From positions 1 to 64,000 of the forward strand of contig FOUN01000002.1 of the NCBI GenBank assembly GCA_900114885.1: a DNA stretch of 64,000 nt, written 5' to 3'. The notes below the pieces were generated by a model. That model did no database searches. It had not been told where the DNA came from and worked only from the letters and a program-made list of their open reading frames with translations. The translations under genes were made by a program, and so were the position numbers. Positions 1 to 64,000 of this stretch are shown piece after piece. Every line of letters starts with the position of its first letter. Position 1 is the stretch's first letter. Origin of the DNA: Psychrobacillus psychrodurans. GTDB lineage: Bacteria; Bacillota; Bacilli; Bacillales_A; Planococcaceae.

Positions 1-114
1 AAAAATATTACTAACACATAAGTATAAAAAAATTGGAACTCATGTTGGTTAAGGTGAAGGGAATTTTACTTCACCCCAACATTTGACGTAGAACCTTTTT
101 TTATATGTACCATG

Positions 115-172
115 ACAGCTGATTTTCGTTTCAGGTGGACACTTTCCGCGAGTGTTGCCGCCTTTCATTTCA
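115..172. repeat. Internally deleted copy of interspersed repeat
   Basis: This short stretch joins the two ends of the ~185-bp interspersed repeat that is seen in full at 573-752 and 53508-53696. A GGTGGACACTTTCCGCG end is fused almost directly to a GTTGCCGCCTTTCA end, and the central hairpin is missing. It starts the first copy of the duplicated segment described below. Confidence 0.6.
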
Positions 173-238
173 ATACAATCAATTTAGTAGGTAGTTTACT
201 ATTCAAAAATTATGCTCAAAATGGATAACACGTTGAAT

Positions 239-530
239 TTGCGTGAACTTATAGATACTATCCAATTCAGTCGATCTATTGAGTAGAAAACAACTTTTAG
301 TAATTCGATTTACACATTTAGGCTGTGAATTAGCAAAGCAATTTGGTAAAGTTATCCTTTCCGCAAGTAAAAGGTAATACTCCGTAAGTAAATCCAGACT
401 TAGAGCAAGTAAATCCTTTACGACAGCAAGTAAACCTCAAATGAGAGTGAGTAAACAATAATTGAGAGCAAGTAAAGACAAATTAAGATCAAACCATTCA
501 ATAATATAGGTATATGTATGTTAAATAAAT
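239..530. repeat. Duplicated intergenic segment, copy A
   Basis: About 290 bases here are repeated with moderate divergence at 807-1121. Shared landmarks are GATACTATCCAAT, GAGTAGAAAACAACTTTTAG, GGTAAAGTTATCCTTTCCGC, a six-unit 21-bp array, and AAACCATTCAATAA with ATGTATGTTAAATAAAT at the end. Both copies follow a copy of the interspersed repeat, so the duplicated unit is repeat plus spacer plus array. No convincing coding frame runs through it. Confidence 0.8.
363..488. repeat. 21-bp-period array, GYAAGTAAA core, six units
   Basis: Six units start at 363, 384, 405, 426, 447 and 468, exactly 21 bases apart. Each begins with GCAAGTAAA, GTAAGTAAA or GTGAGTAAA, followed by 12 bases that differ from unit to unit. 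The period is strict while the rest is free. There are no cas genes and the spacers are far too short for a CRISPR array. Confidence 0.85.
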
Positions 531-572
531 CAATTTCATAAAGAATATTATATTGTTAAATTCGAGCAGGGC

Positions 573-752
573 TGATTTCCTCTCTAGGCGGACGTTTTCC
601 GCGGGCACGGCTTCAATCTCCTCGTCACTACGAAAACATATGCTCCTGCGGTTACTCGTCGCAAAGACATCGGTCAAACAAAGTTTGGCCAATGTCTTTC
701 CTGAGGGGCTTTCAGTTCGCGCTGTTCCCGCTGGAGTTGCCGCCTTTCACTA
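573..752. repeat. Interspersed repeat element, full length, inverted relative to 53508-53696
   Basis: This ~180-bp block is close to the reverse complement of 53508-53696 and also resembles 60775-60963. Its ends are GC-rich (GGCGGACGTTTTCCGCGGGC on one side, CGCTGTTCCCGCTGGAGTTG on the other). The centre holds an inverted repeat, GACATYGG...CCAATGTC. Short open frames across it are by-products of the repeat, since the same pseudo-peptide recurs at the other copies. Similar short GC-rich elements are common between genes of Bacillales; I do not know a formal name for this one. Confidence 0.85.
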
Positions 753-806
753 CAATCAGTTTATACATAGATTAATATCAAGCCCAATATGGAAAACAAG
801 ATGAGT

Positions 807-1121
807 TTGCAAGATTATCTAAAGATACTATCCAATGCAGTCAACCGATTGAGTAGAAAACAACTTTTAGTAATTCGGTTTTACATTTAGACTGTGAATT
901 AGCAAAGTGATGGTCTTCTGTCAATAAGTGATTTGGTAAAGTTATCCTTTCCGCAAGTAAAAGATAATAGTCCGAAAGTAAATATAGGCTTAGAGTAAGT
1001 AAATCCTTTACGACAGCAAGTAACTCTTAGACGGGAGTGAGTAAACAGTAAGTGAGAGCAAGTAAAGAGAAATTAATATAAAACCATTCAATAAGTATAA
1101 GGATATGTATGTTAAATAAAT
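807..1121. repeat. Duplicated intergenic segment, copy B
   Basis: This is the second copy of the segment at 239-530, about 23 bases longer because of an insertion (around GTGATGGTCTTCTGTCAATAA) just before the shared GGTAAAGTTATCC. It includes its own 21-bp array and ends with the same ATGTATGTTAAATAAAT. Point differences are scattered through both copies, so the duplication is not very recent. Confidence 0.8.
953..1078. repeat. 21-bp-period array, GYAAGTAAA core, six units (second copy)
   Basis: Units start at 953, 974, 995, 1016, 1037 and 1058, again exactly 21 bases apart. Cores are GCAAGTAAA, GAAAGTAAA, GTAAGTAAA, GCAAGTAAC, GTGAGTAAA and GCAAGTAAA. Order and spacers match copy A unit by unit with substitutions only. 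No length change has occurred in either copy, so the 21-bp spacing has held while the sequence drifted. Confidence 0.85.
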
Positions 1122-1640
1122 AACCGAAATAGCGTACGAAATTATATCTTCGTGCGCTTATTCTATGAATGAGAAAGTATCTTTTACTAGTTATCCGAAA
1201 ACGCACTTACCTGTTTCTAAGAGTTGTAGGGGGGCAAGACAGACTAACACTATAAGATTAACGAAAAAAGTGATATTGGTTTGTGGGAAGTCACAAACAA
1301 TATCACTAAAAATTCATTTGGTAACAATATAGCAAAACGTCTGTCCAAAGCCCTTAGGTTTGTTCTATTAATTAGCCAAGATACTTTTCACAGTTTAGAC
1401 AGTATAATTTAGAATCTTACACTATTCTCCATAGCAACAAAATTCTCTTATTACAATTCAATTACAAGAAAACTCGAAACTTGTAACCTTATTGTTATAC
1501 AAATGGGTATTTTTAGCTTATGCCATAAAATTATGATATATGTTAAATTTATAATACATAGGTTTTAATTACATTCGTTGGATTGTTTTATGAAATTCTG
1601 TGTTTTAAAATGGAAGAAATAAACGTTCTAGGAGGAACAA
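1122..1640. other. Gene-free leader region upstream of the amidase operon
   Basis: No coding frame with a ribosome site is visible. The region contains the strong hairpin at 1269-1307 and then AT-rich sequence up to the AGGAGG ribosome site at 1630-1635. TATAAT-like words occur (for example near 1406 and 1550) but none has a good -35 partner, so I do not call a promoter. The gene at 1641 may be expressed from an alternative-sigma or weak sigma-A promoter here. Confidence 0.5.
1269..1307 (-). terminator. Strong hairpin with T-run on the minus strand
   Basis: AGTGATATT and GTTTGTG pair with CACAAAC and AATATCACT around a six-base loop, with one unpaired G. Read on the minus strand the stem is followed by TTTTTT, so it looks like an intrinsic terminator for leftward transcription. 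No leftward gene lies just to the right of it. Confidence 0.6.
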
Positions 1641-4196
1641 ATGAAAAAAGTAATCGCATCATCAGTTTTAGCAACTTCTGTCCTTTTGCCGCTTAACCTT
1701 CTTGCTAGTGAAGCACCATCCGTATATGCAGCCTCAACTTCTGCAATATTAGACGACATTCAACAATTGGTTGGTAACAAAGCGCTGCTTACTGAAAATA
1801 ATGTCAACGTCAGAGAGGGTGCTGGTACAGAATTCGATAAAATAACATCTGTACAAGCCGGTCAAATGGTATCTGTACTTGCCAATGAGAAAAATAGTAA
1901 AGGAGAAATATGGTACAAAGTCTCCCTGAATTCGACGGAAGGTTGGATTATTAGTGATTATTTAACAGCAGCTACTGCAGCAGTTAAAGCGTCTACGACT
2001 AAATCTGGAGATTCATATGTAGGTACAACGCAAAAAATAGGGACTAGTGCTTCTAAAATGAGAAGTGGAGCAACAACTGCATATAAAGTAGTAGCTACTA
2101 TACCAGTTGGCACTTCACTTAAAATACTAGGGGCATTTACAAATACCTCTAACGAAATATGGTTCAATGTTGAATATAAAGGGAAAAAAGGCTGGGTATC
2201 TTCTGACTTATTCGTATTGAACGGTACTGCTGGTGAAACAGCAACATCGATGAAAGTAATCAATCAAACAACAATTCATAAAGGCGCTACAAAAAACTAC
2301 ACAGTTGTTTCTACAGCAAAAGTGGGTACGACATTAGTAGTTCATCAAGAATTTACAAATGTTTACAATGAAAAATGGGTTCAAGTTACATATGCCACTG
2401 GGAAAAAAGGCTGGATTCTTGCAACTGCTTTTGAAGATAACTCTATTGCCAATAAAGTTGTAAGTAAAACCTCGACAGTTCATTCGGGAGCTACTAAAAA
2501 CTATAAAACTGTGGCAACGATTCAAATGGGAGTAAAACTAGCAATCCATCAAGAGTTTACAAACGCTTCAAAAGAAAAATGGTATCAAGTAACTTATGCT
2601 GTTGGGAAAAAAGGCTGGATTCCCGCATCCGCATTTGAAAGTGTTTCTACTGTACCCGAAAATCCATCGACTGAAACGCCAAAACCAGAAGAAAATATCG
2701 TTGTAGAGGAAACAAATTTGAAGGTTTCCGTTTCTGTAGCAAATATGCGTTCAGGTCCTGGAATTACTTATGATGTTGTAACTCAATCGAAGTTAAATGA
2801 TCAATTCGTTTCAGCACAATATGCAACAGATAGTAACAATGAAAAATGGTATAAAGTCACTTCGACTAATGGAGATGCATGGTTACATCAATCAGTTGTA
2901 TCAGTAGTAGACAAAGTCGACGATACTCCAGTAGTCACTCCAGGTAATGGGGAAACAGGTACGATTCTACGTTCTAATGCTTTACTGTATGCAAATAGCA
3001 ACTATAACTCAGCGGTTTTAGTAGGCTTACCAAAGAATACGAAATTCACTGTAATGAGCAAATTAGTTTCAACCGATGGGACAACTTGGTTAAACATCCA
3101 GGCAAGTGGAAAGCAAGGTTGGATTCCAGACTTCGAAGTAAATGCAAACCTCCCTATTAAATATGGGACAAAGACGTCTACAGTATATAATGGAGCAAGT
3201 GCTACCGCGAAAAAAGTAGATACAATTTATTTAAGTTCACCGGTAAGAGTATTACGTACACTTAATGGATGGGTAAATATCGAAACACCAACTGAAAAAC
3301 GGGGCTGGATTCAAGCTTCTGTACTTACAGATGTTGCGCCGATTTCACCAGTTTCATTGACGAACGGTAGAACAGAAGTTAGAAATGGCCAAAATTATAT
3401 GGTTTGGTCTAAACCATCCAAGTTCGACATTACTTATTCAATACCATCAACAAACGTGCTTCGTATTTATGGTAATCTCTCAAATATTAACGAGATTAAA
3501 TCGAAGGTTGTTGGTGTGAAGAGCATGAAAGTTGAGAAGGTTTCCGGTGGTACATCGGTATTATTAATCACTTTCGATCCTAATTACACATATACCATTC
3601 GTGATTATAATAACGAATTAACGATTAAAGTAGTTCCAAAAGGTTTGGCAGGTAAGAAAATAGTAATAGATGCTGGTCATGGTGCTAAGGATCCTGGAGC
3701 AGTAGGTAAAAATGGAACAAAGGAAAAAGACGTCAATCTTGCAACTGCTCAATTCCTTAAGGCTGAACTTGAAGCTGCGGGTGCAACAGTAACTCTAACA
3801 CGTAATAGTGATGTTTTCTTGGAGTTGGTTGAGCGTACAAATATCTCAAATAGTTCTGATTATGATGCTTTTATTAGTATACATGCAGATTCATTTAGTT
3901 CTACTTCAAAAGGAACAACAACATATTATAATTCGACAGTTAACTTTAATGGACCAAAGAGTTTGGCACTTGCGAAGAGTATTCAAGCTGATTTAGTAAA
4001 AGCAGTCGGAACTTATAATCGTGGAGTTAAGCAACAAAACTTCTATGTAAATCGTATGAATAAAATTCCGTCTGTGCTAGTGGAACTGGCATTTATATCT
4101 AACCCGACGGAAGAAGCTCAATTGGCTTCTACTTCCTTCCGCAAAAAAGCGGCAGCTGGAATTCGTAAAGGATTAGAAAACTATTTCAATCAATAA
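1641..4196 (+). CDS. Multi-SH3 N-acetylmuramoyl-L-alanine amidase (LytC-type)
   Basis: This is a secreted peptidoglycan amidase of 851 residues that cleaves the bond between MurNAc and L-Ala. A signal peptide covers roughly residues 1-30. About seven SH3b-like repeats follow (about 46-565), each ending in a GW motif such as KGW or RGW, and presumably bind wall peptide or polymer. An AMIN-like segment lies at about 575-655. The C-terminal Amidase_3 domain (about 672-850) shows the zinc ligands in IDAGHG, the Glu of KEKDVNL and the His of SIHADS, plus the catalytic Glu in VLVELAFISN. The start follows AGGAGG at 1630-1635. It leads an operon with the next two genes, an arrangement that recalls lytB-lytC of B. 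subtilis, where the amidase acts in cell separation and motility. Seven SH3 repeats replace the CWB2 wall-binding repeats of B. subtilis LytC. The enzyme class is sure; the physiological role is inferred. Confidence 0.93.
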   Translation: MKKVIASSVLATSVLLPLNLLASEAPSVYAASTSAILDDIQQLVGNKALLTENNVNVREGAGTEFDKITSVQAGQMVSVLANEKNSKGEIWYKVSLNSTEGWIISDYLTAATAAVKASTTKSGDSYVGTTQKIGTSASKMRSGATTAYKVVATIPVGTSLKILGAFTNTSNEIWFNVEYKGKKGWVSSDLFVLNGTAGETATSMKVINQTTIHKGATKNYTVVSTAKVGTTLVVHQEFTNVYNEKWVQVTYATGKKGWILATAFEDNSIANKVVSKTSTVHSGATKNYKTVATIQMGVKLAIHQEFTNASKEKWYQVTYAVGKKGWIPASAFESVSTVPENPSTETPKPEENIVVEETNLKVSVSVANMRSGPGITYDVVTQSKLNDQFVSAQYATDSNNEKWYKVTSTNGDAWLHQSVVSVVDKVDDTPVVTPGNGETGTILRSNALLYANSNYNSAVLVGLPKNTKFTVMSKLVSTDGTTWLNIQASGKQGWIPDFEVNANLPIKYGTKTSTVYNGASATAKKVDTIYLSSPVRVLRTLNGWVNIETPTEKRGWIQASVLTDVAPISPVSLTNGRTEVRNGQNYMVWSKPSKFDITYSIPSTNVLRIYGNLSNINEIKSKVVGVKSMKVEKVSGGTSVLLITFDPNYTYTIRDYNNELTIKVVPKGLAGKKIVIDAGHGAKDPGAVGKNGTKEKDVNLATAQFLKAELEAAGATVTLTRNSDVFLELVERTNISNSSDYDAFISIHADSFSSTSKGTTTYYNSTVNFNGPKSLALAKSIQADLVKAVGTYNRGVKQQNFYVNRMNKIPSVLVELAFISNPTEEAQLASTSFRKKAAAGIRKGLENYFNQ

Positions 4197-4214
4197 TGAA
4201 AGGAAGGTAAACCA

Positions 4215-4910
4215 ATGAAAAAGAAATTATTAGCAACGGTTGGTGCTGTCCTTGGCCTAAGTTTATTATTAACGATCAATACGCCGACTTCGACAAAAGC
4301 GGATTCAAACTTACTATTAGCATCCGTTGAATGGGTACAAGCACAACTAAGCCCACTACAAACAAAAGTAACATCTTTAGAAAAACAACTTGCAGCACAA
4401 GATGCAACTATTAAACAGTTACAAAAAGCAATTGCAGAGGGTGGCAATGTTGTAGTGACACCGCCAACAACTGAACCCTCAACCGAAACACCAGCCGTAG
4501 TCTATACAACTACAAGTGCAAAAGTGCATAGTGGAGCAACACGAAACTATAAAGTTCTTTCAACAATTGCAGCAAATAAAGGACTAACTGTTATCGGCCA
4601 GCATAAAGGGGCAGATGGAGTATGGTATCGTGTAGAAGTTTCATCTACTGTAAAAGGTTGGATCTTCTCAAACGATGTTTCTACAACAAAACCAGGTGAG
4701 TTCATACCTTCAAAAGTTGTAACAAAACAAGCTACAAATGTTCGCAAAGGGGCAACTACTAACTATAAATCTATTGAAACAGTAGTTAAAGGCGCGACAT
4801 TAACCTATTTAGGATCATTTAAAAATGCAAGTGGTGAAACCTGGTATAATGTTCAAACTCCTAAGGGTACTAAAGGTTGGGTGCTAAGTACGCTGACTGA
4901 GGTGAAATAA
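4215..4910 (+). CDS. Secreted SH3-domain protein with N-terminal coiled coil
   Basis: This 231-residue protein has a signal peptide (residues 1-30, cut near TKAD), a short heptad-like helix (about 40-75, WVQAQLSPLQTKVTSLEKQL), a Pro/Thr-rich linker, and two SH3b repeats (about 95-155 and 165-230) very like those of the amidase upstream. It has no catalytic domain. It begins 18 bases after the amidase stop with a GAAAGGAAGG ribosome site, and its stop touches the next start, so the three genes are co-transcribed. A role as a wall-bound partner or targeting factor for the amidase is inferred from context only. Confidence 0.8.
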   Translation: MKKKLLATVGAVLGLSLLLTINTPTSTKADSNLLLASVEWVQAQLSPLQTKVTSLEKQLAAQDATIKQLQKAIAEGGNVVVTPPTTEPSTETPAVVYTTTSAKVHSGATRNYKVLSTIAANKGLTVIGQHKGADGVWYRVEVSSTVKGWIFSNDVSTTKPGEFIPSKVVTKQATNVRKGATTNYKSIETVVKGATLTYLGSFKNASGETWYNVQTPKGTKGWVLSTLTEVK

Positions 4911-6446
4911 TTGAAGAAGAAAGTAATAGCAATCTTATCAGTAGCCTTACTTAGTCTTATTTCAACAAATAGTGCATTAGCATATAAACAAGAGACTTAT
5001 TCCAAACAAGTACAAGTAGAGGTACATAATGCCTCTACAACTTCTCTTAACCTTTCAGGAGTTTACAAGCTCCAAAACTTAACGACAAATGAGATGTTTT
5101 ATGCTTTACCGGATACACCAGTCACTTTTTCGCAGGTAAATGGGGAAGTATCCATCTATCAAGCAGGTGCAGCTATGTTTTCAGCAAAAGGATATGCTTT
5201 ACATGCGATTTCCGGAAATGAAAAAATAGTAGTATTTACCAAAAATGTTGAGGGTAAAAAAGGTGCTACAGTTGATTATGAGACTGTTAAATCTTATACA
5301 GCTTTCCAAGGGGCAAACTTCGTTGATGAATTTACGAATGCCAGTGGGGAAACATGGTACTCTGTTACGGATGATCAAGGTGTTTCATCTTGGATTCCAG
5401 CTACAAGTGGAAGAGTCGCAAATGTAACCTCATTACCTATAGGGAAGACATCAAATGGCAGCGAATATCGTGGTAGTTTTAATGTTGTCAAATCAGGTAC
5501 GGCAGTTCAAATTGTTAATAGACTCGATTTGGAAAACTACTTAAAGGGTGTAATACCGAATGAATCACCAGCTTCATGGCATATTGAAGCGTTAAAAGCA
5601 CAGACAGTTGCTGCACGAAGCTATACATTAAGTAAAGCTGGTATTCTAAGTAGTACGACCAAGGACCAAATGTACAAAGGTTACTCATCAGAACATAAAA
5701 ATACAAATGCTGCGGTAGAAGCTACTAATGGATTAGTAGTAAAAGCAAATGGCAAACTTGTTCAAGCCTATTTCTACTCGACAAGTGGTGGTAAAACCGC
5801 CAATATTGGTGAAGTATGGAATAGTACACAGGTTTCACATTTTGTATCTGTAGACGATTCTATTGAACAATCACCTTATAAAAACTGGACGGTTAGTATA
5901 CCAGTGGCAAATATTTTAAAAAAATTCGGATTTGCATCAACTGATACTTTGCTAGATATCAAGCTAACAAAAGGTGGATCCAACGGGGAAGTTACCGCAG
6001 TAACCGCAATTACTTCTTCTGGAGAGAAAACCATTTCTGGCAATGAATCTGTTATGAGAAACGTATTTTTAGATGCTAAAAATGCATCATTAAAATCAAG
6101 CTGGTTTGACATTTCCTTTACTAAACCAACGGGTGGAACGGACTTAGCTATTCAAGGAGCTAAAGGTTCTACTGAGGTGACATCACTTAACGGAATGTCA
6201 GTTCAAACAGCTTCGGGAGTACTAACAGTTCCAAATGGTTCAGTAAATATACAAACGAACGAAGGCATTATCTCTACAACAGGAGTAACAAGTACAGGAA
6301 TCCAAACAGTAACCGTTAACGGAAAAGGCTATGGCCACCGAATCGGAATGAGTCAATATGGTGCAAAAGCACGCGCTGAAGCTGGCTGGACATACGATCG
6401 TATTCTGAAACATTATTACCAAGGAACAACAATTGAGAAATTCTAA
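4911..6446 (+). CDS. SpoIID/LytB-type wall-modifier protein
   Basis: This 511-residue secreted protein (signal peptide about 1-24) carries a SpoIID/LytB domain. The N-terminal part of that domain, with LDLENYLKGVIPNE and AQTVAARSYT, starts near residue 190, and the C-terminal signature GYGHRIGMSQYGA lies near 470. One SH3-like stretch precedes it (about 105-165). SpoIID is a lytic transglycosylase acting on denuded glycan; LytB is the modifier of amidase LytC. Because it follows a LytC-type amidase, the LytB role is the likelier one here. The start is TTG immediately after the previous TAA; the GAGGTGAAA ribosome site lies inside the previous gene's end, which suggests coupled translation. 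A terminator follows at 6450. Confidence 0.85.
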   Translation: MKKKVIAILSVALLSLISTNSALAYKQETYSKQVQVEVHNASTTSLNLSGVYKLQNLTTNEMFYALPDTPVTFSQVNGEVSIYQAGAAMFSAKGYALHAISGNEKIVVFTKNVEGKKGATVDYETVKSYTAFQGANFVDEFTNASGETWYSVTDDQGVSSWIPATSGRVANVTSLPIGKTSNGSEYRGSFNVVKSGTAVQIVNRLDLENYLKGVIPNESPASWHIEALKAQTVAARSYTLSKAGILSSTTKDQMYKGYSSEHKNTNAAVEATNGLVVKANGKLVQAYFYSTSGGKTANIGEVWNSTQVSHFVSVDDSIEQSPYKNWTVSIPVANILKKFGFASTDTLLDIKLTKGGSNGEVTAVTAITSSGEKTISGNESVMRNVFLDAKNASLKSSWFDISFTKPTGGTDLAIQGAKGSTEVTSLNGMSVQTASGVLTVPNGSVNIQTNEGIISTTGVTSTGIQTVTVNGKGYGHRIGMSQYGAKARAEAGWTYDRILKHYYQGTTIEKF

Positions 6447-6449
6447 TAC

Positions 6450-6481
6450 AAAAAGGCAACCGCATTTGTGGTTGCCTTTTT
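6450..6481 (+). terminator. Intrinsic terminator after the amidase operon
   Basis: AAAAAGGCAACC pairs with GGTTGCCTTTTT around the loop GCATTTGT, ending in a T-run, four bases after the stop codon of the SpoIID/LytB-type gene. Confidence 0.9.
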
Positions 6482-6627
6482 GTATTATCTATTTAGAAGA
6501 ATCGCTTAGATGCTAAGATTTTTCTTATTACTATCGTTAATTTCATCTGGACGTTTTACCACATTAACCTCGATTATTTAGCTGATACTGATTTAAATTG
6601 TCTGTTTTTGAAAAGTGGACATGGTTT

Positions 6628-6748
6628 ATTGGAGCGCAGGGCGGCGACTCCAGTATGAACAGCGCGAGCTGAAGACCCTGGACTGAGTTAAGCGAAGGAA
6701 GCGGCTGAAGCCGTGTCCACGGAAAGCGTCTGCCTGGAGCGGAAATAA
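6628..6748. repeat. Interspersed repeat, shortened variant
   Basis: The two ends match the family (TTGGAGCGCAGGGCGGCGAC ... GGAAAGCGTCTGCCTGGAGC), including AACAGCGCGAGCTGAAGA. The central GACATTGG hairpin found in the other copies is replaced by a shorter, different segment. It lies between two convergent terminators. Confidence 0.75.
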
Positions 6749-6792
6749 ACTACTAAAAGCTCAATTATTAAATTGCTACCTTTAAATTAATG

Positions 6793-6832
6793 AAAAAGGC
6801 AGCCCAGAATTTCACATCAATTCGGGGCTGCT
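6793..6832 (-). terminator. Intrinsic terminator of the CAP-domain gene
   Basis: On the minus strand GCAGCCC and GAATT pair with AATTC-GGGCTGC around a short loop and are followed by TTTTTC. The site lies just past the stop of the CAP-domain gene at 6842. Confidence 0.85.
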
Positions 6833-6841
6833 TCCTATCTA

Positions 6842-8011
6842 TCAAGGTTTTATAAAGTTCTCAGTATAATATGGAATTGAGCCATAGACCCATTTTGCAA
6901 AGTAAACACCTACACCCAATTGTGTGTAAGCCGTGCTAATGATATTTTTACGATGACCTAAAGAATTCATCAAAGCTTCATGAGCAAAGTAGGGACTCGT
7001 ATAGCCCATTGCAATATTCTCTCCAGCATTTCTATATTGTATGCTGCCGTTCGAAAGGCGGTCAAATGGTGATTCACCCTTTAAATTATCATGGTTAAAA
7101 TAATCATTTAAACCCATGTCTACACTATGACCTCGTGCAACATTAGCAACCTTCGAAGAGTTTTGAAGAACAGTCACTCCCTGCGCCTTACGCTCGGCAT
7201 TCGTTAATTCGAATAAAAGAGTTTCATAGCTTGTTTCTAAAGTCGTAGATTTTTTTGGATATAAATTAGGATTATTATCAATCATCTCGTGATCAATTAA
7301 ATAGATAGCAGAAATTTTATTATCATTATGCACATCTATGAAAAAGTTTGCTTCATATTTAGGTAGATCATAAGTAATAATTTCGATTGGATAGGTATTT
7401 CCTGTAGTTTCATAGTTTGTGCCCAGTTTACTTTCTAACTGTTCAATAGTATTAGTTACTGAAACTCCACTTACTTGATAACTTTTATCTTTCGTATAAA
7501 TAGATGCTACTTTATTTTTTAAATAGCTTATTGCATAAAAGTCATTGTAGTTATCGTGATAAACGGAAGTTGGCGCACCAAATTCATTTACAACAGCTAC
7601 TTTTTGCGGATCTAGTTTTGCTATTGCAGTTGTTTTGTTATCTCCAATTGAAAGAGAAGTTGGAGTGGTTTTTACACAGTTTAACTGACTTAGTTTACTT
7701 TTAGATGGTGTCTGATACAAAATATCTTTATTGTCTAGAATAAATAACCCGCCACCAAGATGATAGTATGTCGATTTGTTGGCGTATACTCTGTAATTCT
7801 CACTAGGTTTTACAGTTCTAGAAGCCACAAATTTTCCATTGATATTTTTATAAACTGTCGTTGGTTTTTGTATCAAAACTCGGCCGATTTGCCCGGACTT
7901 TAGTTGTACTCCATCCCAGGAAACAATGGAAGGACAATCTGCTGCTTGAGAGATCGTTGGAACTGAGATTAAAGCGAATAGTAATAATACTACGATAGAT
8001 AGTTTTTTCAT
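6842..8011 (-). CDS. Secreted CAP-domain (SCP/PR-1-like) protein
   Basis: This 389-residue protein has a signal peptide (about 1-23, ending SQA), an SH3-like N-terminal part (about 25-110), a region like the CAP-associated N-terminal domain of Bacillus YkwD-type proteins (about 120-245), and a C-terminal CAP domain (about 262-388). The CAP signatures LTNAERKAQGV, ARGHSVDM, FNHDN, NAGENIAMGY and GHRKNIIS are all present. Bacterial CAP proteins of this type are extracellular and their biochemical role is mostly unknown. It is monocistronic, with its own terminator at 6793 and an AGGAGA-type ribosome site in front of the start. Confidence 0.88.
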   Translation of the reverse strand: MKKLSIVVLLLFALISVPTISQAADCPSIVSWDGVQLKSGQIGRVLIQKPTTVYKNINGKFVASRTVKPSENYRVYANKSTYYHLGGGLFILDNKDILYQTPSKSKLSQLNCVKTTPTSLSIGDNKTTAIAKLDPQKVAVVNEFGAPTSVYHDNYNDFYAISYLKNKVASIYTKDKSYQVSGVSVTNTIEQLESKLGTNYETTGNTYPIEIITYDLPKYEANFFIDVHNDNKISAIYLIDHEMIDNNPNLYPKKSTTLETSYETLLFELTNAERKAQGVTVLQNSSKVANVARGHSVDMGLNDYFNHDNLKGESPFDRLSNGSIQYRNAGENIAMGYTSPYFAHEALMNSLGHRKNIISTAYTQLGVGVYFAKWVYGSIPYYTENFIKP

Positions 8012-8041
8012 AGATTCATCTCCTCATAGTAAAAGTATAAA

Positions 8042-8677
8042 TCAATTCACCGTAAATTCCAAAAACTCTTTTTCGATAATCTCAATTTTCGCTTGTCCAT
8101 TAGTAATTTCTGCCATCCAGTTTATAAATTCTGCTTCTTCATCTGCTTTTGTAAATACTAAGACTTCGACTTGATCTGCATAGATAATTTCTTTCAACGG
8201 ATAGACAGAGTTACGTACTTCATTTTCCACTTTACCTAGCCAAGTATAGTCGATAGAGACTTTCATGAGGTGATGCAGCTTACGTTCCACCACTTTTGCG
8301 GCGTCAATTCCTTCCGTAGTTGCTTTCCCATATGCACGGATAAGTCCACCGCCACCGAGTTTGATACCTCCAAAATAACGAGTTACGACAACAACTGTAT
8401 CCTGAAGTCCTTGTTTTTTGAGCACCTCAAGCATTGGGACTCCTGCAGTGCCACTTGGTTCGCCGTCATCGTTTGCCTTTTGTATATTGTCATGCTCCCC
8501 AATAATGTATGCAGAGCAGTTATGATTAGCACTTTTATGCTTTTCTTTAATATTATTAATAAATTCTTGTGCTTGTTCTTCAGTTTCAGCTCGATTCACG
8601 TATGTAATAAAACGTGATTTTTGAATAACGATCTCGCTTTCTCCGTAGCCTTGAATAGTATGGTAATCTTTTCTCAT
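8042..8677 (-). CDS. yvyE: YigZ/IMPACT-family protein
   Basis: This 211-residue protein belongs to the IMPACT/YigZ family. The conserved N-terminal signature runs SRFITYVNRAETEEQA, GEHDNIQKANDDGEPSGTAG and VVTRYFGGIKLGGGGLIRAY (about residues 20-125), followed by the DUF1949-like C-terminal domain. Family members are linked to translation control, but no reaction is established. The length is normal. It lies divergently upstream of degS, as yvyE does in B. subtilis. The minus-strand AGGAGGAGAAA ribosome site supports the start. Confidence 0.9.
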   Translation of the reverse strand: MRKDYHTIQGYGESEIVIQKSRFITYVNRAETEEQAQEFINNIKEKHKSANHNCSAYIIGEHDNIQKANDDGEPSGTAGVPMLEVLKKQGLQDTVVVVTRYFGGIKLGGGGLIRAYGKATTEGIDAAKVVERKLHHLMKVSIDYTWLGKVENEVRNSVYPLKEIIYADQVEVLVFTKADEEAEFINWMAEITNGQAKIEIIEKEFLEFTVN

Positions 8678-8817
8678 AGATATATTTCTCCTCCTGATTC
8701 TATTGAAACATAGTTGTAAAGTAATTTTAATTTATTTTTAGTCACTTAGTGCTATAATAGGACTTGTCATCATTAGTGAATGAAGACTCATTTGGGCACA
8801 TAAAGGAGAAAAAACAG

Positions 8818-9963
8818 ATGACGAATAAGCATAGCGAATTACAATCGTTAGATGTTATTTTCGATCGAATGGTCGAAGTGATGGATCATTCGAAAAAGGA
8901 TATATTCATTATAAGCGAACAAAGTCGACAAAGCTTTGAAGAAATGAAAGTAGAGTTAGAAATTATTCGTGGAAATATCGAGACGGTTATTATTGAAGGG
9001 GACATGCTTGAAGCGAAGTCGAAGCTTTCCAGAAACCGCTTAGCAGAAGTCTCTAAAAATTTTGACTCATACGATGAACCACAAGTTCGCCAAGCCTACG
9101 AAACTGCAAATGAAATTCAAATAAATCTTCTTATCAAACGTAGTGAAGAACGACAGCTAAGACTTCGAAGAGACGAATTAGAACGCAGGTTACAGGGCTT
9201 GTTAGAGATGATTGAACGTGCAGATCATCTGGTCAATCAAGTGAATATAGTCATGAATTACTTAACATCCGATTTGAAAAATGTAGGTGCAGCACTTGAA
9301 AATGCAAAAATTAAACAAGATTTCACCTTGAAAATTATCGAAGCACAAGAAGAAGAACGCAAAAGACTTTCAAGGGAAATTCACGATGGCCCCGCGCAAA
9401 TGCTAGCGAATGTACTACTAAGAACAGATTTAATCAATCTTACATATCAGCAGCGTGGCGGAGACGAAGCGATGAAAGAAATTATTGACCTAAAAACAAT
9501 GGTTCGTAATGCCCTATCAGAAGTACGTCGCATCATTTACGACCTACGACCAATGGCATTAGACGATTTAGGATTAATACCAACGCTTCGAAAGTATATA
9601 ACAACAATCGAAGAATACAATCCAAAAGGAAAGATTGATTTCCAAACTTTTGGAGAAGAGAAACGACTAGAAACCAATTTTGAAGTAGCCATTTTCCGCA
9701 TAGTCCAAGAGTGTTTAACAAATGGAACTAAACATGGAAAATTTACAGAAGCAACGGTGAAAGTAGAATGGTTGAAACAAAAAATAAATATTATCGTCAA
9801 AGATAATGGGGCTGGATTTGATCCGGAGATTGCTAAAGAAAAATCCTTTGGTTTAATCGGTATGAAAGAACGAGTGGATTTGTTAGAGGGAACGATGAAA
9901 ATTATTTCATCTCCAGGCAAAGGTACTACGATATTGTTTAGCATTCCATTAAATGAGGAATAG
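8818..9963 (+). CDS. degS: Sensor histidine kinase DegS
   Basis: DegS is the cytoplasmic histidine kinase that phosphorylates DegU, controlling competence, motility, exoenzymes and biofilm genes. There is no membrane segment. The first ~180 residues are the helical DegS sensor domain. The HisKA_3 phospho-acceptor box EEERKRLSREIHDGPAQML places the His at residue 189, the same number as in B. subtilis. The HATPase domain follows (VQECLTNGTKHG, DNGAGFD, FGLIGMKERV). I place the start at ATG 8818 behind AAAGGAGAA rather than the upstream TTG at 8764; this gives 381 residues, close to the 385 of B. subtilis. A TATAAT at 8753 may be the -10 of its promoter. degU follows 35 bases downstream. Confidence 0.95.
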   Translation: MTNKHSELQSLDVIFDRMVEVMDHSKKDIFIISEQSRQSFEEMKVELEIIRGNIETVIIEGDMLEAKSKLSRNRLAEVSKNFDSYDEPQVRQAYETANEIQINLLIKRSEERQLRLRRDELERRLQGLLEMIERADHLVNQVNIVMNYLTSDLKNVGAALENAKIKQDFTLKIIEAQEEERKRLSREIHDGPAQMLANVLLRTDLINLTYQQRGGDEAMKEIIDLKTMVRNALSEVRRIIYDLRPMALDDLGLIPTLRKYITTIEEYNPKGKIDFQTFGEEKRLETNFEVAIFRIVQECLTNGTKHGKFTEATVKVEWLKQKINIIVKDNGAGFDPEIAKEKSFGLIGMKERVDLLEGTMKIISSPGKGTTILFSIPLNEE

Positions 9964-9998
9964 TAAATACGGCGTTTTAATTATAGGAGGAAATGAAC

Positions 9999-10673
9999 AT
10001 GACAAAAATAATAATCATAGATGATCACCAACTATTTCGCGAGGGAGTAAAACGCATTTTAGATTTTGAAGACTCTTTCGAAGTAATAGCAGAAGGTGAC
10101 GACGGTAATGATGTTCTTGGTCTTTATGATAAGCATCAACCCGACGTAGTACTAATGGACATCAATATGCCTACTAAAAATGGAGTAGAAGCAACAGGAG
10201 AATTACTAGAAAAATACCCAGAAGCTAAAGTAATCATCCTATCTATCCATGACGATGAGTCCTATGTATCACATGCGCTTAAAACAGGTGCACTTGGATA
10301 CATGCTAAAAGAAATGGACGCCAATGCAATCGTCTCAGCCATCAAAGTAGTAGCAAAAGGCGGGTCATACTTACATCCAAAAGTAACACGTAACCTAGTT
10401 GCAGAATTCCGTCGCCTAAGCGAACGTGAAAACAAAGGGAACTTCCATCAAACAGAAATTCGTCGTCCATTCCATTTACTAACTAAACGTGAATGTGAAG
10501 TCCTACAATTACTAACAGATGGCCAAAGCAACCGCACAATCGGAGAAACACTATTCATCTCCGAAAAAACCGTGAAAAATCACGTATCAAGCATACTTCA
10601 AAAAATGAACGTAAACGACCGTACCCAAGCCGTAGTAACCGGCATCAAAAACGGTTGGGTTGAAGTTCGATAA
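9999..10673 (+). CDS. degU: Response regulator DegU
   Basis: DegU is the NarL/FixJ-family regulator paired with DegS. The receiver domain (about 1-120) has the acidic pair IIDDHQ, the phospho-acceptor Asp in VVLMDINMP (residue 54), and the Lys of YMLKEMDA. The LuxR-type helix-turn-helix at the C-terminus ([12 protein letters not shown] ... [14 protein letters not shown]) is nearly identical to that of B. subtilis. Two ATGs are possible. The one at 9999 lies eight bases after AGGAGG, while that at 9993 is only two away, so 9999 is preferred (224 residues). A terminator-like hairpin and then a 21-bp-period array follow. Confidence 0.96.
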
Positions 10674-10683
10674 TACAACATAA

Positions 10684-10722
10684 TGAATCCCACTCCAGCT
10701 TTTGAGCTTTTGGAGTGGGATT
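10684..10722 (+). terminator. Hairpin after degU
   Basis: AATCCCACTCCA pairs with TGGAGTGGGATT around a GAGC-containing loop, just past the degU stop. The T-run is weak, so termination may be incomplete. Confidence 0.7.
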
Positions 10723-10738
10723 TACTGTTGAGAAAAAT

Positions 10739-11160
10739 TTGCGATTCGGTCGAAGTATATTGCGATTCTGAGGAGTGATCTTTCGATTCGAAACATCTAA
10801 TTTGCGATTCATCCCAAATCTGGATTAGTCTTGCGATTCGCGGTGCCGACCTTGTGATTATGCTTAAGTATATTGCGATTCTCGCAAGCGACCTTTCGAT
10901 TCAAAGCACCTAATTTGCGATTCCCCCTAAATCTGGATTCGACTTGCGATTGGCGGTAACGACCTTGCGATTACGCCGAAGTATATTGCGATTCTAACAA
11001 GCGATCTTTCGATTCGAAGCACCTAACTTGCGATTCATCCCAAATCTGGATTCGACTTGCGATTCGTGGTACCGACCTTGCGATTTCACCGAAGTATATT
11101 ATGATTCTAACAAGCAATATTTCGATTCAAAACACCTAATTTGCGATCCCCCCTAAACTC
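10739..11160. repeat. 21-bp-period TTGCGATTC array with 113-bp higher-order repeat
   Basis: About twenty units begin with TTGCGATTC or a variant (TTTCGATTC, TTGTGATTA). Most are 21 bases long. They form a higher-order repeat of five subunits with lengths 21, 21, 21, 29 and 21, total 113. The higher-order copies start at 10739, 10852, 10965 and 11078, exactly 113 apart, the last being partial. Each subunit class keeps its own 12-base tail in every copy (for example CGAAGTATA in the first, GCACCTAA in the third). The array fills the interval between the convergent degU and NERD genes. No gene or recognised element explains it. Confidence 0.9.
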
Positions 11161-11179
11161 AATCTACTACAATATAATC

Positions 11180-12097
11180 CTATTTCTTCGTGTAATAAGT
11201 TTTCCCACCAGCTTTATGCATGTGTAAGTCCATATTACCAAGCATTCTCGAAGCCGCATATATAGATTCGACCATACAAAATTTTCTGAAGTCTCTATTC
11301 GTTATCTTATTATTGATAAGCAAAAAGAAATCATCAACAGTTTTCTTATGTGCGTTCCTATCACGCTTATTACAATAGACACATGTCCAAGTTTTACCTG
11401 TACGCCGCATCCCAAGTTCACTACAACTCGGACACTCAACCCCCAGCAGTATTTCACTCGGAGGAATTCGATAATGTTCGCAAAGTGGGGGATGTTCATA
11501 ATCTGATCTTTTCTCTAGCAAGAGCTTTTCAACAAGCTCTATATCTTTACCAGAAAAACTAGTCCCGCCAGAACTATTGTAGATCTGAGTCACTCTCTCA
11601 ATCATGCTTTCTAACTTATAAATGGGATAATGGGTAGGCTTTTGCATAATGCGATGGGACTTAGCGGTCATGATGACAGCACCAGTCACTTTCATTAGTG
11701 TATGGGTCTTACGTAGAAATTCTTTCATAAAGCGAATATGTCGCATTAATTGGAAATATGGATTAGAAATGGGGGATTCTACTCCATTTTCTTCTTTATA
11801 AAATTCATCAAGCTCTTCATTAAAATACAAGTGTCCACTTATGTTTTTCGACTCAAGTACGATGCAGCACCGGTCGGTTACAACAAGACAGTCGATTTGT
11901 ACTTTCCAATCATCAAGCACCAAACAAACATCCGAAAAAACTCGGAACTCACCTTGCAAACGCAACTCCTTCAACCGAGCAACAAGTCGGTCCTCACCAC
12001 GCACTCCAGCCTTCTGTTTTCGAATCTCTTCCCGAATAAAATCAGCCATACCAGATCCATCACGCAACCTGTTTAACAAAGCAAAATGTCCATTCAA
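11180..12097 (-). CDS. NERD (nuclease-related) domain protein
   Basis: This is a 305-residue cytoplasmic protein. A NERD domain covers about residues 30-150, with the PD-(D/E)XK-like core VQIDCLVVTDRCCIVLESKN. A zinc-ribbon-like motif CPSC ... CVYC sits near 225-250. NERD domains are predicted nucleases; no substrate is established. The start is TTG at 12097, preceded on the minus strand by AAGGAGG, a strong ribosome site. It points toward degU and is not part of the canonical degU-comF order, so it is an accessory insertion shared with the lipoprotein next door. Confidence 0.85.
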   Translation of the reverse strand: MNGHFALLNRLRDGSGMADFIREEIRKQKAGVRGEDRLVARLKELRLQGEFRVFSDVCLVLDDWKVQIDCLVVTDRCCIVLESKNISGHLYFNEELDEFYKEENGVESPISNPYFQLMRHIRFMKEFLRKTHTLMKVTGAVIMTAKSHRIMQKPTHYPIYKLESMIERVTQIYNSSGGTSFSGKDIELVEKLLLEKRSDYEHPPLCEHYRIPPSEILLGVECPSCSELGMRRTGKTWTCVYCNKRDRNAHKKTVDDFFLLINNKITNRDFRKFCMVESIYAASRMLGNMDLHMHKAGGKTYYTKK

Positions 12098-12227
12098 TAC
12101 TTTACCTCCTTTCTACCTATATTTTACATTCCAATAGCGGAATATTCTACCTATTAATAAAAGGAACATATTAATTGAGTTTTCGTCCTAATTATGACAA
12201 AATAACCTTCAGCAGGAGGAGACATAA

Positions 12228-12815
12228 ATGAAAATAATCCAAACAATTACACTCGCAGCCTTTGCGCTAACTTTGGCAGCTTGCAATAGCAATGATGAAA
12301 CAGTCCAAAACCAAAACACCAATTCCGCAGGAGACATTGCTCCAACGAACACTCAAGCCACAACAGACCATGGTGCGGAAGACAAAAGTGAAACAAATGT
12401 AGGGTTCGAATTGTCAGGTGGAAATATTGAAGAAGCGACGAATGTACCAGATAAAGAAAAAGCGGCTATAATTGACTCCTTTACTGAATATATGGAATCA
12501 TTCAATGAAGAAGATACTGAGCGCTATATGAACACAATTTCGAAAAATCCAGAAGGCTTCAACTACGATGCTGAAAAAGTGAAAGTCGAAGAAACCTTCC
12601 ACGACTTCGATACGATTCGGACGGCTGAAAATATCACCATCATTAAATATGACAAATCACAAGCACAAGTATTCTCTAATATCCATACTTCACTAGAGCA
12701 AATGGACACAGGCGCTAAGCTAGACCAAAATGGTCGCCAAGTAACTGTGTTCGTCAAAGAAAACAGTGAATGGTTAGTTTCCAGCGTCTACTATATAGGC
12801 GAATCAACTGAATAA
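12228..12815 (+). CDS. Putative lipoprotein, NTF2-like
   Basis: This is a 195-residue secreted lipoprotein. The signal peptide ends in the lipobox LAAC (Cys near residue 19) and is followed by a Asn/Thr/Glu-rich linker to about residue 65. The rest (KAAIIDSFTEYMESFNEEDTE ... WLVSSVYYI, with the first stretch cut here) looks like a small alpha+beta NTF2/SnoaL-type fold, which I infer from pattern only. It has an AGGAGGAG ribosome site and its own terminator. Its function is unknown. Confidence 0.75.
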   Translation: MKIIQTITLAAFALTLAACNSNDETVQNQNTNSAGDIAPTNTQATTDHGAEDKSETNVGFELSGGNIEEATNVPDKEKAAIIDSFTEYMESFNEEDTERYMNTISKNPEGFNYDAEKVKVEETFHDFDTIRTAENITIIKYDKSQAQVFSNIHTSLEQMDTGAKLDQNGRQVTVFVKENSEWLVSSVYYIGESTE

Positions 12816-12824
12816 TCACACTTT

Positions 12825-12865
12825 CCCAAAACATATATGACAAATATCATGTTTTGGGCTTTTTT
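12825..12865 (+). terminator. Intrinsic terminator after the lipoprotein gene
   Basis: CCCAAAACAT pairs with ATGTTTTGGG and is followed by CTTTTTTA. Confidence 0.88.
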
Positions 12866-12923
12866 ATCCTTTCATTTCTAACAAAACTTCAGTAAACTTA
12901 AAGTTAGGAGTGTGATTTATAAA

Positions 12924-13766
12924 ATGAAGACAGCAATCGTAACCGACAGCACCGCATATATCCCGAAAGAAATTCGTGACCAACTGAATATTCATATGGT
13001 GCCGCTAAGCGTTGTCATCGGAAATGACACCTACCAAGAAGAAATAGACATTAACACCACAGAATTCTACGATAAAATCCGTAAGGGTGGAGCCCTACCA
13101 AAGACATCCCAGCCTGCTCTTGGAAAGTTTATCGAAACATATGAACAGCTAGCAAAAGAATACGATGCGGTGATCTCCATCCATCTCTCAAGTGGTATCA
13201 GCGGAACACTTGCTGGAGCAGAACAAGCGGGAGAAATGGTAAACGACATCGACGTACGCACATTCGACACAGAAATTTCCTGTATGGTTCAAGGCTTCTA
13301 CGTACTTAAAGCCGCTGAAATGGCCAGAGAAGGTGCTACACCTGACGCAATCCTTGCAGAACTAGACAGCATGAAACAAACAATGAGAGCATACTTCATG
13401 GTCGACAATCTAGACCATCTCCATCGAGGTGGAAGACTAAACGGCTTCGAGCGTGTCATTGGATCTGTACTTCAAGTAAAACCAATTCTGCACTTCGAAA
13501 ACAAAGTTATTGTTCCGTTCGAAAAAGTCCGAACACGAAAAAAAGCGATGAAACGTATCTCGGACATGCTTCAGGCTGACTCAAACAAATTCAACATAAA
13601 AGCAACAATCATCCATGCAAATAACGAAAACGAAGCAATCGCATGGAAAAACGAACTCCAAGCAACAATGCCAAACGTAGAATTCACGATCAGCTATTTC
13701 GGTCCCGTAATTGGTACACATCTTGGGGAAGGGTCAATGGGTCTCGGTTGGTATAAAAATAACTAA
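12924..13766 (+). CDS. DegV-family fatty-acid-binding protein (FakB-like)
   Basis: This 280-residue DegV-family protein has the typical N-terminus VTDSTAYIP, the SSGISGTLAGA loop that binds the fatty-acid carboxylate, and the LHRGGRLNGFERVIGSVL segment. Characterised members (FakB) present fatty acids to the kinase FakA for phosphorylation and phospholipid synthesis. The position between degU and comFA matches yviA of B. subtilis. I take ATG 12924 as start; the GTG at 12912 sits directly on the AGGAG site and is too close. No FakA gene is in the window. Confidence 0.88.
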   Translation: MKTAIVTDSTAYIPKEIRDQLNIHMVPLSVVIGNDTYQEEIDINTTEFYDKIRKGGALPKTSQPALGKFIETYEQLAKEYDAVISIHLSSGISGTLAGAEQAGEMVNDIDVRTFDTEISCMVQGFYVLKAAEMAREGATPDAILAELDSMKQTMRAYFMVDNLDHLHRGGRLNGFERVIGSVLQVKPILHFENKVIVPFEKVRTRKKAMKRISDMLQADSNKFNIKATIIHANNENEAIAWKNELQATMPNVEFTISYFGPVIGTHLGEGSMGLGWYKNN

Positions 13767-13780
13767 TTAGGAGAACGCCC

Positions 13781-15109
13781 ATGAATGAACAATTGCAGCA
13801 ATTTCTCACTGGCCGCATATGGCTTCGCGAGCATACCCCATTTCCCCGCGAAGTCATCGACGCCCACATTAACTCCGGCTACATCCACCTAAAGCCCGGC
13901 ATCATTACAAAAACAGAATCTGTCCTTTTTTGGCAATCAATGAAGAGCGTCTGCAACAGATGCCACAACACAAACCAATCCTTTTTTCACACATTCAACT
14001 GTGCACGCTGTAACAAAATTTGTACCTATTGTCGCCACTGTATTCGAATGGGGCGGGTGAGTAGCTGCTCAGAATTGCTCCTGTGGGCCAAGCAGCATGC
14101 ACGCGGCGCGAACGCTCATGTGTTTAGATGGAGCGGGGAACTTACCCCACTTCAGCAAAAGGCAAGTGAAGAATTACTTGCTAGTGTCGAACAAAACCAA
14201 TCCCACCTACTAAACGCAGTATGTGGAGCAGGAAAAACAGAACTCCTATTTCCCGCCATTTTTGCAAGTTTACAAGCAGGTAAAAGAGTTTGTGTCGCTG
14301 CTCCAAGAACGGATGTTATTTTAGAGTTATACCCTCGCTTTCGGAAAGTCTTCCCAAATACGAAAATTCATGCACTGTACGGTGGTGCACCAGACCAACA
14401 AGGATTTGCTGAATTAGTGCTTGCCACTACCCATCAACTTTACCGATTTGAACATGCATTCGACGTCGTATTTGTCGACGAAGCAGACGCCTTTCCCTAT
14501 TATGCGGACGAAACACTCCAAGCAGCAGTTACTAAAGCAGCTAAACAACATGCAGCTATTCACTATGTAACAGCCACTCCTACCAAATCTTTAAAAACAA
14601 CCAACCAATCCATTCTCACAAGAAGATATCACGGCCACGACCTTCCAGTACCTAAATTCGATAGCCTGTGGGGTTACTCCAGACAATTGAAGACAGGGAA
14701 AATTCCTCACAAACTACAAAAATGGATAAATGAAAAAATAGAAACCAAAACACCTTTTCTAATCTTCCTACCTACTATCGAAATGCTTGAAAACTTCCCA
14801 GGAGAAATACCAAGAGTACACGCCGAACACCCAGATAGAAAGGAACTAGTTATGCAATTAAGAGAAAAGCAAATACCTGGTTTACTAACAACGACCATAT
14901 TAGAACGTGGGGTAACGATTGAAAATGTCCATGTAGCAGTAGTGGGAGCAGAGCAACCGATTTTCACTTCCAGCGCACTCATTCAAATAAGTGGACGAGT
15001 AGGCAGGTCTGCACAGTATCCAGACGGAGACATAATTTTCTTTCATCATGGAATTAGTAGAGAAATGGATAAAGCGCAGGATGCGATAGAAGGATGGAAT
15101 CGTTCATGA
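13781..15109 (+). CDS. comFA: Competence helicase ComFA
   Basis: ComFA is the membrane-associated, cytoplasmic-face ATPase that helps pull single-stranded DNA into competent cells. This 442-residue protein has an N-terminal four-Cys zinc motif with CNRCH ... CARCNKICTYCRHC (about residues 47-90), Walker A CGAGKTELL (about 147), a DEAD box in VFVDEADAFPY (about 229), and helicase motifs further on (TATPTKS, QISGRVGRSAQ). The length fits the family. It starts after AGGAGAACG and overlaps comFC by four bases. Confidence 0.95.
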   Translation: MNEQLQQFLTGRIWLREHTPFPREVIDAHINSGYIHLKPGIITKTESVLFWQSMKSVCNRCHNTNQSFFHTFNCARCNKICTYCRHCIRMGRVSSCSELLLWAKQHARGANAHVFRWSGELTPLQQKASEELLASVEQNQSHLLNAVCGAGKTELLFPAIFASLQAGKRVCVAAPRTDVILELYPRFRKVFPNTKIHALYGGAPDQQGFAELVLATTHQLYRFEHAFDVVFVDEADAFPYYADETLQAAVTKAAKQHAAIHYVTATPTKSLKTTNQSILTRRYHGHDLPVPKFDSLWGYSRQLKTGKIPHKLQKWINEKIETKTPFLIFLPTIEMLENFPGEIPRVHAEHPDRKELVMQLREKQIPGLLTTTILERGVTIENVHVAVVGAEQPIFTSSALIQISGRVGRSAQYPDGDIIFFHHGISREMDKAQDAIEGWNRS

Positions 15110-15729
15110 CTTGTTTAATTTGTGGCACTCCTTATCAATCTACACCAACTTGGTCTAAGCTCTTTTTAAACCAATTAGACTCTTCCACTTGCACTAGATG
15201 CTTCGAGAAATTTGAAGTATCAGAGTCGGCCATAGATTTTACCGATTTTCTAGGAACACCTTATGAAGGAGCAGTCGACTCAGTCTTTTGTTTATACACT
15301 TATAATGAACCCATGAAAGAATTTCTGCACCAATACAAATTCCTACAAGACATAGCATTAGCTAAAGTCTTTGCCCTGAGTCTGCAACAGGTATTTCATA
15401 GAAAAGAAGGCATTGTAGTACCCATTCCCATGCATGCAGAAAAATTAGTATTACGGACATTTGCTCAAGTTGACGAATTGCTGAACGCTGCACAAATTCT
15501 TTTTCAACAAGTACTCACCAAAACAGCTTCTGATTCTCAAGGAAAGAAAACAAAAAAAGAACGCTTAAAAACATCAAATCTATTCGAAGCAATCCAAACA
15601 ATCGAAGAAACAAATTATATTTTATTCGACGATATTTATACAACTGGTGCTACCATTCATCACGCTGCGAAGGTTTTAAAGGACTCAGGGGCGAAAAGAG
15701 TCGATGCAATCACTTTAATAAAAGGCTAA
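15106..15729 (+). CDS. comFC: Competence protein ComFC
   Basis: This 207-residue protein has an N-terminal zinc-ribbon (CLICG ... CTRC) and a type I phosphoribosyltransferase-like domain with the PRPP-binding motif ILFDDIYTTGAT near its end. ComFC is needed for DNA uptake and interacts with ComFA. I place the start at ATG 15106, which overlaps the comFA stop (ATGA), rather than at 15094, which sits on the ribosome site. ComFB, which lies between these genes in B. subtilis, is absent. Confidence 0.93.
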   Translation: MTCLICGTPYQSTPTWSKLFLNQLDSSTCTRCFEKFEVSESAIDFTDFLGTPYEGAVDSVFCLYTYNEPMKEFLHQYKFLQDIALAKVFALSLQQVFHRKEGIVVPIPMHAEKLVLRTFAQVDELLNAAQILFQQVLTKTASDSQGKKTKKERLKTSNLFEAIQTIEETNYILFDDIYTTGATIHHAAKVLKDSGAKRVDAITLIKG

Positions 15730-15774
15730 CTTGCCGATAAAATAAAAGAGAGAATAATATCTGGAGGTAACAAC

Positions 15775-16191
15775 ATGGGTGAATTAAAAAATTGTCCTTC
15801 ATGCGGCGAGTTTTTTAACTATACAGGAATGAGAGAAGTATGTAACAACTGCGCAATGAACGAAGAAAAACTATACGAAATAGTATATCGCTTCCTCCGC
15901 AAGCGCGAAAACCGTGCAGCAACAGTAGAGCGAATTGTAGAAGCAACCGGCGTTGAAGAATCACTATTACACAAGTGGGTACGCAAAAACCGTCTGCAAC
16001 CAGCAATGTTCCCAAATTTAGGGTATCCATGCGACAGCTGTGGAAAAATCACGAACCAAGGCAAACTTTGTAAAACATGTACGGAAGATTTAAAATCAGG
16101 ACTCCGTCAATTTGATGCAGCAAAAGAATTCAGAGACAAAGTAGCAAACCAGGATCATGGCACTTACCATGCAGATATTAAGAGAAAATAA
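15775..16191 (+). CDS. yvyF: YvyF flagellar-operon protein
   Basis: This 138-residue protein has two zinc-knuckle-like pairs, CPSCGEFF ... CNNC at the N-terminus and CDSCG ... CKTC near 85-105, flanking a helical winged-helix-like centre. It matches the small protein found beside flgM in B. subtilis (YvyF), which has been reported as a regulator of flagellar genes; the mechanism is not visible here. The GGAGG ribosome site supports the ATG start, and a terminator overlaps the stop. Confidence 0.88.
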   Translation: MGELKNCPSCGEFFNYTGMREVCNNCAMNEEKLYEIVYRFLRKRENRAATVERIVEATGVEESLLHKWVRKNRLQPAMFPNLGYPCDSCGKITNQGKLCKTCTEDLKSGLRQFDAAKEFRDKVANQDHGTYHADIKRK

Positions 16192-16216
16192 ACTCTCACT
16201 TTGTGTGGGAGTTTTT
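16190..16216 (+). terminator. Intrinsic terminator after yvyF
   Basis: AACTCTCAC pairs with GTGGGAGTT around TTTGT, followed by a T-run. It separates the com/yvyF unit from the flgM operon. Confidence 0.8.
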
Positions 16217-16261
16217 ACTTAGGTGAGAACTCTAATCTAAAATGAGTTTCAAAAGGTATAC

Positions 16262-16420
16262 GATTTCTACACAAAAGCCACGAGGTCACTAAAAGCTACC
16301 CAAGTTCCGACCAAAGGCACATAGATTCAACCCAATCAAAAAACATTTTCACCCAACCAAGCACTAGTTCCACCTAAAGACCCTTCAATTCCCCTAACTG
16401 CTTTAATTCCCAAGACCTAT
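16262..16420. repeat. Degenerate 21-bp-period array, RTTCNACCYAA core
   Basis: Core words GTTCCGACCAA, ATTCAACCCAA, TTTTCACCCAA, GTTCCACCTAA and ATTCCCCTAAC begin at 16304, 16325, 16346, 16367 and 16388, exactly 21 bases apart. Two weaker units precede them. The intervening bases are unrelated. This is the same 21-bp spacing as the arrays at 363, 953, 10739 and 61055, with a third, different core. It lies between the yvyF terminator and the flgM promoter. Confidence 0.75.
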
Positions 16421-16445
16421 TCCTTATAAATCGTTCAAATTACTC

Positions 16446-16472
16446 TAAACACTTCATATTTAATGCCGAAAT
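16446..16472 (+). promoter_or_regulatory. Sigma-D promoter of the flgM operon
   Basis: TAAA (16446-16449), 15 bases, then GCCGAAAT (16465-16472) matches the sigma-D pattern TAAA-N15-GCCGATAT with one mismatch. It lies 43 bases before flgM. Confidence 0.85.
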
Positions 16473-16514
16473 ACTATATAGACACTAAGCAAGAAGAGGG
16501 GAGGATGAACTTAT

Positions 16515-16778
16515 ATGAAAATAACAAACGTTGGTTTAAACCAAGTAAATCCATACAAACGCAATCAACAACAAGCTGAAAAAGCACAGCAAACAACTAA
16601 AACAGCTGCTGATCAATTGGAAATTTCATCCGCTGCTAAAAGCATGCAAACAAAATCATCTATTGAAGTAGAACAAGCAGAACGAGTAGCTGCCATCAAA
16701 GCAGATATCGAAGCTGGAACATACAAAGTAGATGCAAAACAATTAGCATCCAATATCTTAAATTATTACCGCATCTAA
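16515..16778 (+). CDS. flgM: Anti-sigma-D factor FlgM
   Basis: FlgM binds sigma-D and holds it inactive until the hook-basal body is complete. The 87-residue product has the family pattern MKITNVG at the N-terminus, a disordered Gln-rich middle, and the sigma-binding C-terminal helices (RVAAIKADIEAGTYKVDAKQ, LASNILNY). It is preceded by a sigma-D promoter at 16446, the expected autoregulation, and by GAGGGGAGG. Confidence 0.93.
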   Translation: MKITNVGLNQVNPYKRNQQQAEKAQQTTKTAADQLEISSAAKSMQTKSSIEVEQAERVAAIKADIEAGTYKVDAKQLASNILNYYRI

Positions 16779-16818
16779 CTTCTTTCGGTAGTCGTCCAAA
16801 CGCCCACTGAAAGAAGTT
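16777..16818 (+). promoter_or_regulatory. Hairpin between flgM and flgN
   Basis: AACTTCTTTC pairs with GAAAGAAGTT (10 bp) around a 22-base loop, directly after the flgM stop. There is no T-run, so it may limit readthrough or protect the flgM transcript. GCCGATGC nearby at 16821 resembles a sigma-D -10 box but has no -35. Confidence 0.5.
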
Positions 16819-16856
16819 AATGCCGATGCATAATTGATAAAAAGGAGCTTACAAAC

Positions 16857-17351
16857 ATGTCCATCGGTAACATTTTGCAATCTCTAACAAAACTAGATAT
16901 GCTTCACAAAAGCTTGCTAGAAGTTGCATACAAAAAAACAGAAGCTATTAAAATTGGGGACATGGACAGTCTAAACCAACTGCTCAAGGACGAGCAGGCA
17001 CATGTAGCAGGAATTTCACAGCTAGAACAACAGCGTCAATTAGAGGTAACGGATTACCTTCGAGCAAAAGGAATTGCTCCTACTGACAACCCAACTGTTG
17101 CACTTGTCTTAGAATATACCAACACAGACGAAGAAAAAGCTCAGCTAACAAAAGCACGCAATAATCTACTACTAACATTAGAAACATTAAAAAACCAGAA
17201 CGAACTGAACCAAAAACTAACATTTCAATCACTTCAGTTCGTCAACATGACTCTCGATATGTTACGACCAAAGCCAGATCAAATAAACTACTCACAAACC
17301 GAAGTAAAAGGTCCCTTAAAAGACAAAACCTACTTCGACTCACAAGCATAA
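16857..17351 (+). CDS. flgN: Flagellar export chaperone FlgN
   Basis: This 164-residue all-helical protein is in the place of FlgN (YvyG), the export chaperone for the hook-filament junction proteins FlgK and FlgL encoded next. The helical FlgN/NopP pattern is visible (LTKLDMLHKSLLEVAYKKTE, cut here; LNQLLKDEQAH; NELNQKL). Sequence conservation in this family is low, so position carries much of the call. The ribosome site is AAAAAGGAGC. Confidence 0.85.
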   Translation: MSIGNILQSLTKLDMLHKSLLEVAYKKTEAIKIGDMDSLNQLLKDEQAHVAGISQLEQQRQLEVTDYLRAKGIAPTDNPTVALVLEYTNTDEEKAQLTKARNNLLLTLETLKNQNELNQKLTFQSLQFVNMTLDMLRPKPDQINYSQTEVKGPLKDKTYFDSQA

Positions 17352-17363
17352 GGAGGCGAACCC

Positions 17364-18893
17364 ATGGGCTCTACATTTATGGGACTAGAAACTAGTAAAC
17401 GCGGACTTTACACGCAACAATCCGCATTGTATACAACAGGGCACAATATCTCCAACGCAAACACGTTAGGCTATTCACGCCAACGAGTGAATATGGAAGC
17501 CACTTTAGGTTATCCAGGAACAGGACTAAACGCTCCGAAAATTCCGGGTCACCTTGGAACAGGTGTGCAAACACACTCTGTCCAACGAATTCGTGATCAA
17601 TTCATCGATCGCCAGTATCGTCAAGAAACAACGAAACTAGGATATTGGGAATCACGTTCTGATGCAATCTCTCAAATGGAAGACATCATGGCAGAACCTT
17701 CCGAATTCGGATTAAATACGTCACTAGATCAATTTTGGAAATCCCTACAGGACCTTAGCACAAACCCAGAAAATGCAGCTGCCCGTAAAGTAGTAGTGCA
17801 GCGGGGGATTGGTGTAGCGGAATCCTTTAACTATATTCATAAACAATTATCAGATATACAAGGAAACTTAAAAAATGAGATTCTTACATCGACAGATGAT
17901 GTAAACTCTATTTTAAAGCAAATAGCTTCTATAAATGAACAAATACAAGCTATTGAACCAAATGGTTATATGCCAAACGATTTATATGACGCTCGTGATA
18001 ACTTGCTTGATGAACTATCACAATATTTCCCAATTGAAATAGAATATACAAAATCCGGGGGTAATTCATTAGCAATTGCTGAAGGATCTGTAAAAGTATC
18101 AATAAAAACTAAAACAGGCAGTATAGAAGTTATTAACGGAAAAGATGCTGGAAAACTCACTCCAACCGGAATGTCCAAAAATGATAACTTTGAACCTTTC
18201 AATGGCTTTACGATAGAAGGAAGCGGGACAGTAGTTGGTGGCCCATTAACATACAATGACATGGAACTAAACAAAGGCAAAATGTTGTCATTGATTAATT
18301 CGTATGGTCATGGTACAAATACAACTAATGCAGAGGGCTACTATCCCGAAATGTTAGCGAAATTAGATAAAATGGCTTTGGCTTTTGCAGAGAAATTCAA
18401 TGAAATCCATCACGGTGGTACCGATTTAAATGGCGATACAGGTAATAACTTTTTTGTGCCAAAATCAGGTGCTACCATTTCAGCAGGGAATATTTCTGTA
18501 GATTCTATATTTGAAAGTGATCCATCATTAGTTGCTGCCTCTTCTTCAGCAGATAAAGAAGAAGGGAACGGAGCAAATGCGATACTTCTTGCAAACATGA
18601 AGTCTGAAATACTTGCTGGTCTAGATAATGCAACTGTTCAATCATTCTATCAATCGATGATTGGAGAACTGGGTGTAGACGGCGAACAAGCAGTAAGACT
18701 TGCTTATAATTCAGCGACTATCAAGTTAACTGTAGAAAATAATCGTGCCTCTGTCAGCTCGGTTTCTTTAGATGAAGAGATGACGAATATGATTATATTC
18801 CAACAAGCATACAACGCTTCTGCACGAATGATTACAGTAGTCGATGAAACACTAGATAAAATTATCAACGGCATGGGCCGAGTTGGATTATAA
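17364..18893 (+). CDS. flgK: Hook-associated protein 1 FlgK
   Basis: FlgK forms the first hook-filament junction layer. The 509-residue product has the rod/hook N-terminal signature (LETSKRGLYTQQSALYTTGH and NISNANTLGYSRQRVN) and the C-terminal D0 helix (MIIFQQAYNASARMITVVDE, LDKIINGMGRVGL). It starts with ATG after AAGGAGGCG, 12 bases after flgN, and is followed by flgL after 15 bases. Confidence 0.96.
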   Translation: MGSTFMGLETSKRGLYTQQSALYTTGHNISNANTLGYSRQRVNMEATLGYPGTGLNAPKIPGHLGTGVQTHSVQRIRDQFIDRQYRQETTKLGYWESRSDAISQMEDIMAEPSEFGLNTSLDQFWKSLQDLSTNPENAAARKVVVQRGIGVAESFNYIHKQLSDIQGNLKNEILTSTDDVNSILKQIASINEQIQAIEPNGYMPNDLYDARDNLLDELSQYFPIEIEYTKSGGNSLAIAEGSVKVSIKTKTGSIEVINGKDAGKLTPTGMSKNDNFEPFNGFTIEGSGTVVGGPLTYNDMELNKGKMLSLINSYGHGTNTTNAEGYYPEMLAKLDKMALAFAEKFNEIHHGGTDLNGDTGNNFFVPKSGATISAGNISVDSIFESDPSLVAASSSADKEEGNGANAILLANMKSEILAGLDNATVQSFYQSMIGELGVDGEQAVRLAYNSATIKLTVENNRASVSSVSLDEEMTNMIIFQQAYNASARMITVVDETLDKIINGMGRVGL

Positions 18894-18908
18894 TAGGAGG
18901 TCAATCAC

Positions 18909-19796
18909 ATGCGCGTAACACAATCAATGCTTTCAAATAATATGCTACGTAACTTATCTGGTAGTTATAACAAAATGGCGACATTACAAGAACAGATTAA
19001 CTCAGGTAAGAAAATAACACGTCCTTCACAAGATCCAGTAGTAGCTATAAAAGGAATTGGCTATCGTACTGATTTAAACAAGGTAGAACAATATCAACGT
19101 AACCTAGGGGAAGTAAACAACTGGTTAGATAGTTCAGATGATGCCCTAGATAAAGTTGGAATCGCACTTCATCGTGTTCAAGAACTTGTTACACAAGCTT
19201 CAAGTGATACGTTAACACCAGATGACCGCACAAAAGTTGAAAAAGAAATTACACAAATTAAAGAGCAAATACGTGATATGGGGAATACAAAAGTAGGGGA
19301 TAAATACATTTTCTCAGGAACAAATACTAATTCACCTTTACATGACGGAACAAACTTTTTAACAACAGCAACTGCACCAGGTGTAAATAAAGATGTGAAC
19401 ATAGAAGTTTATGATGGAGTAGAAATTACTGTAAACACAAAAGGTCTCGATTTATTTCAAAATATAGATGCTATGATTACCGGGTTAGAGACAGACTTGA
19501 AAGACCCAAGTAAGTCAGGTAAGGACTTCGACAAGTATTTAACATTGAAAAGTGATAACGAGGAGGCTGTTTTAGCTGCACGTGCAGACATAGGAGCACG
19601 TCAGAATCGTGTAGAAATGATGGAAAACAGACTCGGAGCACAAGAAGTCATTGTGACTAAACAACTATCTAACAACGAAGATATTGACTATGAAAAAGTT
19701 ATTACAGAAATGATTACTCAAGAATCGATCCACCAAGCTGCTCTTTCAGTTGGTGCTAAAATCATTCAAGCAACATTAGTAGATTTTATAAGATAA
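18909..19796 (+). CDS. flgL: Hook-associated protein 3 FlgL
   Basis: FlgL is the second junction protein, linking FlgK to the flagellin filament. The 295-residue product has flagellin-like ends, MRVTQSMLSNNMLRNLSGSY at the start and EVIVTKQLSNNEDIDYEKV with a terminal helix at the end. The ribosome site is TAGGAGGT. A hairpin follows its stop. Confidence 0.95.
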   Translation: MRVTQSMLSNNMLRNLSGSYNKMATLQEQINSGKKITRPSQDPVVAIKGIGYRTDLNKVEQYQRNLGEVNNWLDSSDDALDKVGIALHRVQELVTQASSDTLTPDDRTKVEKEITQIKEQIRDMGNTKVGDKYIFSGTNTNSPLHDGTNFLTTATAPGVNKDVNIEVYDGVEITVNTKGLDLFQNIDAMITGLETDLKDPSKSGKDFDKYLTLKSDNEEAVLAARADIGARQNRVEMMENRLGAQEVIVTKQLSNNEDIDYEKVITEMITQESIHQAALSVGAKIIQATLVDFIR

Positions 19797-19798
19797 TA

Positions 19799-19832
19799 AA
19801 AAGCGTTTGGACATCTAGTTCAAACGCTTTCT
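19799..19832 (+). terminator. Hairpin after flgL
   Basis: AAAGCGTTTG pairs with CAAACGCTTT around an 11-base loop, followed by CTTTA. It is terminator-like but lies only 15 bases before the next gene of the same block, so it may attenuate rather than end transcription. Confidence 0.65.
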
Positions 19833-19847
19833 TTAGAGGTGAGATAA

Positions 19848-20402
19848 GTGAACTTTCCCCAATTACAAGTTCGAACGACTGATGCTAAATTAGGATTAAA
19901 TATTGAAAAACCAAATCAAGTTATTCGACAACCAAAAGCATCTCAACATATTGAACAACCAGCTGCAATAGTGGAGATGAATACAACTAGAGGTGTTATG
20001 AAAATAGATTCTTCTCAGGCTAGAAGAGATGTTGGAATGCTCGGGCCATTAGAATCTACCTCTAAATATGCTTCGGAAGGTCGTCAAAAAGGAATGCAAG
20101 GAATTGCAAGGCGTGCAAGTGAAGGTAGACAAATGATGGATATTGCACATAATTCAAATGCGATTGCTTCCATTGCAAAGAAAAATACCTACCCTACACA
20201 GGCAAAATTAGGGATAGACTTCATCCCATCTGTTGGATCAGTAAAATTAGATTACATACCTGCTAAGCTGGATATTAATGTACAAACCAAAAAACCAACA
20301 ATTAGTGCACAGGTCAATAAACCAACACATGAATATACTCCTGGTAACGTATCCGGGTTTATGCTACAAGATTCATCGATAGAAATAGACTTTATTGTCT
20401 AG
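19848..20402 (+). CDS. yviE: YviE-like protein (DUF6470)
   Basis: This 184-residue protein lies between flgL and fliW, as yviE does in B. subtilis. It begins MNFPQLQVRTTDAKLGLN and has repeated K-L-D/G-I/L-D motifs (AKLGIDFIPS, VKLDYIPAKLDINV), typical of this poorly characterised family. The start is GTG, supported by AGAGGTGA. A flagellar role is inferred from position. Confidence 0.8.
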   Translation: MNFPQLQVRTTDAKLGLNIEKPNQVIRQPKASQHIEQPAAIVEMNTTRGVMKIDSSQARRDVGMLGPLESTSKYASEGRQKGMQGIARRASEGRQMMDIAHNSNAIASIAKKNTYPTQAKLGIDFIPSVGSVKLDYIPAKLDINVQTKKPTISAQVNKPTHEYTPGNVSGFMLQDSSIEIDFIV

Positions 20403-20414
20403 AAGGAGCTAGCT

Positions 20415-20846
20415 ATGAATATCGAAACAAAATTTCTTGGCCAATTAACAATAGAAGAAACAGAAATTATACACTTTTCAAGTGGATTACCTGGTTTTGA
20501 GGAAAACAAAGAATTTGTTATTCTTCCTTTAGAGAAAGACTCACCTTTTGCCATTCTTCAATCTATTACGCAAAAAGAAATTGGTTTCGTTATTGCGTTA
20601 CCATTTCTTTTTAAAGAAGATTATGCATTTGATATATCTGAGGAAGATAAAGAAGAGCTACAAATTGAAAAAGCTGGAGATATTCTCACTTATTCTATTG
20701 TGACTTTAAAAGAGCCGTTTAATAATTCAACAATAAATTTACAGGCACCAGTCATTATAAACCATAAAAGAAAAATTGCTAAACAACTTGTGTTGCACGA
20801 AAACAGCTACCAACTAAGATATCCCATTGAAGGGGGTAAACTTTAA
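20415..20846 (+). CDS. fliW: Flagellar assembly factor FliW
   Basis: FliW binds cytoplasmic flagellin and also antagonises CsrA, so that flagellin translation tracks export. The 143-residue protein has the family marks [12 protein letters not shown] and FVILPL at the start. The stop codon overlaps the csrA start (TAATG), so the two are translated together. The hag leader downstream carries the matching CsrA site. Confidence 0.94.
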
Positions 20847-21070
20847 TGCTTGTCCTTTCACGGAAAAAAGATGAATCTATCATGATTGGGGATCAAATAG
20901 AGTTAAAAATACTTAGCGTAGAAGGGGACCAAGTTAAGTTAGGAATTATAGCTCCCAAAAATGTTAAGGTTTATCGGTCAGAAGTATATTTGAGTATCCA
21001 AGAACAAAACAAAGAATCACTGAATATCTCTCCTGAATTAATTAAACAAATTTCAAAAAAAAATATTTAA
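20846..21070 (+). CDS. csrA: Carbon storage regulator CsrA
   Basis: CsrA is a small RNA-binding dimer that represses hag translation when FliW is occupied by flagellin. The 74-residue protein has the conserved [16 protein letters not shown] start, [15 protein letters not shown] strands and the RNA-binding [12 protein letters not shown]. It overlaps fliW by one base and lies just upstream of hag. Confidence 0.96.
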
Positions 21071-21077
21071 AAACTAT

Positions 21078-21103
21078 TAAACATTCTTAATCGAGTACGA
21101 TAA
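21078..21103 (+). promoter_or_regulatory. Sigma-D-like promoter of hag
   Basis: TAAA (21078-21081), 14 bases, then TACGATAA (21096-21103) resembles the sigma-D pattern with two mismatches in the -10 box. It is the best match between csrA and hag and leaves a ~90-base leader. Confidence 0.65.
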
Positions 21104-21114
21104 TACTATTGTAA

Positions 21115-21146
21115 GGTAGAAATCGGGCGGCCGACCTTATTCTACC
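21115..21146 (+). promoter_or_regulatory. Stem-loop at the 5' end of the hag leader
   Basis: GGTAGAA pairs with TTCTACC, with an inner TCGG/CCGA pair. Its position just after the promoter suggests a 5' stabilising hairpin of the abundant hag transcript. Confidence 0.65.
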
Positions 21147-21153
21147 AAACAAA

Positions 21154-21196
21154 TTCCACATGGATGTGGAACTAAATAAAACAAATTCAAGGAGGA
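21154..21196 (+). promoter_or_regulatory. CsrA-binding region in the hag leader
   Basis: TTCCACA and TGTGGAA form a perfect 7-bp hairpin whose four-base loop is TGGA (21154-21171). The core ACATGGATGT is one base off the CsrA consensus ACARGGATGT with GGA in the loop. A second GGA-containing site, CAAGGAGGA (21188-21196), covers the ribosome site. Two spaced sites, one over the ribosome site, is the arrangement known from B. subtilis hag. Confidence 0.85.
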
Positions 21197-21204
21197 ATCT
21201 CACA

Positions 21205-22035
21205 ATGAGAATTCAACACAATATTTCTGCTTTAAACACACACAGAAACTTAACAGCTAACCAATCACAATCTTCTAAAAACCTAGAGAAATTATCTTCA
21301 GGTTACAAAATCAACCGCGCTGGAGACGACGCTGCTGGTCTTGCTATTTCTGAAAAAATGCGTGGACAAATCCGCGGTTTAGATATGGCTTCTAAAAACG
21401 CTCAAGATTCAATTTCTTTAATTCAAACTGCTGAGGGTGCTCTTAACGAAACTCACGCTATCCTACAACGTATGCGTGAATTAGCAGTACAATCTTCAAA
21501 TGATACTAACGTAACTACTGATCGTACAGCTCTTCAACAAGAAGTTAATGCTTTATCTGAAGAAATTACACGTATTGCTAATAATACTGAGTTCAATACT
21601 CAAAAATTATTAAGTGGTGGATTCTCAGGTAAAACATTCCATATTGGTGCAAATGCTGGACAATCTATCAACTTATCAATTGATTCAATGACTGCTACTA
21701 GCTTATCAGTAGCGGGTGCAGCTGCTGGAGAGGGAATTTCTATTAGTTCACAATCAACTGCAGATGCTGCAATTACTACGATCAATGATGCAATTGCAAC
21801 TGTTTCTACAGAGCGTTCAAAACTTGGTGCTGTTCAAAACCGTTTAGAACACACTATCAACAACCTTGGTGCTACTTCTGAAAACTTAACTGCTGCTGAA
21901 TCTCGTATTCGTGACGTAGATATGGCTAAAGAAATGATGGCATTCACTAAAAATAATATCTTGACTCAAGCTGCTCAATCTATGCTTGCTCAAGCTAACC
22001 AACAACCACAAGGTGTTCTTCAATTACTTCAATAA
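21205..22035 (+). CDS. hag: Flagellin Hag
   Basis: This is the major filament subunit. The 276-residue protein has the conserved D0/D1 ends ([55 protein letters not shown] and QGVLQLLQ at the C-terminus) with a short middle and no large outer domains. I start it at ATG 21205 behind CAAGGAGGA, not at the in-frame ATG 21160, which lies inside the CsrA hairpin. The central region is Ser/Thr-rich, which would give sites for the O-glycans built by the island downstream. Codon use is strongly biased toward common codons, as expected for an abundant protein. Confidence 0.97.
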
Positions 22036-22046
22036 TTGAAACTTTG

Positions 22047-22080
22047 AAAACCCCTTCTCCTTTGGAGAAGGGGTTTTCTT
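22047..22080 (+). terminator. Strong terminator after hag
   Basis: AAAACCCCTTCTCC pairs with GGAGAAGGGGTTTT, followed by CTTTATTTTT. It ends the hag transcript and marks the left edge of the glycosylation island. Confidence 0.93.
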
Positions 22081-22105
22081 TATTTTTGTATTGTAATGCC
22101 GATAA
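22079..22105 (+). promoter_or_regulatory. Possible sigma-D promoter before the first Maf gene
   Basis: GCCGATAA (22098-22105) is a perfect sigma-D -10 box. The -35 position 15 bases upstream reads TTTA instead of TAAA and overlaps the hag terminator T-run. The spacing is right but the -35 is poor. Confidence 0.5.
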
Positions 22106-22124
22106 TAAGAAAGAGGTGACAAAA

Positions 22125-23843
22125 ATGATTCCCAAATTTGAAATTCTAGAGTTAGAAACAAAACTACATAATTTTACTTTAAAAGTAAATGGTTATTTTT
22201 TACATAGTAAATATGATCCAGAAAAAGAAGCAAAACAATTTATAGATAAAAATTATAAACCAAATCATATAACTATTTTATTCGGATATGGTAAGGGATA
22301 TTTTGCTAAAGCACTAATGGATAGAAAGGAAAAAAAGGATAAAGTAATTGTAATAGAGCCATTAAAAATACCAAAAGTTGAAGAGATAGAGAAGTCAATA
22401 GATTATGTTTATATTCAAGATACAAATGAAGAAGCTATCCAATCATTATTAATAGAAGAACTAAACATATATAGTAATATAAATATTATTTGTTCGCCAA
22501 ATTACAATAATTTATTTCCAGAACTGTATTTGGAACTCTTAACTATGATTAAAGAAAGAGTTAGTATTAATAGAATTATGGAGAATACTATGAGGAGATA
22601 TGCAAGTGATTGGCAAAAGAATTATATATTTAACCTGGGAAACGCATTTATAGATCAAAGCCTATCTAATTTATATAAAAAATATTCCTGTCCTGTCGTG
22701 ATTGTATCTGGAGGACCTTCTTTAACCAAACAAATAGAACAACTCAGACTTGTATTAGATAAAGTAATTATTATAGCAGCAGGCTCTACAATCAATACTC
22801 TATTAAATTTTAATATTGTTCCTGATTATGTAATTTCTATCGATGGTGGGGTACCTAATTATAATCACTTTAAAGGATTATTTTTTAAAGATAGTAAGCT
22901 TATTTATAGTATGTATAATCATCATCAGATACGTGAGAGCTTTAATAATCCATCTTTTTATTTTTTATCAGCGGATGCTAGTAATTTAAGTAGTCATATG
23001 AAAAGTGTGTTAAAAACTGATTTCCCTATAATAACTGGTGGGGGATCTGTAGCAAATTATGCTCTAGCTGTAGGTCTATATATTACACATGGACCGATAA
23101 CGTTTATTGGACAAGATTTGGCATACACAGACAAAAAAACTCACGCAGAGCACAATAAATCATTCTCTATTGTAGATGATGCTTACATAAAGAAAAGAGA
23201 TTTATTTTTGGCAAGGGGATATTCTGGTGAGGATGTTTTAACTGATTATGCTTTTTATACAATGAAAGAAGATTTTGAGGGAATGATCAAATCTAATGGC
23301 CTTCAAGGGTTAATATTTAATAGCACTGAAGGTGGAATATTTTTAGATGGATTTACTCAAATACCTTTTAAGGAGTTTTGTACAACATATATTGATCAAA
23401 ACTACATAAAGAACATAGAGATAAATAGTGTAGAAATTCCACAAAAAACTTCAGTTAAACTGTTCATTGATCAAATAAAGGAAGAAGTTAAAACCTACGA
23501 TAAAATAAAAATACTGTTGAATGATTCACTAAGTGCTCTAATAAAAAATAAAAAAAATGTGAGTTTTTCTAAAGATGTTTTAAAAAAAATAGATAAAAAT
23601 GATGTTAAACTTGATAAACTATATAAGATTGTTCCACTTTCTAGTATACTTGCTCCTATAACAATGGATGTAATGAAAAAATACTCTCCGAAAGCGGATG
23701 AAACTGATATGGAGAAATTTAATAGAGTTTATGAACAAAACACAACGTTATATAAGAGACTCCTAGAAGTAACTAATACAACGCAACAATACACTACTGA
23801 TTTAATAAAACAATTACAAGAAAAATTGGAGATGAGTGAATAA
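22125..23843 (+). CDS. Motility-associated factor (Maf)-type flagellin glycosyltransferase
   Basis: This 572-residue protein carries the Maf/DUF115 domain (VIVSGGPSL, AGSTINTLLN, YVISIDGG, GGGSVANYALA, ITFIGQDLAYT, about residues 190-410), with an N-terminal Rossmann-like part (ILFGYGKGYFAKALMDRKEK) and a helical C-terminus. Maf proteins transfer nonulosonic acids such as pseudaminic acid onto Ser/Thr of flagellin, probably before export. The start is ATG 22125 behind AAGAGGTGA; the open frame extends upstream into the hag terminator but has no ribosome site there. It lies directly after hag and before the sugar genes, the usual place for the transferase. Codons are more AT-rich than in the flagellar genes. 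Confidence 0.9.
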   Translation: MIPKFEILELETKLHNFTLKVNGYFLHSKYDPEKEAKQFIDKNYKPNHITILFGYGKGYFAKALMDRKEKKDKVIVIEPLKIPKVEEIEKSIDYVYIQDTNEEAIQSLLIEELNIYSNINIICSPNYNNLFPELYLELLTMIKERVSINRIMENTMRRYASDWQKNYIFNLGNAFIDQSLSNLYKKYSCPVVIVSGGPSLTKQIEQLRLVLDKVIIIAAGSTINTLLNFNIVPDYVISIDGGVPNYNHFKGLFFKDSKLIYSMYNHHQIRESFNNPSFYFLSADASNLSSHMKSVLKTDFPIITGGGSVANYALAVGLYITHGPITFIGQDLAYTDKKTHAEHNKSFSIVDDAYIKKRDLFLARGYSGEDVLTDYAFYTMKEDFEGMIKSNGLQGLIFNSTEGGIFLDGFTQIPFKEFCTTYIDQNYIKNIEINSVEIPQKTSVKLFIDQIKEEVKTYDKIKILLNDSLSALIKNKKNVSFSKDVLKKIDKNDVKLDKLYKIVPLSSILAPITMDVMKKYSPKADETDMEKFNRVYEQNTTLYKRLLEVTNTTQQYTTDLIKQLQEKLEMSE

Positions 23844-24194
23844 ATGACTGATTTAGTAAGAGAGACAATGCAAAGCTACAACGAATATATTATCGCCTTA
23901 CCACTAGGCTGTCAGGAAATTGCGGATTTACTTAGAGAAGATAAAATTGTAGAAGCCACAAAGAGAATTTTACAATTTAGTGAGGGGATGGCTTGGATAA
24001 TAGATGCAAACCACCTTATTGCTGTAAACGGGATAGAAAATATTTTAGAACCCCAAAAAATCCATGAGTTTTTACAAGAAGTAAATAATGGATTAGAAAT
24101 TCAAGACTTTATAATCATTGCTGATATGTTTGAATACGAAATCAGACCATATTTTGAAGAATCCAGTTTATATGAAATTAGTGAGATGCAGTGA
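23844..24194 (+). CDS. Small acidic helical protein between two Maf genes
   Basis: I do not recognise this 116-residue protein. It is acidic and predicted mostly helical (MTDLVRETMQSYNEYI, IADLLREDKIVEATKRIL, IQDFIIIADMFEYEIRPYFE), with no signal peptide, Cys or known motif. It starts directly after the Maf stop (TAAATG) and its own stop overlaps the next start (GTGA), so the three genes are translationally coupled. This suggests a partner, adaptor or chaperone of the Maf enzymes; that is inference from gene order. Confidence 0.75.
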   Translation: MTDLVRETMQSYNEYIIALPLGCQEIADLLREDKIVEATKRILQFSEGMAWIIDANHLIAVNGIENILEPQKIHEFLQEVNNGLEIQDFIIIADMFEYEIRPYFEESSLYEISEMQ

Positions 24195-25390
24195 ACTATC
24201 AAGTAGAAACTGCAAAAAATGGAGAAGCTACATTACTCCTTAATAATATCTATATTTATAGTAAATATAATCCAAAAGATGACGCAAGTAAGTTTATTAA
24301 GAAAGAATATGATGAAAGTGCAAAAGGCTATTTTTTAGTAGGACTAGGATTAGGGTATCATTTAGAGGCATTACTTGAATTGGATAAAGGGAAACCTATA
24401 ATCGTACTAGCTTTGGATCATAAAGAATTAAAGATTTGTCCATTTATCTCTCAAATGGAACAGTATAAAAACGTTAATATAATAATAAGAATAGAGTCTA
24501 ATGTGGATTTAAGTCAATATAAGGTTATTATCCCGAATCCATGGATGAAAGCAATTGGCCATGAACATAGACTTCACGATGTGTTGGAAGATATTAAAAT
24601 CAGACAAATGAGTTATGTTGCATTGGCTACGGAACTAGAAAAGAATTTTCAAGCCAATAGTAAAAATAATGATCATTCTATTAGTAAGTTTTCCAATACG
24701 TTTCAAGGGAAATCAGCGTGTCTTGTCTCTGCAGGTCCATCTCTTGATGACACGATTAAATTATTAAAGGAAACAAAAGGTAAATCTTTTATTTTAGCAG
24801 TTGGCTCGTCCTTAAATACACTTTTAAGAAATGATATTGAACCTAATGCAGTTATTATTACAGATACGCAAATAAATGTTGTGAACCAATTAGAGAATAA
24901 GGGATATAAAGGATTACTTTTTTATTTAGCAACTGCTAATCATGAAATGACTCGAGTCCATAAAGGGCAAAAAGTAATTATTTATCAAGAAGGCTATTTA
25001 CTTTCAGAGAATGAGGCAAAGGCAAGGAACGAAGATGTACTAGAGACGGGTGGATCTGTGGCAACTACTGCGTTTTCTTTATTAGAGTATATGGGCTTTC
25101 AGAAGGTTATTCTATTTGGTCAAGACTTAGGTTTTAAAGATTATAACACCCATTCGATCTCATCTTCTTCAGGAAATAAAGTAATTAATGGTATTTCATT
25201 TCGAAGAGTTTTGGCTAATAATGGTGAATATATTCATACAACAGCAAATTTAAGTGCATACCTACGATGGTTCGAAAGAAAAGTGAACGAAACGAGTGTT
25301 GAGTTATATAATACATCTTGGGAGGGTGCTAAAATAAAGGGAATTCCTTATTTAGATGCAGCCAGTTTAAAGAATAAACTTGTTTTTTGA
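24191..25390 (+). CDS. Second Maf-type (DUF115) glycosyltransferase
   Basis: This 399-residue protein has the same Maf core as its neighbour (ACLVSAGPSLDDTI, AVGSSLNTLLRNDI, NAVIITDTQ, ETGGSVATTAFSLLEYMG, VILFGQDLGF) in the C-terminal half, behind an N-terminal domain with FLVGLGLGYHLEALL. It lacks the long C-terminal helical part of the first copy and is shorter. Two different Maf enzymes beside two nonulosonate pathways would fit one transferase per sugar or per acceptor site. The GTG start overlaps the previous TGA. Confidence 0.88.
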   Translation: MNYQVETAKNGEATLLLNNIYIYSKYNPKDDASKFIKKEYDESAKGYFLVGLGLGYHLEALLELDKGKPIIVLALDHKELKICPFISQMEQYKNVNIIIRIESNVDLSQYKVIIPNPWMKAIGHEHRLHDVLEDIKIRQMSYVALATELEKNFQANSKNNDHSISKFSNTFQGKSACLVSAGPSLDDTIKLLKETKGKSFILAVGSSLNTLLRNDIEPNAVIITDTQINVVNQLENKGYKGLLFYLATANHEMTRVHKGQKVIIYQEGYLLSENEAKARNEDVLETGGSVATTAFSLLEYMGFQKVILFGQDLGFKDYNTHSISSSSGNKVINGISFRRVLANNGEYIHTTANLSAYLRWFERKVNETSVELYNTSWEGAKIKGIPYLDAASLKNKLVF

Positions 25391-25417
25391 TAATAATAAA
25401 ATATTTTAAATGATAAG

Positions 25418-25456
25418 AAATTTCCCTCTCTTAATTTGGAGCGGGATTTTCTTTAT
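25418..25456 (+). terminator. Imperfect terminator after the Maf operon
   Basis: AAATTTCCCTCTC pairs imperfectly with GGAGCGGGATTTT, followed by CTTTATTATT. Confidence 0.65.
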
Positions 25457-25478
25457 TATTATGAATTTAGACCGATAT
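25452..25478 (+). promoter_or_regulatory. Possible sigma-D promoter before pseB
   Basis: ACCGATAT (25471-25478) matches the sigma-D -10 box with one mismatch; TTTA lies 15 bases upstream, the same weak -35 as at 22079. If real, it would tie sugar synthesis to filament assembly. Confidence 0.4.
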
Positions 25479-25536
25479 ATAGATAGAGTAAATAATGTAA
25501 AAACAATAAGAACTGCATTTTTTTGATAAAAATTAG

Positions 25537-26532
<996 letters not shown>

Positions 26533-26585
26533 ATTTCCATCACAATTGGTTAAATTTTTTAGTATATTAGGTTGAAGGTGATTTT

Positions 26586-27746
26586 ATGGTAAAAGTTTCT
26601 GCGGTAATACCAGCTTTTAATACAGAAAAGTATATAAGAAATGCCGTTATGAGCTTAGTTAATCAGAAGATAAAGCTAGATGAGATAATAATTATTGATG
26701 ATGGAAGCACAGATAACACACTTAAGGTTATTAACTTGTTAGCAAATCAATACAAGAATATTAGAGTGATTGAACAGAGTAGTAATCAAGGAGTATCTGT
26801 TGCAAGAAACTTAGGAATTCAAGAAGCAACAAGTGAGTGGATATTATTTTTAGATGCAGATGATGAGTGTTCAGAACAATTGTTAGATACTTATTTAAAC
26901 AAAATGCGAACAGATTCATTCGAGTCCATCTATTCAGGATACTACCAAATCGATGAGAGCTCTAAGGTAGTATCTGACTCTATTACAGGAAAAAGTTTAA
27001 TAAGTACCGAGGGTTTTTGTAAAGTACTAATTAGAAATCCAATAGTTTCTCCATCAGGATTATTGATAAAAAGAAAGGTCTTACTTGAATTAAAAGGTTT
27101 TGATACATCAATGAAAATGAATGAGGATGTAGATTTATGGCTTCGAATATTAGATTCCGGCTACCAAATAAATCATGTGGAATCACCATTAACTTTTATA
27201 AGAAGACATCGAAATAATACAACTTCCAACATGGAAAAATCACATAATGCTGAAAAAATAATTTTAAATAAATATAATTTAATATATATTGAAGAGAAAT
27301 TTAAAAGTCTTGATAGCACAACACATCAAAATAAACTAGATTTAGTTACATTGCTAATAAGATATGATAAATGGGAAGATGCTAAGAGACTTTTAGATAG
27401 TATTTCTATTTCAAAAACAAATACTTCATATGTATCTTATTTATTTCTAAAATCTTTGTATTATATTTTTGTAAAAGAACATAATGAAGTAGAAAAATTA
27501 ATACAAGAAATCTTGACTGTTAGTCCTGATCATGGAGCTAGTTTAAATAATTTAGGTGTTATTTACGTGAGTAAAAATGAATTTGAACTTGCAAAGGAAT
27601 ACTTTAATAAAGCATTGCATCTACATTCAAATTATATTGATGCAAGAAAGAATCTTAACTTATTAAATTCAGGTTTATACACGATAGAAGAATATAGTTT
27701 TACAAAAAGAGAGTTAAGGAAAGTTTTATTGTCTTATAGTGAATAA
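26586..27746 (+). CDS. Family 2 glycosyltransferase with TPR tail
   Basis: This 386-residue protein has an N-terminal GT-A domain of family 2 (VSAVIPAFNTEKYIRNAV; IIIDDGSTDNT; the metal-binding ILFLDADDE; the acceptor-side MNEDVDLWLR), about residues 1-230. The C-terminal ~130 residues contain TPR-like helices (ASLNNLGVIYVSKNEFELAK). Donor and acceptor cannot be read from sequence. The TPR part may bind a protein acceptor such as flagellin or a Maf partner. Confidence 0.87.
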   Translation: MVKVSAVIPAFNTEKYIRNAVMSLVNQKIKLDEIIIIDDGSTDNTLKVINLLANQYKNIRVIEQSSNQGVSVARNLGIQEATSEWILFLDADDECSEQLLDTYLNKMRTDSFESIYSGYYQIDESSKVVSDSITGKSLISTEGFCKVLIRNPIVSPSGLLIKRKVLLELKGFDTSMKMNEDVDLWLRILDSGYQINHVESPLTFIRRHRNNTTSNMEKSHNAEKIILNKYNLIYIEEKFKSLDSTTHQNKLDLVTLLIRYDKWEDAKRLLDSISISKTNTSYVSYLFLKSLYYIFVKEHNEVEKLIQEILTVSPDHGASLNNLGVIYVSKNEFELAKEYFNKALHLHSNYIDARKNLNLLNSGLYTIEEYSFTKRELRKVLLSYSE

Positions 27747-27811
27747 TTAGAATAAGCTCTTTAAAAATAGTGAGAAGCCTTATGCAGAAATTGAAGAAGG
27801 GGTTTTGTTGA

Positions 27812-29068
27812 ATGAAAAATGTTTTATTTATTACATATTTTTTCCCACCTGCATTTAGCAGTGGGGTTTTTCGACCTACTAAATTTGTGAAATATTTAAG
27901 TAAGCATGGGAACTGGAATCCAATCGTTCTTACATTAAATCCCGAATTGCATAAACAACCAAATATTAATCAGAACTTGCTAAATGATATTCCAAGTGAC
28001 TTAGAGATTTATTATGTAAATTCTATTCAGCCTAATGAAAAAAGTGATGAGAATTTTAGGAAATTTTATCATGAAGTACATATTCCTGATGCAGAGATTG
28101 GATCGTTAATGCATTTTGTAATAAAAGGTTTGGAAATTATTAACTCTCAAAAAATAGATTTAATTTATTGTACAATTCCACCATTTACATTGGGAACTGT
28201 TGGAACAATTTTGAAGAATGTTACAGGCGTACCGCTTGTTGTAGACTATAGAGACGGTTGGGCTACCGGCAATGATATTAATAAATATCGCTCCAAAGAA
28301 GGAGTAATGTTAAATTCTTACTTTGAATCAGAAATGTTAAAATCGGTGGATGGAATTATTACAGTGGATGAGAAATTAGGGGAAATTATTTTAAAGAATA
28401 CTAGTAACATACCTATGTCTATTATTCCAAATGGATATGATACTGATGATTTGAATAGCATTAATAGAACTAATATCAAAAATGCAACTACTAATAAATA
28501 TACAATTGTTTGCTGTGGCTTTATTTACACTGCATATGAAACATACTTGAAAAAAATACTTCAAGCTATAGCAAGTCTGGTTGAACATAATATGAACATC
28601 GAATTTATAATAGCTGGAGATGTGCAAAATTCAAAGTTCTTAGATGAATTAAAGAGTTATGATTTTGTGAATTATTTAGGAGGAGTACCCTTCGAAGAAT
28701 CGTTAGATTTGATAAGTAATGCGGACATTAATCTAGTAGTGGATATACTAAGCACGTCTGCAGGTAGTAAATTTTATAATTTACTTTTAGCAAACCGATA
28801 TATATTTTCTCTTGTAAATAAAGAGAATGAATTTATTCGTGATTTTTTAGAAGACTATCCTTATAAAACTGTTTTGCCATTAGAATCTTCTGAAGAAAAA
28901 ATTAATGAATCAATAATAGAAATACTAGAATTAGACAAAACAGATCTTTATTTAGATAGTGAAGAAGTGTTAGAGAGATATAAAGAATATGATAGAGAAT
29001 ATAATACTTATAAACTAGAGAGCTTTTTTATTCAAGTTTTAAATTCTGGGAATATGCAGGAAAAGTAA
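27812..29068 (+). CDS. Family 4-like glycosyltransferase
   Basis: This 418-residue GT-B protein has the N-terminal pattern LFITYFFPPAFSSGVFRPTK of family 4 transferases, VVDYRDGW in the middle, and a C-terminal nucleotide-sugar domain (IPNGYDTDD, CCGFIYT, FIIAGDV, NYLGGVPFEE). It probably adds a sugar to the flagellar or surface glycan. It is followed closely by a methyltransferase gene. Confidence 0.85.
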   Translation: MKNVLFITYFFPPAFSSGVFRPTKFVKYLSKHGNWNPIVLTLNPELHKQPNINQNLLNDIPSDLEIYYVNSIQPNEKSDENFRKFYHEVHIPDAEIGSLMHFVIKGLEIINSQKIDLIYCTIPPFTLGTVGTILKNVTGVPLVVDYRDGWATGNDINKYRSKEGVMLNSYFESEMLKSVDGIITVDEKLGEIILKNTSNIPMSIIPNGYDTDDLNSINRTNIKNATTNKYTIVCCGFIYTAYETYLKKILQAIASLVEHNMNIEFIIAGDVQNSKFLDELKSYDFVNYLGGVPFEESLDLISNADINLVVDILSTSAGSKFYNLLLANRYIFSLVNKENEFIRDFLEDYPYKTVLPLESSEEKINESIIEILELDKTDLYLDSEEVLERYKEYDREYNTYKLESFFIQVLNSGNMQEK

Positions 29069-29095
29069 TTGACTATGTTGAATCCGGAGGTAAAA

Positions 29096-29983
29096 ATGGA
29101 CTATTCAAAAGTTGAAGATACAAACTGTTCTATTTGTAACTCTAATAGATATTCTATTATAGCAGATAAAGTTCAATTTGAAATGCCTTATCGAACAGTA
29201 ATATGTCGGGAATGTGGATTCATTTATTTAAATCCTATCCCGGTTAAAAAAGAACTAAATAATTTTTATACTTATGAATATAAGAAGTATTACGGGGTTC
29301 CAGTAGAAATAACGGATCTTAGTTATAAAAAACGTGGATATGAAATATATGAATTTATAAAAGAGTTTACCTCAACTGTTAATAAGATTCTTGAGATTGG
29401 AGCAGGTGGTGGAGGTAACTTATTAGGATTATCCGAAAAGTTTAATACGAACTATCTAGCAGCAGTTGAACCTGGAGGTAGTAGTAACAGAAGCTTGTTA
29501 TCAGGTAAAATAAATGTTTTAGGTGAGTTTTATGATGAAGAACCTTTAAATATAAAGGAATATGATTTAATCATACTTTCTCATATATTAGAGCACTTCT
29601 ATAATCCTAAAAAAGTATTAAAAAAATTGTGGGAAGAAACTTCTGATGAAGCGATAATATATATTGCTATTCCGTCTTTAAGTGCTATTGATCAAAAAAA
29701 ATATTCGTACCATTCTGCACTAGAGGATTATTGGTTTAGAATAGTACACTTGTCATATTTTCATAAACAAAATATTTTAGATTTATTAGAAATGACAGGA
29801 TGGAATATGATGAAAATACACGAAAAAGGAAATGGAGAGTTATTAATTGTAGTTAAAAAATCTTCGAGTTTAAATGAAAATAGGGAGATTAAGAATGTAT
29901 ATGACTTACATTTGGAAGAAGTAAATTTCTATAGAGATAGTAACGATTTAAAGACTAAAAATAGAAGAGAATCACATGGTTAA
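29096..29983 (+). CDS. SAM-dependent methyltransferase with zinc-binding N-terminus
   Basis: This 295-residue protein has two Cys pairs at the N-terminus (CSICNSNRY and CRECGFIYLNP), then a class I methyltransferase fold (ILEIGAGGGGNLLGL, LIILSHILEHFYNPKKVL). This layout is common in sugar methyltransferases of surface-glycan clusters. I choose ATG 29096 behind CCGGAGG rather than the TTG at 29069. It overlaps the next gene by eight bases. Confidence 0.85.
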   Translation: MDYSKVEDTNCSICNSNRYSIIADKVQFEMPYRTVICRECGFIYLNPIPVKKELNNFYTYEYKKYYGVPVEITDLSYKKRGYEIYEFIKEFTSTVNKILEIGAGGGGNLLGLSEKFNTNYLAAVEPGGSSNRSLLSGKINVLGEFYDEEPLNIKEYDLIILSHILEHFYNPKKVLKKLWEETSDEAIIYIAIPSLSAIDQKKYSYHSALEDYWFRIVHLSYFHKQNILDLLEMTGWNMMKIHEKGNGELLIVVKKSSSLNENREIKNVYDLHLEEVNFYRDSNDLKTKNRRESHG

Positions 29984-30764
29984 AAAATATAATTTAAGTT
30001 ATTGGAGGCATTTTGTGTATAAAAATTATATAGCAGAAGAGCAAGCCACAATTCTTGATGCTCTAACTATTATTGATAGAAATCAAAAAGGTTTTGTTGT
30101 TGTTACAGATACATATAATAAAGTAATAGGAACTTTAACGGATGGTGATATTCGAAGGGCTTTAATAGAGGGGATTTCATTGTCGTCAAAAGTTTCGGAA
30201 GTAGTTAATAGTAACTTTAAAAGTATAAGAGAAAATGATGAATTTGAAACAGTAGTGAATATTTTTAAAGATTCAAAGATAGAATTTTTACCAATAATTA
30301 ACGAGGAAAAAGTGTTGTTAAATGTAGTGACAAAAAAACAATTACATATAATATTGTTAGAAGATTCTAAATGGCAGCCTAATAGAGATTTTAGTTTATT
30401 AGATGATGAGAAGTTGGAACAAGAAATTTATAATCGTCCATGGGGATATTATAAAACTGTTTTTTTAAGCGATTTTACAAGAGCAAAGATTATTTGTGTT
30501 TATCCAAAAGGTAAATTAAGCATACAAGAACATAAATATAGGGAAGAACATTGGGTGATTGTTAAAGGGAAAGGTGAATTAACACTTGGCGAAAGTATAA
30601 AAAGTATGACGAGTGGAGATTATATCTTTGTTCCTAAAAGTTGTAAACATTCAATAGAAAATATTTCAGATGAAGAAAATCTATTTATTTCAGAAGTGCA
30701 ATTAGGGAGTTATTTTGGAGAAGATGATATTATTAGATATTCCGATATTTATGGGAGAGTTTAA
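29976..30764 (+). CDS. CBS-pair/type II phosphomannose isomerase cupin fusion
   Basis: This 262-residue protein joins two parts. Residues about 15-130 form a pair of CBS motifs (GFVVVTDTYNKVIGTLTDGD, cut at 20; then FLPIINEEKVLLNVVTKKQL), which usually bind adenine nucleotides. Residues about 150-262 are the cupin domain of type II mannose-6-phosphate isomerase (NRPWGYYKT, KLSIQEHKYREEHWVIVKGK, YIFVPKSCKHSIEN, GSYFGEDDIIRYSDIYGR). That domain is normally the C-terminal half of bifunctional ManC. Here ManC (35488) is encoded separately and ends where the cupin would begin. The metal-binding Glu/His of EHKYREEHW are kept, so isomerase activity is plausible. Confidence 0.85.
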   Translation: MVKKYNLSYWRHFVYKNYIAEEQATILDALTIIDRNQKGFVVVTDTYNKVIGTLTDGDIRRALIEGISLSSKVSEVVNSNFKSIRENDEFETVVNIFKDSKIEFLPIINEEKVLLNVVTKKQLHIILLEDSKWQPNRDFSLLDDEKLEQEIYNRPWGYYKTVFLSDFTRAKIICVYPKGKLSIQEHKYREEHWVIVKGKGELTLGESIKSMTSGDYIFVPKSCKHSIENISDEENLFISEVQLGSYFGEDDIIRYSDIYGRV

Positions 30765-30778
30765 GAAGGAGAGTTATT

Positions 30779-31840
30779 ATGTTTAATAAATCAATAAGAA
30801 TTTCTGATAGGGTTATAGACTCCCAATCTCCTGTATTTATCATAGCAGAAATTGGAGTTAATCATAATGGAAACATTGACTTAGCTAAAAGAATGATAGA
30901 TGAAGCTTCAGAGGCTAAAGTAGATGCTGTGAAGTTTCAGTCTTTTTATCCAGAAGAGCTACTTATTTACAATGCCTCTAAAGCACCTTATCAATTACGA
31001 ACTACGAATAAAAAGGAAAGTCAGCTTGAAATGTTAGAGAACCTAATGCTAACAGTAGATGAAATGGTGGAATTAAAATCTTATGTAGAAACAAAAGGAT
31101 TAATTTTTTTATCAACACCATTTGAAGAAAAAAGCCTTTACGATTTAGAAAAAATGGATATTGATGCTTTTAAAATTAGTTCGACTGATACGACAAACTT
31201 ATTATTCTTAAAAAAAGTAGCTAGATTAGGAAAACCTATTTTGCTGTCTACAGGTATGTGTACATCTGAAGAGATAACTGAGGCGTTACATGTAATTAGG
31301 AGTGAAGGAAATACGGATGTGATATTACTTCATTGTACTTCAAATTACCCAACGCCAATTGATGAAGTGAACATGAAAGTGATCCCTAATCTGGCTGAAG
31401 ATTTTCAAATCATAATGGGTTATTCTGATCATACAGAAGGAGTAGGTATAGCTCCATTTACAGTACCATTAGGAGTTAAAGTGATTGAGAAGCACTTTAC
31501 TTTGGACAAAACAATGGAAGGGCCAGATCATTTAGCATCATTAGACAAAAATGAATTAATATCACTAGTTGAGACAATTAGATTCGTTGAGGCAAGCTTA
31601 GGTGACGGTATTAAAAAACCTACTAGTAGTGAAAAAGTTACGAAAAATAATATGCAAAAAAAGCTAGTTCTTGCTAAAGAAATAAATGAAAGTGAAATTC
31701 TTACGGAAGATTTTTTAACTGCAAAGCGTAGTGATATAGGAATTCCTGCTAATAAGGTTTTTAATTATATCGGAAAAAGAGTAAAAACAAGCCTTTCGAT
31801 AAATCATATTTTAAAAGAAGACGATATCTATGAATTATAA
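30779..31840 (+). CDS. Nonulosonic acid synthase (NeuB/LegI family)
   Basis: This enzyme condenses phosphoenolpyruvate with a six-carbon 2-acetamido sugar to give a nine-carbon acid. The 353-residue protein has the TIM-barrel signatures IIAEIGVNHNGNIDLAK, VDAVKFQS, LLSTGM, LHCTSNYPTP, GYSDHTEG and IEKHFTLD, and a C-terminal SAF/antifreeze-like domain (about 285-350). It is a second synthase, distinct from PseI at 44768 (which reads IIAEMSGNHNQS). Whether the product is legionaminic, neuraminic or another acid cannot be decided. It overlaps the acetyltransferase gene by 11 bases. Confidence 0.9.
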   Translation: MFNKSIRISDRVIDSQSPVFIIAEIGVNHNGNIDLAKRMIDEASEAKVDAVKFQSFYPEELLIYNASKAPYQLRTTNKKESQLEMLENLMLTVDEMVELKSYVETKGLIFLSTPFEEKSLYDLEKMDIDAFKISSTDTTNLLFLKKVARLGKPILLSTGMCTSEEITEALHVIRSEGNTDVILLHCTSNYPTPIDEVNMKVIPNLAEDFQIIMGYSDHTEGVGIAPFTVPLGVKVIEKHFTLDKTMEGPDHLASLDKNELISLVETIRFVEASLGDGIKKPTSSEKVTKNNMQKKLVLAKEINESEILTEDFLTAKRSDIGIPANKVFNYIGKRVKTSLSINHILKEDDIYEL

Positions 31841-32477
31841 AACTTTAGCAATAATAGGTGCAGGTGGGCATGCAAGATCTGTCTATAGTTGGTTAGAGCA
31901 ATCAAATATAAGTTATTTAGAACTTTTTTTTGTTGATAAAAATAAAAAAAAAAATGATGAAGAAATTTTCAATCATACTATTATTCAAAAAGAATGGATA
32001 AATTTACATGGAATTAAAACAGAAGCATGTTTGTTAGCTATTGGAGACAATAATTTAAGAAAACAATTATATGAACATTTATTACACCATAATAAAGTAA
32101 TCATTGGCATATTTCACAATTCTGTTATTTTAGGTATTGGTTCTAAAGTTCACAATAGTACTTTAATAGGTCCTCTTTCAATAGTAGGACCTCTTGTTGT
32201 TTTAAATGAAAATATAATTGTAAACTCTGGGGTAATTATTGAGCATGAAACTGTAATAGGGCCACATTCTCATATTGCTCCAGGAGCAAAAATTGCAGGT
32301 AGGGTAACAATTGGAGAAAGCGTTTTTATAGGTATAGGTGCTGTTGTAAAAGAAAATATTGTCATAGGTGATAATGTAATAGTAGGAGCAGGTGCAGTAG
32401 TTACAAAAAATATTCCAAGCAATTCAATTGTGGCGGGAGTACCAGCAAAAATAATTAGAAAGTTGGATTCAAAATGA
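31830..32477 (+). CDS. NeuD/PglD-type sugar O/N-acyltransferase
   Basis: This 215-residue protein has an N-terminal Rossmann-like domain (LAIIGAGGHARSVYSWLEQS) and a C-terminal left-handed beta-helix of hexapeptide repeats (VIIEHETVIGPHSHIAPGAK, VTIGESVFIGIGAVVKEN, and GVPAKIIRKL at the end). Related enzymes acetylate sialic or legionaminic acid precursors or 4-amino sugars such as perosamine. Both kinds of substrate are possible here, since the cluster has both pathways. Confidence 0.85.
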   Translation: MNYKTLAIIGAGGHARSVYSWLEQSNISYLELFFVDKNKKKNDEEIFNHTIIQKEWINLHGIKTEACLLAIGDNNLRKQLYEHLLHHNKVIIGIFHNSVILGIGSKVHNSTLIGPLSIVGPLVVLNENIIVNSGVIIEHETVIGPHSHIAPGAKIAGRVTIGESVFIGIGAVVKENIVIGDNVIVGAGAVVTKNIPSNSIVAGVPAKIIRKLDSK

Positions 32478-33334
32478 ATATATATGTTTCCACCTCAGCT
32501 ATTAGAAATCCTTTTGATTTAAAGGAAGTTTTAGAGAAATTTAATCAACTAAATATTACTAATATAGAATTAGGATCATCGCATCAATATATTGAAGATT
32601 TAGAATGCTTATTAGAAAAGTTTAAAGAAAACAAATATGTTATTCACAATTATTTCCCTCCACTACTAGAACCGATAGCTTTAAATATTGCATCTAAAAA
32701 TACAGAGATAAGAAATACTTCAATAAATATGGCAAAAAATGCCATAGACTTATGTGTTAAATTAAATGCTCCAATTTATTCAATGCATGCAGGAATGTTA
32801 GCTGATCCTAATGAGATTAAGTTTTTTGAAGGATTTGCTTTCACAGAGGAACAATTTGATGAAGATAAATATAATTCAGCATTTTTGCATTTGATTGCTT
32901 CTTGCAAAGAAATTAATCTATACGCTAAGAGATGCGGAGTGAAATTTGCAATAGAAACATCTGGGGGACATCCAAAAAAGTTTAAGTATTTGTTAATGAC
33001 AAAAATTATGGAATTTAGAAAGTTGATAACAGAAGTTAACGATGACAATTTTGGAATACTACTAGATATTGGTCATTATAACCTTGCAACACATTTATAT
33101 GAAAAAGAAGATATCAACACATTTATTTCAGAATTTAAAAATAATATTTTGCAAATTCATATTCATCATAATGATGGTTCGGATGACCAGCATTTGCAGC
33201 CTACAATGAAGGAATTAAATTATTTAAAGAATATTAATAAGGAAACAATTATCGTTTTGGAGTCCATGAATAATTCACCTGAATCAATTTTAGAACAATA
33301 CAATACAATTAAAACTTTTTTATCGAAAGGGTGA
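32474..33334 (+). CDS. TIM-barrel sugar isomerase/epimerase-like protein
   Basis: This 286-residue protein belongs to the xylose-isomerase-like/AP-endonuclease-2 barrel family. Probable metal ligands are in SMHAGM, AIETSGG, LLDIGHYNLA, IHIHHNDGSDDQH and VLESM. The gene overlaps the acetyltransferase by four bases, inside the second nonulosonate module. That module has no recognisable NeuC/LegG 2-epimerase in this window, so this barrel may replace it; that is speculative. It could instead act on another intermediate. Confidence 0.75.
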   Translation: MNIYVSTSAIRNPFDLKEVLEKFNQLNITNIELGSSHQYIEDLECLLEKFKENKYVIHNYFPPLLEPIALNIASKNTEIRNTSINMAKNAIDLCVKLNAPIYSMHAGMLADPNEIKFFEGFAFTEEQFDEDKYNSAFLHLIASCKEINLYAKRCGVKFAIETSGGHPKKFKYLLMTKIMEFRKLITEVNDDNFGILLDIGHYNLATHLYEKEDINTFISEFKNNILQIHIHHNDGSDDQHLQPTMKELNYLKNINKETIIVLESMNNSPESILEQYNTIKTFLSKG

Positions 33335-33340
33335 GCTAAA

Positions 33341-34456
33341 TTGGTACAACAAATTAAATACCCAATATCTAGACCCTATTTGACAGAATTTGAGCGTCAA
33401 AATGTGATAGACGCATATGATTCTTCCTGGATTTCAAGTACTGGAGAGTATATTGATCTATTTGAACAAAAATTTTCTGACTATATAGGTTCTAAATTTG
33501 GTATAGCAATGTCAAATGGTACAACCGCAATTCATATAGCTTTAGAAGTTTTAAATATTGGCAAAGATGATGAGGTGATTGTACCTGATTTAACTTTTGC
33601 TGCAACAATTAATGCAGTATTACATGCAGGCGCTAAACCAGTAATAGTTGATATTAATAAAGAAAATTGTTGTATTAGCCCGGAAAGTATTGAAAAAGCG
33701 ATTACGAGTAAAACTAAAGCAATTATTCCTGTTCATTTATATGGTATGCCATGTGAGATGGATAGAATTATGGATATATCTAAAAAGTATGGTTTGTATG
33801 TAATTGAAGATTGTGCAGAGGCTCACGGTGCAAGCTATAAAGGAAAGAAAGTTGGATCCATTGGGCATATTGGATGTTTTTCTTTCTTTGCTAATAAGAT
33901 TATTACAACTGGTGAAGGCGGAATGTGTGTGACTAGCGATGAAAACATCATGAAAAAGTTACGCATTTTACGCGATCATGGGATGAGCAAAGAAAAAAAG
34001 TATTTCCATGAAGAAATTGGTTATAACTATCGTATGACTAACATTCAAGCGGCTATAGGAGTAGCTCAACTAGATAGAATTGAACAAATTCTTTCAGAAA
34101 GAGATACAATCTCTAGATTATATAAAACTTATCTTAAGGATGTTGAGGAAATATCGACACAACTAGCATGTAAAGAGGGAACAAATGTGAACTGGTTGTT
34201 TCCATTAACAATTGAAGCATGTTATAGAGATACGTTGTTGGAAAAATTAAAAGAACATGGTATTGATAGCAGAGCATTTTTCTACCCATTATCTAGTATG
34301 CCAATATACAAAGAGTATGCTAAGGACATTAGTGAAAGCTTAGAGGTTTCTCTAAAGGGGTTTAACCTTCCTACTTATATTGGTTTAACAGAGGAAGACA
34401 TTTATGAGATTGTAAAAGCTATTCAAAGTATATTATATGAAATTAGGTGTGAATAA
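33341..34456 (+). CDS. DegT/DnrJ-family aminotransferase, GDP-perosamine synthase-like
   Basis: This PLP enzyme of 371 residues has the sugar-aminotransferase signatures [56 protein letters not shown], the Schiff-base Lys in [14 protein letters not shown], and RDHGMS ... [18 protein letters not shown]. This wording is close to perosamine synthase (PerA), which aminates GDP-4-keto-6-deoxymannose. The gmd gene that makes that substrate follows with a one-base overlap, supporting the reading. A legionaminate-pathway LegC role is the alternative. The start is TTG behind AAGGGTGAGC. Confidence 0.82.
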
Positions 34457-35469
34457 TGAAAGTGGCATTTATTACAGGAGTAAATGGACAAGATGGAGCT
34501 TACTTATCAGAATTTTTATTGAAAAAAAATTATATTGTTCATGGGCTTATTCGACGTTCTTCATTGGAGAAGTTTGATAGAATAGAAAATTTAATTTTGA
34601 ATTCAAATTTTATTTTACATTATGGTGATTTATCGGATTCCACCAATTTAATACGATTAATTTCTGAAATTCAGCCCGATGAAATATATAATTTAGCAGC
34701 ACAGAGTCATGTACAAGTATCATTTGAAACTCCTGAATACACAGCAAATACAGATGGTATTGGGACATTACGTATTTTAGAAGCTATTCGAATATTAGGT
34801 TTAGAAAAGAAAACAAAATTTTATCAAGCTTCAACTAGTGAATTGTTTGGAAAGGTTGTAGAAACACCACAAACAGAAAAAACGCCTTTTTATCCTAGAA
34901 GCCCTTACGCTGCTGCAAAAATATATGGTTATTGGATTACAGTAAACTATCGAGAAGCTTATAATATGTTTGCATGCAATGGTATACTTTTTAATCATGA
35001 ATCCCCTTTGCGTGGTGAATCATTTGTTACTAGAAAAATTACAATTGCTGCTACTAAAATTAAAAAAGGTTTGCAAGATTGTTTATATCTTGGAAACTTA
35101 GATGCTAAACGTGATTGGGGATTTGCTGGAGATTTCGTTGAAGCAATGTGGTTAATGCTTCAACAGGATCATCCTGAAGATTTTGTTATTGCAACAGGTA
35201 AAACACGTACGGTACGGGAATTTGTTGAAAAAACTTTTGAAGAGATAGATATTAATATTGAATGGCAAGGTAACGGAGTAGATGAAGTAGGTATTGATAG
35301 TGCAACCAAAAAAGTAATACTAGCAATCGACCCGAAATTCTTTAGACCAACAGAAGTAGATTTACTTTTAGGGGATTATTCTAAAGCAAGGTCAGTGCTA
35401 GGTTGGGAACCTAAAACAACATTTGAAGAGTTAGTGAAAATGATGGTTCAATCAGATTTGAAAAAGTGA
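34456..35469 (+). CDS. gmd: GDP-mannose 4,6-dehydratase
   Basis: Gmd converts GDP-D-mannose to GDP-4-keto-6-deoxy-D-mannose. The 337-residue protein has the strongly conserved family blocks [81 protein letters not shown] and [18 protein letters not shown]. Substitutions relative to typical Gmd are few (PLRGE for PRRGE). Its substrate would come from ManC just downstream. Confidence 0.92.
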
Positions 35470-35487
35470 GAATATTGAGGTGAGTAA

Positions 35488-36459
35488 ATGAAAATCATTG
35501 TATTATCAGGCGGATCTGGAAAAAGATTATGGCCAATGTCTACTGATCAAACACCAAAACATTTACTTCAGCTATTTGTACATGAAGATAAGAAAGAATC
35601 CATGTTACAGAGAGTTATAAGACAAATTACAACCATTGTAAACAAAGAAGATATAATTATTGCTACAACTGAAAAACAATATGAATTAGTATCAAATCAA
35701 GTGCCAGATATAACAGTTATTAAAGAACCAGAAGGAAGAGATACATTTGCTGCGATTGCTCTTGGCTGTTCCTACATTATATCCAATACTGATGCCACTA
35801 TAAATGAAGTAGTAGCGGTAGTTTCAGCAGATGCATATGTTGATTATTCATTTTATGAAAAAGTAATATCTCTGTCCGAAATAATAAAAAATAAACATTA
35901 CGGTATGGGGTTAGTAGGCATTAAACCGACTAGTCCTACTTCTAAATTTGGATACATGATACCAAAAAATTCGGGAAAATTACAAGAAATCGATAGATTT
36001 ATTGAAAAACCAGAATTTAATTTTGCAAAAGACCTGATAAAAAAAGGCGCTTTATGGAACAGTGGTGTTTTTGTATTCCCCTTGAAAACGGTATTAAATG
36101 AGCTGACGTGTAAAGGTATATCAACTAATTATGATGATTTTCTTAAACAATTCAGTTGCCTTCCTAAACGAAGTTTTGATTATGAAATCATAGAAAATTC
36201 ACAAAATATAGTAGCTGTTGAGTACGATGGATTATGGGATGATTTGGGAACTTGGGAGATATTATTAGAAAAAATTGAGCCGAAAATTAGTGGGAATGTC
36301 ACACTATCGCAAGACTGTAATGATGTCTTTGCACAAAATGAGTTAGAAATCCCCATAAAATTATTAGGCCTTTCAAATTTGATTGTAATTGCAACAAAAA
36401 ATGGAATACTAATAAGTGATAAATATGAAAGTTCACGATTAAAAGAGATATTAGATTAG
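35488..36459 (+). CDS. manC: Mannose-1-phosphate guanylyltransferase, catalytic domain only
   Basis: The 323-residue nucleotidyltransferase has the pyrophosphorylase loop LSGGSGKRLWPMS, HLLQLF, EPEGRDTFAAIALG, VVSADAYV, RFIEKPEFN and LWNSGVFVF. Full-length bacterial ManC is about 460-480 residues with a C-terminal isomerase cupin; here the protein stops after the guanylyltransferase. The missing cupin is found fused to CBS domains at 29976. It would supply GDP-mannose for Gmd. A guanylyltransferase for another hexosamine phosphate is less likely. Confidence 0.87.
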   Translation: MKIIVLSGGSGKRLWPMSTDQTPKHLLQLFVHEDKKESMLQRVIRQITTIVNKEDIIIATTEKQYELVSNQVPDITVIKEPEGRDTFAAIALGCSYIISNTDATINEVVAVVSADAYVDYSFYEKVISLSEIIKNKHYGMGLVGIKPTSPTSKFGYMIPKNSGKLQEIDRFIEKPEFNFAKDLIKKGALWNSGVFVFPLKTVLNELTCKGISTNYDDFLKQFSCLPKRSFDYEIIENSQNIVAVEYDGLWDDLGTWEILLEKIEPKISGNVTLSQDCNDVFAQNELEIPIKLLGLSNLIVIATKNGILISDKYESSRLKEILD

Positions 36460-36471
36460 AAGGTGAATTTA

Positions 36472-37146
36472 ATGAAACCTAAAATACTTGCAGTAATCCC
36501 AGCACGTGGGGGATCTAAGGGATTGCCAAGAAAGAATGTATTAAATTTGAATGGAAAACCACTAATTGGATGGACTATCGAAGCTGCTCAACAAAGTAAG
36601 TATATATCAAAAGTCATTCTTTCCTCTGACGATGAAGAAATAATAGAAGTAGCTAAAAGGATGCGGTGCGAAGTTCCTTTTACTAGACCTGCCTCATTAG
36701 CACAAGACGATTCTACAAGTATAGATGTAGTATTACATGCTCTAGAATACTTAGAAGGATTTGATTATGTAGTTTTGTTACAACCAACATCCCCTTTAAG
36801 AAATGTAGAGGATATAGATACTTGTATAAAGTATGTACTTGAAAAGAATATGGATATTTGCGTAAGTGTGACAGAGTCAGATAAATCTCCATTTTGGATG
36901 TATTGGATTAAGGATGAAAAATTGACTCCTATATTATCACAAAAACAAATGATCTTGAGAAGACAGGAGCTTCCAATATCGTATGTATTAAATGGTGCGA
37001 TATACGTAGCAAAAATATCCAAGTTCTTAGATGTAAAAACATTTTTTACTGAAGATACGCACAGTTTTGTAATGCCTAAAGAACGTTCTTTAGATATTGA
37101 TGATATGAATGATTTTAGATTATGTGAGATATTATTAAAGAAATAA
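36472..37146 (+). CDS. CMP-nonulosonic acid cytidylyltransferase (NeuA/LegF family)
   Basis: This enzyme activates a nonulosonic acid with CTP. The 224-residue protein has the loop VIPARGGSKGLPRKNVL, then LSSDDEEII, RPASLAQDDST, VVLLQPTSPLRN and the C-terminal SLDIDDMNDF. Together with the synthase at 30779 it forms a second synthase/activator pair besides the pseudaminate set. I prefer ATG 36472 behind AGAAGG over GTG 36463. Confidence 0.9.
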   Translation: MKPKILAVIPARGGSKGLPRKNVLNLNGKPLIGWTIEAAQQSKYISKVILSSDDEEIIEVAKRMRCEVPFTRPASLAQDDSTSIDVVLHALEYLEGFDYVVLLQPTSPLRNVEDIDTCIKYVLEKNMDICVSVTESDKSPFWMYWIKDEKLTPILSQKQMILRRQELPISYVLNGAIYVAKISKFLDVKTFFTEDTHSFVMPKERSLDIDDMNDFRLCEILLKK

Positions 37147-37291
37147 AGGAAATAAGGAAGCAGTGATAGTAAGAATGGAACATTTCATATTGGCGGATAT
37201 AGGGTGCTGTAACCTATTGTTAGAACTGAACTCACTTGATATAAGAATATAATTTTGAAATACGAAATAATTAAAATTAGGATGCGATTCT

Positions 37292-39490
37292 ATGGTGAAT
37301 ACAAAAAATGATCTGGAGATTATCAGCAAAATCGAGGAACTTTTTCCTGTAAGTTCGTGGAGGATGAATGGTGTAGATGTATGGCCATGGATTAGAATGA
37401 AATTAAATTTTGAACTATTACCTAATGCAGTTCAAAGCGCCCATACACAAGCATCTGAGAGAGAAAATGGGGCTTTAAGAGAACTAGCTGATGCTGTTGA
37501 AAGTAATGATATTATAGATGTTTTTGTATTAATAGATTCTTTCATCAGAATAAAATTAATGGATGATAAATGGTACCATAGATTAACAGGACCATTTCAT
37601 GAGGAGATTCAAAAAAGTAAATTAAAAGTATCAAATATGGAATATAGTTTACATAAAGTTAAAAAAACACCTGTTTTTGATGAATCTTTTTCTATTGAAA
37701 ATCAGTTGAATTACTTTTTAAATAGTGTAGATGTAAATGAGCCTTCGTACCTGAAAATGTTTAAGGAAGTAAAAGATTATATAGAGGAAAATCTAAATAC
37801 CAAATTATCTTGTTTTAACATAGGAGACATAAATTATGAAACGTCAAAAATAAAAAGATTAAGCGAATTTTATGAATATATTTTAAATATTAAGAAATCA
37901 AAATTGGTTTTAATAGTGAATTATTATAATCCTATTGCTTATCCTCTAATTCTAGCTGCAAGAAACATAGGAATTCCAACAGTTGATATTCAACATGGAA
38001 GCCAATCTCCACTTATCTATCACAATTGGGATTATACTCCTTCAGAAGGATATAATATTTTGCCAAATTATTTTTGGTGTTGGAGTGGGAGAGAAGCTCA
38101 ATTAATTAATGAAGGTTTTAAAAATTCTACTGTTCATAAAGCAATCGCAGGAGGAAATCCCTGGTTAGAATTATGGAAAGAAGATAAAAAATTTATTGTA
38201 AGCTATTATGATAAAAAGTTAGAAGAGATCATGGAAGAAGGAAAGGTTAATATACTATTAACTTTACAACCGAAATACGGGCTAATTGGTTGGGATGATA
38301 ATATTCCACATTGGTTATTTGCAACAATAAAAAATTCACCCGAAAAGTGGAAATGGTATATTCGATACCATCCTGCGATGGAAGGAAAATATTTAAATGA
38401 AATGGTGCAATGTGAAGAGTTACTTTCTAATTTAATAAAAGATGGAAAGGTAGAAACAACCTTTGCTACACAGGAACCACTTATGGCTATATTAAGAAAA
38501 ATGGATGTACATGTTACACCGTTTTCATCGTCTATAATTGAAGCTAAGCACATAGGAGTCCCTTCCGTAACTTTACATGATAGTGCAAGGATTTACCACA
38601 AAGAAGAAATAAACTCAACATGGGTAATAGAAGCTCGAAATACGAAACAGCTAATAAAGTACATACAACAACAATTTAAAAGAAAAAATGAAAACAAATT
38701 ACCATTGTACAAATCTGACTCAATTGGCTTAGCTAAAGGATTAGGAATATTGTTAAATAATGAGGTAGATCCGAAGTTTTCTCCAATAAAACCTTTAATC
38801 GAAAAAGAATGTTACCTTGCAGATAAAAGATATAATAAAATTGTCGGAAATTCATCGATAAAAAGGGAATTGAAAGATAGCTTTATTGTAGGAAAAGCAT
38901 TTGAAGCAAAAGGGAATATATTAGAGGCAACTCAATTATATGAATCCTATTGGAAGTATTTAAAAGATTACCTCGATGAAGATAAAATATCTATACGAGA
39001 ACTTTTATATCTAAAACAGTTTTTTGAAAAAAAATCAAGTGAGAAAAATAAAATTGAAGTTGAGAATTTTATAAGAAATTTAATAAGAAAGTTTGAATCG
39101 AAGAAAACATACTTATTTAGAATATTATTTTTAAGTAATGATTTTAAAGAATTGAAGATTTGGATTGATAAAGTAGAACACAATTTAGATACTCTTTTTT
39201 ATGTAGGTAGAATATTAATTGACAACAGTGAAATAGAAAAAGGCATTGAAGTAATGAATAGATTCCTGAATGTCTTTGATAGTAATGATGAATTACATAC
39301 ACAAAGAACTTTTACTAAAGAATATAAGATTTCAGTACTATATTACATAGGGGTGGGATTTTTTAAACTAAATTGTTATGAAGAAGCTAGCAGTAGATTC
39401 CTTCAATGTATAGAACTTTCAAATGACAGTCATGAAGGAGCAAAAGAACATCTACTTAAACTTAAGAATATGAATACAACTCTCTCATAA
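37292..39490 (+). CDS. Large putative glycosyltransferase with helical repeat tail
   Basis: This 732-residue protein is not recognised with certainty. The middle (about residues 200-470) has features of GT-B or polysialyltransferase/capsule-type transferases: LVLIVNYYNPIAYPLILAAR, PTVDIQHGSQSP, YFWCWSGREAQLI, AGGNPWLELW, ILLTLQPKYG, WYIRYHPAME, and a C-terminal VTPFSSSIIEAKHIGVPSVT resembling the sugar-nucleotide site. The last ~180 residues contain TPR-like helices (FIVGKAFEAKGNILEATQLY). There is no signal peptide or membrane segment. It follows the NeuA-type gene and could transfer the second nonulosonate; that is inference. Confidence 0.65.
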   Translation: MVNTKNDLEIISKIEELFPVSSWRMNGVDVWPWIRMKLNFELLPNAVQSAHTQASERENGALRELADAVESNDIIDVFVLIDSFIRIKLMDDKWYHRLTGPFHEEIQKSKLKVSNMEYSLHKVKKTPVFDESFSIENQLNYFLNSVDVNEPSYLKMFKEVKDYIEENLNTKLSCFNIGDINYETSKIKRLSEFYEYILNIKKSKLVLIVNYYNPIAYPLILAARNIGIPTVDIQHGSQSPLIYHNWDYTPSEGYNILPNYFWCWSGREAQLINEGFKNSTVHKAIAGGNPWLELWKEDKKFIVSYYDKKLEEIMEEGKVNILLTLQPKYGLIGWDDNIPHWLFATIKNSPEKWKWYIRYHPAMEGKYLNEMVQCEELLSNLIKDGKVETTFATQEPLMAILRKMDVHVTPFSSSIIEAKHIGVPSVTLHDSARIYHKEEINSTWVIEARNTKQLIKYIQQQFKRKNENKLPLYKSDSIGLAKGLGILLNNEVDPKFSPIKPLIEKECYLADKRYNKIVGNSSIKRELKDSFIVGKAFEAKGNILEATQLYESYWKYLKDYLDEDKISIRELLYLKQFFEKKSSEKNKIEVENFIRNLIRKFESKKTYLFRILFLSNDFKELKIWIDKVEHNLDTLFYVGRILIDNSEIEKGIEVMNRFLNVFDSNDELHTQRTFTKEYKISVLYYIGVGFFKLNCYEEASSRFLQCIELSNDSHEGAKEHLLKLKNMNTTLS

Positions 39491-39570
39491 GTTTAATATT
39501 AAAAAGTATTACTTCATTATAGTTTTTGGTATTAGTAAAATTGCAGAATGGAGATTTTTTATATGGATAA

Positions 39571-40073
39571 ATTTCAGGTTTTAGCTCTGCATTAATGCTT
39601 GATATAAAAAAAGCGTATCAACTTGATGATTTGGAACTCACTTTTATAGAACCTTTTCCCGAACGACTTGAATCATTACTTGAGAAAGATGATTATGAGC
39701 AAGTTACAATTTTTAATGAAAAAGTACAATTTGTAGATTTTGAGTTTTTTCTAATCTTATGGAAGGAGATATTTTATTTATTGATAGCTATCATGTTAGT
39801 AAAATTGGAAGTGATGTAAATTACATTATCTTTGAAATATTACCGAAATTGAAACCCGGGGTAAGGATCCATTTTCATGACATATTTTATCCTTTTGAAT
39901 ATCCTGAAAAATGGATTTTTGAAGGAAGGTTTTGGAATAGGGCATACTTACTCAGAGCTTTCTTACAATATAATCAGGATTTTATAATTGATTTGTGGAA
40001 TAATTATTTAATCTTAGAACATAAAGAGATATTTGGAGATACGTTTGAAGGGAAATCTGGATCAAGTATTTGA
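39571..40073 (+). pseudogene. Broken class I SAM methyltransferase
   Basis: Two frames together make a familiar methyltransferase of glycan clusters. The first (from 39571: SGFSSALML, LTFIEPFPERLESLL, VTIFNEKVQFVD) runs to about 39745. The second continues from about 39753 (LMEGDILFIDSYHVSKIGSD, then HFHDIFYPFEYPEKW, YLLRAFLQYN) to 40073. The join needs a one-base frame change. A TAA lies in frame just before the first part, and the N-terminal ~100 residues are missing. Nothing in the joining region looks like a programmed frameshift site. I read it as a decayed gene. Confidence 0.85.
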
Positions 40074-40294
40074 TTGCATAAAAATAGTTAATCATGTGAA
40101 TTTTAGTTGATTAAATATGATTTTTGTAAATGGATTTAATTATATATACCCATGAAAAGATACATCAGAATAAGGTGGAAACTATCAAGTATAGATGGTT
40201 TCCTCTTTTTGTTAAAAAGAATTAACATGAAAAAAAAGATTATTTAACCGATAAAAGCAATATACTTAATATAAATGTTTGCGGAGGTTATATA

Positions 40295-40831
40295 ATGATT
40301 CACTTTCTTAAACTGAAGGTAGAACATCTCACTCAAGTTCTCGAGTGGAGAACACAAGCTGATGTGACAAGATTCATGAATACAGATATAGAAAAGGACT
40401 TTGACAAGCAGAAAGAATGGTTTAACAGAGTATCGATTTCCGAGACAGATAAATACTGGATAATCGAAATAAAAGGCGTTTTAGTAGGTTTAATAAGTTT
40501 AAATGATATTGATATTGTTAATAAAAGAGCTAGCTGGGGCTATTATATAGGAGAAGAAAAGTATAGATTATATGGTGGTATTATACCGACTTATTTTTAT
40601 AATTATATATTTTCAAAATACGATTTTCATAAAATAACTGCTGAAGTAATGGGCGGAAATGATAATGTAGTTAAGCTAAATTTAATGCATGGATACAGGT
40701 TGGTAGGAGTGTATAAAGACCATATTTTTAAAAATGGTTCTTTTTTCGATATGAATCTGTTAGAACTTTTGAGGGATGATTGGTTAAAAGCAGGTAAGTT
40801 TAAAAAAAATATATGCGAATTTGAAGAATAA
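40295..40831 (+). CDS. pseH: PseH-type N-acetyltransferase
   Basis: PseH acetylates the 4-amino group of the UDP-altrose intermediate in pseudaminic acid synthesis. This 178-residue GNAT-fold protein begins FLKLKVEHLTQVLEWRTQ and has VLVGLISLNDID, WGYYIGEEKYR, FHKITAEVMGGNDNVVKLN and HGYRLVGVYKDHI, as in PseH/SpsD-like enzymes. It heads the run of pseudaminate genes that ends with pseC. AGGAGG-like GCGGAGGT precedes the start. Confidence 0.82.
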   Translation: MIHFLKLKVEHLTQVLEWRTQADVTRFMNTDIEKDFDKQKEWFNRVSISETDKYWIIEIKGVLVGLISLNDIDIVNKRASWGYYIGEEKYRLYGGIIPTYFYNYIFSKYDFHKITAEVMGGNDNVVKLNLMHGYRLVGVYKDHIFKNGSFFDMNLLELLRDDWLKAGKFKKNICEFEE

Positions 40832-40848
40832 GAATGGGAGAGATAGTA

Positions 40849-41073
40849 ATGCAAGAGTTGTTAGATATAGTAAATGAAATGAGAGAAGAAGCTGGAAAAA
40901 GCACTATTGAGAAATTGGAACCTTCTATGGATTTGAGAGATGATTTAGAATTGGATTCGCTTATGTTGGCGGAACTAACAGTTCGTTTAGAAGATGAGTT
41001 CGATATTGATATTTTTGAGGATGGAATCATTCAAACAATAGGCGATATTTTGATTAAAATAAATGGTAAATAA
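40849..41073 (+). CDS. Acyl carrier protein
   Basis: This 74-residue carrier protein has the phosphopantetheine attachment site LELDSLMLAEL (Ser near residue 35) and the acidic helix pattern of ACPs (VRLEDEFDIDIFED). I place the start at ATG 40849 after GGGAGAG; ATG 40834 lacks a ribosome site of its own. It is not the fatty-acid synthesis ACP context; its partners are the AMP-ligase and SDR immediately downstream. Confidence 0.88.
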   Translation: MQELLDIVNEMREEAGKSTIEKLEPSMDLRDDLELDSLMLAELTVRLEDEFDIDIFEDGIIQTIGDILIKINGK

Positions 41074-41074
41074 T

Positions 41075-42322
41075 ATGAAACAAACTTTTTTAGTACATAA
41101 CGATATCGTTTACACGTATGAAAATCTACTAGATGATTTAAATAATAAGGAAATCTATTCCACTTATATATATGTCCAAGATAACAATCCATATGAAATC
41201 TTTTTATCGATTATTCATAGTTTATTATATGATTATCCTATCGAAATATTAGACGGAGATTTTTCTGAAAAGGAGATTGACGAATTAGGTCTTAATGTTG
41301 GGAATGTATTAATGACAAGTAAGATTACAGAAAGTAGTCATTTCTTGCATTTTGACGAGGTTATGCAACAGATTCAAGCAATAGAAAAATGGCATTTAAC
41401 TCTTTATACATCAGGTACGACTGGTCGTCCTAAAAAAGTAAGTCACACTTTTCATTCGTTCACAAGAAACGTAAAAAAACATAATAAACTTGAAAATGAT
41501 GTATGGGCCTTTGCATATAATCCTACTCATATGGCGGGATTACAAGTGTTTTTTCAAGCATTACTCAACCAAAATACGTTGATTTATATTTTCGGTGAGT
41601 CATTGAAAAATGTACCGACTTTAATAAAAAAATATCAAGTGACGAATATTTCAGCGACACCAACATTCTATAGAAATGTTCTTCCTTATCTCCAAGACGA
41701 TATATATTCTATAATTAAAAGAGTAACATTTGGTGGAGAAAAATTTGATGCCGCGTTAGTAGTGAAATTGAATAGTATTTTCCCAAATGCAAAAATAACA
41801 AACGTGTATGCATCGACAGAAGCTGGAAGTTTATTCGCTGCCAGGGGCGATGAATTTGAGATTAAAGCGGAATATCAACAATTGATCAAGACTTCTGCAG
41901 AAAATGAATTATGCATTCATTATTCCTTGCTTGGAGCTTCACTTCATGAACAACAAAAGAATGAATGGTTTCATACAGGTGATTTAGTCGAAATGGTCGA
42001 TCAAAATCATTTTAAATTTTTGTCACGCCAATCGGATATGATTAATGTTGGGGGATATAAAGTGAATCCATTTGAAGTGGAGGACTTACTAATTCAAGTA
42101 CCAGGTGTTAACGATATTCTTGTGAAATCTAAAAAGAATAGCGTTACTGGTGAACTAATTGTAGCTGATGTTGTGAAAGATAGTAAGATTGATGGAAAAG
42201 AGTTAAAGATAGCTATAAAAAAATTTGCAGTTGCTCATCTACAAGAGTGGAAAGTTCCTCGAATTATTAAGTTTGTAGATGAACTTCCTTGTACAAGAAC
42301 TGGAAAGAAGGTCAGAAAATGA
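41075..42322 (+). CDS. AMP-dependent acyl/aminoacyl ligase (ANL family)
   Basis: This ~415-residue adenylate-forming enzyme has the P-loop LTLYTSGTTGRPKKV, the A5-like VYASTEAGS, HTGDLVEM and the C-terminal hinge FLSRQSDMINVGGYKVNPFE with RTGKKVRK at the end. It is shorter than typical acyl-CoA synthetases at the N-terminus. It probably loads a small acid onto the ACP encoded just before it. The substrate is not readable. ATG 41075 or 41063 may be used; neither has a strong ribosome site, so coupling to the ACP gene is likely. It overlaps the next gene by four bases. Confidence 0.85.
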   Translation: MKQTFLVHNDIVYTYENLLDDLNNKEIYSTYIYVQDNNPYEIFLSIIHSLLYDYPIEILDGDFSEKEIDELGLNVGNVLMTSKITESSHFLHFDEVMQQIQAIEKWHLTLYTSGTTGRPKKVSHTFHSFTRNVKKHNKLENDVWAFAYNPTHMAGLQVFFQALLNQNTLIYIFGESLKNVPTLIKKYQVTNISATPTFYRNVLPYLQDDIYSIIKRVTFGGEKFDAALVVKLNSIFPNAKITNVYASTEAGSLFAARGDEFEIKAEYQQLIKTSAENELCIHYSLLGASLHEQQKNEWFHTGDLVEMVDQNHFKFLSRQSDMINVGGYKVNPFEVEDLLIQVPGVNDILVKSKKNSVTGELIVADVVKDSKIDGKELKIAIKKFAVAHLQEWKVPRIIKFVDELPCTRTGKKVRK

Positions 42323-43044
42323 AGTGGATTATTGTGACTGGGGATTCAAGAGGAGTCGGGAGAGAAATTGCTTATCAAATACTAAATGAAACGGATTTCG
42401 GCGTAATTGGAATTAGTCGAACAAGCGAAGAATCGGCAGATGAACTTCTTGTAAAATACCCTGATCGTTTTAGAGCTTTATCTTATGATTTAGCAAATGT
42501 AGAAGGTGTAAAACAGTTATATCGGGATAAGATTCACAAAATAGGTCCTATTTATGGACTTGTTAATAATTCAGCGATGGCATATGACGATATTATTTCT
42601 AATTTAAATATTGATGAGCTAGAGACGATGTTCCAAGTAAATGTTTTTTCCGCAATGCATTTATCCAAATATGCAATCAGAGATATGATATTGCATAAAA
42701 CGCAAGGTTCGATTGTCCATATATCATCCATTAGTGCGCATACAGGATACAAAGGTTTAAGCATGTATGCAGCAACAAAGGGTGCAATGGAAGCATTCTC
42801 TAAAAATACTGCTAGAGAATGGGGAAGCAAAGGAATCCGTTCTAATTGTGTAGTGCCGGGATTTATGGAAACATCTATTAGTTCAACATTAACGGATGAA
42901 CAAAAAAAGCGAATTTATCAAAGAACTTCTTTGAAAAAAGAAACTGGTATTGCAAGTGTAGCGAGCACTGTTCTTTTTCTACTTTCGGATAAAGCAAAAT
43001 CTATTACTGGAACAGTGGTACACGTAGATAATGGAACAATATAA
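42319..43044 (+). CDS. Short-chain dehydrogenase/reductase (FabG-like)
   Basis: This 241-residue SDR has the cofactor site VTGDSRGVGREIAYQ, NNSAMA, and the catalytic triad region HISSISAHTGYKGLSMYAAT with Tyr/Lys of YAATKG. The C-terminus ITGTVVHVDNG is typical of 3-oxoacyl-ACP reductases. With the ACP and ligase it would reduce a carrier-bound beta-keto acyl group, or act on a sugar. Its start overlaps the ligase stop (ATGA). Confidence 0.86.
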   Translation: MKWIIVTGDSRGVGREIAYQILNETDFGVIGISRTSEESADELLVKYPDRFRALSYDLANVEGVKQLYRDKIHKIGPIYGLVNNSAMAYDDIISNLNIDELETMFQVNVFSAMHLSKYAIRDMILHKTQGSIVHISSISAHTGYKGLSMYAATKGAMEAFSKNTAREWGSKGIRSNCVVPGFMETSISSTLTDEQKKRIYQRTSLKKETGIASVASTVLFLLSDKAKSITGTVVHVDNGTI

Positions 43045-43060
43045 GATTGGTTGTGATAAC

Positions 43061-43783
43061 TTGAAAACAATCGCTATTATACAGGCTAGAATGGGCTCAA
43101 CTAGGCTACCTGAGAAAATTTTAAAGCCTCTTGGACATTTAGATGTGCTGACTTATGTTACATGCCGTTGTAAGCAAATAGTTGGTGTCGAACAGGTAAT
43201 TGTTGCAACATCTACATTGCCACAGGATGATGTAATTGAAGAATGGTGTGATGAGCATAACGTTACATGTTTTCGCGGCTCAGAAGATGACGTGTTATCA
43301 CGTTATGTAGAGTGTGCGAAGCAATATGAGCCTGATTATGTGATGCGAGTAACATCGGATTGCCCATTTGTAGACTATGAAATGGCATCGGAAATAGTTA
43401 CTTTACTGGGGAATAATCCTAAAGATATTGTGCTATTAGAAGGGAAATTACCACGTGGATTAGCAGTAGAGTTAATTTCTTATGCATCTTTACTAAAAAT
43501 AGATGAAGCGGGACATGAATCTCGTCATCGTGAGCATGTGACGTATTATGCGTATGAATTTGCAGAACAGTTTAATGGAATAACATATAAAGTTCCTAAT
43601 AATCGTCGAGCACCTGCGTTTCGGATTACACTTGATACAGATGATGATTATTCACTAATTCAAGCGGTAGCAGAGCACTTCAACGATCCACTTATTTCAA
43701 GTGTTGAAGTAATTAATTATTTGAGAAGTAATCCACAATTGGCGAATCTGAATGCGCATATTGAACAAAAGCCGGTGAATTAA
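43061..43783 (+). CDS. pseF: CMP-pseudaminic acid synthetase, SpsF type
   Basis: This 240-residue nucleotidyltransferase begins AIIQARMGSTRLPEKILKPL and has VIVATSTLPQDD, CFRGSEDDVLSRY, VMRVTSDCPFVD and RITLDTDDDY. It is the SpsF-type enzyme of Bacillus spore-coat and pseudaminate clusters rather than the classical NeuA-like PseF. Position directly before pseG and pseI supports CTP activation of pseudaminic acid. I favour TTG 43061 behind GGTTGTGAT; ATG 43031 overlaps the SDR gene. Confidence 0.83.
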   Translation: MKTIAIIQARMGSTRLPEKILKPLGHLDVLTYVTCRCKQIVGVEQVIVATSTLPQDDVIEEWCDEHNVTCFRGSEDDVLSRYVECAKQYEPDYVMRVTSDCPFVDYEMASEIVTLLGNNPKDIVLLEGKLPRGLAVELISYASLLKIDEAGHESRHREHVTYYAYEFAEQFNGITYKVPNNRRAPAFRITLDTDDDYSLIQAVAEHFNDPLISSVEVINYLRSNPQLANLNAHIEQKPVN

Positions 43784-43784
43784 T

Positions 43785-44771
43785 ATGAGAAAAGTAATTA
43801 TTCGTACAGATGCATCAACAAAAATCGGTAGTGGTCATGTAATGCGTTGTTTGACAATTGCTCATCAATTGACTAAGCGTGGTGTAGATGTACGATTTAT
43901 GATGAAAGAACTTCCGGGAAATTTAATTGACTTTGTGGAAAATCAAGGTTTTAAAAATGTGGCTTTATTGGAGTATGCGGATTTATATATTATTGATCAC
44001 TATGGTATCGATGAAGTTTGGGAGCAAAAGTTACGTGCATATACCAAAAATATAATGGTAATAGATGATTTAGCAAATCGTAAGCATGACTGTGATTTAC
44101 TGCTAGATCAAAATGTCGTGCCACAATTTGAAAAACGCTATAATGGACTTGTTCCTGTTCAGTGTAAGAAAATACTTGGGCCATGTTATTTGATTATGCG
44201 TGATGAGTTTATAAAAGCCCGCCAAAATATGCCTACTAGGACAGGAAAAGTAGAGAATTTACTTATTTTTATGGGTGGAACCGATCCAACGAATGAAACA
44301 ATAAAAATTTTAGCGGCACTTCAAAAAACAAAAGCAACCTTTAATAATATACACGTAGTTGTTGGTGAAGGTAATATATACAAGGAACAAATTCAAACGA
44401 CTTGTGAACAGCGTGGGTTTCACTTCCATTGTCAAATTGATTATATGGCAGAACTCATGTTACAAGTCGATTTTTCGTTAGGTGCTGGTGGCAGTACAAC
44501 ATGGGAACGCTGTTATGTGGGACTGCCTTCTTCTAGTACAATCGTTGCGGAAAATCAACGAATTACAACAGAATATGCTGCCACATTAGGTGCCGTAATA
44601 AATATTGGTTGGTACGAAGAAGTTACAGTTTCTTCATATGTTGATTTATTATATAAACTTTCGAAAGAATCTACTAACATAATGAAGATAAGCGATAGAG
44701 GTCTAAGGTTAACGGAGGGCGTAGGACAGCAAAATCCATGGCTACAAGAAATATTGGAGATGATAATATGA
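43785..44771 (+). CDS. pseG: UDP-sugar hydrolase PseG
   Basis: PseG removes UDP from the diacetamido-altrose intermediate before condensation with PEP. The 328-residue GT-B-like protein has the N-terminal RTDASTKIGSGHVMRCLTIA, VMVIDDLANR near residue 85, LLDQN, LGPCYLIMRDEF and GAGGSTTWERCYVGLPSS. It starts one base after the cytidylyltransferase stop and overlaps pseI by four bases. Confidence 0.92.
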   Translation: MRKVIIRTDASTKIGSGHVMRCLTIAHQLTKRGVDVRFMMKELPGNLIDFVENQGFKNVALLEYADLYIIDHYGIDEVWEQKLRAYTKNIMVIDDLANRKHDCDLLLDQNVVPQFEKRYNGLVPVQCKKILGPCYLIMRDEFIKARQNMPTRTGKVENLLIFMGGTDPTNETIKILAALQKTKATFNNIHVVVGEGNIYKEQIQTTCEQRGFHFHCQIDYMAELMLQVDFSLGAGGSTTWERCYVGLPSSSTIVAENQRITTEYAATLGAVINIGWYEEVTVSSYVDLLYKLSKESTNIMKISDRGLRLTEGVGQQNPWLQEILEMII

Positions 44772-45814
44772 TACAAATTGGAAACAAAGAAATAGGTCGC
44801 CATACCAAGCCTTTCATCATTGCAGAGATGTCAGGAAATCATAATCAATCACTAGAGCGTGCGTTGCATTTAGTAGAGCTTGCTGCTGAAGCAGGAGTCG
44901 ATGCATTGAAATTGCAGACATACACACCGGACACAATAACACTAGAAGTGCACACTGAAGAATTTTTTATATCTTCCGATCAGAATTTGTGGAAAGGACA
45001 GTCTCTTTATAATTTATATAAAGAAGCATACACTCCTTGGGAATGGCATGAGGCAATTTTTAATCGTGCAAAAGAGCTTGGTTTGTTGGCATTTAGTTCT
45101 CCATTTGATGAGACTGCTGTTGATTTTTTGGAGACTTTAGACGTACCAGCATATAAAATTGCATCATTCGAAAATGTGGATATTCCACTTATCAGAAAAG
45201 TGGCGAGAACTGGTAAGCCATTAATTATTTCCACTGGTATGGCATCTGCAGCTGAGCTTGATGAAGCAGTTAGTGCTGCTCGAGATGAAGGAAATGACCA
45301 AATTGTACTACTAAAATGTACAAGTACGTATCCTGCTACTCCAGCAAACTCCAATCTAGCTACTATTCCACATATGCGCGAGCTTTTTAAAACAGAAATT
45401 GGGTTGTCTGATCATACAATGGGTGTTGGTGTACCAGTTGCTGCGGTGACGCTTGGTGCAACGGTTATTGAAAAGCATTTTACTACTTCCCGTGCCGAAG
45501 GAGGCGTAGATTCATCTTTCTCAATGGAGCCTCATGAGCTAAAAATGCTTGTAGAGGAAACGGAACGTGCTTGGCAAAGCTTAGGGCATATACAATATGG
45601 ACCAACTGAAGCTGAAAAACCATCTCTTAAACATCGTCGTTCACTTTACATTGGAGAAGATATGAAGTCTGGCGAAATATTAACTACTGCAAATCTTCGT
45701 AACGTAAGACCTGGACTTGGTTTGTCGACCAAGTATTATGATATAGTTCTTGGAAAAACGATTAAACATGATGTGAAAAAGGGAACTCCTTTGAGTTGGG
45801 AGTTATTAATATGA
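44768..45814 (+). CDS. pseI: Pseudaminic acid synthase PseI
   Basis: PseI condenses 2,4-diacetamido-2,4,6-trideoxy-L-altrose with PEP. The 348-residue NeuB-family protein has FIIAEMSGNHNQSLERAL, VDALKLQTYTPDT, PFDETAVDFLE, ISTGMAS, LLKCTSTYPA, GLSDHTMG and IEKHFTTS, wording typical of PseI rather than NeuB, plus a C-terminal SAF domain. ATG 44768 overlaps the pseG stop and gives the better start. Confidence 0.94.
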   Translation: MIQIGNKEIGRHTKPFIIAEMSGNHNQSLERALHLVELAAEAGVDALKLQTYTPDTITLEVHTEEFFISSDQNLWKGQSLYNLYKEAYTPWEWHEAIFNRAKELGLLAFSSPFDETAVDFLETLDVPAYKIASFENVDIPLIRKVARTGKPLIISTGMASAAELDEAVSAARDEGNDQIVLLKCTSTYPATPANSNLATIPHMRELFKTEIGLSDHTMGVGVPVAAVTLGATVIEKHFTTSRAEGGVDSSFSMEPHELKMLVEETERAWQSLGHIQYGPTEAEKPSLKHRRSLYIGEDMKSGEILTTANLRNVRPGLGLSTKYYDIVLGKTIKHDVKKGTPLSWELLI

Positions 45815-47154
45815 ACGAATTAAGCGAAATGGATGAATTGTTTGATAGACTCTTTCCGATATGTCGGAGCATTACTGGTGATGGTGTACGAGAAACCATC
45901 GAGATTTTAGGAAAGTATATACCTCTTACAATGTATGGGGTACAGACCGGTACAGAAGTGTTTGACTGGGAAATACCAAAAGAGTGGGTAATTCGTGAAG
46001 CGTGGATCAAGGATGAGCATGGTAATGAAATTATTAATATGAAAAACTCTAATCTACATATTGTAAATTATAGTGAACCTGTTAATACTGTGCTTTCACT
46101 AGATGAAATGAAAACAAATATTCATACGATTCCTACCTTGCCAGATGCTATCCCTTATGTAATTTCTTATTATAAGGAGAGATGGGGATTTTGCATGTCT
46201 CAAAATCAATTGGATAGTTTAGTAGAAGGGAATTATCATGTTTTTATTGATAGTGAAAAGATTGATGGAGAACTTAATTATGCCCATGCTATTTTACCTG
46301 GAAAGTCGGAGAAAGAGATTTTAATTAGTACATATATATGTCATCCCTCCATGGCGAATAATGAATTGAGTGGGCCAATTGTAGCAACATTTTTATATAA
46401 CAGAATTAAGAAATGGAAGAATCGTGAATTTACGTATCGATTTGTTTTTATTCCTGAAACAATAGGAGCTGTTACGTATCTTCATCAACATGGAGAAGAA
46501 CTGAAAGAAAAGTTATATTCCGGAGCTGTATTAACATGTCTAGGTGGTAAGGACAAGCCGATTAGCTTTAAAAAATCACGCAATCTGAATGCACCATTAA
46601 ATGAACTAATGGATTATCTTGTGAACAATGAAAAAAAAGAATTTCAAATTCGTCCATTTACCCCACTTTATGGATCTGACGAGAGGCAATATTGCTCACC
46701 TGGATTTAATTTACCAGTTGGTCAATTTTCTAAAATGATATACGGTGCGTATACAGGTTATCATAATTCATTGGATACGAAAGAAATGATGACAATTGAA
46801 GCTTTACTAGATAGTTTAAATGAAATTGAATATATTCTAAAGCTTCAAGAGTTAAATGGCTATTATATAAATAAAAAACCTTTTGGGGAGCCAATGCTTG
46901 GAAAATATGATTTATATCCAGATATTAATGCACCAGCGCTAAGAGGACGTTCAAGTAATAAAATACTCGATAACCGTCAGCAGCTAAATCAAATTTTAAC
47001 TTTACTTAATTACTCGGATGGGAAATACCGATTAACAGATATAGCGAAAACATTAGGCTACTCCTTAGAGGATTATGCAATATCAATTGATGATTTAAAA
47101 GAGCATAGTTTACTAGAAGGACCGTTTTTTGAAGAAGGAGAACTTTTGCGATGA
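45811..47154 (+). CDS. DUF4910/M28-like aminopeptidase-domain protein
   Basis: This 447-residue protein is of the DUF4910 type: an M28-peptidase-like zinc domain (ISTYICHPSMANNELSGPIV, RFVFIPETIGAVTYL, FTPLYGSDERQYCSPGFN, GYHNSLDT) with an inserted smaller domain (about residues 60-140) and a C-terminal winged helix (KYRLTDIAKTLGYSLED). Such genes recur in nonulosonate and surface-glycan clusters, and no reaction is established to my knowledge. The retained His/Asp/Glu residues suggest a real hydrolase or deacylase. It overlaps pseI and the formyltransferase by four bases each, so it belongs to the operon. Confidence 0.8.
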   Translation: MNELSEMDELFDRLFPICRSITGDGVRETIEILGKYIPLTMYGVQTGTEVFDWEIPKEWVIREAWIKDEHGNEIINMKNSNLHIVNYSEPVNTVLSLDEMKTNIHTIPTLPDAIPYVISYYKERWGFCMSQNQLDSLVEGNYHVFIDSEKIDGELNYAHAILPGKSEKEILISTYICHPSMANNELSGPIVATFLYNRIKKWKNREFTYRFVFIPETIGAVTYLHQHGEELKEKLYSGAVLTCLGGKDKPISFKKSRNLNAPLNELMDYLVNNEKKEFQIRPFTPLYGSDERQYCSPGFNLPVGQFSKMIYGAYTGYHNSLDTKEMMTIEALLDSLNEIEYILKLQELNGYYINKKPFGEPMLGKYDLYPDINAPALRGRSSNKILDNRQQLNQILTLLNYSDGKYRLTDIAKTLGYSLEDYAISIDDLKEHSLLEGPFFEEGELLR

Positions 47155-47957
47155 AAATATTATTATTAACAGGTTCTCATCCAAGACATTTATTTTTAGT
47201 CAATGAACTAGTGAAGACAGGTTTTGTAATGGCCCATGTGATGGAAAAGAGAGAAGAATTTTTGCCTCAACCTCCTGCTGATTTAGAATCTGTAGACCGT
47301 GTAAACTTTATCCGCCATTTTAAGGAGCGTGACGATGCAGAATATCGTCATTTTGAAGGTAATGACATGGTTTCAGTTGGACTGCCTACACTAGATGTAA
47401 CAATGCAACAGTTAAACAGCGTAGAAACGATTAAATGGGTAAAAAGTCAACAATTCGATTTGGCCATAAGTTATGGAGTTCATAAATTAAGTGATGAACT
47501 ACTAGAAGCTCTGGGTGGAAATGCGTGGAATATTCATGGTGGGTTATCCCCTTGGTATAAAGGAAATACCACACTATTTTGGCCGTTTTATATGCTAAGA
47601 CCAAATTGGGCGGGAATGACTATACATAGATTATCATCCCGACTAGATGCAGGAGAAATTGTACACCATTCGGTTCCACAGCTGGCATATGGTGATGGGT
47701 TACATGACGTTGCATGCAAAGCGGTAATACAAGTAGCAAATGATCTTACTAAAATTATAACCACACTAAAGCTGGAAGAAATTAATTATATACCTCAAAA
47801 GGGAAATGGAAAGCTATGGATAGGGACCGACTGGATGCCTCAACATTTAAGGTTTGTATATAATACTTATAATAATGATATAGTTGACCAATTTTTAGAT
47901 GGGAAACTTACTAAAATTGATCCTCCGTTAGTTTCTGCTTTTAGTAAAGGAGAATAA
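47151..47957 (+). CDS. Formyltransferase-family protein
   Basis: This 268-residue protein has the N10-formyltetrahydrofolate transferase core: WNIHGGLSPWYKGNTTLFW with the catalytic Asn/His, and the Asp of SSRLDAGEIVHH. Sugar N-formyltransferases with this fold formylate 4-amino sugars in surface glycans. A candidate substrate is one of the amino-sugar intermediates made here (perosamine or an amino-altrose derivative). It overlaps the DUF4910 gene by four bases and lies four bases before pseC. Confidence 0.82.
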   Translation: MKILLLTGSHPRHLFLVNELVKTGFVMAHVMEKREEFLPQPPADLESVDRVNFIRHFKERDDAEYRHFEGNDMVSVGLPTLDVTMQQLNSVETIKWVKSQQFDLAISYGVHKLSDELLEALGGNAWNIHGGLSPWYKGNTTLFWPFYMLRPNWAGMTIHRLSSRLDAGEIVHHSVPQLAYGDGLHDVACKAVIQVANDLTKIITTLKLEEINYIPQKGNGKLWIGTDWMPQHLRFVYNTYNNDIVDQFLDGKLTKIDPPLVSAFSKGE

Positions 47958-47961
47958 TTAC

Positions 47962-49107
47962 ATGGACAAAAGAGATAGAATTTTACCATATGGCCAACAA
48001 TGGATTAATGAAGATGATATACAAGCAGTCGTTGACATATTAAAATCACCTTATTTAACTACAGGTCCTAATATTGCACAGTTTGAAAAATCGGTCGCTG
48101 ATTATGTAGGGGCAAAGTATGCTGTAGCTTTTGCAAATGGCACTGCCGCGCTCCATGGAGCATGTTTTGCTGCTAGTATTAGTGAAGGTGATGAAGTTAT
48201 TACAACACCCATAACATTTGCAGCAAGTGCAAATTGTGTACGTTATATGGGGGGGACAGTAGTATTTGCGGACATAGATTCAAAAACTTACAATATTGAT
48301 CCAACTGAGATTGAGCGAAAAATAACTAAGAAGACGAAAGCAATTATTCCGGTAGATTTTACAGGGCAACCTGCAGAAATGGACATTATTATGGAAATTG
48401 CAAATAAGTACAATTTGATTGTTATTGAGGATGGGGCACATTCTTTAGGGGCGGACTACAAAGGAAATAAGGTTGGTACCCAAGCTCATATGACGATGTT
48501 TAGTTTTCACCCAGTTAAACCAGTCACAACAGCAGAAGGTGGAGTCATCACAACTAATTCTGAAGAGTATTATGAGAAATTAAAACTATTTAGAAGTCAT
48601 GGCATTAGTACAACACCGTATTCTTTGGAACAGGGTGAATGGTATTATGAGATGATGGAATTAGGGTATAACTATCGTATGACAGACCTACAAGCTGCCC
48701 TTGGTATATCACAAATGAAAAAGATAGATAGTTTTATCGAACGTAGAAGAGAGATTGCTGCACTATATGAAGAATTATTAAAGGATATACCTGGAGTAAT
48801 CACCCCATTACAATTTACAAATACTGATTCCGGTTGGCATTTATATTCCATTCAGTTGGATAATGAGGTATTAACAAAATCTCGTAAAAAAATATTTGAA
48901 GAAATGAGAGCTCAAAATATTGGGGTACATGTACATTATATCCCTGTATATTGGCATCCATATTATAAAGACTTAGGATACAAAAAAGGCATTTGTCCCA
49001 AAGCAGAGGAATGGTACGAGCAAGCACTAACTTTGCCTATTTTTCCGAAAATGACAAATGAAGATGTAGTGGATGTCGTTAAGGTCCTACAGGCAGTTAT
49101 TAAGTAA
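47962..49107 (+). CDS. pseC: UDP-sugar 4-aminotransferase PseC
   Basis: PseC aminates the PseB product at C4. The 381-residue PLP enzyme begins LPYGQQWINEDDIQAVVDIL and has YLTTGPNIAQFEKSVADYVG, FANGTAALHGA, VIEDGAHSLGADYKG and the Lys-containing FSFHPVKPVTTAEGG, plus GYNYRMTDLQAALGISQM. This is the PseC subfamily and clearly different from the PerA-like enzyme at 33341. It closes the pseudaminate operon; a bidirectional terminator follows. Confidence 0.94.
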   Translation: MDKRDRILPYGQQWINEDDIQAVVDILKSPYLTTGPNIAQFEKSVADYVGAKYAVAFANGTAALHGACFAASISEGDEVITTPITFAASANCVRYMGGTVVFADIDSKTYNIDPTEIERKITKKTKAIIPVDFTGQPAEMDIIMEIANKYNLIVIEDGAHSLGADYKGNKVGTQAHMTMFSFHPVKPVTTAEGGVITTNSEEYYEKLKLFRSHGISTTPYSLEQGEWYYEMMELGYNYRMTDLQAALGISQMKKIDSFIERRREIAALYEELLKDIPGVITPLQFTNTDSGWHLYSIQLDNEVLTKSRKKIFEEMRAQNIGVHVHYIPVYWHPYYKDLGYKKGICPKAEEWYEQALTLPIFPKMTNEDVVDVVKVLQAVIK

Positions 49108-49195
49108 GTTTATTGAACTGAACAATACTCAGATCAAAAGAAACGTATTAGTATAAAAAGATATTCTCTTTGCCTAAGGAAAGTTATACACATTT

Positions 49196-49237
49196 AAAAA
49201 CCAGACAATTATTAGTTACTAAATTGTCTGGTTTTTT
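49196..49237. terminator. Bidirectional terminator between pseC and the inverted flagellin
   Basis: AAAAACCAGACAATT pairs with AATTGTCTGGTTTTTT. T-runs occur on both strands, fitting convergent transcription of pseC and the flagellin gene. Confidence 0.9.
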
Positions 49238-49246
49238 ATGTTCAAT

Positions 49247-50056
49247 TTAAGCAAATAGTCTTAATACATCACTAACATTTTCATTCGTTTGTTTTATAAG
49301 CATTTCATCGCCTTTTTGACGAATACCTTGCTTAACGAAGTCCATCATTTCAAGTGCCATTTCTGGATCTCGGATTAAAGATTCTGATTTTTGAAGACTA
49401 ATCTCTATATTCGATACATTGTCTTTATGATGTGTTAAAGACTCATAATCAGATCCGGTATTTGTTAGATGTTTGGAAATAATTGATTGGGCATTATCCA
49501 CTTTTGTTATTAAATCTTCAGCTTCTTCTCTTGTGGATAGTTTAGCAATTTCTAGTCCAAGAGAAGCGGTACTAACGTTTACTGTATCGATGCGAAGAGT
49601 TTGACCTGTATTGGCACCTACATGTATGTAAAGCGGTCGTACATCACCTAGTATATTTTGAGTATTAAACTCCATCTTATCAGCAGTGTCGTCAATGGAT
49701 TGCAGAAGCTGATCAAGCTCTGCTTGAGCTACCTCACGGTCTTCGTCGGTCATTGTGTCAGTGGACGATTGCACAGCTAGTTCTCGGACGCGCTGTAGTA
49801 CGCTGCTTACATGTTGAAGCCCAGCATCAGTTGTTTCAAGAACAGAGAGGCCATCTTGCATATTAAGCTGAGCACGGGAAAGCCCTCTAATTTGTCCACG
49901 CATCGTTTCTGAAATTGAGAGACCTGATGCGTTATCAGCAGCACGTGTTAACTTATCTCCACCTGAAAGTTTTTCTAATGTTTTCGTAATAGAGGTTTGG
50001 TTTTTTTGATATCTGTTTGTAGAAAAGGCGATCCCTGCCTGATTTTGTATTTTCAT
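49247..50056 (-). CDS. Second flagellin, inverted
   Basis: This 269-residue flagellin-family protein has both conserved ends (TRAADNASGLSISETMRGQI, LNMQDGLSVLETTDAGLQHV; LIRDPEMALEMMDFVKQGI, ENVSDVLRLFA). It differs from Hag at the extreme N-terminus (MKIQNQAGIAFSTNRYQKN). It is on the opposite strand to all other flagellar genes here, with an AGGTG ribosome site and a sigma-D-like promoter at 50097-50123. It may be a minor filament subunit. B. subtilis has a truncated extra flagellin gene (yvzB) in this general region; this copy looks complete. Confidence 0.9.
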   Translation of the reverse strand: MKIQNQAGIAFSTNRYQKNQTSITKTLEKLSGGDKLTRAADNASGLSISETMRGQIRGLSRAQLNMQDGLSVLETTDAGLQHVSSVLQRVRELAVQSSTDTMTDEDREVAQAELDQLLQSIDDTADKMEFNTQNILGDVRPLYIHVGANTGQTLRIDTVNVSTASLGLEIAKLSTREEAEDLITKVDNAQSIISKHLTNTGSDYESLTHHKDNVSNIEISLQKSESLIRDPEMALEMMDFVKQGIRQKGDEMLIKQTNENVSDVLRLFA

Positions 50057-50096
50057 TCAATTCACCTCCATGTGAAATATTTTATTTACAAAGTTA

Positions 50097-50123
50097 TTAT
50101 CGGCATATTATATGAAAATTTTG
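50097..50123 (-). promoter_or_regulatory. Sigma-D promoter of the inverted flagellin
   Basis: On the minus strand CAAA (50123-50120), 15 bases, then GCCGATAA (50104-50097) matches sigma-D with one -35 mismatch and a perfect -10. It fires leftward into the flagellin gene. Confidence 0.8.
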
Positions 50124-50132
50124 CTAGAAACT

Positions 50133-50158
50133 GAAATTTTCTAATTTAGTGCCGATAA
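50133..50158 (+). promoter_or_regulatory. Sigma-D promoter of flaG-fliDST
   Basis: GAAA (50133-50136), 14 bases, then GCCGATAA (50151-50158) matches sigma-D with one -35 mismatch. It lies back to back with the leftward promoter and 40 bases before flaG. Confidence 0.78.
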
Positions 50159-50198
50159 TATATATAAGAATGTAGTGAGCATGGGAGGAAAGCCGAGT

Positions 50199-50579
50199 AT
50201 GCGTATATCTGCACAGGCACAAACAAAGGATCTTGCAATAGCTTCTCTATCAAGACCAAAGGCAGTAGAGGAAACGACAAAGGTCTATGACACAGAAAAT
50301 TCTTTAAAACAGCTAATGCAAGCTGAACAACAAGCAAATGAAAAAGATTCTATTCCAAAAGAGAAAGTGAAAAAAGCGGTAGATGCACTTAATGAGTTTA
50401 TGACAGTACAAAATCGTAGCTCTAAATTTGTCATGCATGACGGTTTAGACCGTTACTATGTAGAAGTGGTAGATGCGGAAACAGATGAAGTTATTCGGGA
50501 AGTACCACCTCGTAAACTATTAGATGCATTTTACACCATGCAGAAATTTTTAGGAATGATTGTAGACGAAAAGATTTAA
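50199..50579 (+). CDS. flaG: Flagellar protein FlaG
   Basis: This 126-residue FlaG-family protein has a disordered N-terminal half and the conserved C-terminal block NRSSKFVMHDGLDRYYVEVV, VIREVPPRKLLDAFYTMQKF. FlaG affects filament length; its mechanism is not known. I choose ATG 50199 behind GGGAGGAAA; the frame extends to GTG 50175 and ATG 50181, but these precede the ribosome site. Confidence 0.9.
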   Translation: MRISAQAQTKDLAIASLSRPKAVEETTKVYDTENSLKQLMQAEQQANEKDSIPKEKVKKAVDALNEFMTVQNRSSKFVMHDGLDRYYVEVVDAETDEVIREVPPRKLLDAFYTMQKFLGMIVDEKI

Positions 50580-50597
50580 TCCTAGGAGGTAATTGAA

Positions 50598-52088
50598 ATG
50601 GCAGGTATAAGAATTGGTGGACTAGCTTCAGGAATGGATATCGACAGTATCGTTGAGAAATTAATGACGGCGGAACGTATACCATTAGATAAATTAACAC
50701 AAAAGAAAACAACAACTGAGTGGCAACGTGATTCGTATCGTGCGGTTAATACGAAACTAAAAGCATTTGATGATTATTTACGTGATAACTTCTTATTATC
50801 TAGTAGCTTTAATATGAAAAAAGTTGCTAGTACGAATGAGGGTGCGGTAACAGCAACAGGTAAGTCGGAAGGTAATGTAACTATTAATAAAATTGATCAG
50901 TTGGCTTCTGCTGCATATGGAGTGGGTACAATTGCTGATGCATCTAAAAGATCGAAATCTACAACAATGGCTGATTTAGGGTTAGCTGATCAAACAGTAA
51001 AATTAAATGTATTGCAAGCAGATGGAACTATGAAAGAAACATCTTACAATTTCAAAGCGACTGATAAAATATCAGATGTGGTTACAAAAATTAATGGATC
51101 CAATGCTGGAGTGTCAGCTTTTTATGATGAAAAAACAGGTCAGATGTCATTAAGTGCAAAAGCATCGGGGGAGAATAAAGCTGGCGGTGAAATCGAAGTC
51201 ACTGGTGGTAGCACCTTTTTCCAAACTGCATTTGGTTTTACAAGTAATGTACTAGCTGATAATGGTAAAAATGCAAAGCTAACATTAAATGGAGCAGAAA
51301 TTGAAAGGAATTCTAATTCTTTTACAGAACTAGGAATGACTTTTACACTAAAAGCTACATCTACAACAAACACTACACTTACTTCTACTACTGATGTAGA
51401 TGCAATGGTGGATAAAGTAAAAGAATTCGTAGAAAAATATAACGATGTAATAAGTGGTATGAATGGTCAATTAAAGGAAAAGAAATATAGAGATTTTCCT
51501 CCTTTAACGGAAGAACAAAGAAAAGATATGTCGGAAGAAGAGCAAAAACTTTGGGATGAAAAAGCAAAAAGTGGTTTATTAAGAAGTGATTCGATTGTAA
51601 GTAATGGATTATCAGGTATGCGTAATTCTATCTATGGTCGTGTAGGTAACGAATCTAATATTATAGATACACTTGCTGAGATTGGGATTACCACATCGAG
51701 TGCTTACTCTGATGGCGGTAAGTTAGTTATAGATGAAGATAAGTTACGTAAGGCATTAACTGAAAATCCTGATCAAGTTGTAAAAACAATTACCAATCCA
51801 GGAGAAAAAACGAATGTAGAAGATACACGTGGTATTGTACAACGTCTTCGTGCATCGATCACTGACTTTACTAGAAGCATAGAAGCGAAGGCAGGTAAAG
51901 TAACTGTAACGGACCAACAATATACAATGGGCAAAAGCTTAATTGATATGAATGAAAGAATTTCAAAATTCCAACGTCGTTTAGAGGATGTTGAGGCGCG
52001 TTATTGGAAACAATTTACTGCTATGGAGTCTGCAATTAATAAAGCTAACTCTCAGTCGTCGTATTTATCACAATTTGGAGCAAGCTGA
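50598..52088 (+). CDS. fliD: Filament cap protein FliD
   Basis: FliD caps the growing filament and folds incoming flagellin. The 496-residue protein has the N-terminal IRIGGLASGMDIDSIVEKLM and WQRDSYRAVN, a variable centre, and the C-terminal helical FliD_C block (LADIGITT-like EIGITTSSAYSDGG, MNERISKFQRRLEDVEARY, FTAMESAINKANSQSSYLSQ). It follows AGGAGGT, 18 bases after flaG. Confidence 0.96.
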   Translation: MAGIRIGGLASGMDIDSIVEKLMTAERIPLDKLTQKKTTTEWQRDSYRAVNTKLKAFDDYLRDNFLLSSSFNMKKVASTNEGAVTATGKSEGNVTINKIDQLASAAYGVGTIADASKRSKSTTMADLGLADQTVKLNVLQADGTMKETSYNFKATDKISDVVTKINGSNAGVSAFYDEKTGQMSLSAKASGENKAGGEIEVTGGSTFFQTAFGFTSNVLADNGKNAKLTLNGAEIERNSNSFTELGMTFTLKATSTTNTTLTSTTDVDAMVDKVKEFVEKYNDVISGMNGQLKEKKYRDFPPLTEEQRKDMSEEEQKLWDEKAKSGLLRSDSIVSNGLSGMRNSIYGRVGNESNIIDTLAEIGITTSSAYSDGGKLVIDEDKLRKALTENPDQVVKTITNPGEKTNVEDTRGIVQRLRASITDFTRSIEAKAGKVTVTDQQYTMGKSLIDMNERISKFQRRLEDVEARYWKQFTAMESAINKANSQSSYLSQFGAS

Positions 52089-52124
52089 TTTTAAAAAGAG
52101 TTAAATTAAAGGAGTTGTATCATA

Positions 52125-52523
52125 TTGTCTGCACAATCGGTTCACCAAGCATATAAAAATAATAGTGTTAGTACTGCTTCACCAGGGGAATTGACGTTAA
52201 TGCTTTATAATGGATGCTTAAAGTTTTTAGGAAAAGCAAAAGTTGCAATTACTGAACAAAATATTCAAGAAAAAAACGTTAATTTGCAGAAGGCACAAAA
52301 AATTATTCAAGAGCTTATGGTGACCTTAAATATGAATGTTGAAATTTCAAAGTCAATGATGCAAATGTATGAATACATGAATCACCGTTTAATTGAGGCA
52401 AATTTAAAGAATGATCTACAAGCTATTGAGGAAGTAGAAAGTTATACATTAGAGTTTAGAGACACTTGGAAACAAGTCATTCAATTAAATCGTCAAAAAC
52501 AATTTACTGGAGACCAAGCATAA
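52125..52523 (+). CDS. fliS: Flagellin export chaperone FliS
   Basis: FliS binds flagellin's C-terminus and prevents early polymerisation. The 132-residue all-helical protein has the family start VHQAYKNNSVSTASPGELTL, MLYNGCLKFLGKAK, and helices NVNLQKAQKIIQELMVTLN and YEYMNHRLIEANLKND. The start is TTG behind AAAGGAG. It overlaps the next gene by one base. Confidence 0.95.
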   Translation: MSAQSVHQAYKNNSVSTASPGELTLMLYNGCLKFLGKAKVAITEQNIQEKNVNLQKAQKIIQELMVTLNMNVEISKSMMQMYEYMNHRLIEANLKNDLQAIEEVESYTLEFRDTWKQVIQLNRQKQFTGDQA

Positions 52524-52873
52524 TGGGCGAGGTAGAAAATTTTTTAGACGCATCTCAAGACCTACTCTCCCATTTAGCAACTATTCCGTCTGATGATGAA
52601 CGAACAGAGTTTATCGATCAGATAAATGTTTTACTAGATGCTCGAGAAGAGGCAATCCAGAAACTTGATAAAACTAATATTTCTACACATGTCTTGTACA
52701 ATCATTTACGGGAGTTAGATAAAAGTATAAATGAGCGTCTGGAAAAAGTGATGAATGTCGTAAAAGGTGATATCAAAGATCTTCAACAGAAGAAACGACA
52801 TGAAACTTCATATACTAATCCATATGCAGCAACTCAAACCTTAGATGGCATGTATTTTGATAATAAAAAATAA
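52523..52873 (+). CDS. fliT: FliT-like flagellar chaperone
   Basis: This 116-residue helical protein (VENFLDASQDLLSHLATIP, FIDQINVLLDAREEAIQKL, LYNHLRELDKSINERLEKV) is in the fliT position. FliT is the export chaperone of FliD. Sequence conservation is low, so the call leans on order and helical pattern. The start overlaps the fliS stop (TAATG). Confidence 0.85.
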   Translation: MGEVENFLDASQDLLSHLATIPSDDERTEFIDQINVLLDAREEAIQKLDKTNISTHVLYNHLRELDKSINERLEKVMNVVKGDIKDLQQKKRHETSYTNPYAATQTLDGMYFDNKK

Positions 52874-52874
52874 T

Positions 52875-52913
52875 AAAACACCGACTTTCGAATCTAAGAA
52901 AGTCGGTGTTTTT
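52875..52913 (+). terminator. Intrinsic terminator after fliT
   Basis: AAAACACCGACTTTC pairs with GAAAGTCGGTGTTTTT. The inverted, complementary T-run would also serve the leftward SCP2 gene. Confidence 0.92.
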
Positions 52914-52979
52914 ATTATTCTAATACTAGTCATTACACATTACCTAATTCCATATCAGACTATGAATTTGAGAAATACA

Positions 52980-53318
52980 TCAATTTTCAACTTTAAACTT
53001 ATACTCCTTCAACAACCCCTCCAACTTCAAAGCCAATCCAATACTTCCATCGACTTTCAACTTCCCAAACATAAATGCAGTAGTGCTATTCAAATCACCC
53101 ACTAGTAGTTTCATAAAGTCTTTCGAGCTCAATGTTAACTTGCAATCTTCTTTTGTGGTAGTATCATCCGATATTCTTGCTTTTCCATTTTCTAAGATAA
53201 GCTGTTTAACACTTGGATTATCTCCTGTTAAATTAAACTCATAACGTACATTTTCGTTTCGAATTGGTGTTGGGTTTTCATTCAAAGTAGTTTCAATTAA
53301 TTGCCATGTTTCATTCAT
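52980..53318 (-). CDS. SCP2 sterol-binding-domain protein
   Basis: This 112-residue protein is a stand-alone SCP2-type lipid-binding domain (YEFNLTGDN, ISDDTTTKEDCKLTLSSKDF, FMKLLVGDLNSTTAFMFGKL, KVDGSIGLALKLEGLL). Such proteins bind fatty acyl chains or other lipids in a hydrophobic tunnel; the cellular role in Bacillales is not settled. It reads leftward, with GGAAGGATGA as ribosome site and a perfect palindrome at 53339 just upstream, suggesting TetR-type repression. Confidence 0.87.
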   Translation of the reverse strand: MNETWQLIETTLNENPTPIRNENVRYEFNLTGDNPSVKQLILENGKARISDDTTTKEDCKLTLSSKDFMKLLVGDLNSTTAFMFGKLKVDGSIGLALKLEGLLKEYKFKVEN

Positions 53319-53338
53319 TTGTTCTCATCCTTCCATTC

Positions 53339-53358
53339 ATGAGTGAATATTCACTCAT
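53339..53358 (-). promoter_or_regulatory. Perfect 20-bp palindrome, FadR/TetR-type operator
   Basis: ATGAGTGAATATTCACTCAT is its own reverse complement. It resembles the B. subtilis FadR (YsiA) operator WTGAATGAMTANTCATTCAW, with one symmetric change in each arm. It sits 20 bases upstream of the SCP2 start, where a repressor would block expression. Confidence 0.75.
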
Positions 53359-53507
53359 ATCTTTATTTTCGCATATTTTATTCTTATTGACGAGCTAATA
53401 TTTCCTGGGAAATTGGTCGATTTCATAATTACTAATTTCAATATAAAAAAAGAATACTAATGTGATATTATATTCAATTATCCATCCGCTTATTTTATGT
53501 GTACTTC

Positions 53508-53696
53508 GCTGATTGGAGCGTAAGGTGGAGACTCCAGCGGGAACAGCGCGAGCTGAAAGCCCCGTAGGAAAGACATTGGCCGTACTTTGTTTGACCAATG
53601 TCTTTGCGACGAGTAACCGCAGGAGCATATGTTTTCGTAGTGACGAGGAGATTGAAGCCGTGCCCGCGGAAAGCGTCCGCCTGGAGTGGAAATCAA
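53508..53696. repeat. Interspersed repeat element, full length
   Basis: This ~190-bp copy has ends TTGGAGCGTAAGGTGGAGAC and GAAAGCGTCCGCCTGGAGTG. AACAGCGCGAGCTGAAAGCC is near the left end, and a central inverted repeat AAAGACATTGG...CCAATGTCTTT follows. It matches 573-752 in inverted orientation and 60775-60963 in the same orientation. Open frames across it are repeat by-products. Confidence 0.88.
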
Positions 53697-53735
53697 CTTT
53701 GTTTAGATTTCACTACTAATTACTTCATTATGAAA

Positions 53736-53762
53736 TTGACTTAATTTAATAAAAATTATAAT
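53736..53762 (+). promoter_or_regulatory. Possible sigma-A promoter of the LysM-NlpC/P60 gene
   Basis: TTGACT (53736-53741) and TATAAT (53757-53762) are separated by 15 bases, shorter than the optimal 17. It lies 60 bases before the gene. Confidence 0.45.
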
Positions 53763-53821
53763 GTGATTGTTTAATAGAAATGGTATGATGAAGTTAATAG
53801 TTAAATAGAAGGAGGGTCTTT

Positions 53822-54571
53822 ATGTTCAAGAAAGTGCTGATAGTAACTGTTTTATTAGTGACATTTGCATCATCTGCTAGTGCCAATACCTTATATGAAG
53901 TTAAAAAAGGGGACACATTAACGAAAATAGCTAAGATAAATAAAGTAGCGGTTAATGACCTTCGAACGTGGAATAAACTAAAGAAAGATAGTATTTACGT
54001 TAAACAGAAATTGATCGTGAAAAAAACAACAGTTGCTACTAAAACAACAAATGTAGTCTCTAATAACCCAAAAATAATAGAGAATACTAAGCCCAACCAG
54101 GAAACGGTATTTCCGCCAGTTCAAGTGAAAGATGAACAACTAACTATTGCTCCGAATGTTGTGCAAGCAATGAATTTATCAACTGAAGGACAAGCTATGT
54201 ACTCTTTTATAGTAGATTTTGCAAAACATTTAGAGGGCATTCCATATTTATATGCTGGTAATACGATGGCTGGATTTGACTGTAGTGGTTTTATTTATTT
54301 TATTCATTCTCAGGCAGGGTTGGATATTACAAGACAAAGTAGCGATAGTTATTTTACACAAACTGCTAATGTGGCGGACCCACTTATAGGGGATTTGGTG
54401 TTTTTCGAAAATACATACAAACAAGGAATCTCTCATATGGGAGTTTACTTAGGAGAAAATAAATTTATCCATGCGGGGTCAAAAGGTGTAGAAGTGGCGA
54501 GTTTAGAATCCTCATATTGGAAAGAACATTTTGTTTCATTCAATCGATTCAATTCGTTAACTGTCAGATAA
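53822..54571 (+). CDS. LysM-NlpC/P60 D,L-endopeptidase
   Basis: This secreted 249-residue wall hydrolase has a signal peptide (about 1-22), one LysM domain (about 23-68, TLYEVKKGDTLTKIAKINKV), a linker, and a C-terminal NlpC/P60 domain (about 125-248). The catalytic Cys is in FDCSGFIYF, the first His in SHMGVYLG, and the second in FIHAGSKG. Such enzymes cut the D-Glu-diaminopimelate bond in the stem peptide. It is a small relative of LytF/CwlS-type autolysins, which help daughter-cell separation. The ribosome site is AAGGAGGG. Confidence 0.9.
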   Translation: MFKKVLIVTVLLVTFASSASANTLYEVKKGDTLTKIAKINKVAVNDLRTWNKLKKDSIYVKQKLIVKKTTVATKTTNVVSNNPKIIENTKPNQETVFPPVQVKDEQLTIAPNVVQAMNLSTEGQAMYSFIVDFAKHLEGIPYLYAGNTMAGFDCSGFIYFIHSQAGLDITRQSSDSYFTQTANVADPLIGDLVFFENTYKQGISHMGVYLGENKFIHAGSKGVEVASLESSYWKEHFVSFNRFNSLTVR

Positions 54572-54590
54572 GTAGCAAGGGGGAATATGC

Positions 54591-56279
54591 ATGAAATGGA
54601 CTATTGCTAGGAAAATGTGGCTTGGTTTTGTTGCTATTTTAGTATTATTAATCACTGTGTCGGTTTTATCGATTATGACGATAATCGACAGTAGTGAAAA
54701 GTATCAATTTTTATTGGATGATCGAGCGGTTAAGGTAAATCTTGTGAAAGAAATCGAGATTTCGCAAAAAGACACTGCTAGTGCAGTATTGGATTATTTA
54801 GTATCTAATACTGATGCATCAAGACAAAACGTAGACGTACATCAGCAAAGAACTACTGAATTGACTGCTGAGTTGCGAAACAATTTGTTTTCCCCTGAGG
54901 CGTTAGAAATGATGACAGAGTTTGATAAGAAAAATGATATGTTTGCCGCTATTAATGTAGATGTAATAACAGCACAAACAAATAAAGATACATCAACAGT
55001 TAATAAACTAACTGGAACATCGAAAACGCTGAATACAGATGCGCTATCCATTTTGGATGAAATTGAGCAGTTTTTACAGGCTGATATGGATAAAACAAGA
55101 GACGAGCTTTCAGGTTATGAGGTTTCAGCTAAAATATTTATGAGCTGTTTAGCTATATTGGGAGTTATACTAGGAATTCTTTTAGCGTATTTCATCAGCA
55201 GAAGTATTTCAAAACCGGTGAAACGTGTTACCGCAGGTCTTACTGAGATTGCAACTGGTAACTTAACCGTAGAGCCTATAGTGATTAAAAATAAAGATGA
55301 AGTAGGCGAAATGGCGACAGCCTTCAACATGATGTCTAAGGACCTGCGTCAAATAGTTTCTGGAGTTCGGGATTCTTCTATGCAGCTTGCTGCTAATGCA
55401 GAGGAACTTTCTGCGAGCTCAGAAGAAAGTTTGGCATCCTCACAAATGGTTGCAAAATCTGCCGAAGCACAAATGGTTTCAAGTGATGAACAAGTGCAGC
55501 ATATGGATACTTCGGTCCAGTCGTTGACAGAGCTATCCCAAGGCATCGATCAAATTAGTATTAGTAATGAAGAAATGTTACATGCAGCAAATGATGTACA
55601 AAATCTAGTCCAAAAAGGTTCTAATGTTGTATCGGAAGTTGCTAAACAAATGGATACAATCCACTCTACTTTTAATGATACGACGACAATCATGCAAAAT
55701 ATGGAGAAGCATTCCAATGATATACAAACCGTAACTTCTTTAATAACGGATATATCAGAACAGACCAATCTACTTGCCTTAAACGCAGCTATCGAAGCAG
55801 CTAGGGCTGGTGAATATGGCAAAGGCTTTGCTGTTGTAGCGGATGAGGTACGTAAACTTGCAGAGCAATCTAAAAACTCTGCGACGGAAATAGCATCAAT
55901 GGTTCAACTGATTCAAAGTGCTTCTGGTGATGCTGTTCATGCTATTATAGATGGCGGGAAGAAAGTAGAAGCCGGCATCGCTAAAACAACGGAATCTTTA
56001 ACAGTATTCCAAAATATTGAAGAAGCAGTAGGAGAGGTTGGTTACAAAGTGGGATCTGTTTCTGCAGCTATTGAACAGATACAGGCAATGGCGGAGTCAG
56101 TTTCTCAGGGGGCTGTAGAAGTTCAGCGACTCGCAACACTTGCAGCAGATGGCGCTAATGATACAAGTGCCGCAACGGAGCAACAAATTGCGGCAAATGA
56201 AGAAATTTCGTCCAATGCGCAGGCACTAGCAGATCTTGCAGAAGCGTTACAAAATAATGTTAGTCACTTTAAAATATAG
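54591..56279 (+). CDS. Methyl-accepting chemotaxis protein (first of three)
   Basis: This 562-residue chemoreceptor has a transmembrane helix at about 10-32, an extracytoplasmic four-helix-bundle-type sensor (about 33-185), a second transmembrane helix (about 186-208), a HAMP domain ([20 protein letters not shown], about 210-262), and a long cytoplasmic signalling coil with the conserved tip ([20 protein letters not shown]). The ligand is unknown. The three tandem copies share almost identical signalling domains but different sensors. It starts 20 bases after the endopeptidase stop; the two could be co-transcribed. Confidence 0.94.
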
Positions 56280-56289
56280 CTTAAGTTTT

Positions 56290-56327
56290 TCTATCCTATG
56301 TCGTTTAATACGGCATAGGATATTTTG
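56290..56327 (+). terminator. Hairpin after the first chemoreceptor gene
   Basis: TATCCTATGTCG pairs with CGGCATAGGATA (one T-G pair), followed by TTTTG. Confidence 0.75.
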
Positions 56328-56432
56328 CTGAAAATATTCAAAATGTGTATGTCCAAATACCCTTAATTTATGTATAATAGTATAGTTACTTAGATTTATA
56401 TAATGTAGTTGCATAGGAAAAAGGGGATATAT

Positions 56433-58115
56433 ATGAAGTTAACGATTTCAAGGAAAATGTGGTTTGGTTTTTGTGCGGTTTTAGTATTACTAGTAATAAC
56501 TAGTATTCTTACTCAAAGTGGAACAACTAAATTAACAGATAGATATAAGGATTTACTCGATGATGATATAACTAAAATTAATCTAGTAGAGGAAATTATA
56601 GTTATACAAAAAGACATGTCAACTGCCGTTTTAGAGTTTGTTATGTTCGGTAAGAGAGATGCTGTAGATAAGTTTGATGCTGAGATAGAAAAAGGTATGA
56701 CTGCAGCTAGAGCTTTGATTGAAAAATCTACAGATGCAGAATCGGTTAAGTTGATGAAAGATCTTCAAACCGAAACGGAGAAGTTATTTGAAAACAACAA
56801 TAAGATTATTGAGCTAAAAACTGCAAATAAACCATTTGAAGAATATGCAGAAAAATCTTCTGAACTTAATGAAGGTGTACTCAGTATTTTAGCTGAAATA
56901 AAAAAAATTCAAGAAGACAATATGGCAGATACAAGAGCAGAGTTAGAAGATTATGAAGATAAAACAACGATAGCACTAAGTATTATAACTGTATTAGCAA
57001 TTGTTGTTGGTATTTTAATATCATATTTTATAGGTAGATCCATTTCTAAACCAATTCAAAAGGTTACAGCTGGTCTTGAGGAAATTGCAAAGGGTAACTT
57101 AGCGATTGAGCCAATCATTATTAAAAACAGAGATGAAGTCGGTGTAATGGCGACAACCTTTAACAAAATGTCGAACGATTTACAACAAATTGTATCTAGT
57201 GTCCGCGATTCCTCAATGCAATTAGCTGCGAATGCAGAAGAACTTTCTGCAAGCTCAGAAGAAAGTCTTGCGTCCTCTCAAATGGTAGCGAAATCTGCTG
57301 AAGAGCAAATGATTGCAAGTGAACAACAGGTAAATCATATGGAGTCTTCCATGAGTTCAATGGGAGCACTCCAACAAGGCGTATCAGAAATCGCATATAG
57401 TAATGATGAAATGCTACAAGCAACAGATGGCGTGAAAATATTAGTAACAAAAGGTTCCTCTGTTGTTTCTGAAGTAGCTGGTCAAATGGAAACAATTCAT
57501 ACTACATTCACTGAAACAACTGAAATCATGAAAAACATGGCTAAACACTCAGACGAAATACAAAACATTACATCACTGATTACCGATATTTCCGAACAAA
57601 CGAACCTTCTTGCATTAAATGCTGCAATTGAAGCAGCTCGTGCTGGAGAATACGGTAAAGGCTTTGCTGTTGTAGCAGAAGAAGTTCGTAAACTTGCAGA
57701 GCAATCGAAAAACTCTGCGTCTGAAATTGAGTCGATGGTACAGTTAATTCGCACTGCCTCTGGATCTGCCGTTAAAGCAATAACGACTGGTGGGGATAAG
57801 GTAGAGCAAGGCCTTGCAAAAACTACAGAATCTCTAAATGTATTCAATGAAATTGAAACTAGTGTAGGGGATGTAGTTCAAAAAGTAGAACTAGTGTCGA
57901 CTGCAATTGGACAAATTCAGGAAATGGCTAATTCTGTTACAGAGAGTGCCGGGAAAGTACAAACACTTGCTACACAGGCTGCGGATGGGGCTAGTGATAC
58001 AAGTGCGGCGACTGAACAACAATTAGCTGCAAACGAAGAAATATCTTCCAATGCACAATCTCTAGCAGATTTAGCAGAGAAACTACAAAATGAAGTAAGT
58101 CATTTTAAACTATAA
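56433..58115 (+). CDS. Methyl-accepting chemotaxis protein (second of three)
   Basis: This is a 560-residue receptor of the same plan: transmembrane helix near 8-28, four-helix-bundle sensor, second helix near 184-206, HAMP ([20 protein letters not shown]) and signalling coil. I take ATG 56433 behind AAAAGGGG; ATG 56409 adds eight residues before the ribosome site. The sensor is quite different from the first copy, while the cytoplasmic half is nearly the same. Confidence 0.94.
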
Positions 58116-58123
58116 TTTTCAAT

Positions 58124-58157
58124 GACTCTAAATCGTCAGTTGGATTTAGAGTCTTTT
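58124..58157 (+). terminator. Intrinsic terminator after the second chemoreceptor gene
   Basis: GACTCTAAATC pairs with GATTTAGAGTC around an eight-base loop, followed by TTTT. Confidence 0.88.
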
Positions 58158-58204
58158 ATCGCTAATAAAAAATATAAATCGTTTTTAGAAGAAAAGGGGA
58201 TAAT

Positions 58205-59887
58205 ATGAAGCTAACAATTTCTAAGAAATTATGGGGTGGATTTTCAGCAGTATTGGTTTTATTAATAATAGCGAGTGTCATGTCTATGTGGACAACAAAT
58301 GATGTGTCGACTAGATATGATTCATTAATTGATGAAGAAATGGAACGTGTGTCTCTAGTCGAGAAAGTGGAAGTAATTCAAAAAGAAATGTCCACATCAG
58401 TATTAGAGTATCTAATGTTCAGTAAGCTTTCGTCTGTAGAGAAACTAGAAGCCGATTATAAACAAGTTATGGAGATTATAACTTCTTTATCTAAAGATCT
58501 TAATAATAAAGCTGCAATAGAATTAGTAGAAAAGTTACAAGAACAATCTAAACAGTTATTTGAAGCAAACACTGAAATGATTGAGTTGAAAAAGGTCAAT
58601 GGTATGTATCAAAAGGCAGCATCTCAATCTACTCAGCTTAACCTAGAAATTAGTGAAGCATTAGTTGAATTAAAAACAATTGAGGAAAAAAGTGCTAGTC
58701 AAACAAGAGAAGAATTGGATACATATGTGACAATGTCAAATATTATTACATTATTACTTACTATTCTTAGTGTTGTAATTGGAATTCTTGTATCACACTT
58801 CATCAGTAGAAGTATAGCTAGACCTATTAAGAAAGTAACAAATGGTCTTGCAGAAATAGCAGATGGTAATTTAACGATTGAGCCTATTGTTATTAAGAAT
58901 AGGGATGAAGTAGGCGAGATGGCATCAACGTTCAATAAAATGTCGAATGATCTACAACGAATTGTATCTGGTGTGCGCGATTCATCGATGCAGCTAGCAG
59001 CAAATGCGGAAGAACTATCAGCAAGCTCTGAAGAAAGTCTTGCTTCCTCCCAGATGGTTGCAAAATCTGCCGAAGCGCAAATGGTCGCAAGTGAAGAACA
59101 AGTAGGGCAAATGAATGCCTCTATGCATTCCATGACAGACTTACAAGAAGGGGTTTCCGAAATTGCTTCTAGTAATGAAGACATGTTAAAAGCAACAGAT
59201 GGTGTAAGATCACTCGTAACACAAGGATCTTCTGTAGTAACGAATGTAGCTAGTCAAATGAATACTATTCATGAGACTTTTAATGAAACTACAGAAATCA
59301 TGAAAAACATGGCGAAACATTCCAACGAGATTCAAAATATTACATCGCTTATAACAGACATTTCTGATCAAACGAATCTACTCGCATTAAATGCAGCAAT
59401 TGAAGCAGCTCGTGCTGGGGAATATGGAAAAGGCTTTGCAGTAGTTGCAGAAGAAGTACGTAAATTAGCTGAGCAATCCAAAAACTCTGCTTCTGAAATA
59501 GCATCAATGGTACAGTTAATCCAATCAGCATCTAGCTCCGCAGTAAAAGCAATTACTACTGGGGGAGAAAAAGTTGAAGAAGGCATAACGAAAACAACAG
59601 AATCATTAAATGTCTTCCAACAAATTGAAACAAGTGTAGATGATGTAGTCCAAAAAGTAGAATCGGTTACAACGGCAATAAGTCACATTTCAGAAATAGC
59701 AAGTTCCGTAACAGACAGTGTCCAACAAGTTCAAACACTAGCAACACACGCTGCAGACGGAGCAAGCGACACTAGCGCTGCAACCGAACAACAACTAGCA
59801 GCAAACGAAGAAATTTCTTCAAGTGCACAGTCTTTAGCAGATTTAGCAGAGAAACTACAAAATGAAGTAAGTCATTTTAGAATATAA
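58205..59887 (+). CDS. Methyl-accepting chemotaxis protein (third of three)
   Basis: This third receptor also has 560 residues with the same domain order and a HAMP reading [20 protein letters not shown]. Its signalling half is closest to the second copy (both end with LQNEVSHF). Each receptor gene has its own terminator, so they are probably separate transcripts. None ends in the NWETF-like pentapeptide used for CheB/CheR docking in enterics, as is usual in Firmicutes. Confidence 0.94.
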
Positions 59888-60201
59888 AACAAGAAACGAC
59901 ACCTATTTGTAATAGCAATAGGTGTCGTTTTTTGCATAAAGGAAGGGGAATGTTGCGAGAAGGGCTTTATATGTTGAGTAAATGGCATAAATCGTTGTGC
60001 CAAAATGAAAACATTGCGCAAAAATATCCCTGCAAATTTACACAAAAGATAATCACAAATTGTTAGGGAACACCATATCGAATATATATTAAAACTAGGG
60101 AGCACCCCTATTTATGTCTAAATTATCTTTTAATATTCTTGAACTCGTCACAAAAGATTCGATGAAAATAAAGTATACTTGCAGTAGGGAGTTGTTTAGA
60201 A
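59888..60201. other. Intergenic region after the chemoreceptors
   Basis: Apart from the terminator at 59895 and the ribosome site (GTAGGGAG) of the next gene, I see no gene, repeat or convincing promoter. A TATACT at about 60175 may be a -10 box but has no good -35. Confidence 0.5.
59895..59933 (+). terminator. Intrinsic terminator after the third chemoreceptor gene
   Basis: AACGACACCTATT pairs with AATAGGTGTCGTT around a nine-base loop, followed by a T-run. Confidence 0.92.
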
Positions 60202-60633
60202 ATGTATACATTTATTATATTCATACATGTGATTAGTGCAGTTTTATCAATTGGGCCATTTTTTGTGCTATTTCCTTTATTAAATAGGATGAAAGGTAAA
60301 AATAAAGAAATGTTAGATACATCCTTAGAGGTGTTTCAAGCGGCGATTCGTCTAGTGAAACACGCTGGTCATGTGCTTGTTGGTTCGGGTATTCTACTTG
60401 TCTGGCAGGGAAATTGGCCATGGACGACATCATGGGTGATTATGACAATTCTAGTTATGGCAAGTTCCATATTATTTTTGGCTAAAGCATTTAAGCCTAA
60501 TATTCGTGAATTCCAAGCAGGAACGATTGATCTTGATACACTCACAAAAAAATTAAACTCTAACGTGTGGAAATATATCTTATTATTACTAATCATGCTA
60601 TGGTTCATGGTTGCAAAACCTAATTTATGGTAA
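60202..60633 (+). CDS. DUF2269-like four-helix membrane protein
   Basis: This 143-residue protein is almost entirely membrane-spanning, with four hydrophobic helices (about 2-26, 50-68, 75-93 and 122-140). The pattern HVISAVLSIGPFFVLFPLL and VKHAGHVLVGSGILLVW, with His residues in helices 1 and 2, fits the DUF2269 family. The function is unknown. It is a single gene followed by a terminator. Confidence 0.75.
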   Translation: MYTFIIFIHVISAVLSIGPFFVLFPLLNRMKGKNKEMLDTSLEVFQAAIRLVKHAGHVLVGSGILLVWQGNWPWTTSWVIMTILVMASSILFLAKAFKPNIREFQAGTIDLDTLTKKLNSNVWKYILLLLIMLWFMVAKPNLW

Positions 60634-60637
60634 CGGA

Positions 60638-60668
60638 AAACCTTTCTCTTTGTTGAGAAAGGTTTAGC
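60638..60668 (+). terminator. Terminator after the DUF2269-like gene (first copy)
   Basis: AAACCTTTCTC pairs with GAGAAAGGTTT around TTTGTT. The same hairpin sequence recurs at 61016, on the far side of a repeat element. This copy has lost the T-run (AGCTTG follows). Confidence 0.75.
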
Positions 60669-60774
60669 TTGACGACAAAAGTATTTTTATAAACTGCTAT
60701 GAGTAATAATAAATATCTTTAAAGAAGTTGCTTTATCTAAATAAAAGTATATATAGTGGAAACCTTTAAGGAGT

Positions 60775-60963
60775 TGTTTATAAGGCAAGGACCACCACGA
60801 AGACTCCTGTGGGAACAGCTTGAGCAGAAGACCCCGCAGGAAGGACATTGGTCGAACTTTGTTTGACCAATGTCTTTGCGACGAGTAACCGCAGGAGCAT
60901 ATGTTTTCGCAGTGACGAGGAGGCTGAAGCCAAGCCCACGGAAAGCGAAGTGGTGGCCCTTGC
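60775..60963. repeat. Interspersed repeat element, diverged full-length copy
   Basis: It has the family's central inverted repeat GGACATTGG...CCAATGTC and the conserved stretch CGACGAGTAACCGCAGGAGC. The ends differ more from the other copies (AGGACCACCACGAAGACTCC at the left; AAAGCGAAGTGGTGGCCCTT at the right), and together these ends can pair (GGACCACCAC with GTGGTGGCCC). It lies between two copies of one terminator hairpin. Confidence 0.85.
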
Positions 60964-61015
60964 TGATTTTAGTATACAACTCTATGCACCAAAAATTGAG
61001 TTTCTCTACAGTCTG

Positions 61016-61047
61016 AACCTTTCTCTTTGTTGAGAAAGGTTTTTTTC
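61016..61047 (+). terminator. Second copy of the same terminator hairpin
   Basis: AACCTTTCTC, TTTGTT and GAGAAAGGTT repeat the hairpin at 60638, here followed by a full T-run. The two copies bracket the repeat element. Confidence 0.85.
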
Positions 61048-61054
61048 TTATTAA

Positions 61055-61390
61055 CTTGCGATTCACTTTCCGCAGTCCTAAATACTCTCGCAATTTGCGA
61101 TTCGCAAAGCCGAACTTGCTATTTACCCCGTTTGATTTGCGATTTACCTTATACAACTTGCGATTCTCTGTCCGCAGTCCCTAAATCCTCTCGCAATTTG
61201 CGATTCCCAAAGTTGAACTTGCGATTTGCCCCGTTTAATTTGCGATTTACCTCATACAACTTGTGATTCTCCGTCCGCAGTCCCTAAATCCTCTCGCAAT
61301 TTGCGATTCACAAAGCCAAACTTGCGATTTTTCCGTTTGATTTGCGATTTACCTCATTCAACTTGCGATTCGCCATCTACAGATACAAGA
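61055..61390. repeat. 21-bp-period YTTGCGATT array with ~103-bp higher-order repeat
   Basis: Units begin with CTTGCGATT or TTTGCGATT (variants GCTATT, GTGATT). Each higher-order copy has one 40-base unit (containing CCGCAGTCCCTAAATCC) followed by three 21-base units with tails AAAGCCGAA, CCCGTTTGA and CCTCATACAA. Copies start at 61055, 61157, 61260 and 61362, that is 102, 103 and 102 apart. The core word is that of the array at 10739, but tails and higher-order pattern differ. Open frames here are by-products of the period. Confidence 0.88.
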
Positions 61391-61592
61391 TCACAATATA
61401 ATATCAACTCCCAAAATAAAATTCATCTGTCCACGCTGCTCATCGACAACAACAAAATCTTCCATACTGCCGTCATTTTAAAAAAAAGTTCACAATTATT
61501 TTTCATTCCTGCGAAATGCGATATATCGCAGATGTAAGCGATTACAAACAAAAAGAATATTCAAAAATAACTGACAATTATAAAAAAGGGTG

Positions 61593-61621
61593 TTGACGCG
61601 GCATTTCAAAGGCGATATGAT
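61593..61621 (+). promoter_or_regulatory. Sigma-A promoter of ilvD
   Basis: TTGACG (61593-61598) and TATGAT (61616-61621) are separated by exactly 17 bases. It lies about 100 bases before ilvD. Confidence 0.8.
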
Positions 61622-61639
61622 ATCAACAATATATTAAAT

Positions 61640-61659
61640 ATTGTGAGAAAATTCACAAT
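61640..61659 (+). promoter_or_regulatory. Palindromic operator in the ilvD leader, possible CodY site
   Basis: ATTGTGA-N6-TCACAAT is a perfect inverted repeat about 20 bases after the -10 box. The overlapping TATTGTGAGAAAATT matches 12 of 15 positions of the CodY motif in its AATTTTCAGAAAATT form. CodY repression of branched-chain amino acid genes is general in Bacillales, so this is plausible; another repressor is possible because the arms are TTGTGA/TCACAA. Confidence 0.6.
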
Positions 61660-61722
61660 GACTTAATATTCAGAGCTGCAAAGCTAAACGCTACATAAGC
61701 GGAAAGTATAGGAGCGATTGAA

Positions 61723-63390
61723 TTGAGAAGTGACATGATAAAAAAAGGCGTCGATCGCGCCCCACATAGAAGCTTGCTTTACGCTACAGGGGTCAAGACG
61801 AAAGATTTAGACAAACCGTTTATCGGTGTTTGTAACTCCTATATTGATATTATTCCAGGACATATGCATTTAAACAAATTTGCAGAGGTCGTGAAAGAAG
61901 CAATTCGGGAAGCTGGAGGAATTCCATTTGAATTCAACACGATTGGTGTAGACGATGGGATTGCAATGGGTCACATAGGGATGAGATATTCACTTCCGAG
62001 CCGAGAACTTATTGCAGATTCTGCTGAAACGGTGATTAATGCGCACTGGTTCGACGGAGTGTTCTACATTCCAAATTGTGACAAAATTACGCCGGGAATG
62101 CTTATGGCAGCGGTAAGAACGAATGTCCCATCTGTATTTGTTTCAGGTGGACCGATGGAAGCTGGTACTTCAGCTGATGGGAAACAGCTTTCACTCACAT
62201 CTGTGTTTGAAGGGGTAGGGTCTTATAAATCAGGTGGCATGACAGCGGAACAACTACTTGATATTGAACAAAATGCATGTCCAACATGTGGTTCATGTTC
62301 AGGGATGTTCACAGCTAACTCCATGAACTCTTTAATGGAAATGTTAGGAATGACACCACCGGGTAATGGAACGATTATTGCAACATCGGATGAACGTCAT
62401 CGCCTCATAAAAGAAGCGGCACATCATCTTGTACGTATGGTTAAAGAAGATGTAAAACCTAGAGATTTGATAACAAAAGAAACAATCGATGATGCATTTG
62501 CACTCGATATGGCAATGGGAGGTTCTACAAACACTGTCCTTCACACATTGGCAATTGCACATGAAGCTGAAATCGAATACGACGTGAGAGAGATCAACGA
62601 AGTTGCTAAGCGTATTCCTTATTTATCGAAAATTATGCCAGCATCAGACTACTCCATGCATGATGTACATCTTGCAGGAGGGGTTAGTGCCATTATAAAA
62701 GAGCTTTGCGAAATTCCTGGAGCGGTTCATCCAGATCGGCTAACGATTACTGGTAAGTCACTCTATGAAAATGTGAAAGAAGCAGAAATTACGAATGATC
62801 AAGTCATACGCCGAAAAGAAAATCCATATAGTCCTGTAGGTGGCTTATCCGTATTATTCGGAAATATCGCTCCTGAAGGCGGAGTAATTAAAGTAGGTGC
62901 AGTGGACCCTTCTATTAAAGAGTTTACTGGTAAAGCAATTGTATTTGATTCACAGGAAGCTGCACAAGAAGCTATTGATGACGGTATAGTTCAAGCAGGT
63001 CATGTAGTGGTTATCCGCTATGAAGGTCCAAAAGGAGGACCAGGGATGCCAGAAATGCTTGCTCCGACATCAGCCATTCAAGGGCGTGGATTAGGAACTC
63101 AGGTAGCACTTATAACAGACGGTCGTTTTTCCGGAGCATCTCGAGGAATTTCCATTGGACATATTTCTCCTGAAGCTGCAGATGGTGGTCCGATTGCTTT
63201 AGTGCAAAATGATGATGTGATCGCTATTGATTTAACAAATAGAACGATAGATTTGAAAGTTAGCGATGTGGAATTAGCTACCAGACAAGCAAACTTACAA
63301 CCATTTGAACCAAAGATTAAAAAAGGTTATTTAGCAAGATATTCAAAATTAGTAACATCAGCAAGCACTGGTGGAGTAATGAAAATCTAA
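61723..63390 (+). CDS. ilvD: Dihydroxy-acid dehydratase IlvD
   Basis: IlvD converts 2,3-dihydroxy acids to 2-keto acids in isoleucine and valine synthesis. The 555-residue Fe-S enzyme has [33 protein letters not shown], the cluster Cys of [12 protein letters not shown] and [22 protein letters not shown], and the C-terminal [14 protein letters not shown] and [16 protein letters not shown]. The start is TTG behind TAGGAGCGA. No ilvA or leu genes intervene before the T-box and ilvB. Confidence 0.97.
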
Positions 63391-63524
63391 TTTAGTTAAG
63401 CAAATAATTGGTTTGATGAATTAAGTTAGTTCAGCATTAAAGAATTTTTATCGAACTTATTCGAGAACGCAAATAAGCTAAGGCGAATTTGATTAAATCT
63501 AATATTTAAATCATTGATGAGGCA

Positions 63525-63810
63525 AAAGTTAAAGGAATCTTGTATTTACAGAGAGTCGGTGTGGTGGGAACCGACAGTACAACCTTTAGCGACATCCCCT
63601 CGGAGTGAAGTGTTGAATGGGAAACCTAATAGATACTTCCGGGTGTAGTTTAGCTACTCTCGTTATAAATGGATAGTGGGCATTTGTCTGCTATCTGCGA
63701 GGTAGCGGTTGCGCTACGAACTAGGGTGGTACCATGAAAAGAATTTCATCCCTATACAAAAAACGAAGGTTTATTTGTGTGGGGTGAAATTCTTTTCTTT
63801 TTTATAAATT
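63525..63810 (+). promoter_or_regulatory. T-box leader of ilvB, apparent isoleucine (AUC) specifier
   Basis: A tRNA-sensing T-box lies between ilvD and ilvB. Stem I begins near CAGAGAGTCGGTG with GTGGTGGGAACCGAC in its upper part. The specifier region reads GACATCCCCTCGGAG, in which ATC stands where the codon precedes the CC..GGAG element, so uncharged isoleucine tRNA would be sensed. The T-box sequence CTAGGGTGGTACCA is at 63721-63734. The terminator pairs GAATTTCATCCC with GGGGTGAAATTC and ends TTTTCTTTTTT near 63806. Confidence in the T-box is high, in the codon moderate. Confidence 0.92.
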
Positions 63811-63890
63811 AGACTTCAGCAATTTAAAGCGCAAAGTCGAAAAGCTTTTCTAAGTAAACTGGACGATTTGATAAAAAGGAGGAATTAATG

Positions 63891-64000
63891 ATGAAGTTGA
63901 CCGTTGAGGAAGCTGAGCAAGTTTACGAAGAGCCGATAACCACAAAGGCTCCTAGACAATTGAATGGTGCGGATGTTTTTATTGAAACGTTAAAGAAACA
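63891..64000 (+). CDS. ilvB: Acetolactate synthase large subunit IlvB, start only
   Basis: Only the first ~36 codons are in the window and the gene runs off the right edge. The text reads MKLTVEEAEQVYEEP, then QLNGADVFIETLKK, the usual NGAD-x-x-(V/I)-E-x-L-K beginning of acetohydroxy acid synthase large subunits. AAGGAGG at 63876-63882 favours ATG 63891 (eight bases) over ATG 63888 (five bases). The T-box leader and the ilvD gene upstream support the assignment. Confidence 0.8.
   Translation, partial: MKLTVEEAEQVYEEPITTKAPRQLNGADVFIETLKK

Follow-up and report, generated by a model that had tools for sequence, protein, structure and literature searches.

Genomic Setting and the Five Arrays

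The window, i.e., the whole stretch of 64,000 nucleotides that was analysed, comprises bases 1–64,000 of contig 22 in the 4.0-Mb genome of the soil bacterium Psychrobacillus psychrodurans, which is assembled in 47 contigs. It carries five arrays of short words at steps of about 21 bp, all of them intergenic. Array 1 (363–488, + strand) consists of six GYRAGTAAA words at exact 21-bp steps and belongs to a dispersed family with homologous flanks; array 2 (953–1078, +) consists of six GNRAGTAAM words, also at exact 21-bp steps, and is a local duplicate of array 1 including its flanks (169 nt, 88% identity, offset 590). Words of the GCAAGTAAA type stand at 363 + 21n and 953 + 21n, six per array, with zero exceptions. 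Array 4 (10739–11148, +) has 19 TTGCGATT words in blocks of 4, 5, 5, and 5 at 21 bp; 15 of its steps are of 21 bp and three, between the blocks, of 29 bp, with a higher-order repeat of 113 bp. The array lies behind a response-regulator gene ending at 10673, whose protein (9993–10673) has 98% identity to its counterpart in Psychrobacillus sp. OK028, and a hairpin read by eye and unscored (10686–10722, +) is located between the two. Array 5 (61056–61370, +) has 13 TTGCGATT words, one single and then three blocks of four; eight steps are of 21 bp, one is of 20 bp, the breaks between blocks are 39–40 bp, and the higher-order repeat is 103 bp. Directly 5′ of it is an intrinsic-terminator-like hairpin with a T-run (61016–61046, +; −11.3 kcal/mol).

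Array 3 (16283–16408, +), made of degenerate RTTCNACCYAA words about 21 bp apart, is weaker than the others and was missed by the 8-mer chain scan. A terminator-like hairpin with a T-run, read by eye (16190–16216, +), lies 5′ of it and 3′ of a YvyF-family gene ending at 16191. Within 16283–16408, bounds picked after inspection, the lag-21 identity is 0.457, a value matched by 0 of 1000 resamples (scan-corrected p 0.01); the bounds of the preliminary description, 16262–16420, give p 0.009 at lag 21, yet lag 20 scores best and the p value after scan correction is 0.057. Comparing lags across the orthologous gap, without resampling, puts lag 21 first in the Psychrobacillus loci L031, L032, and L033; L035 ties lags 19, 20, and 21, and L034, L038, and L039 favour other lags, the gap being too short for a lag comparison in L036 and L037; in L033, GAGTTCCACCCAA, the same word as that of array 3, visibly recurs every 21 bp. 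The five arrays stepping by 21 bp that had been described are borne out by the position lists, the chain scan, the resampling of array 3, and its orthologous gap. The strictness ascribed to their period holds within blocks, while the breaks between blocks were absent from the earlier list.

Among seven proteins examined that flank the arrays, family matches identify a response regulator, a NERD-domain protein, YvyF, an amidase, IlvD, and, weakly, a DUF2269 protein. A search of the window against Rfam at the gathering threshold gave a T-box at 63505 as its sole match, and BLASTN gave zero matches for array 4 against plasmids and for array 1 against phages. Since 21 nt equals seven codons, the arrays might be decayed coding heptapeptide repeats, and the period is indeed a multiple of three, with open reading frames (ORFs) overlapping many arrays in a cruder gene call; against this, breaks of 19, 20, 29, and 40 bp occur, and each of the five window arrays has stop codons in every one of the six frames, which refutes the explanation for these arrays and makes it extremely improbable in general.

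The 21-bp Period and Its Distribution

Chains of recurring 8-mers were sought at lags of 7–60 with at least four copies. In the window, all seven chains found have a lag of 21; there is no chain at any other lag from 7 to 60, and none appears in five Markov-1 resamples. A 420-kb sample of the same genome (19 of 21 sources, two all-N sources being left out, and including the window and five stretches chosen for TTGCGATT pairs) has 26 of 27 chains at lag 21. The comparison set was made up of 80 loci around the response-regulator gene in related species, 1.56 Mb in all, where 95 of 108 chains have lag 21, seven have lag 42, and the remaining six have one each at lags 7, 9, 19, 20, 41, and 52; resamples of 20 of these loci gave no chains, and two 50-kb stretches of Escherichia coli gave zero chains at any lag. 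With 125 arrays pooled, exactly 21 bp separates the words in 999 of 1253 steps. The large excess at lag 21 in both the own-genome sample and the related genera agrees with the earlier suggestion that a common constraint sets the period.

By a hand count from record titles, a lag-21 chain is present in 33 of the 80 loci: Psychrobacillus 9/9, Ureibacillus 6/7, Paenisporosarcina 3/4, Rummeliibacillus 2/3, Lysinibacillus 10/23, Viridibacillus 1/2, Kurthia 1/6, and others 1/7; no such chain was found in the 19 Planococcus/Planomicrobium loci. Near-identical 42-bp repeats at four Planococcus/Planomicrobium loci overlap ORFs, look coding, and were set aside. At one locus (L098, 13608–14220), a single 52-bp array stands beside 21-bp arrays.

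A period of 21 bp is a whole number of bases near two turns of B-DNA, and the arrays may be explained by intrinsic curvature or wrapping, for example, around HU or gyrase, in which any bent word placed every two turns would sum to a planar curve and the sequence would matter only through its bend. A wedge model predicts a slight excess of curvature for 119 arrays, with a mean z of 0.78 and z above 2 in 20% of them, but the median is 0.43 and z lies below −1 in 13%; in addition, exact 8-bp words exceed what bending requires, and this explanation is considered unlikely.

Unit Structure, Word Reuse, and Shared Grammar

Logos of distinct units (528 for GCAAGTAA, 218 for TTGCGATT, and 94 for GTTGCG) divide the unit into a site of about 12 bp and about nine nearly free bases. 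The core reaches 1.3–2 bits, partly by construction because the core was used to pick the units; some neighbours of the core reach 0.4–1.5 bits, and the rest of the linker does not exceed 0.3 bit. The site thus covers about 12 positions, namely the core, an A at −3, and partially conserved neighbours (about 14 in the case of GTTGCG). Linkers compared between loci are hardly constrained in sequence.

The same word is used again and again within a genome. GCAAGTAA forms 202 exact pairs at 21 bp in the genome of the window, at no fewer than 26 places (reversed control 0), and such a pair is held by 5 of 19 Psychrobacillus genomes. Pairs of TTGCGATT occur at seven places in the own genome and in 8 of the 12 Psychrobacillus genomes searched, and 3 of 109 genomes outside the genus have a single pair each, the reversed-pattern control giving one match among 121 genomes; triples of GTTGCG are present in 13 of 19 Psychrobacillus genomes and absent from the own genome (reversed control 0). 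The same word is thus found at numerous unlinked loci, joined by linkers of free sequence, and the set of words differs between sister species.

The words of different arrays are not wholly independent of each other. The complementary strand of TTGCGATT gives AATCGCAA, with G as the next base in 68% of units, and GCAA(G) is common to this word and GCAAGTAAA. From the 80 loci, 49 array consensuses were reduced to 26 by removing 23 that had a 6-mer in common with a retained word from their own genus, and three Psychrobacillus words were added by hand, giving a set of 29. Their common motif, GC-RRR-WAAA, scores 189, with letter shuffles at 144 ± 6 (none of 40 as high); in a second comparison, it scores 186, with noncoding 18-mers from these loci at 146 ± 7 (none of 100 as high) and GC-matched noncoding 18-mers at 142 ± 7 (none of 60). 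From these sequence scores, the words appear to be related through a weak grammar that crosses genera; several words, such as CCAGGTAGA and TTCCAACTTGGA, fit it poorly, so more than one word family may exist. Set against one common direction of the motif, TTGCGATT and GCAAGTAAA arrays would, moreover, have opposite orientations. The earlier statement that the window holds three unrelated core words is thus overstated and partly wrong, given the shared GCAA(G) and the score of the grammar above its controls. The words of different arrays may themselves be related; as for a single shared origin of all arrays, which had been raised as a possibility, the nearly free linkers oppose one recent origin, while the GCAAGTAAA subset with homologous flanks favours it for that part.

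Blocks and Breaks

When runs of at least three words are counted, GCAAGTAA has exactly six words in 53 of 121 distinct runs, never seven or eight, and nine in two; TTGCGATT has five words in 23 of 52 runs and none above six; and GTTGCG has at most five words in 84 of 87 runs, with five in 34 and more in three. The words that were followed thus come in blocks of up to about six, which suggests assemblies of about five or six. Blocks are not universal, as seen from an array of 25 words with few breaks at one locus (L077) and from some other arrays like it.

Higher-order repeats of 102–103 bp are seen repeatedly in arrays of Psychrobacillus, Lysinibacillus, and Ureibacillus whose words are unrelated, alongside repeats of 82, 113, and 124–125 bp; other arrays show repeats of 84, 115, 140, 166, and 206 bp. 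When the break steps were compared with a helix lattice, with steps of 20–22, 41–43, 62–64, and 83–85 left out, R was 0.72 near 10.3 bp for 95 array-unique breaks. Outside Psychrobacillus (31 breaks), a 21-bp lattice gives R 0.75 and a 10.5-bp lattice R 0.70; the 21-bp lattice fits at least as well there, so that phasing to single turns is unsupported, and a phasing of breaks to the helix is suggestive only. With a helix repeat of 10.5, a break of 18–19 bp is out of phase. Breaks of 19, 40, and 61 bp correspond to 19 plus multiples of 21.

Position Relative to Genes and Terminators

In the 80 loci, among gaps of at least 150 bp, arrays occupy 22 of the 80 between convergent genes, 19 of the 287 between tandem genes, and 1 of the 132 between divergent genes (divergent versus the rest, p 3 × 10⁻⁵; convergent versus tandem, p 2 × 10⁻⁶), a count that omits ORFs below 250 aa overlapping arrays and whose gaps are orthologous regions and hence non-independent. 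With Psychrobacillus removed, the counts are 14/64, 17/270, and 1/130, respectively. A cruder gene call for the 80 loci and the window gives divergent flanks for 3 of the 53 arrays with both neighbours known, and in Psychrobacillus stretches, many of them chosen for their words, the share of gaps with an array is 33/146 for tandem, 20/57 for convergent, and 4/42 for divergent neighbours. The association with convergent gene ends that had been put forward as worth looking for is therefore present. Most of the arrays also follow a terminator: in the 19 tandem gaps of the 80 loci, a terminator lies 5′ of the array in 17 and 3′ in two, with none found in two; in the 22 convergent gaps, the terminator of at least one gene precedes the array in 21, and a further terminator lies beyond it in 10. 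In the 33 tandem gaps of the Psychrobacillus stretches, the terminator is 5′ in 17, 3′ in three, and inside the array in three, and none was found in 15. The arrays thus tend to follow terminators, are over-represented where convergent genes end, and seldom stand between divergent ones. Their position suggests a boundary function, and neutral tolerance of such places explains it equally well.

It has also been considered, by the discoverers of related repeats as well, that such arrays function at the transcript level, either as small RNAs or as RNA bound by proteins. It has been reported that 52-nt satellites are transcribed in B. coagulans (PMC8625621), and in the first Psychrobacillus set, the sense strand carries the words for 28 of the 33 arrays in tandem gaps. 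However, the sense bias is 13/21 (p 0.38) in the complete genome G117, some stretches of which are also part of that set, and the agreement with the leading strand there is 28/41 (p 0.03); the sense-strand signal fails there and is confounded with replication, and it was dropped. The terminator preceding the array in 17 of 19 tandem gaps also speaks against a role in transcripts, as do fold z values of about 0 (means of −0.03 and 0.08 on the two strands for 60 of 119 arrays), and an RNA element appears quite improbable.

Evolution and Turnover

The gap 3′ of the response-regulator gene is occupied by an array at 9 of the 10 Psychrobacillus loci, though the words differ: TTGCGATT in the window, L032, L034, L036, and L037, a variant of it in L038, and GTTGCG-type words in L031, L033, and L039, while L035 has no array at the scan threshold. 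The word type therefore switches array-wide while the array stays put. The number of words also differs between orthologous gaps, for example, 5 versus 19 and 31 versus 11. About a dozen GCAAGTAAA arrays, including arrays 1 and 2, have homologous flanks, so this subset has spread partly by duplication.

In 19 pairs of orthologous gaps, the divergence is 11.9% for cores (164/1374), 31.5% for linkers (884/2810), a figure affected by unit gain and loss that misaligns units, and 12.7% for noncoding flanks (544/4296); the divergence of cores is below that of linkers and not below that of flanks, which gives no clear sign of selection on the words. In the five pairs with at most six gap columns in the array, the counts are 9/228, 53/309, and 138/1776, respectively. 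The strictest orthologue rule leaves one pair (0/48 versus 4/65, p 0.14), and another strict rule leaves two (1/96 versus 4/130, p 0.40). In an earlier count, 140 pairs, most of them paralogous, had divergences of 6.6%, 32.9%, and 16.7% for cores, linkers, and flanks.

The main rival to a functional explanation is the turnover of a neutral or selfish satellite, in which slippage and unequal exchange would proceed at a two-turn step set by replication or topoisomerase, and arrays would be kept only where they are harmless, behind terminators. Rapid turnover is indicated by the higher-order repeats and by the unequal copy numbers of orthologous gaps, core divergence over all 19 pairs is no lower than that of noncoding flanks, a subset of GCAAGTAAA arrays is dispersed together with homologous flanks, and sites 3′ of terminators and remote from divergent promoters are also those where neutral insertions would be tolerated. 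Against this, duplication would copy complete units, yet the words are identical and the linkers free at unlinked loci; furthermore, periods besides 21 and 42 make up just 6 of the 108 chains, and a grammar is common to words of different genera. Taken with these observations, satellite turnover is possible and on the whole somewhat doubtful.

Relation to Known Repeats

It has been reported by Subirana and Messeguer (2021; PMC8161180) that 176 Bacillus genomes contain 781 tandem repeats of 20–21 nt, and the main text describes these repeats as mostly non-coding and species-specific, of constant size and variable sequence, with several families per genome. The repeats have a characteristic short word, such as TCGCGG in B. 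weihaiensis, and there are a few variants of 40–41 nt; their correspondence to two helix turns was already remarked on, a polymerising protein or a small RNA was proposed, and no function was assigned (PMC8161180). The present arrays belong to this class. Where at least 60% of one length (±1) at 20–21 nt defines the class, the pooled steps here (not counted per array) are of 21 bp in 999 of 1253 cases; the arrays are non-coding, with stops in all frames of the five window arrays and a position between called genes; their sequence varies between species, with several families of the same size per genome; and they have a short characteristic word. The earlier idea of a new class of extragenic element is accordingly withdrawn, a constant size of 20–21 nt with variable sequence having been published for Bacillus (PMC8161180).

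The present arrays extend beyond Bacillus to Psychrobacillus, Lysinibacillus, Ureibacillus, Rummeliibacillus, Paenisporosarcina, and others. The present analysis adds the site and linker anatomy, the reuse and switching of words, the grammar, the blocks, and the placement at gene ends; blocks, cross-genus grammar, and gene-end placement are not known from PMC8161180, whose main text lacks the words ‘convergent’ and ‘terminator’. The 52-nt repeats of the same authors likewise combine constant size with free sequence, but they have another unit length and are absent from the window. None of the titles and abstracts surveyed mentions such arrays for Psychrobacillus or Lysinibacillus, nor a protein binding them.

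Several other systems resemble the arrays in part. Plasmid iterons and the operator arrays of ParR or omega type are direct repeats on one face of the helix that are bound cooperatively, and iterons adjoin an initiator gene and the origin of the replicon. The present arrays are likewise direct repeats, but they occupy dozens of chromosomal loci, and no initiator or partition gene is among the seven genes examined that flank those of the window. The REP/BIME elements of enterobacteria are present in many intergenic copies at gene ends and have imperfect palindromes as units; the position is alike, whereas the present words are non-palindromic and directly oriented, with a fold z of about 0, and this assignment was rejected. 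CRISPR arrays, with repeats of about 23–47 nt, spacers of about 30 nt, and cas genes, were also rejected, the words here being 8–12 bp and the linkers 9–13 bp.

Possible Function

With RNA structure absent and curvature slight, a DNA-level row of sites two helix turns apart remains. The arrays may be rows of binding sites for a putative sequence-specific DNA-binding protein that acts at the DNA level behind transcription units, the reading that we tentatively prefer; it draws on the linkers of fixed length and free sequence, the reuse of words, their coordinated change, and the cross-genus grammar. The putative protein would presumably bind cooperatively and serve a boundary function. Sites of about 12 bp two helical turns apart would align the bound subunits along the same helix face, about four to six to a block, and helix geometry together with the spacing between proteins would fix the period, leaving linkers free in sequence and fixed in length. 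The word would drift with the specificity of the protein, being common across one genome and different between species, and the placement behind terminators, chiefly between convergent genes, would make the array a DNA-level boundary, such as a roadblock to read-through, a supercoil insulator, or a nucleoid anchor.

The class has been published with its function left open in the main text of PMC8161180, and the anatomy described here bears on that function. It recasts ‘constant size, no sequence conservation’ as a testable claim on one putative DNA-binding protein family, and the arrays supply probe sequences together with matched species with and without a given word. On a broader view, which is speculative and rather less than likely, many Caryophanaceae and, with the repeats of Subirana, other Bacillota too would possess a hitherto undescribed chromosomal boundary system built on a putative, drifting family of DNA-binding proteins. 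These would assemble five or six subunits to a block, all on the same side of the helix and at sites spaced by two turns, downstream of terminators and where convergent genes meet; the word and its protein would co-evolve quickly enough for sister species to end up with different words.

Repeats in the window

A dispersed element of ~210 bp is represented at 280-490 of the window and by about a dozen paralogues, for example in the compared stretches L141, L142, L143, L155, L156, L205, and L207; it consists of a conserved upstream stretch of some 65–110 bp followed, usually, by six GCAAGTAAA words. By eye, a repeat around GGTCAAACAAAGTTTG...GCGACGAGTAACCGCAGGAGCATATG has two copies in the window in opposite orientation, where the copy at 540-760 sits between arrays 1 and 2 (363..488 and 953..1078) and that at 60800-60960 directly precedes array 5 (61056..61370). 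A T-box leader (Rfam RF00230) is located at 63505-63756.

Repeats in related genomes

Near-identical 42-nt repeats overlapping ORFs occur in Planococcus/Planomicrobium (L047, 646-929; L058, 631-872; L069, 199-479; L074, 249-636); their unit sequence varies from species to species, and they probably represent a repeat protein. On one Ureibacillus contig, several 21-bp arrays adjoin a tandem array of 12 copies of a 52-bp unit (L098, 13608-14220), which matches in size the published 52-nt class of constant-size, free-sequence repeats. 21-bp arrays are also present on L108, a record titled Arthrobacter beigongshangensis whose response regulator shares 85% identity with the one encoded in the window; this record is perhaps mislabelled or contaminated.

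Word arrays with other periods were observed in genera other than that of the window: L110 carries one at 12700-12915 with a period of 41 (20 plus 21), and L099 one at 10775-10865 with a period of 20; their words, CGCAGATAA and CGCAAATAA, respectively, are related. Since these arrays step by 41 and 20, the array period is not always exactly 21.
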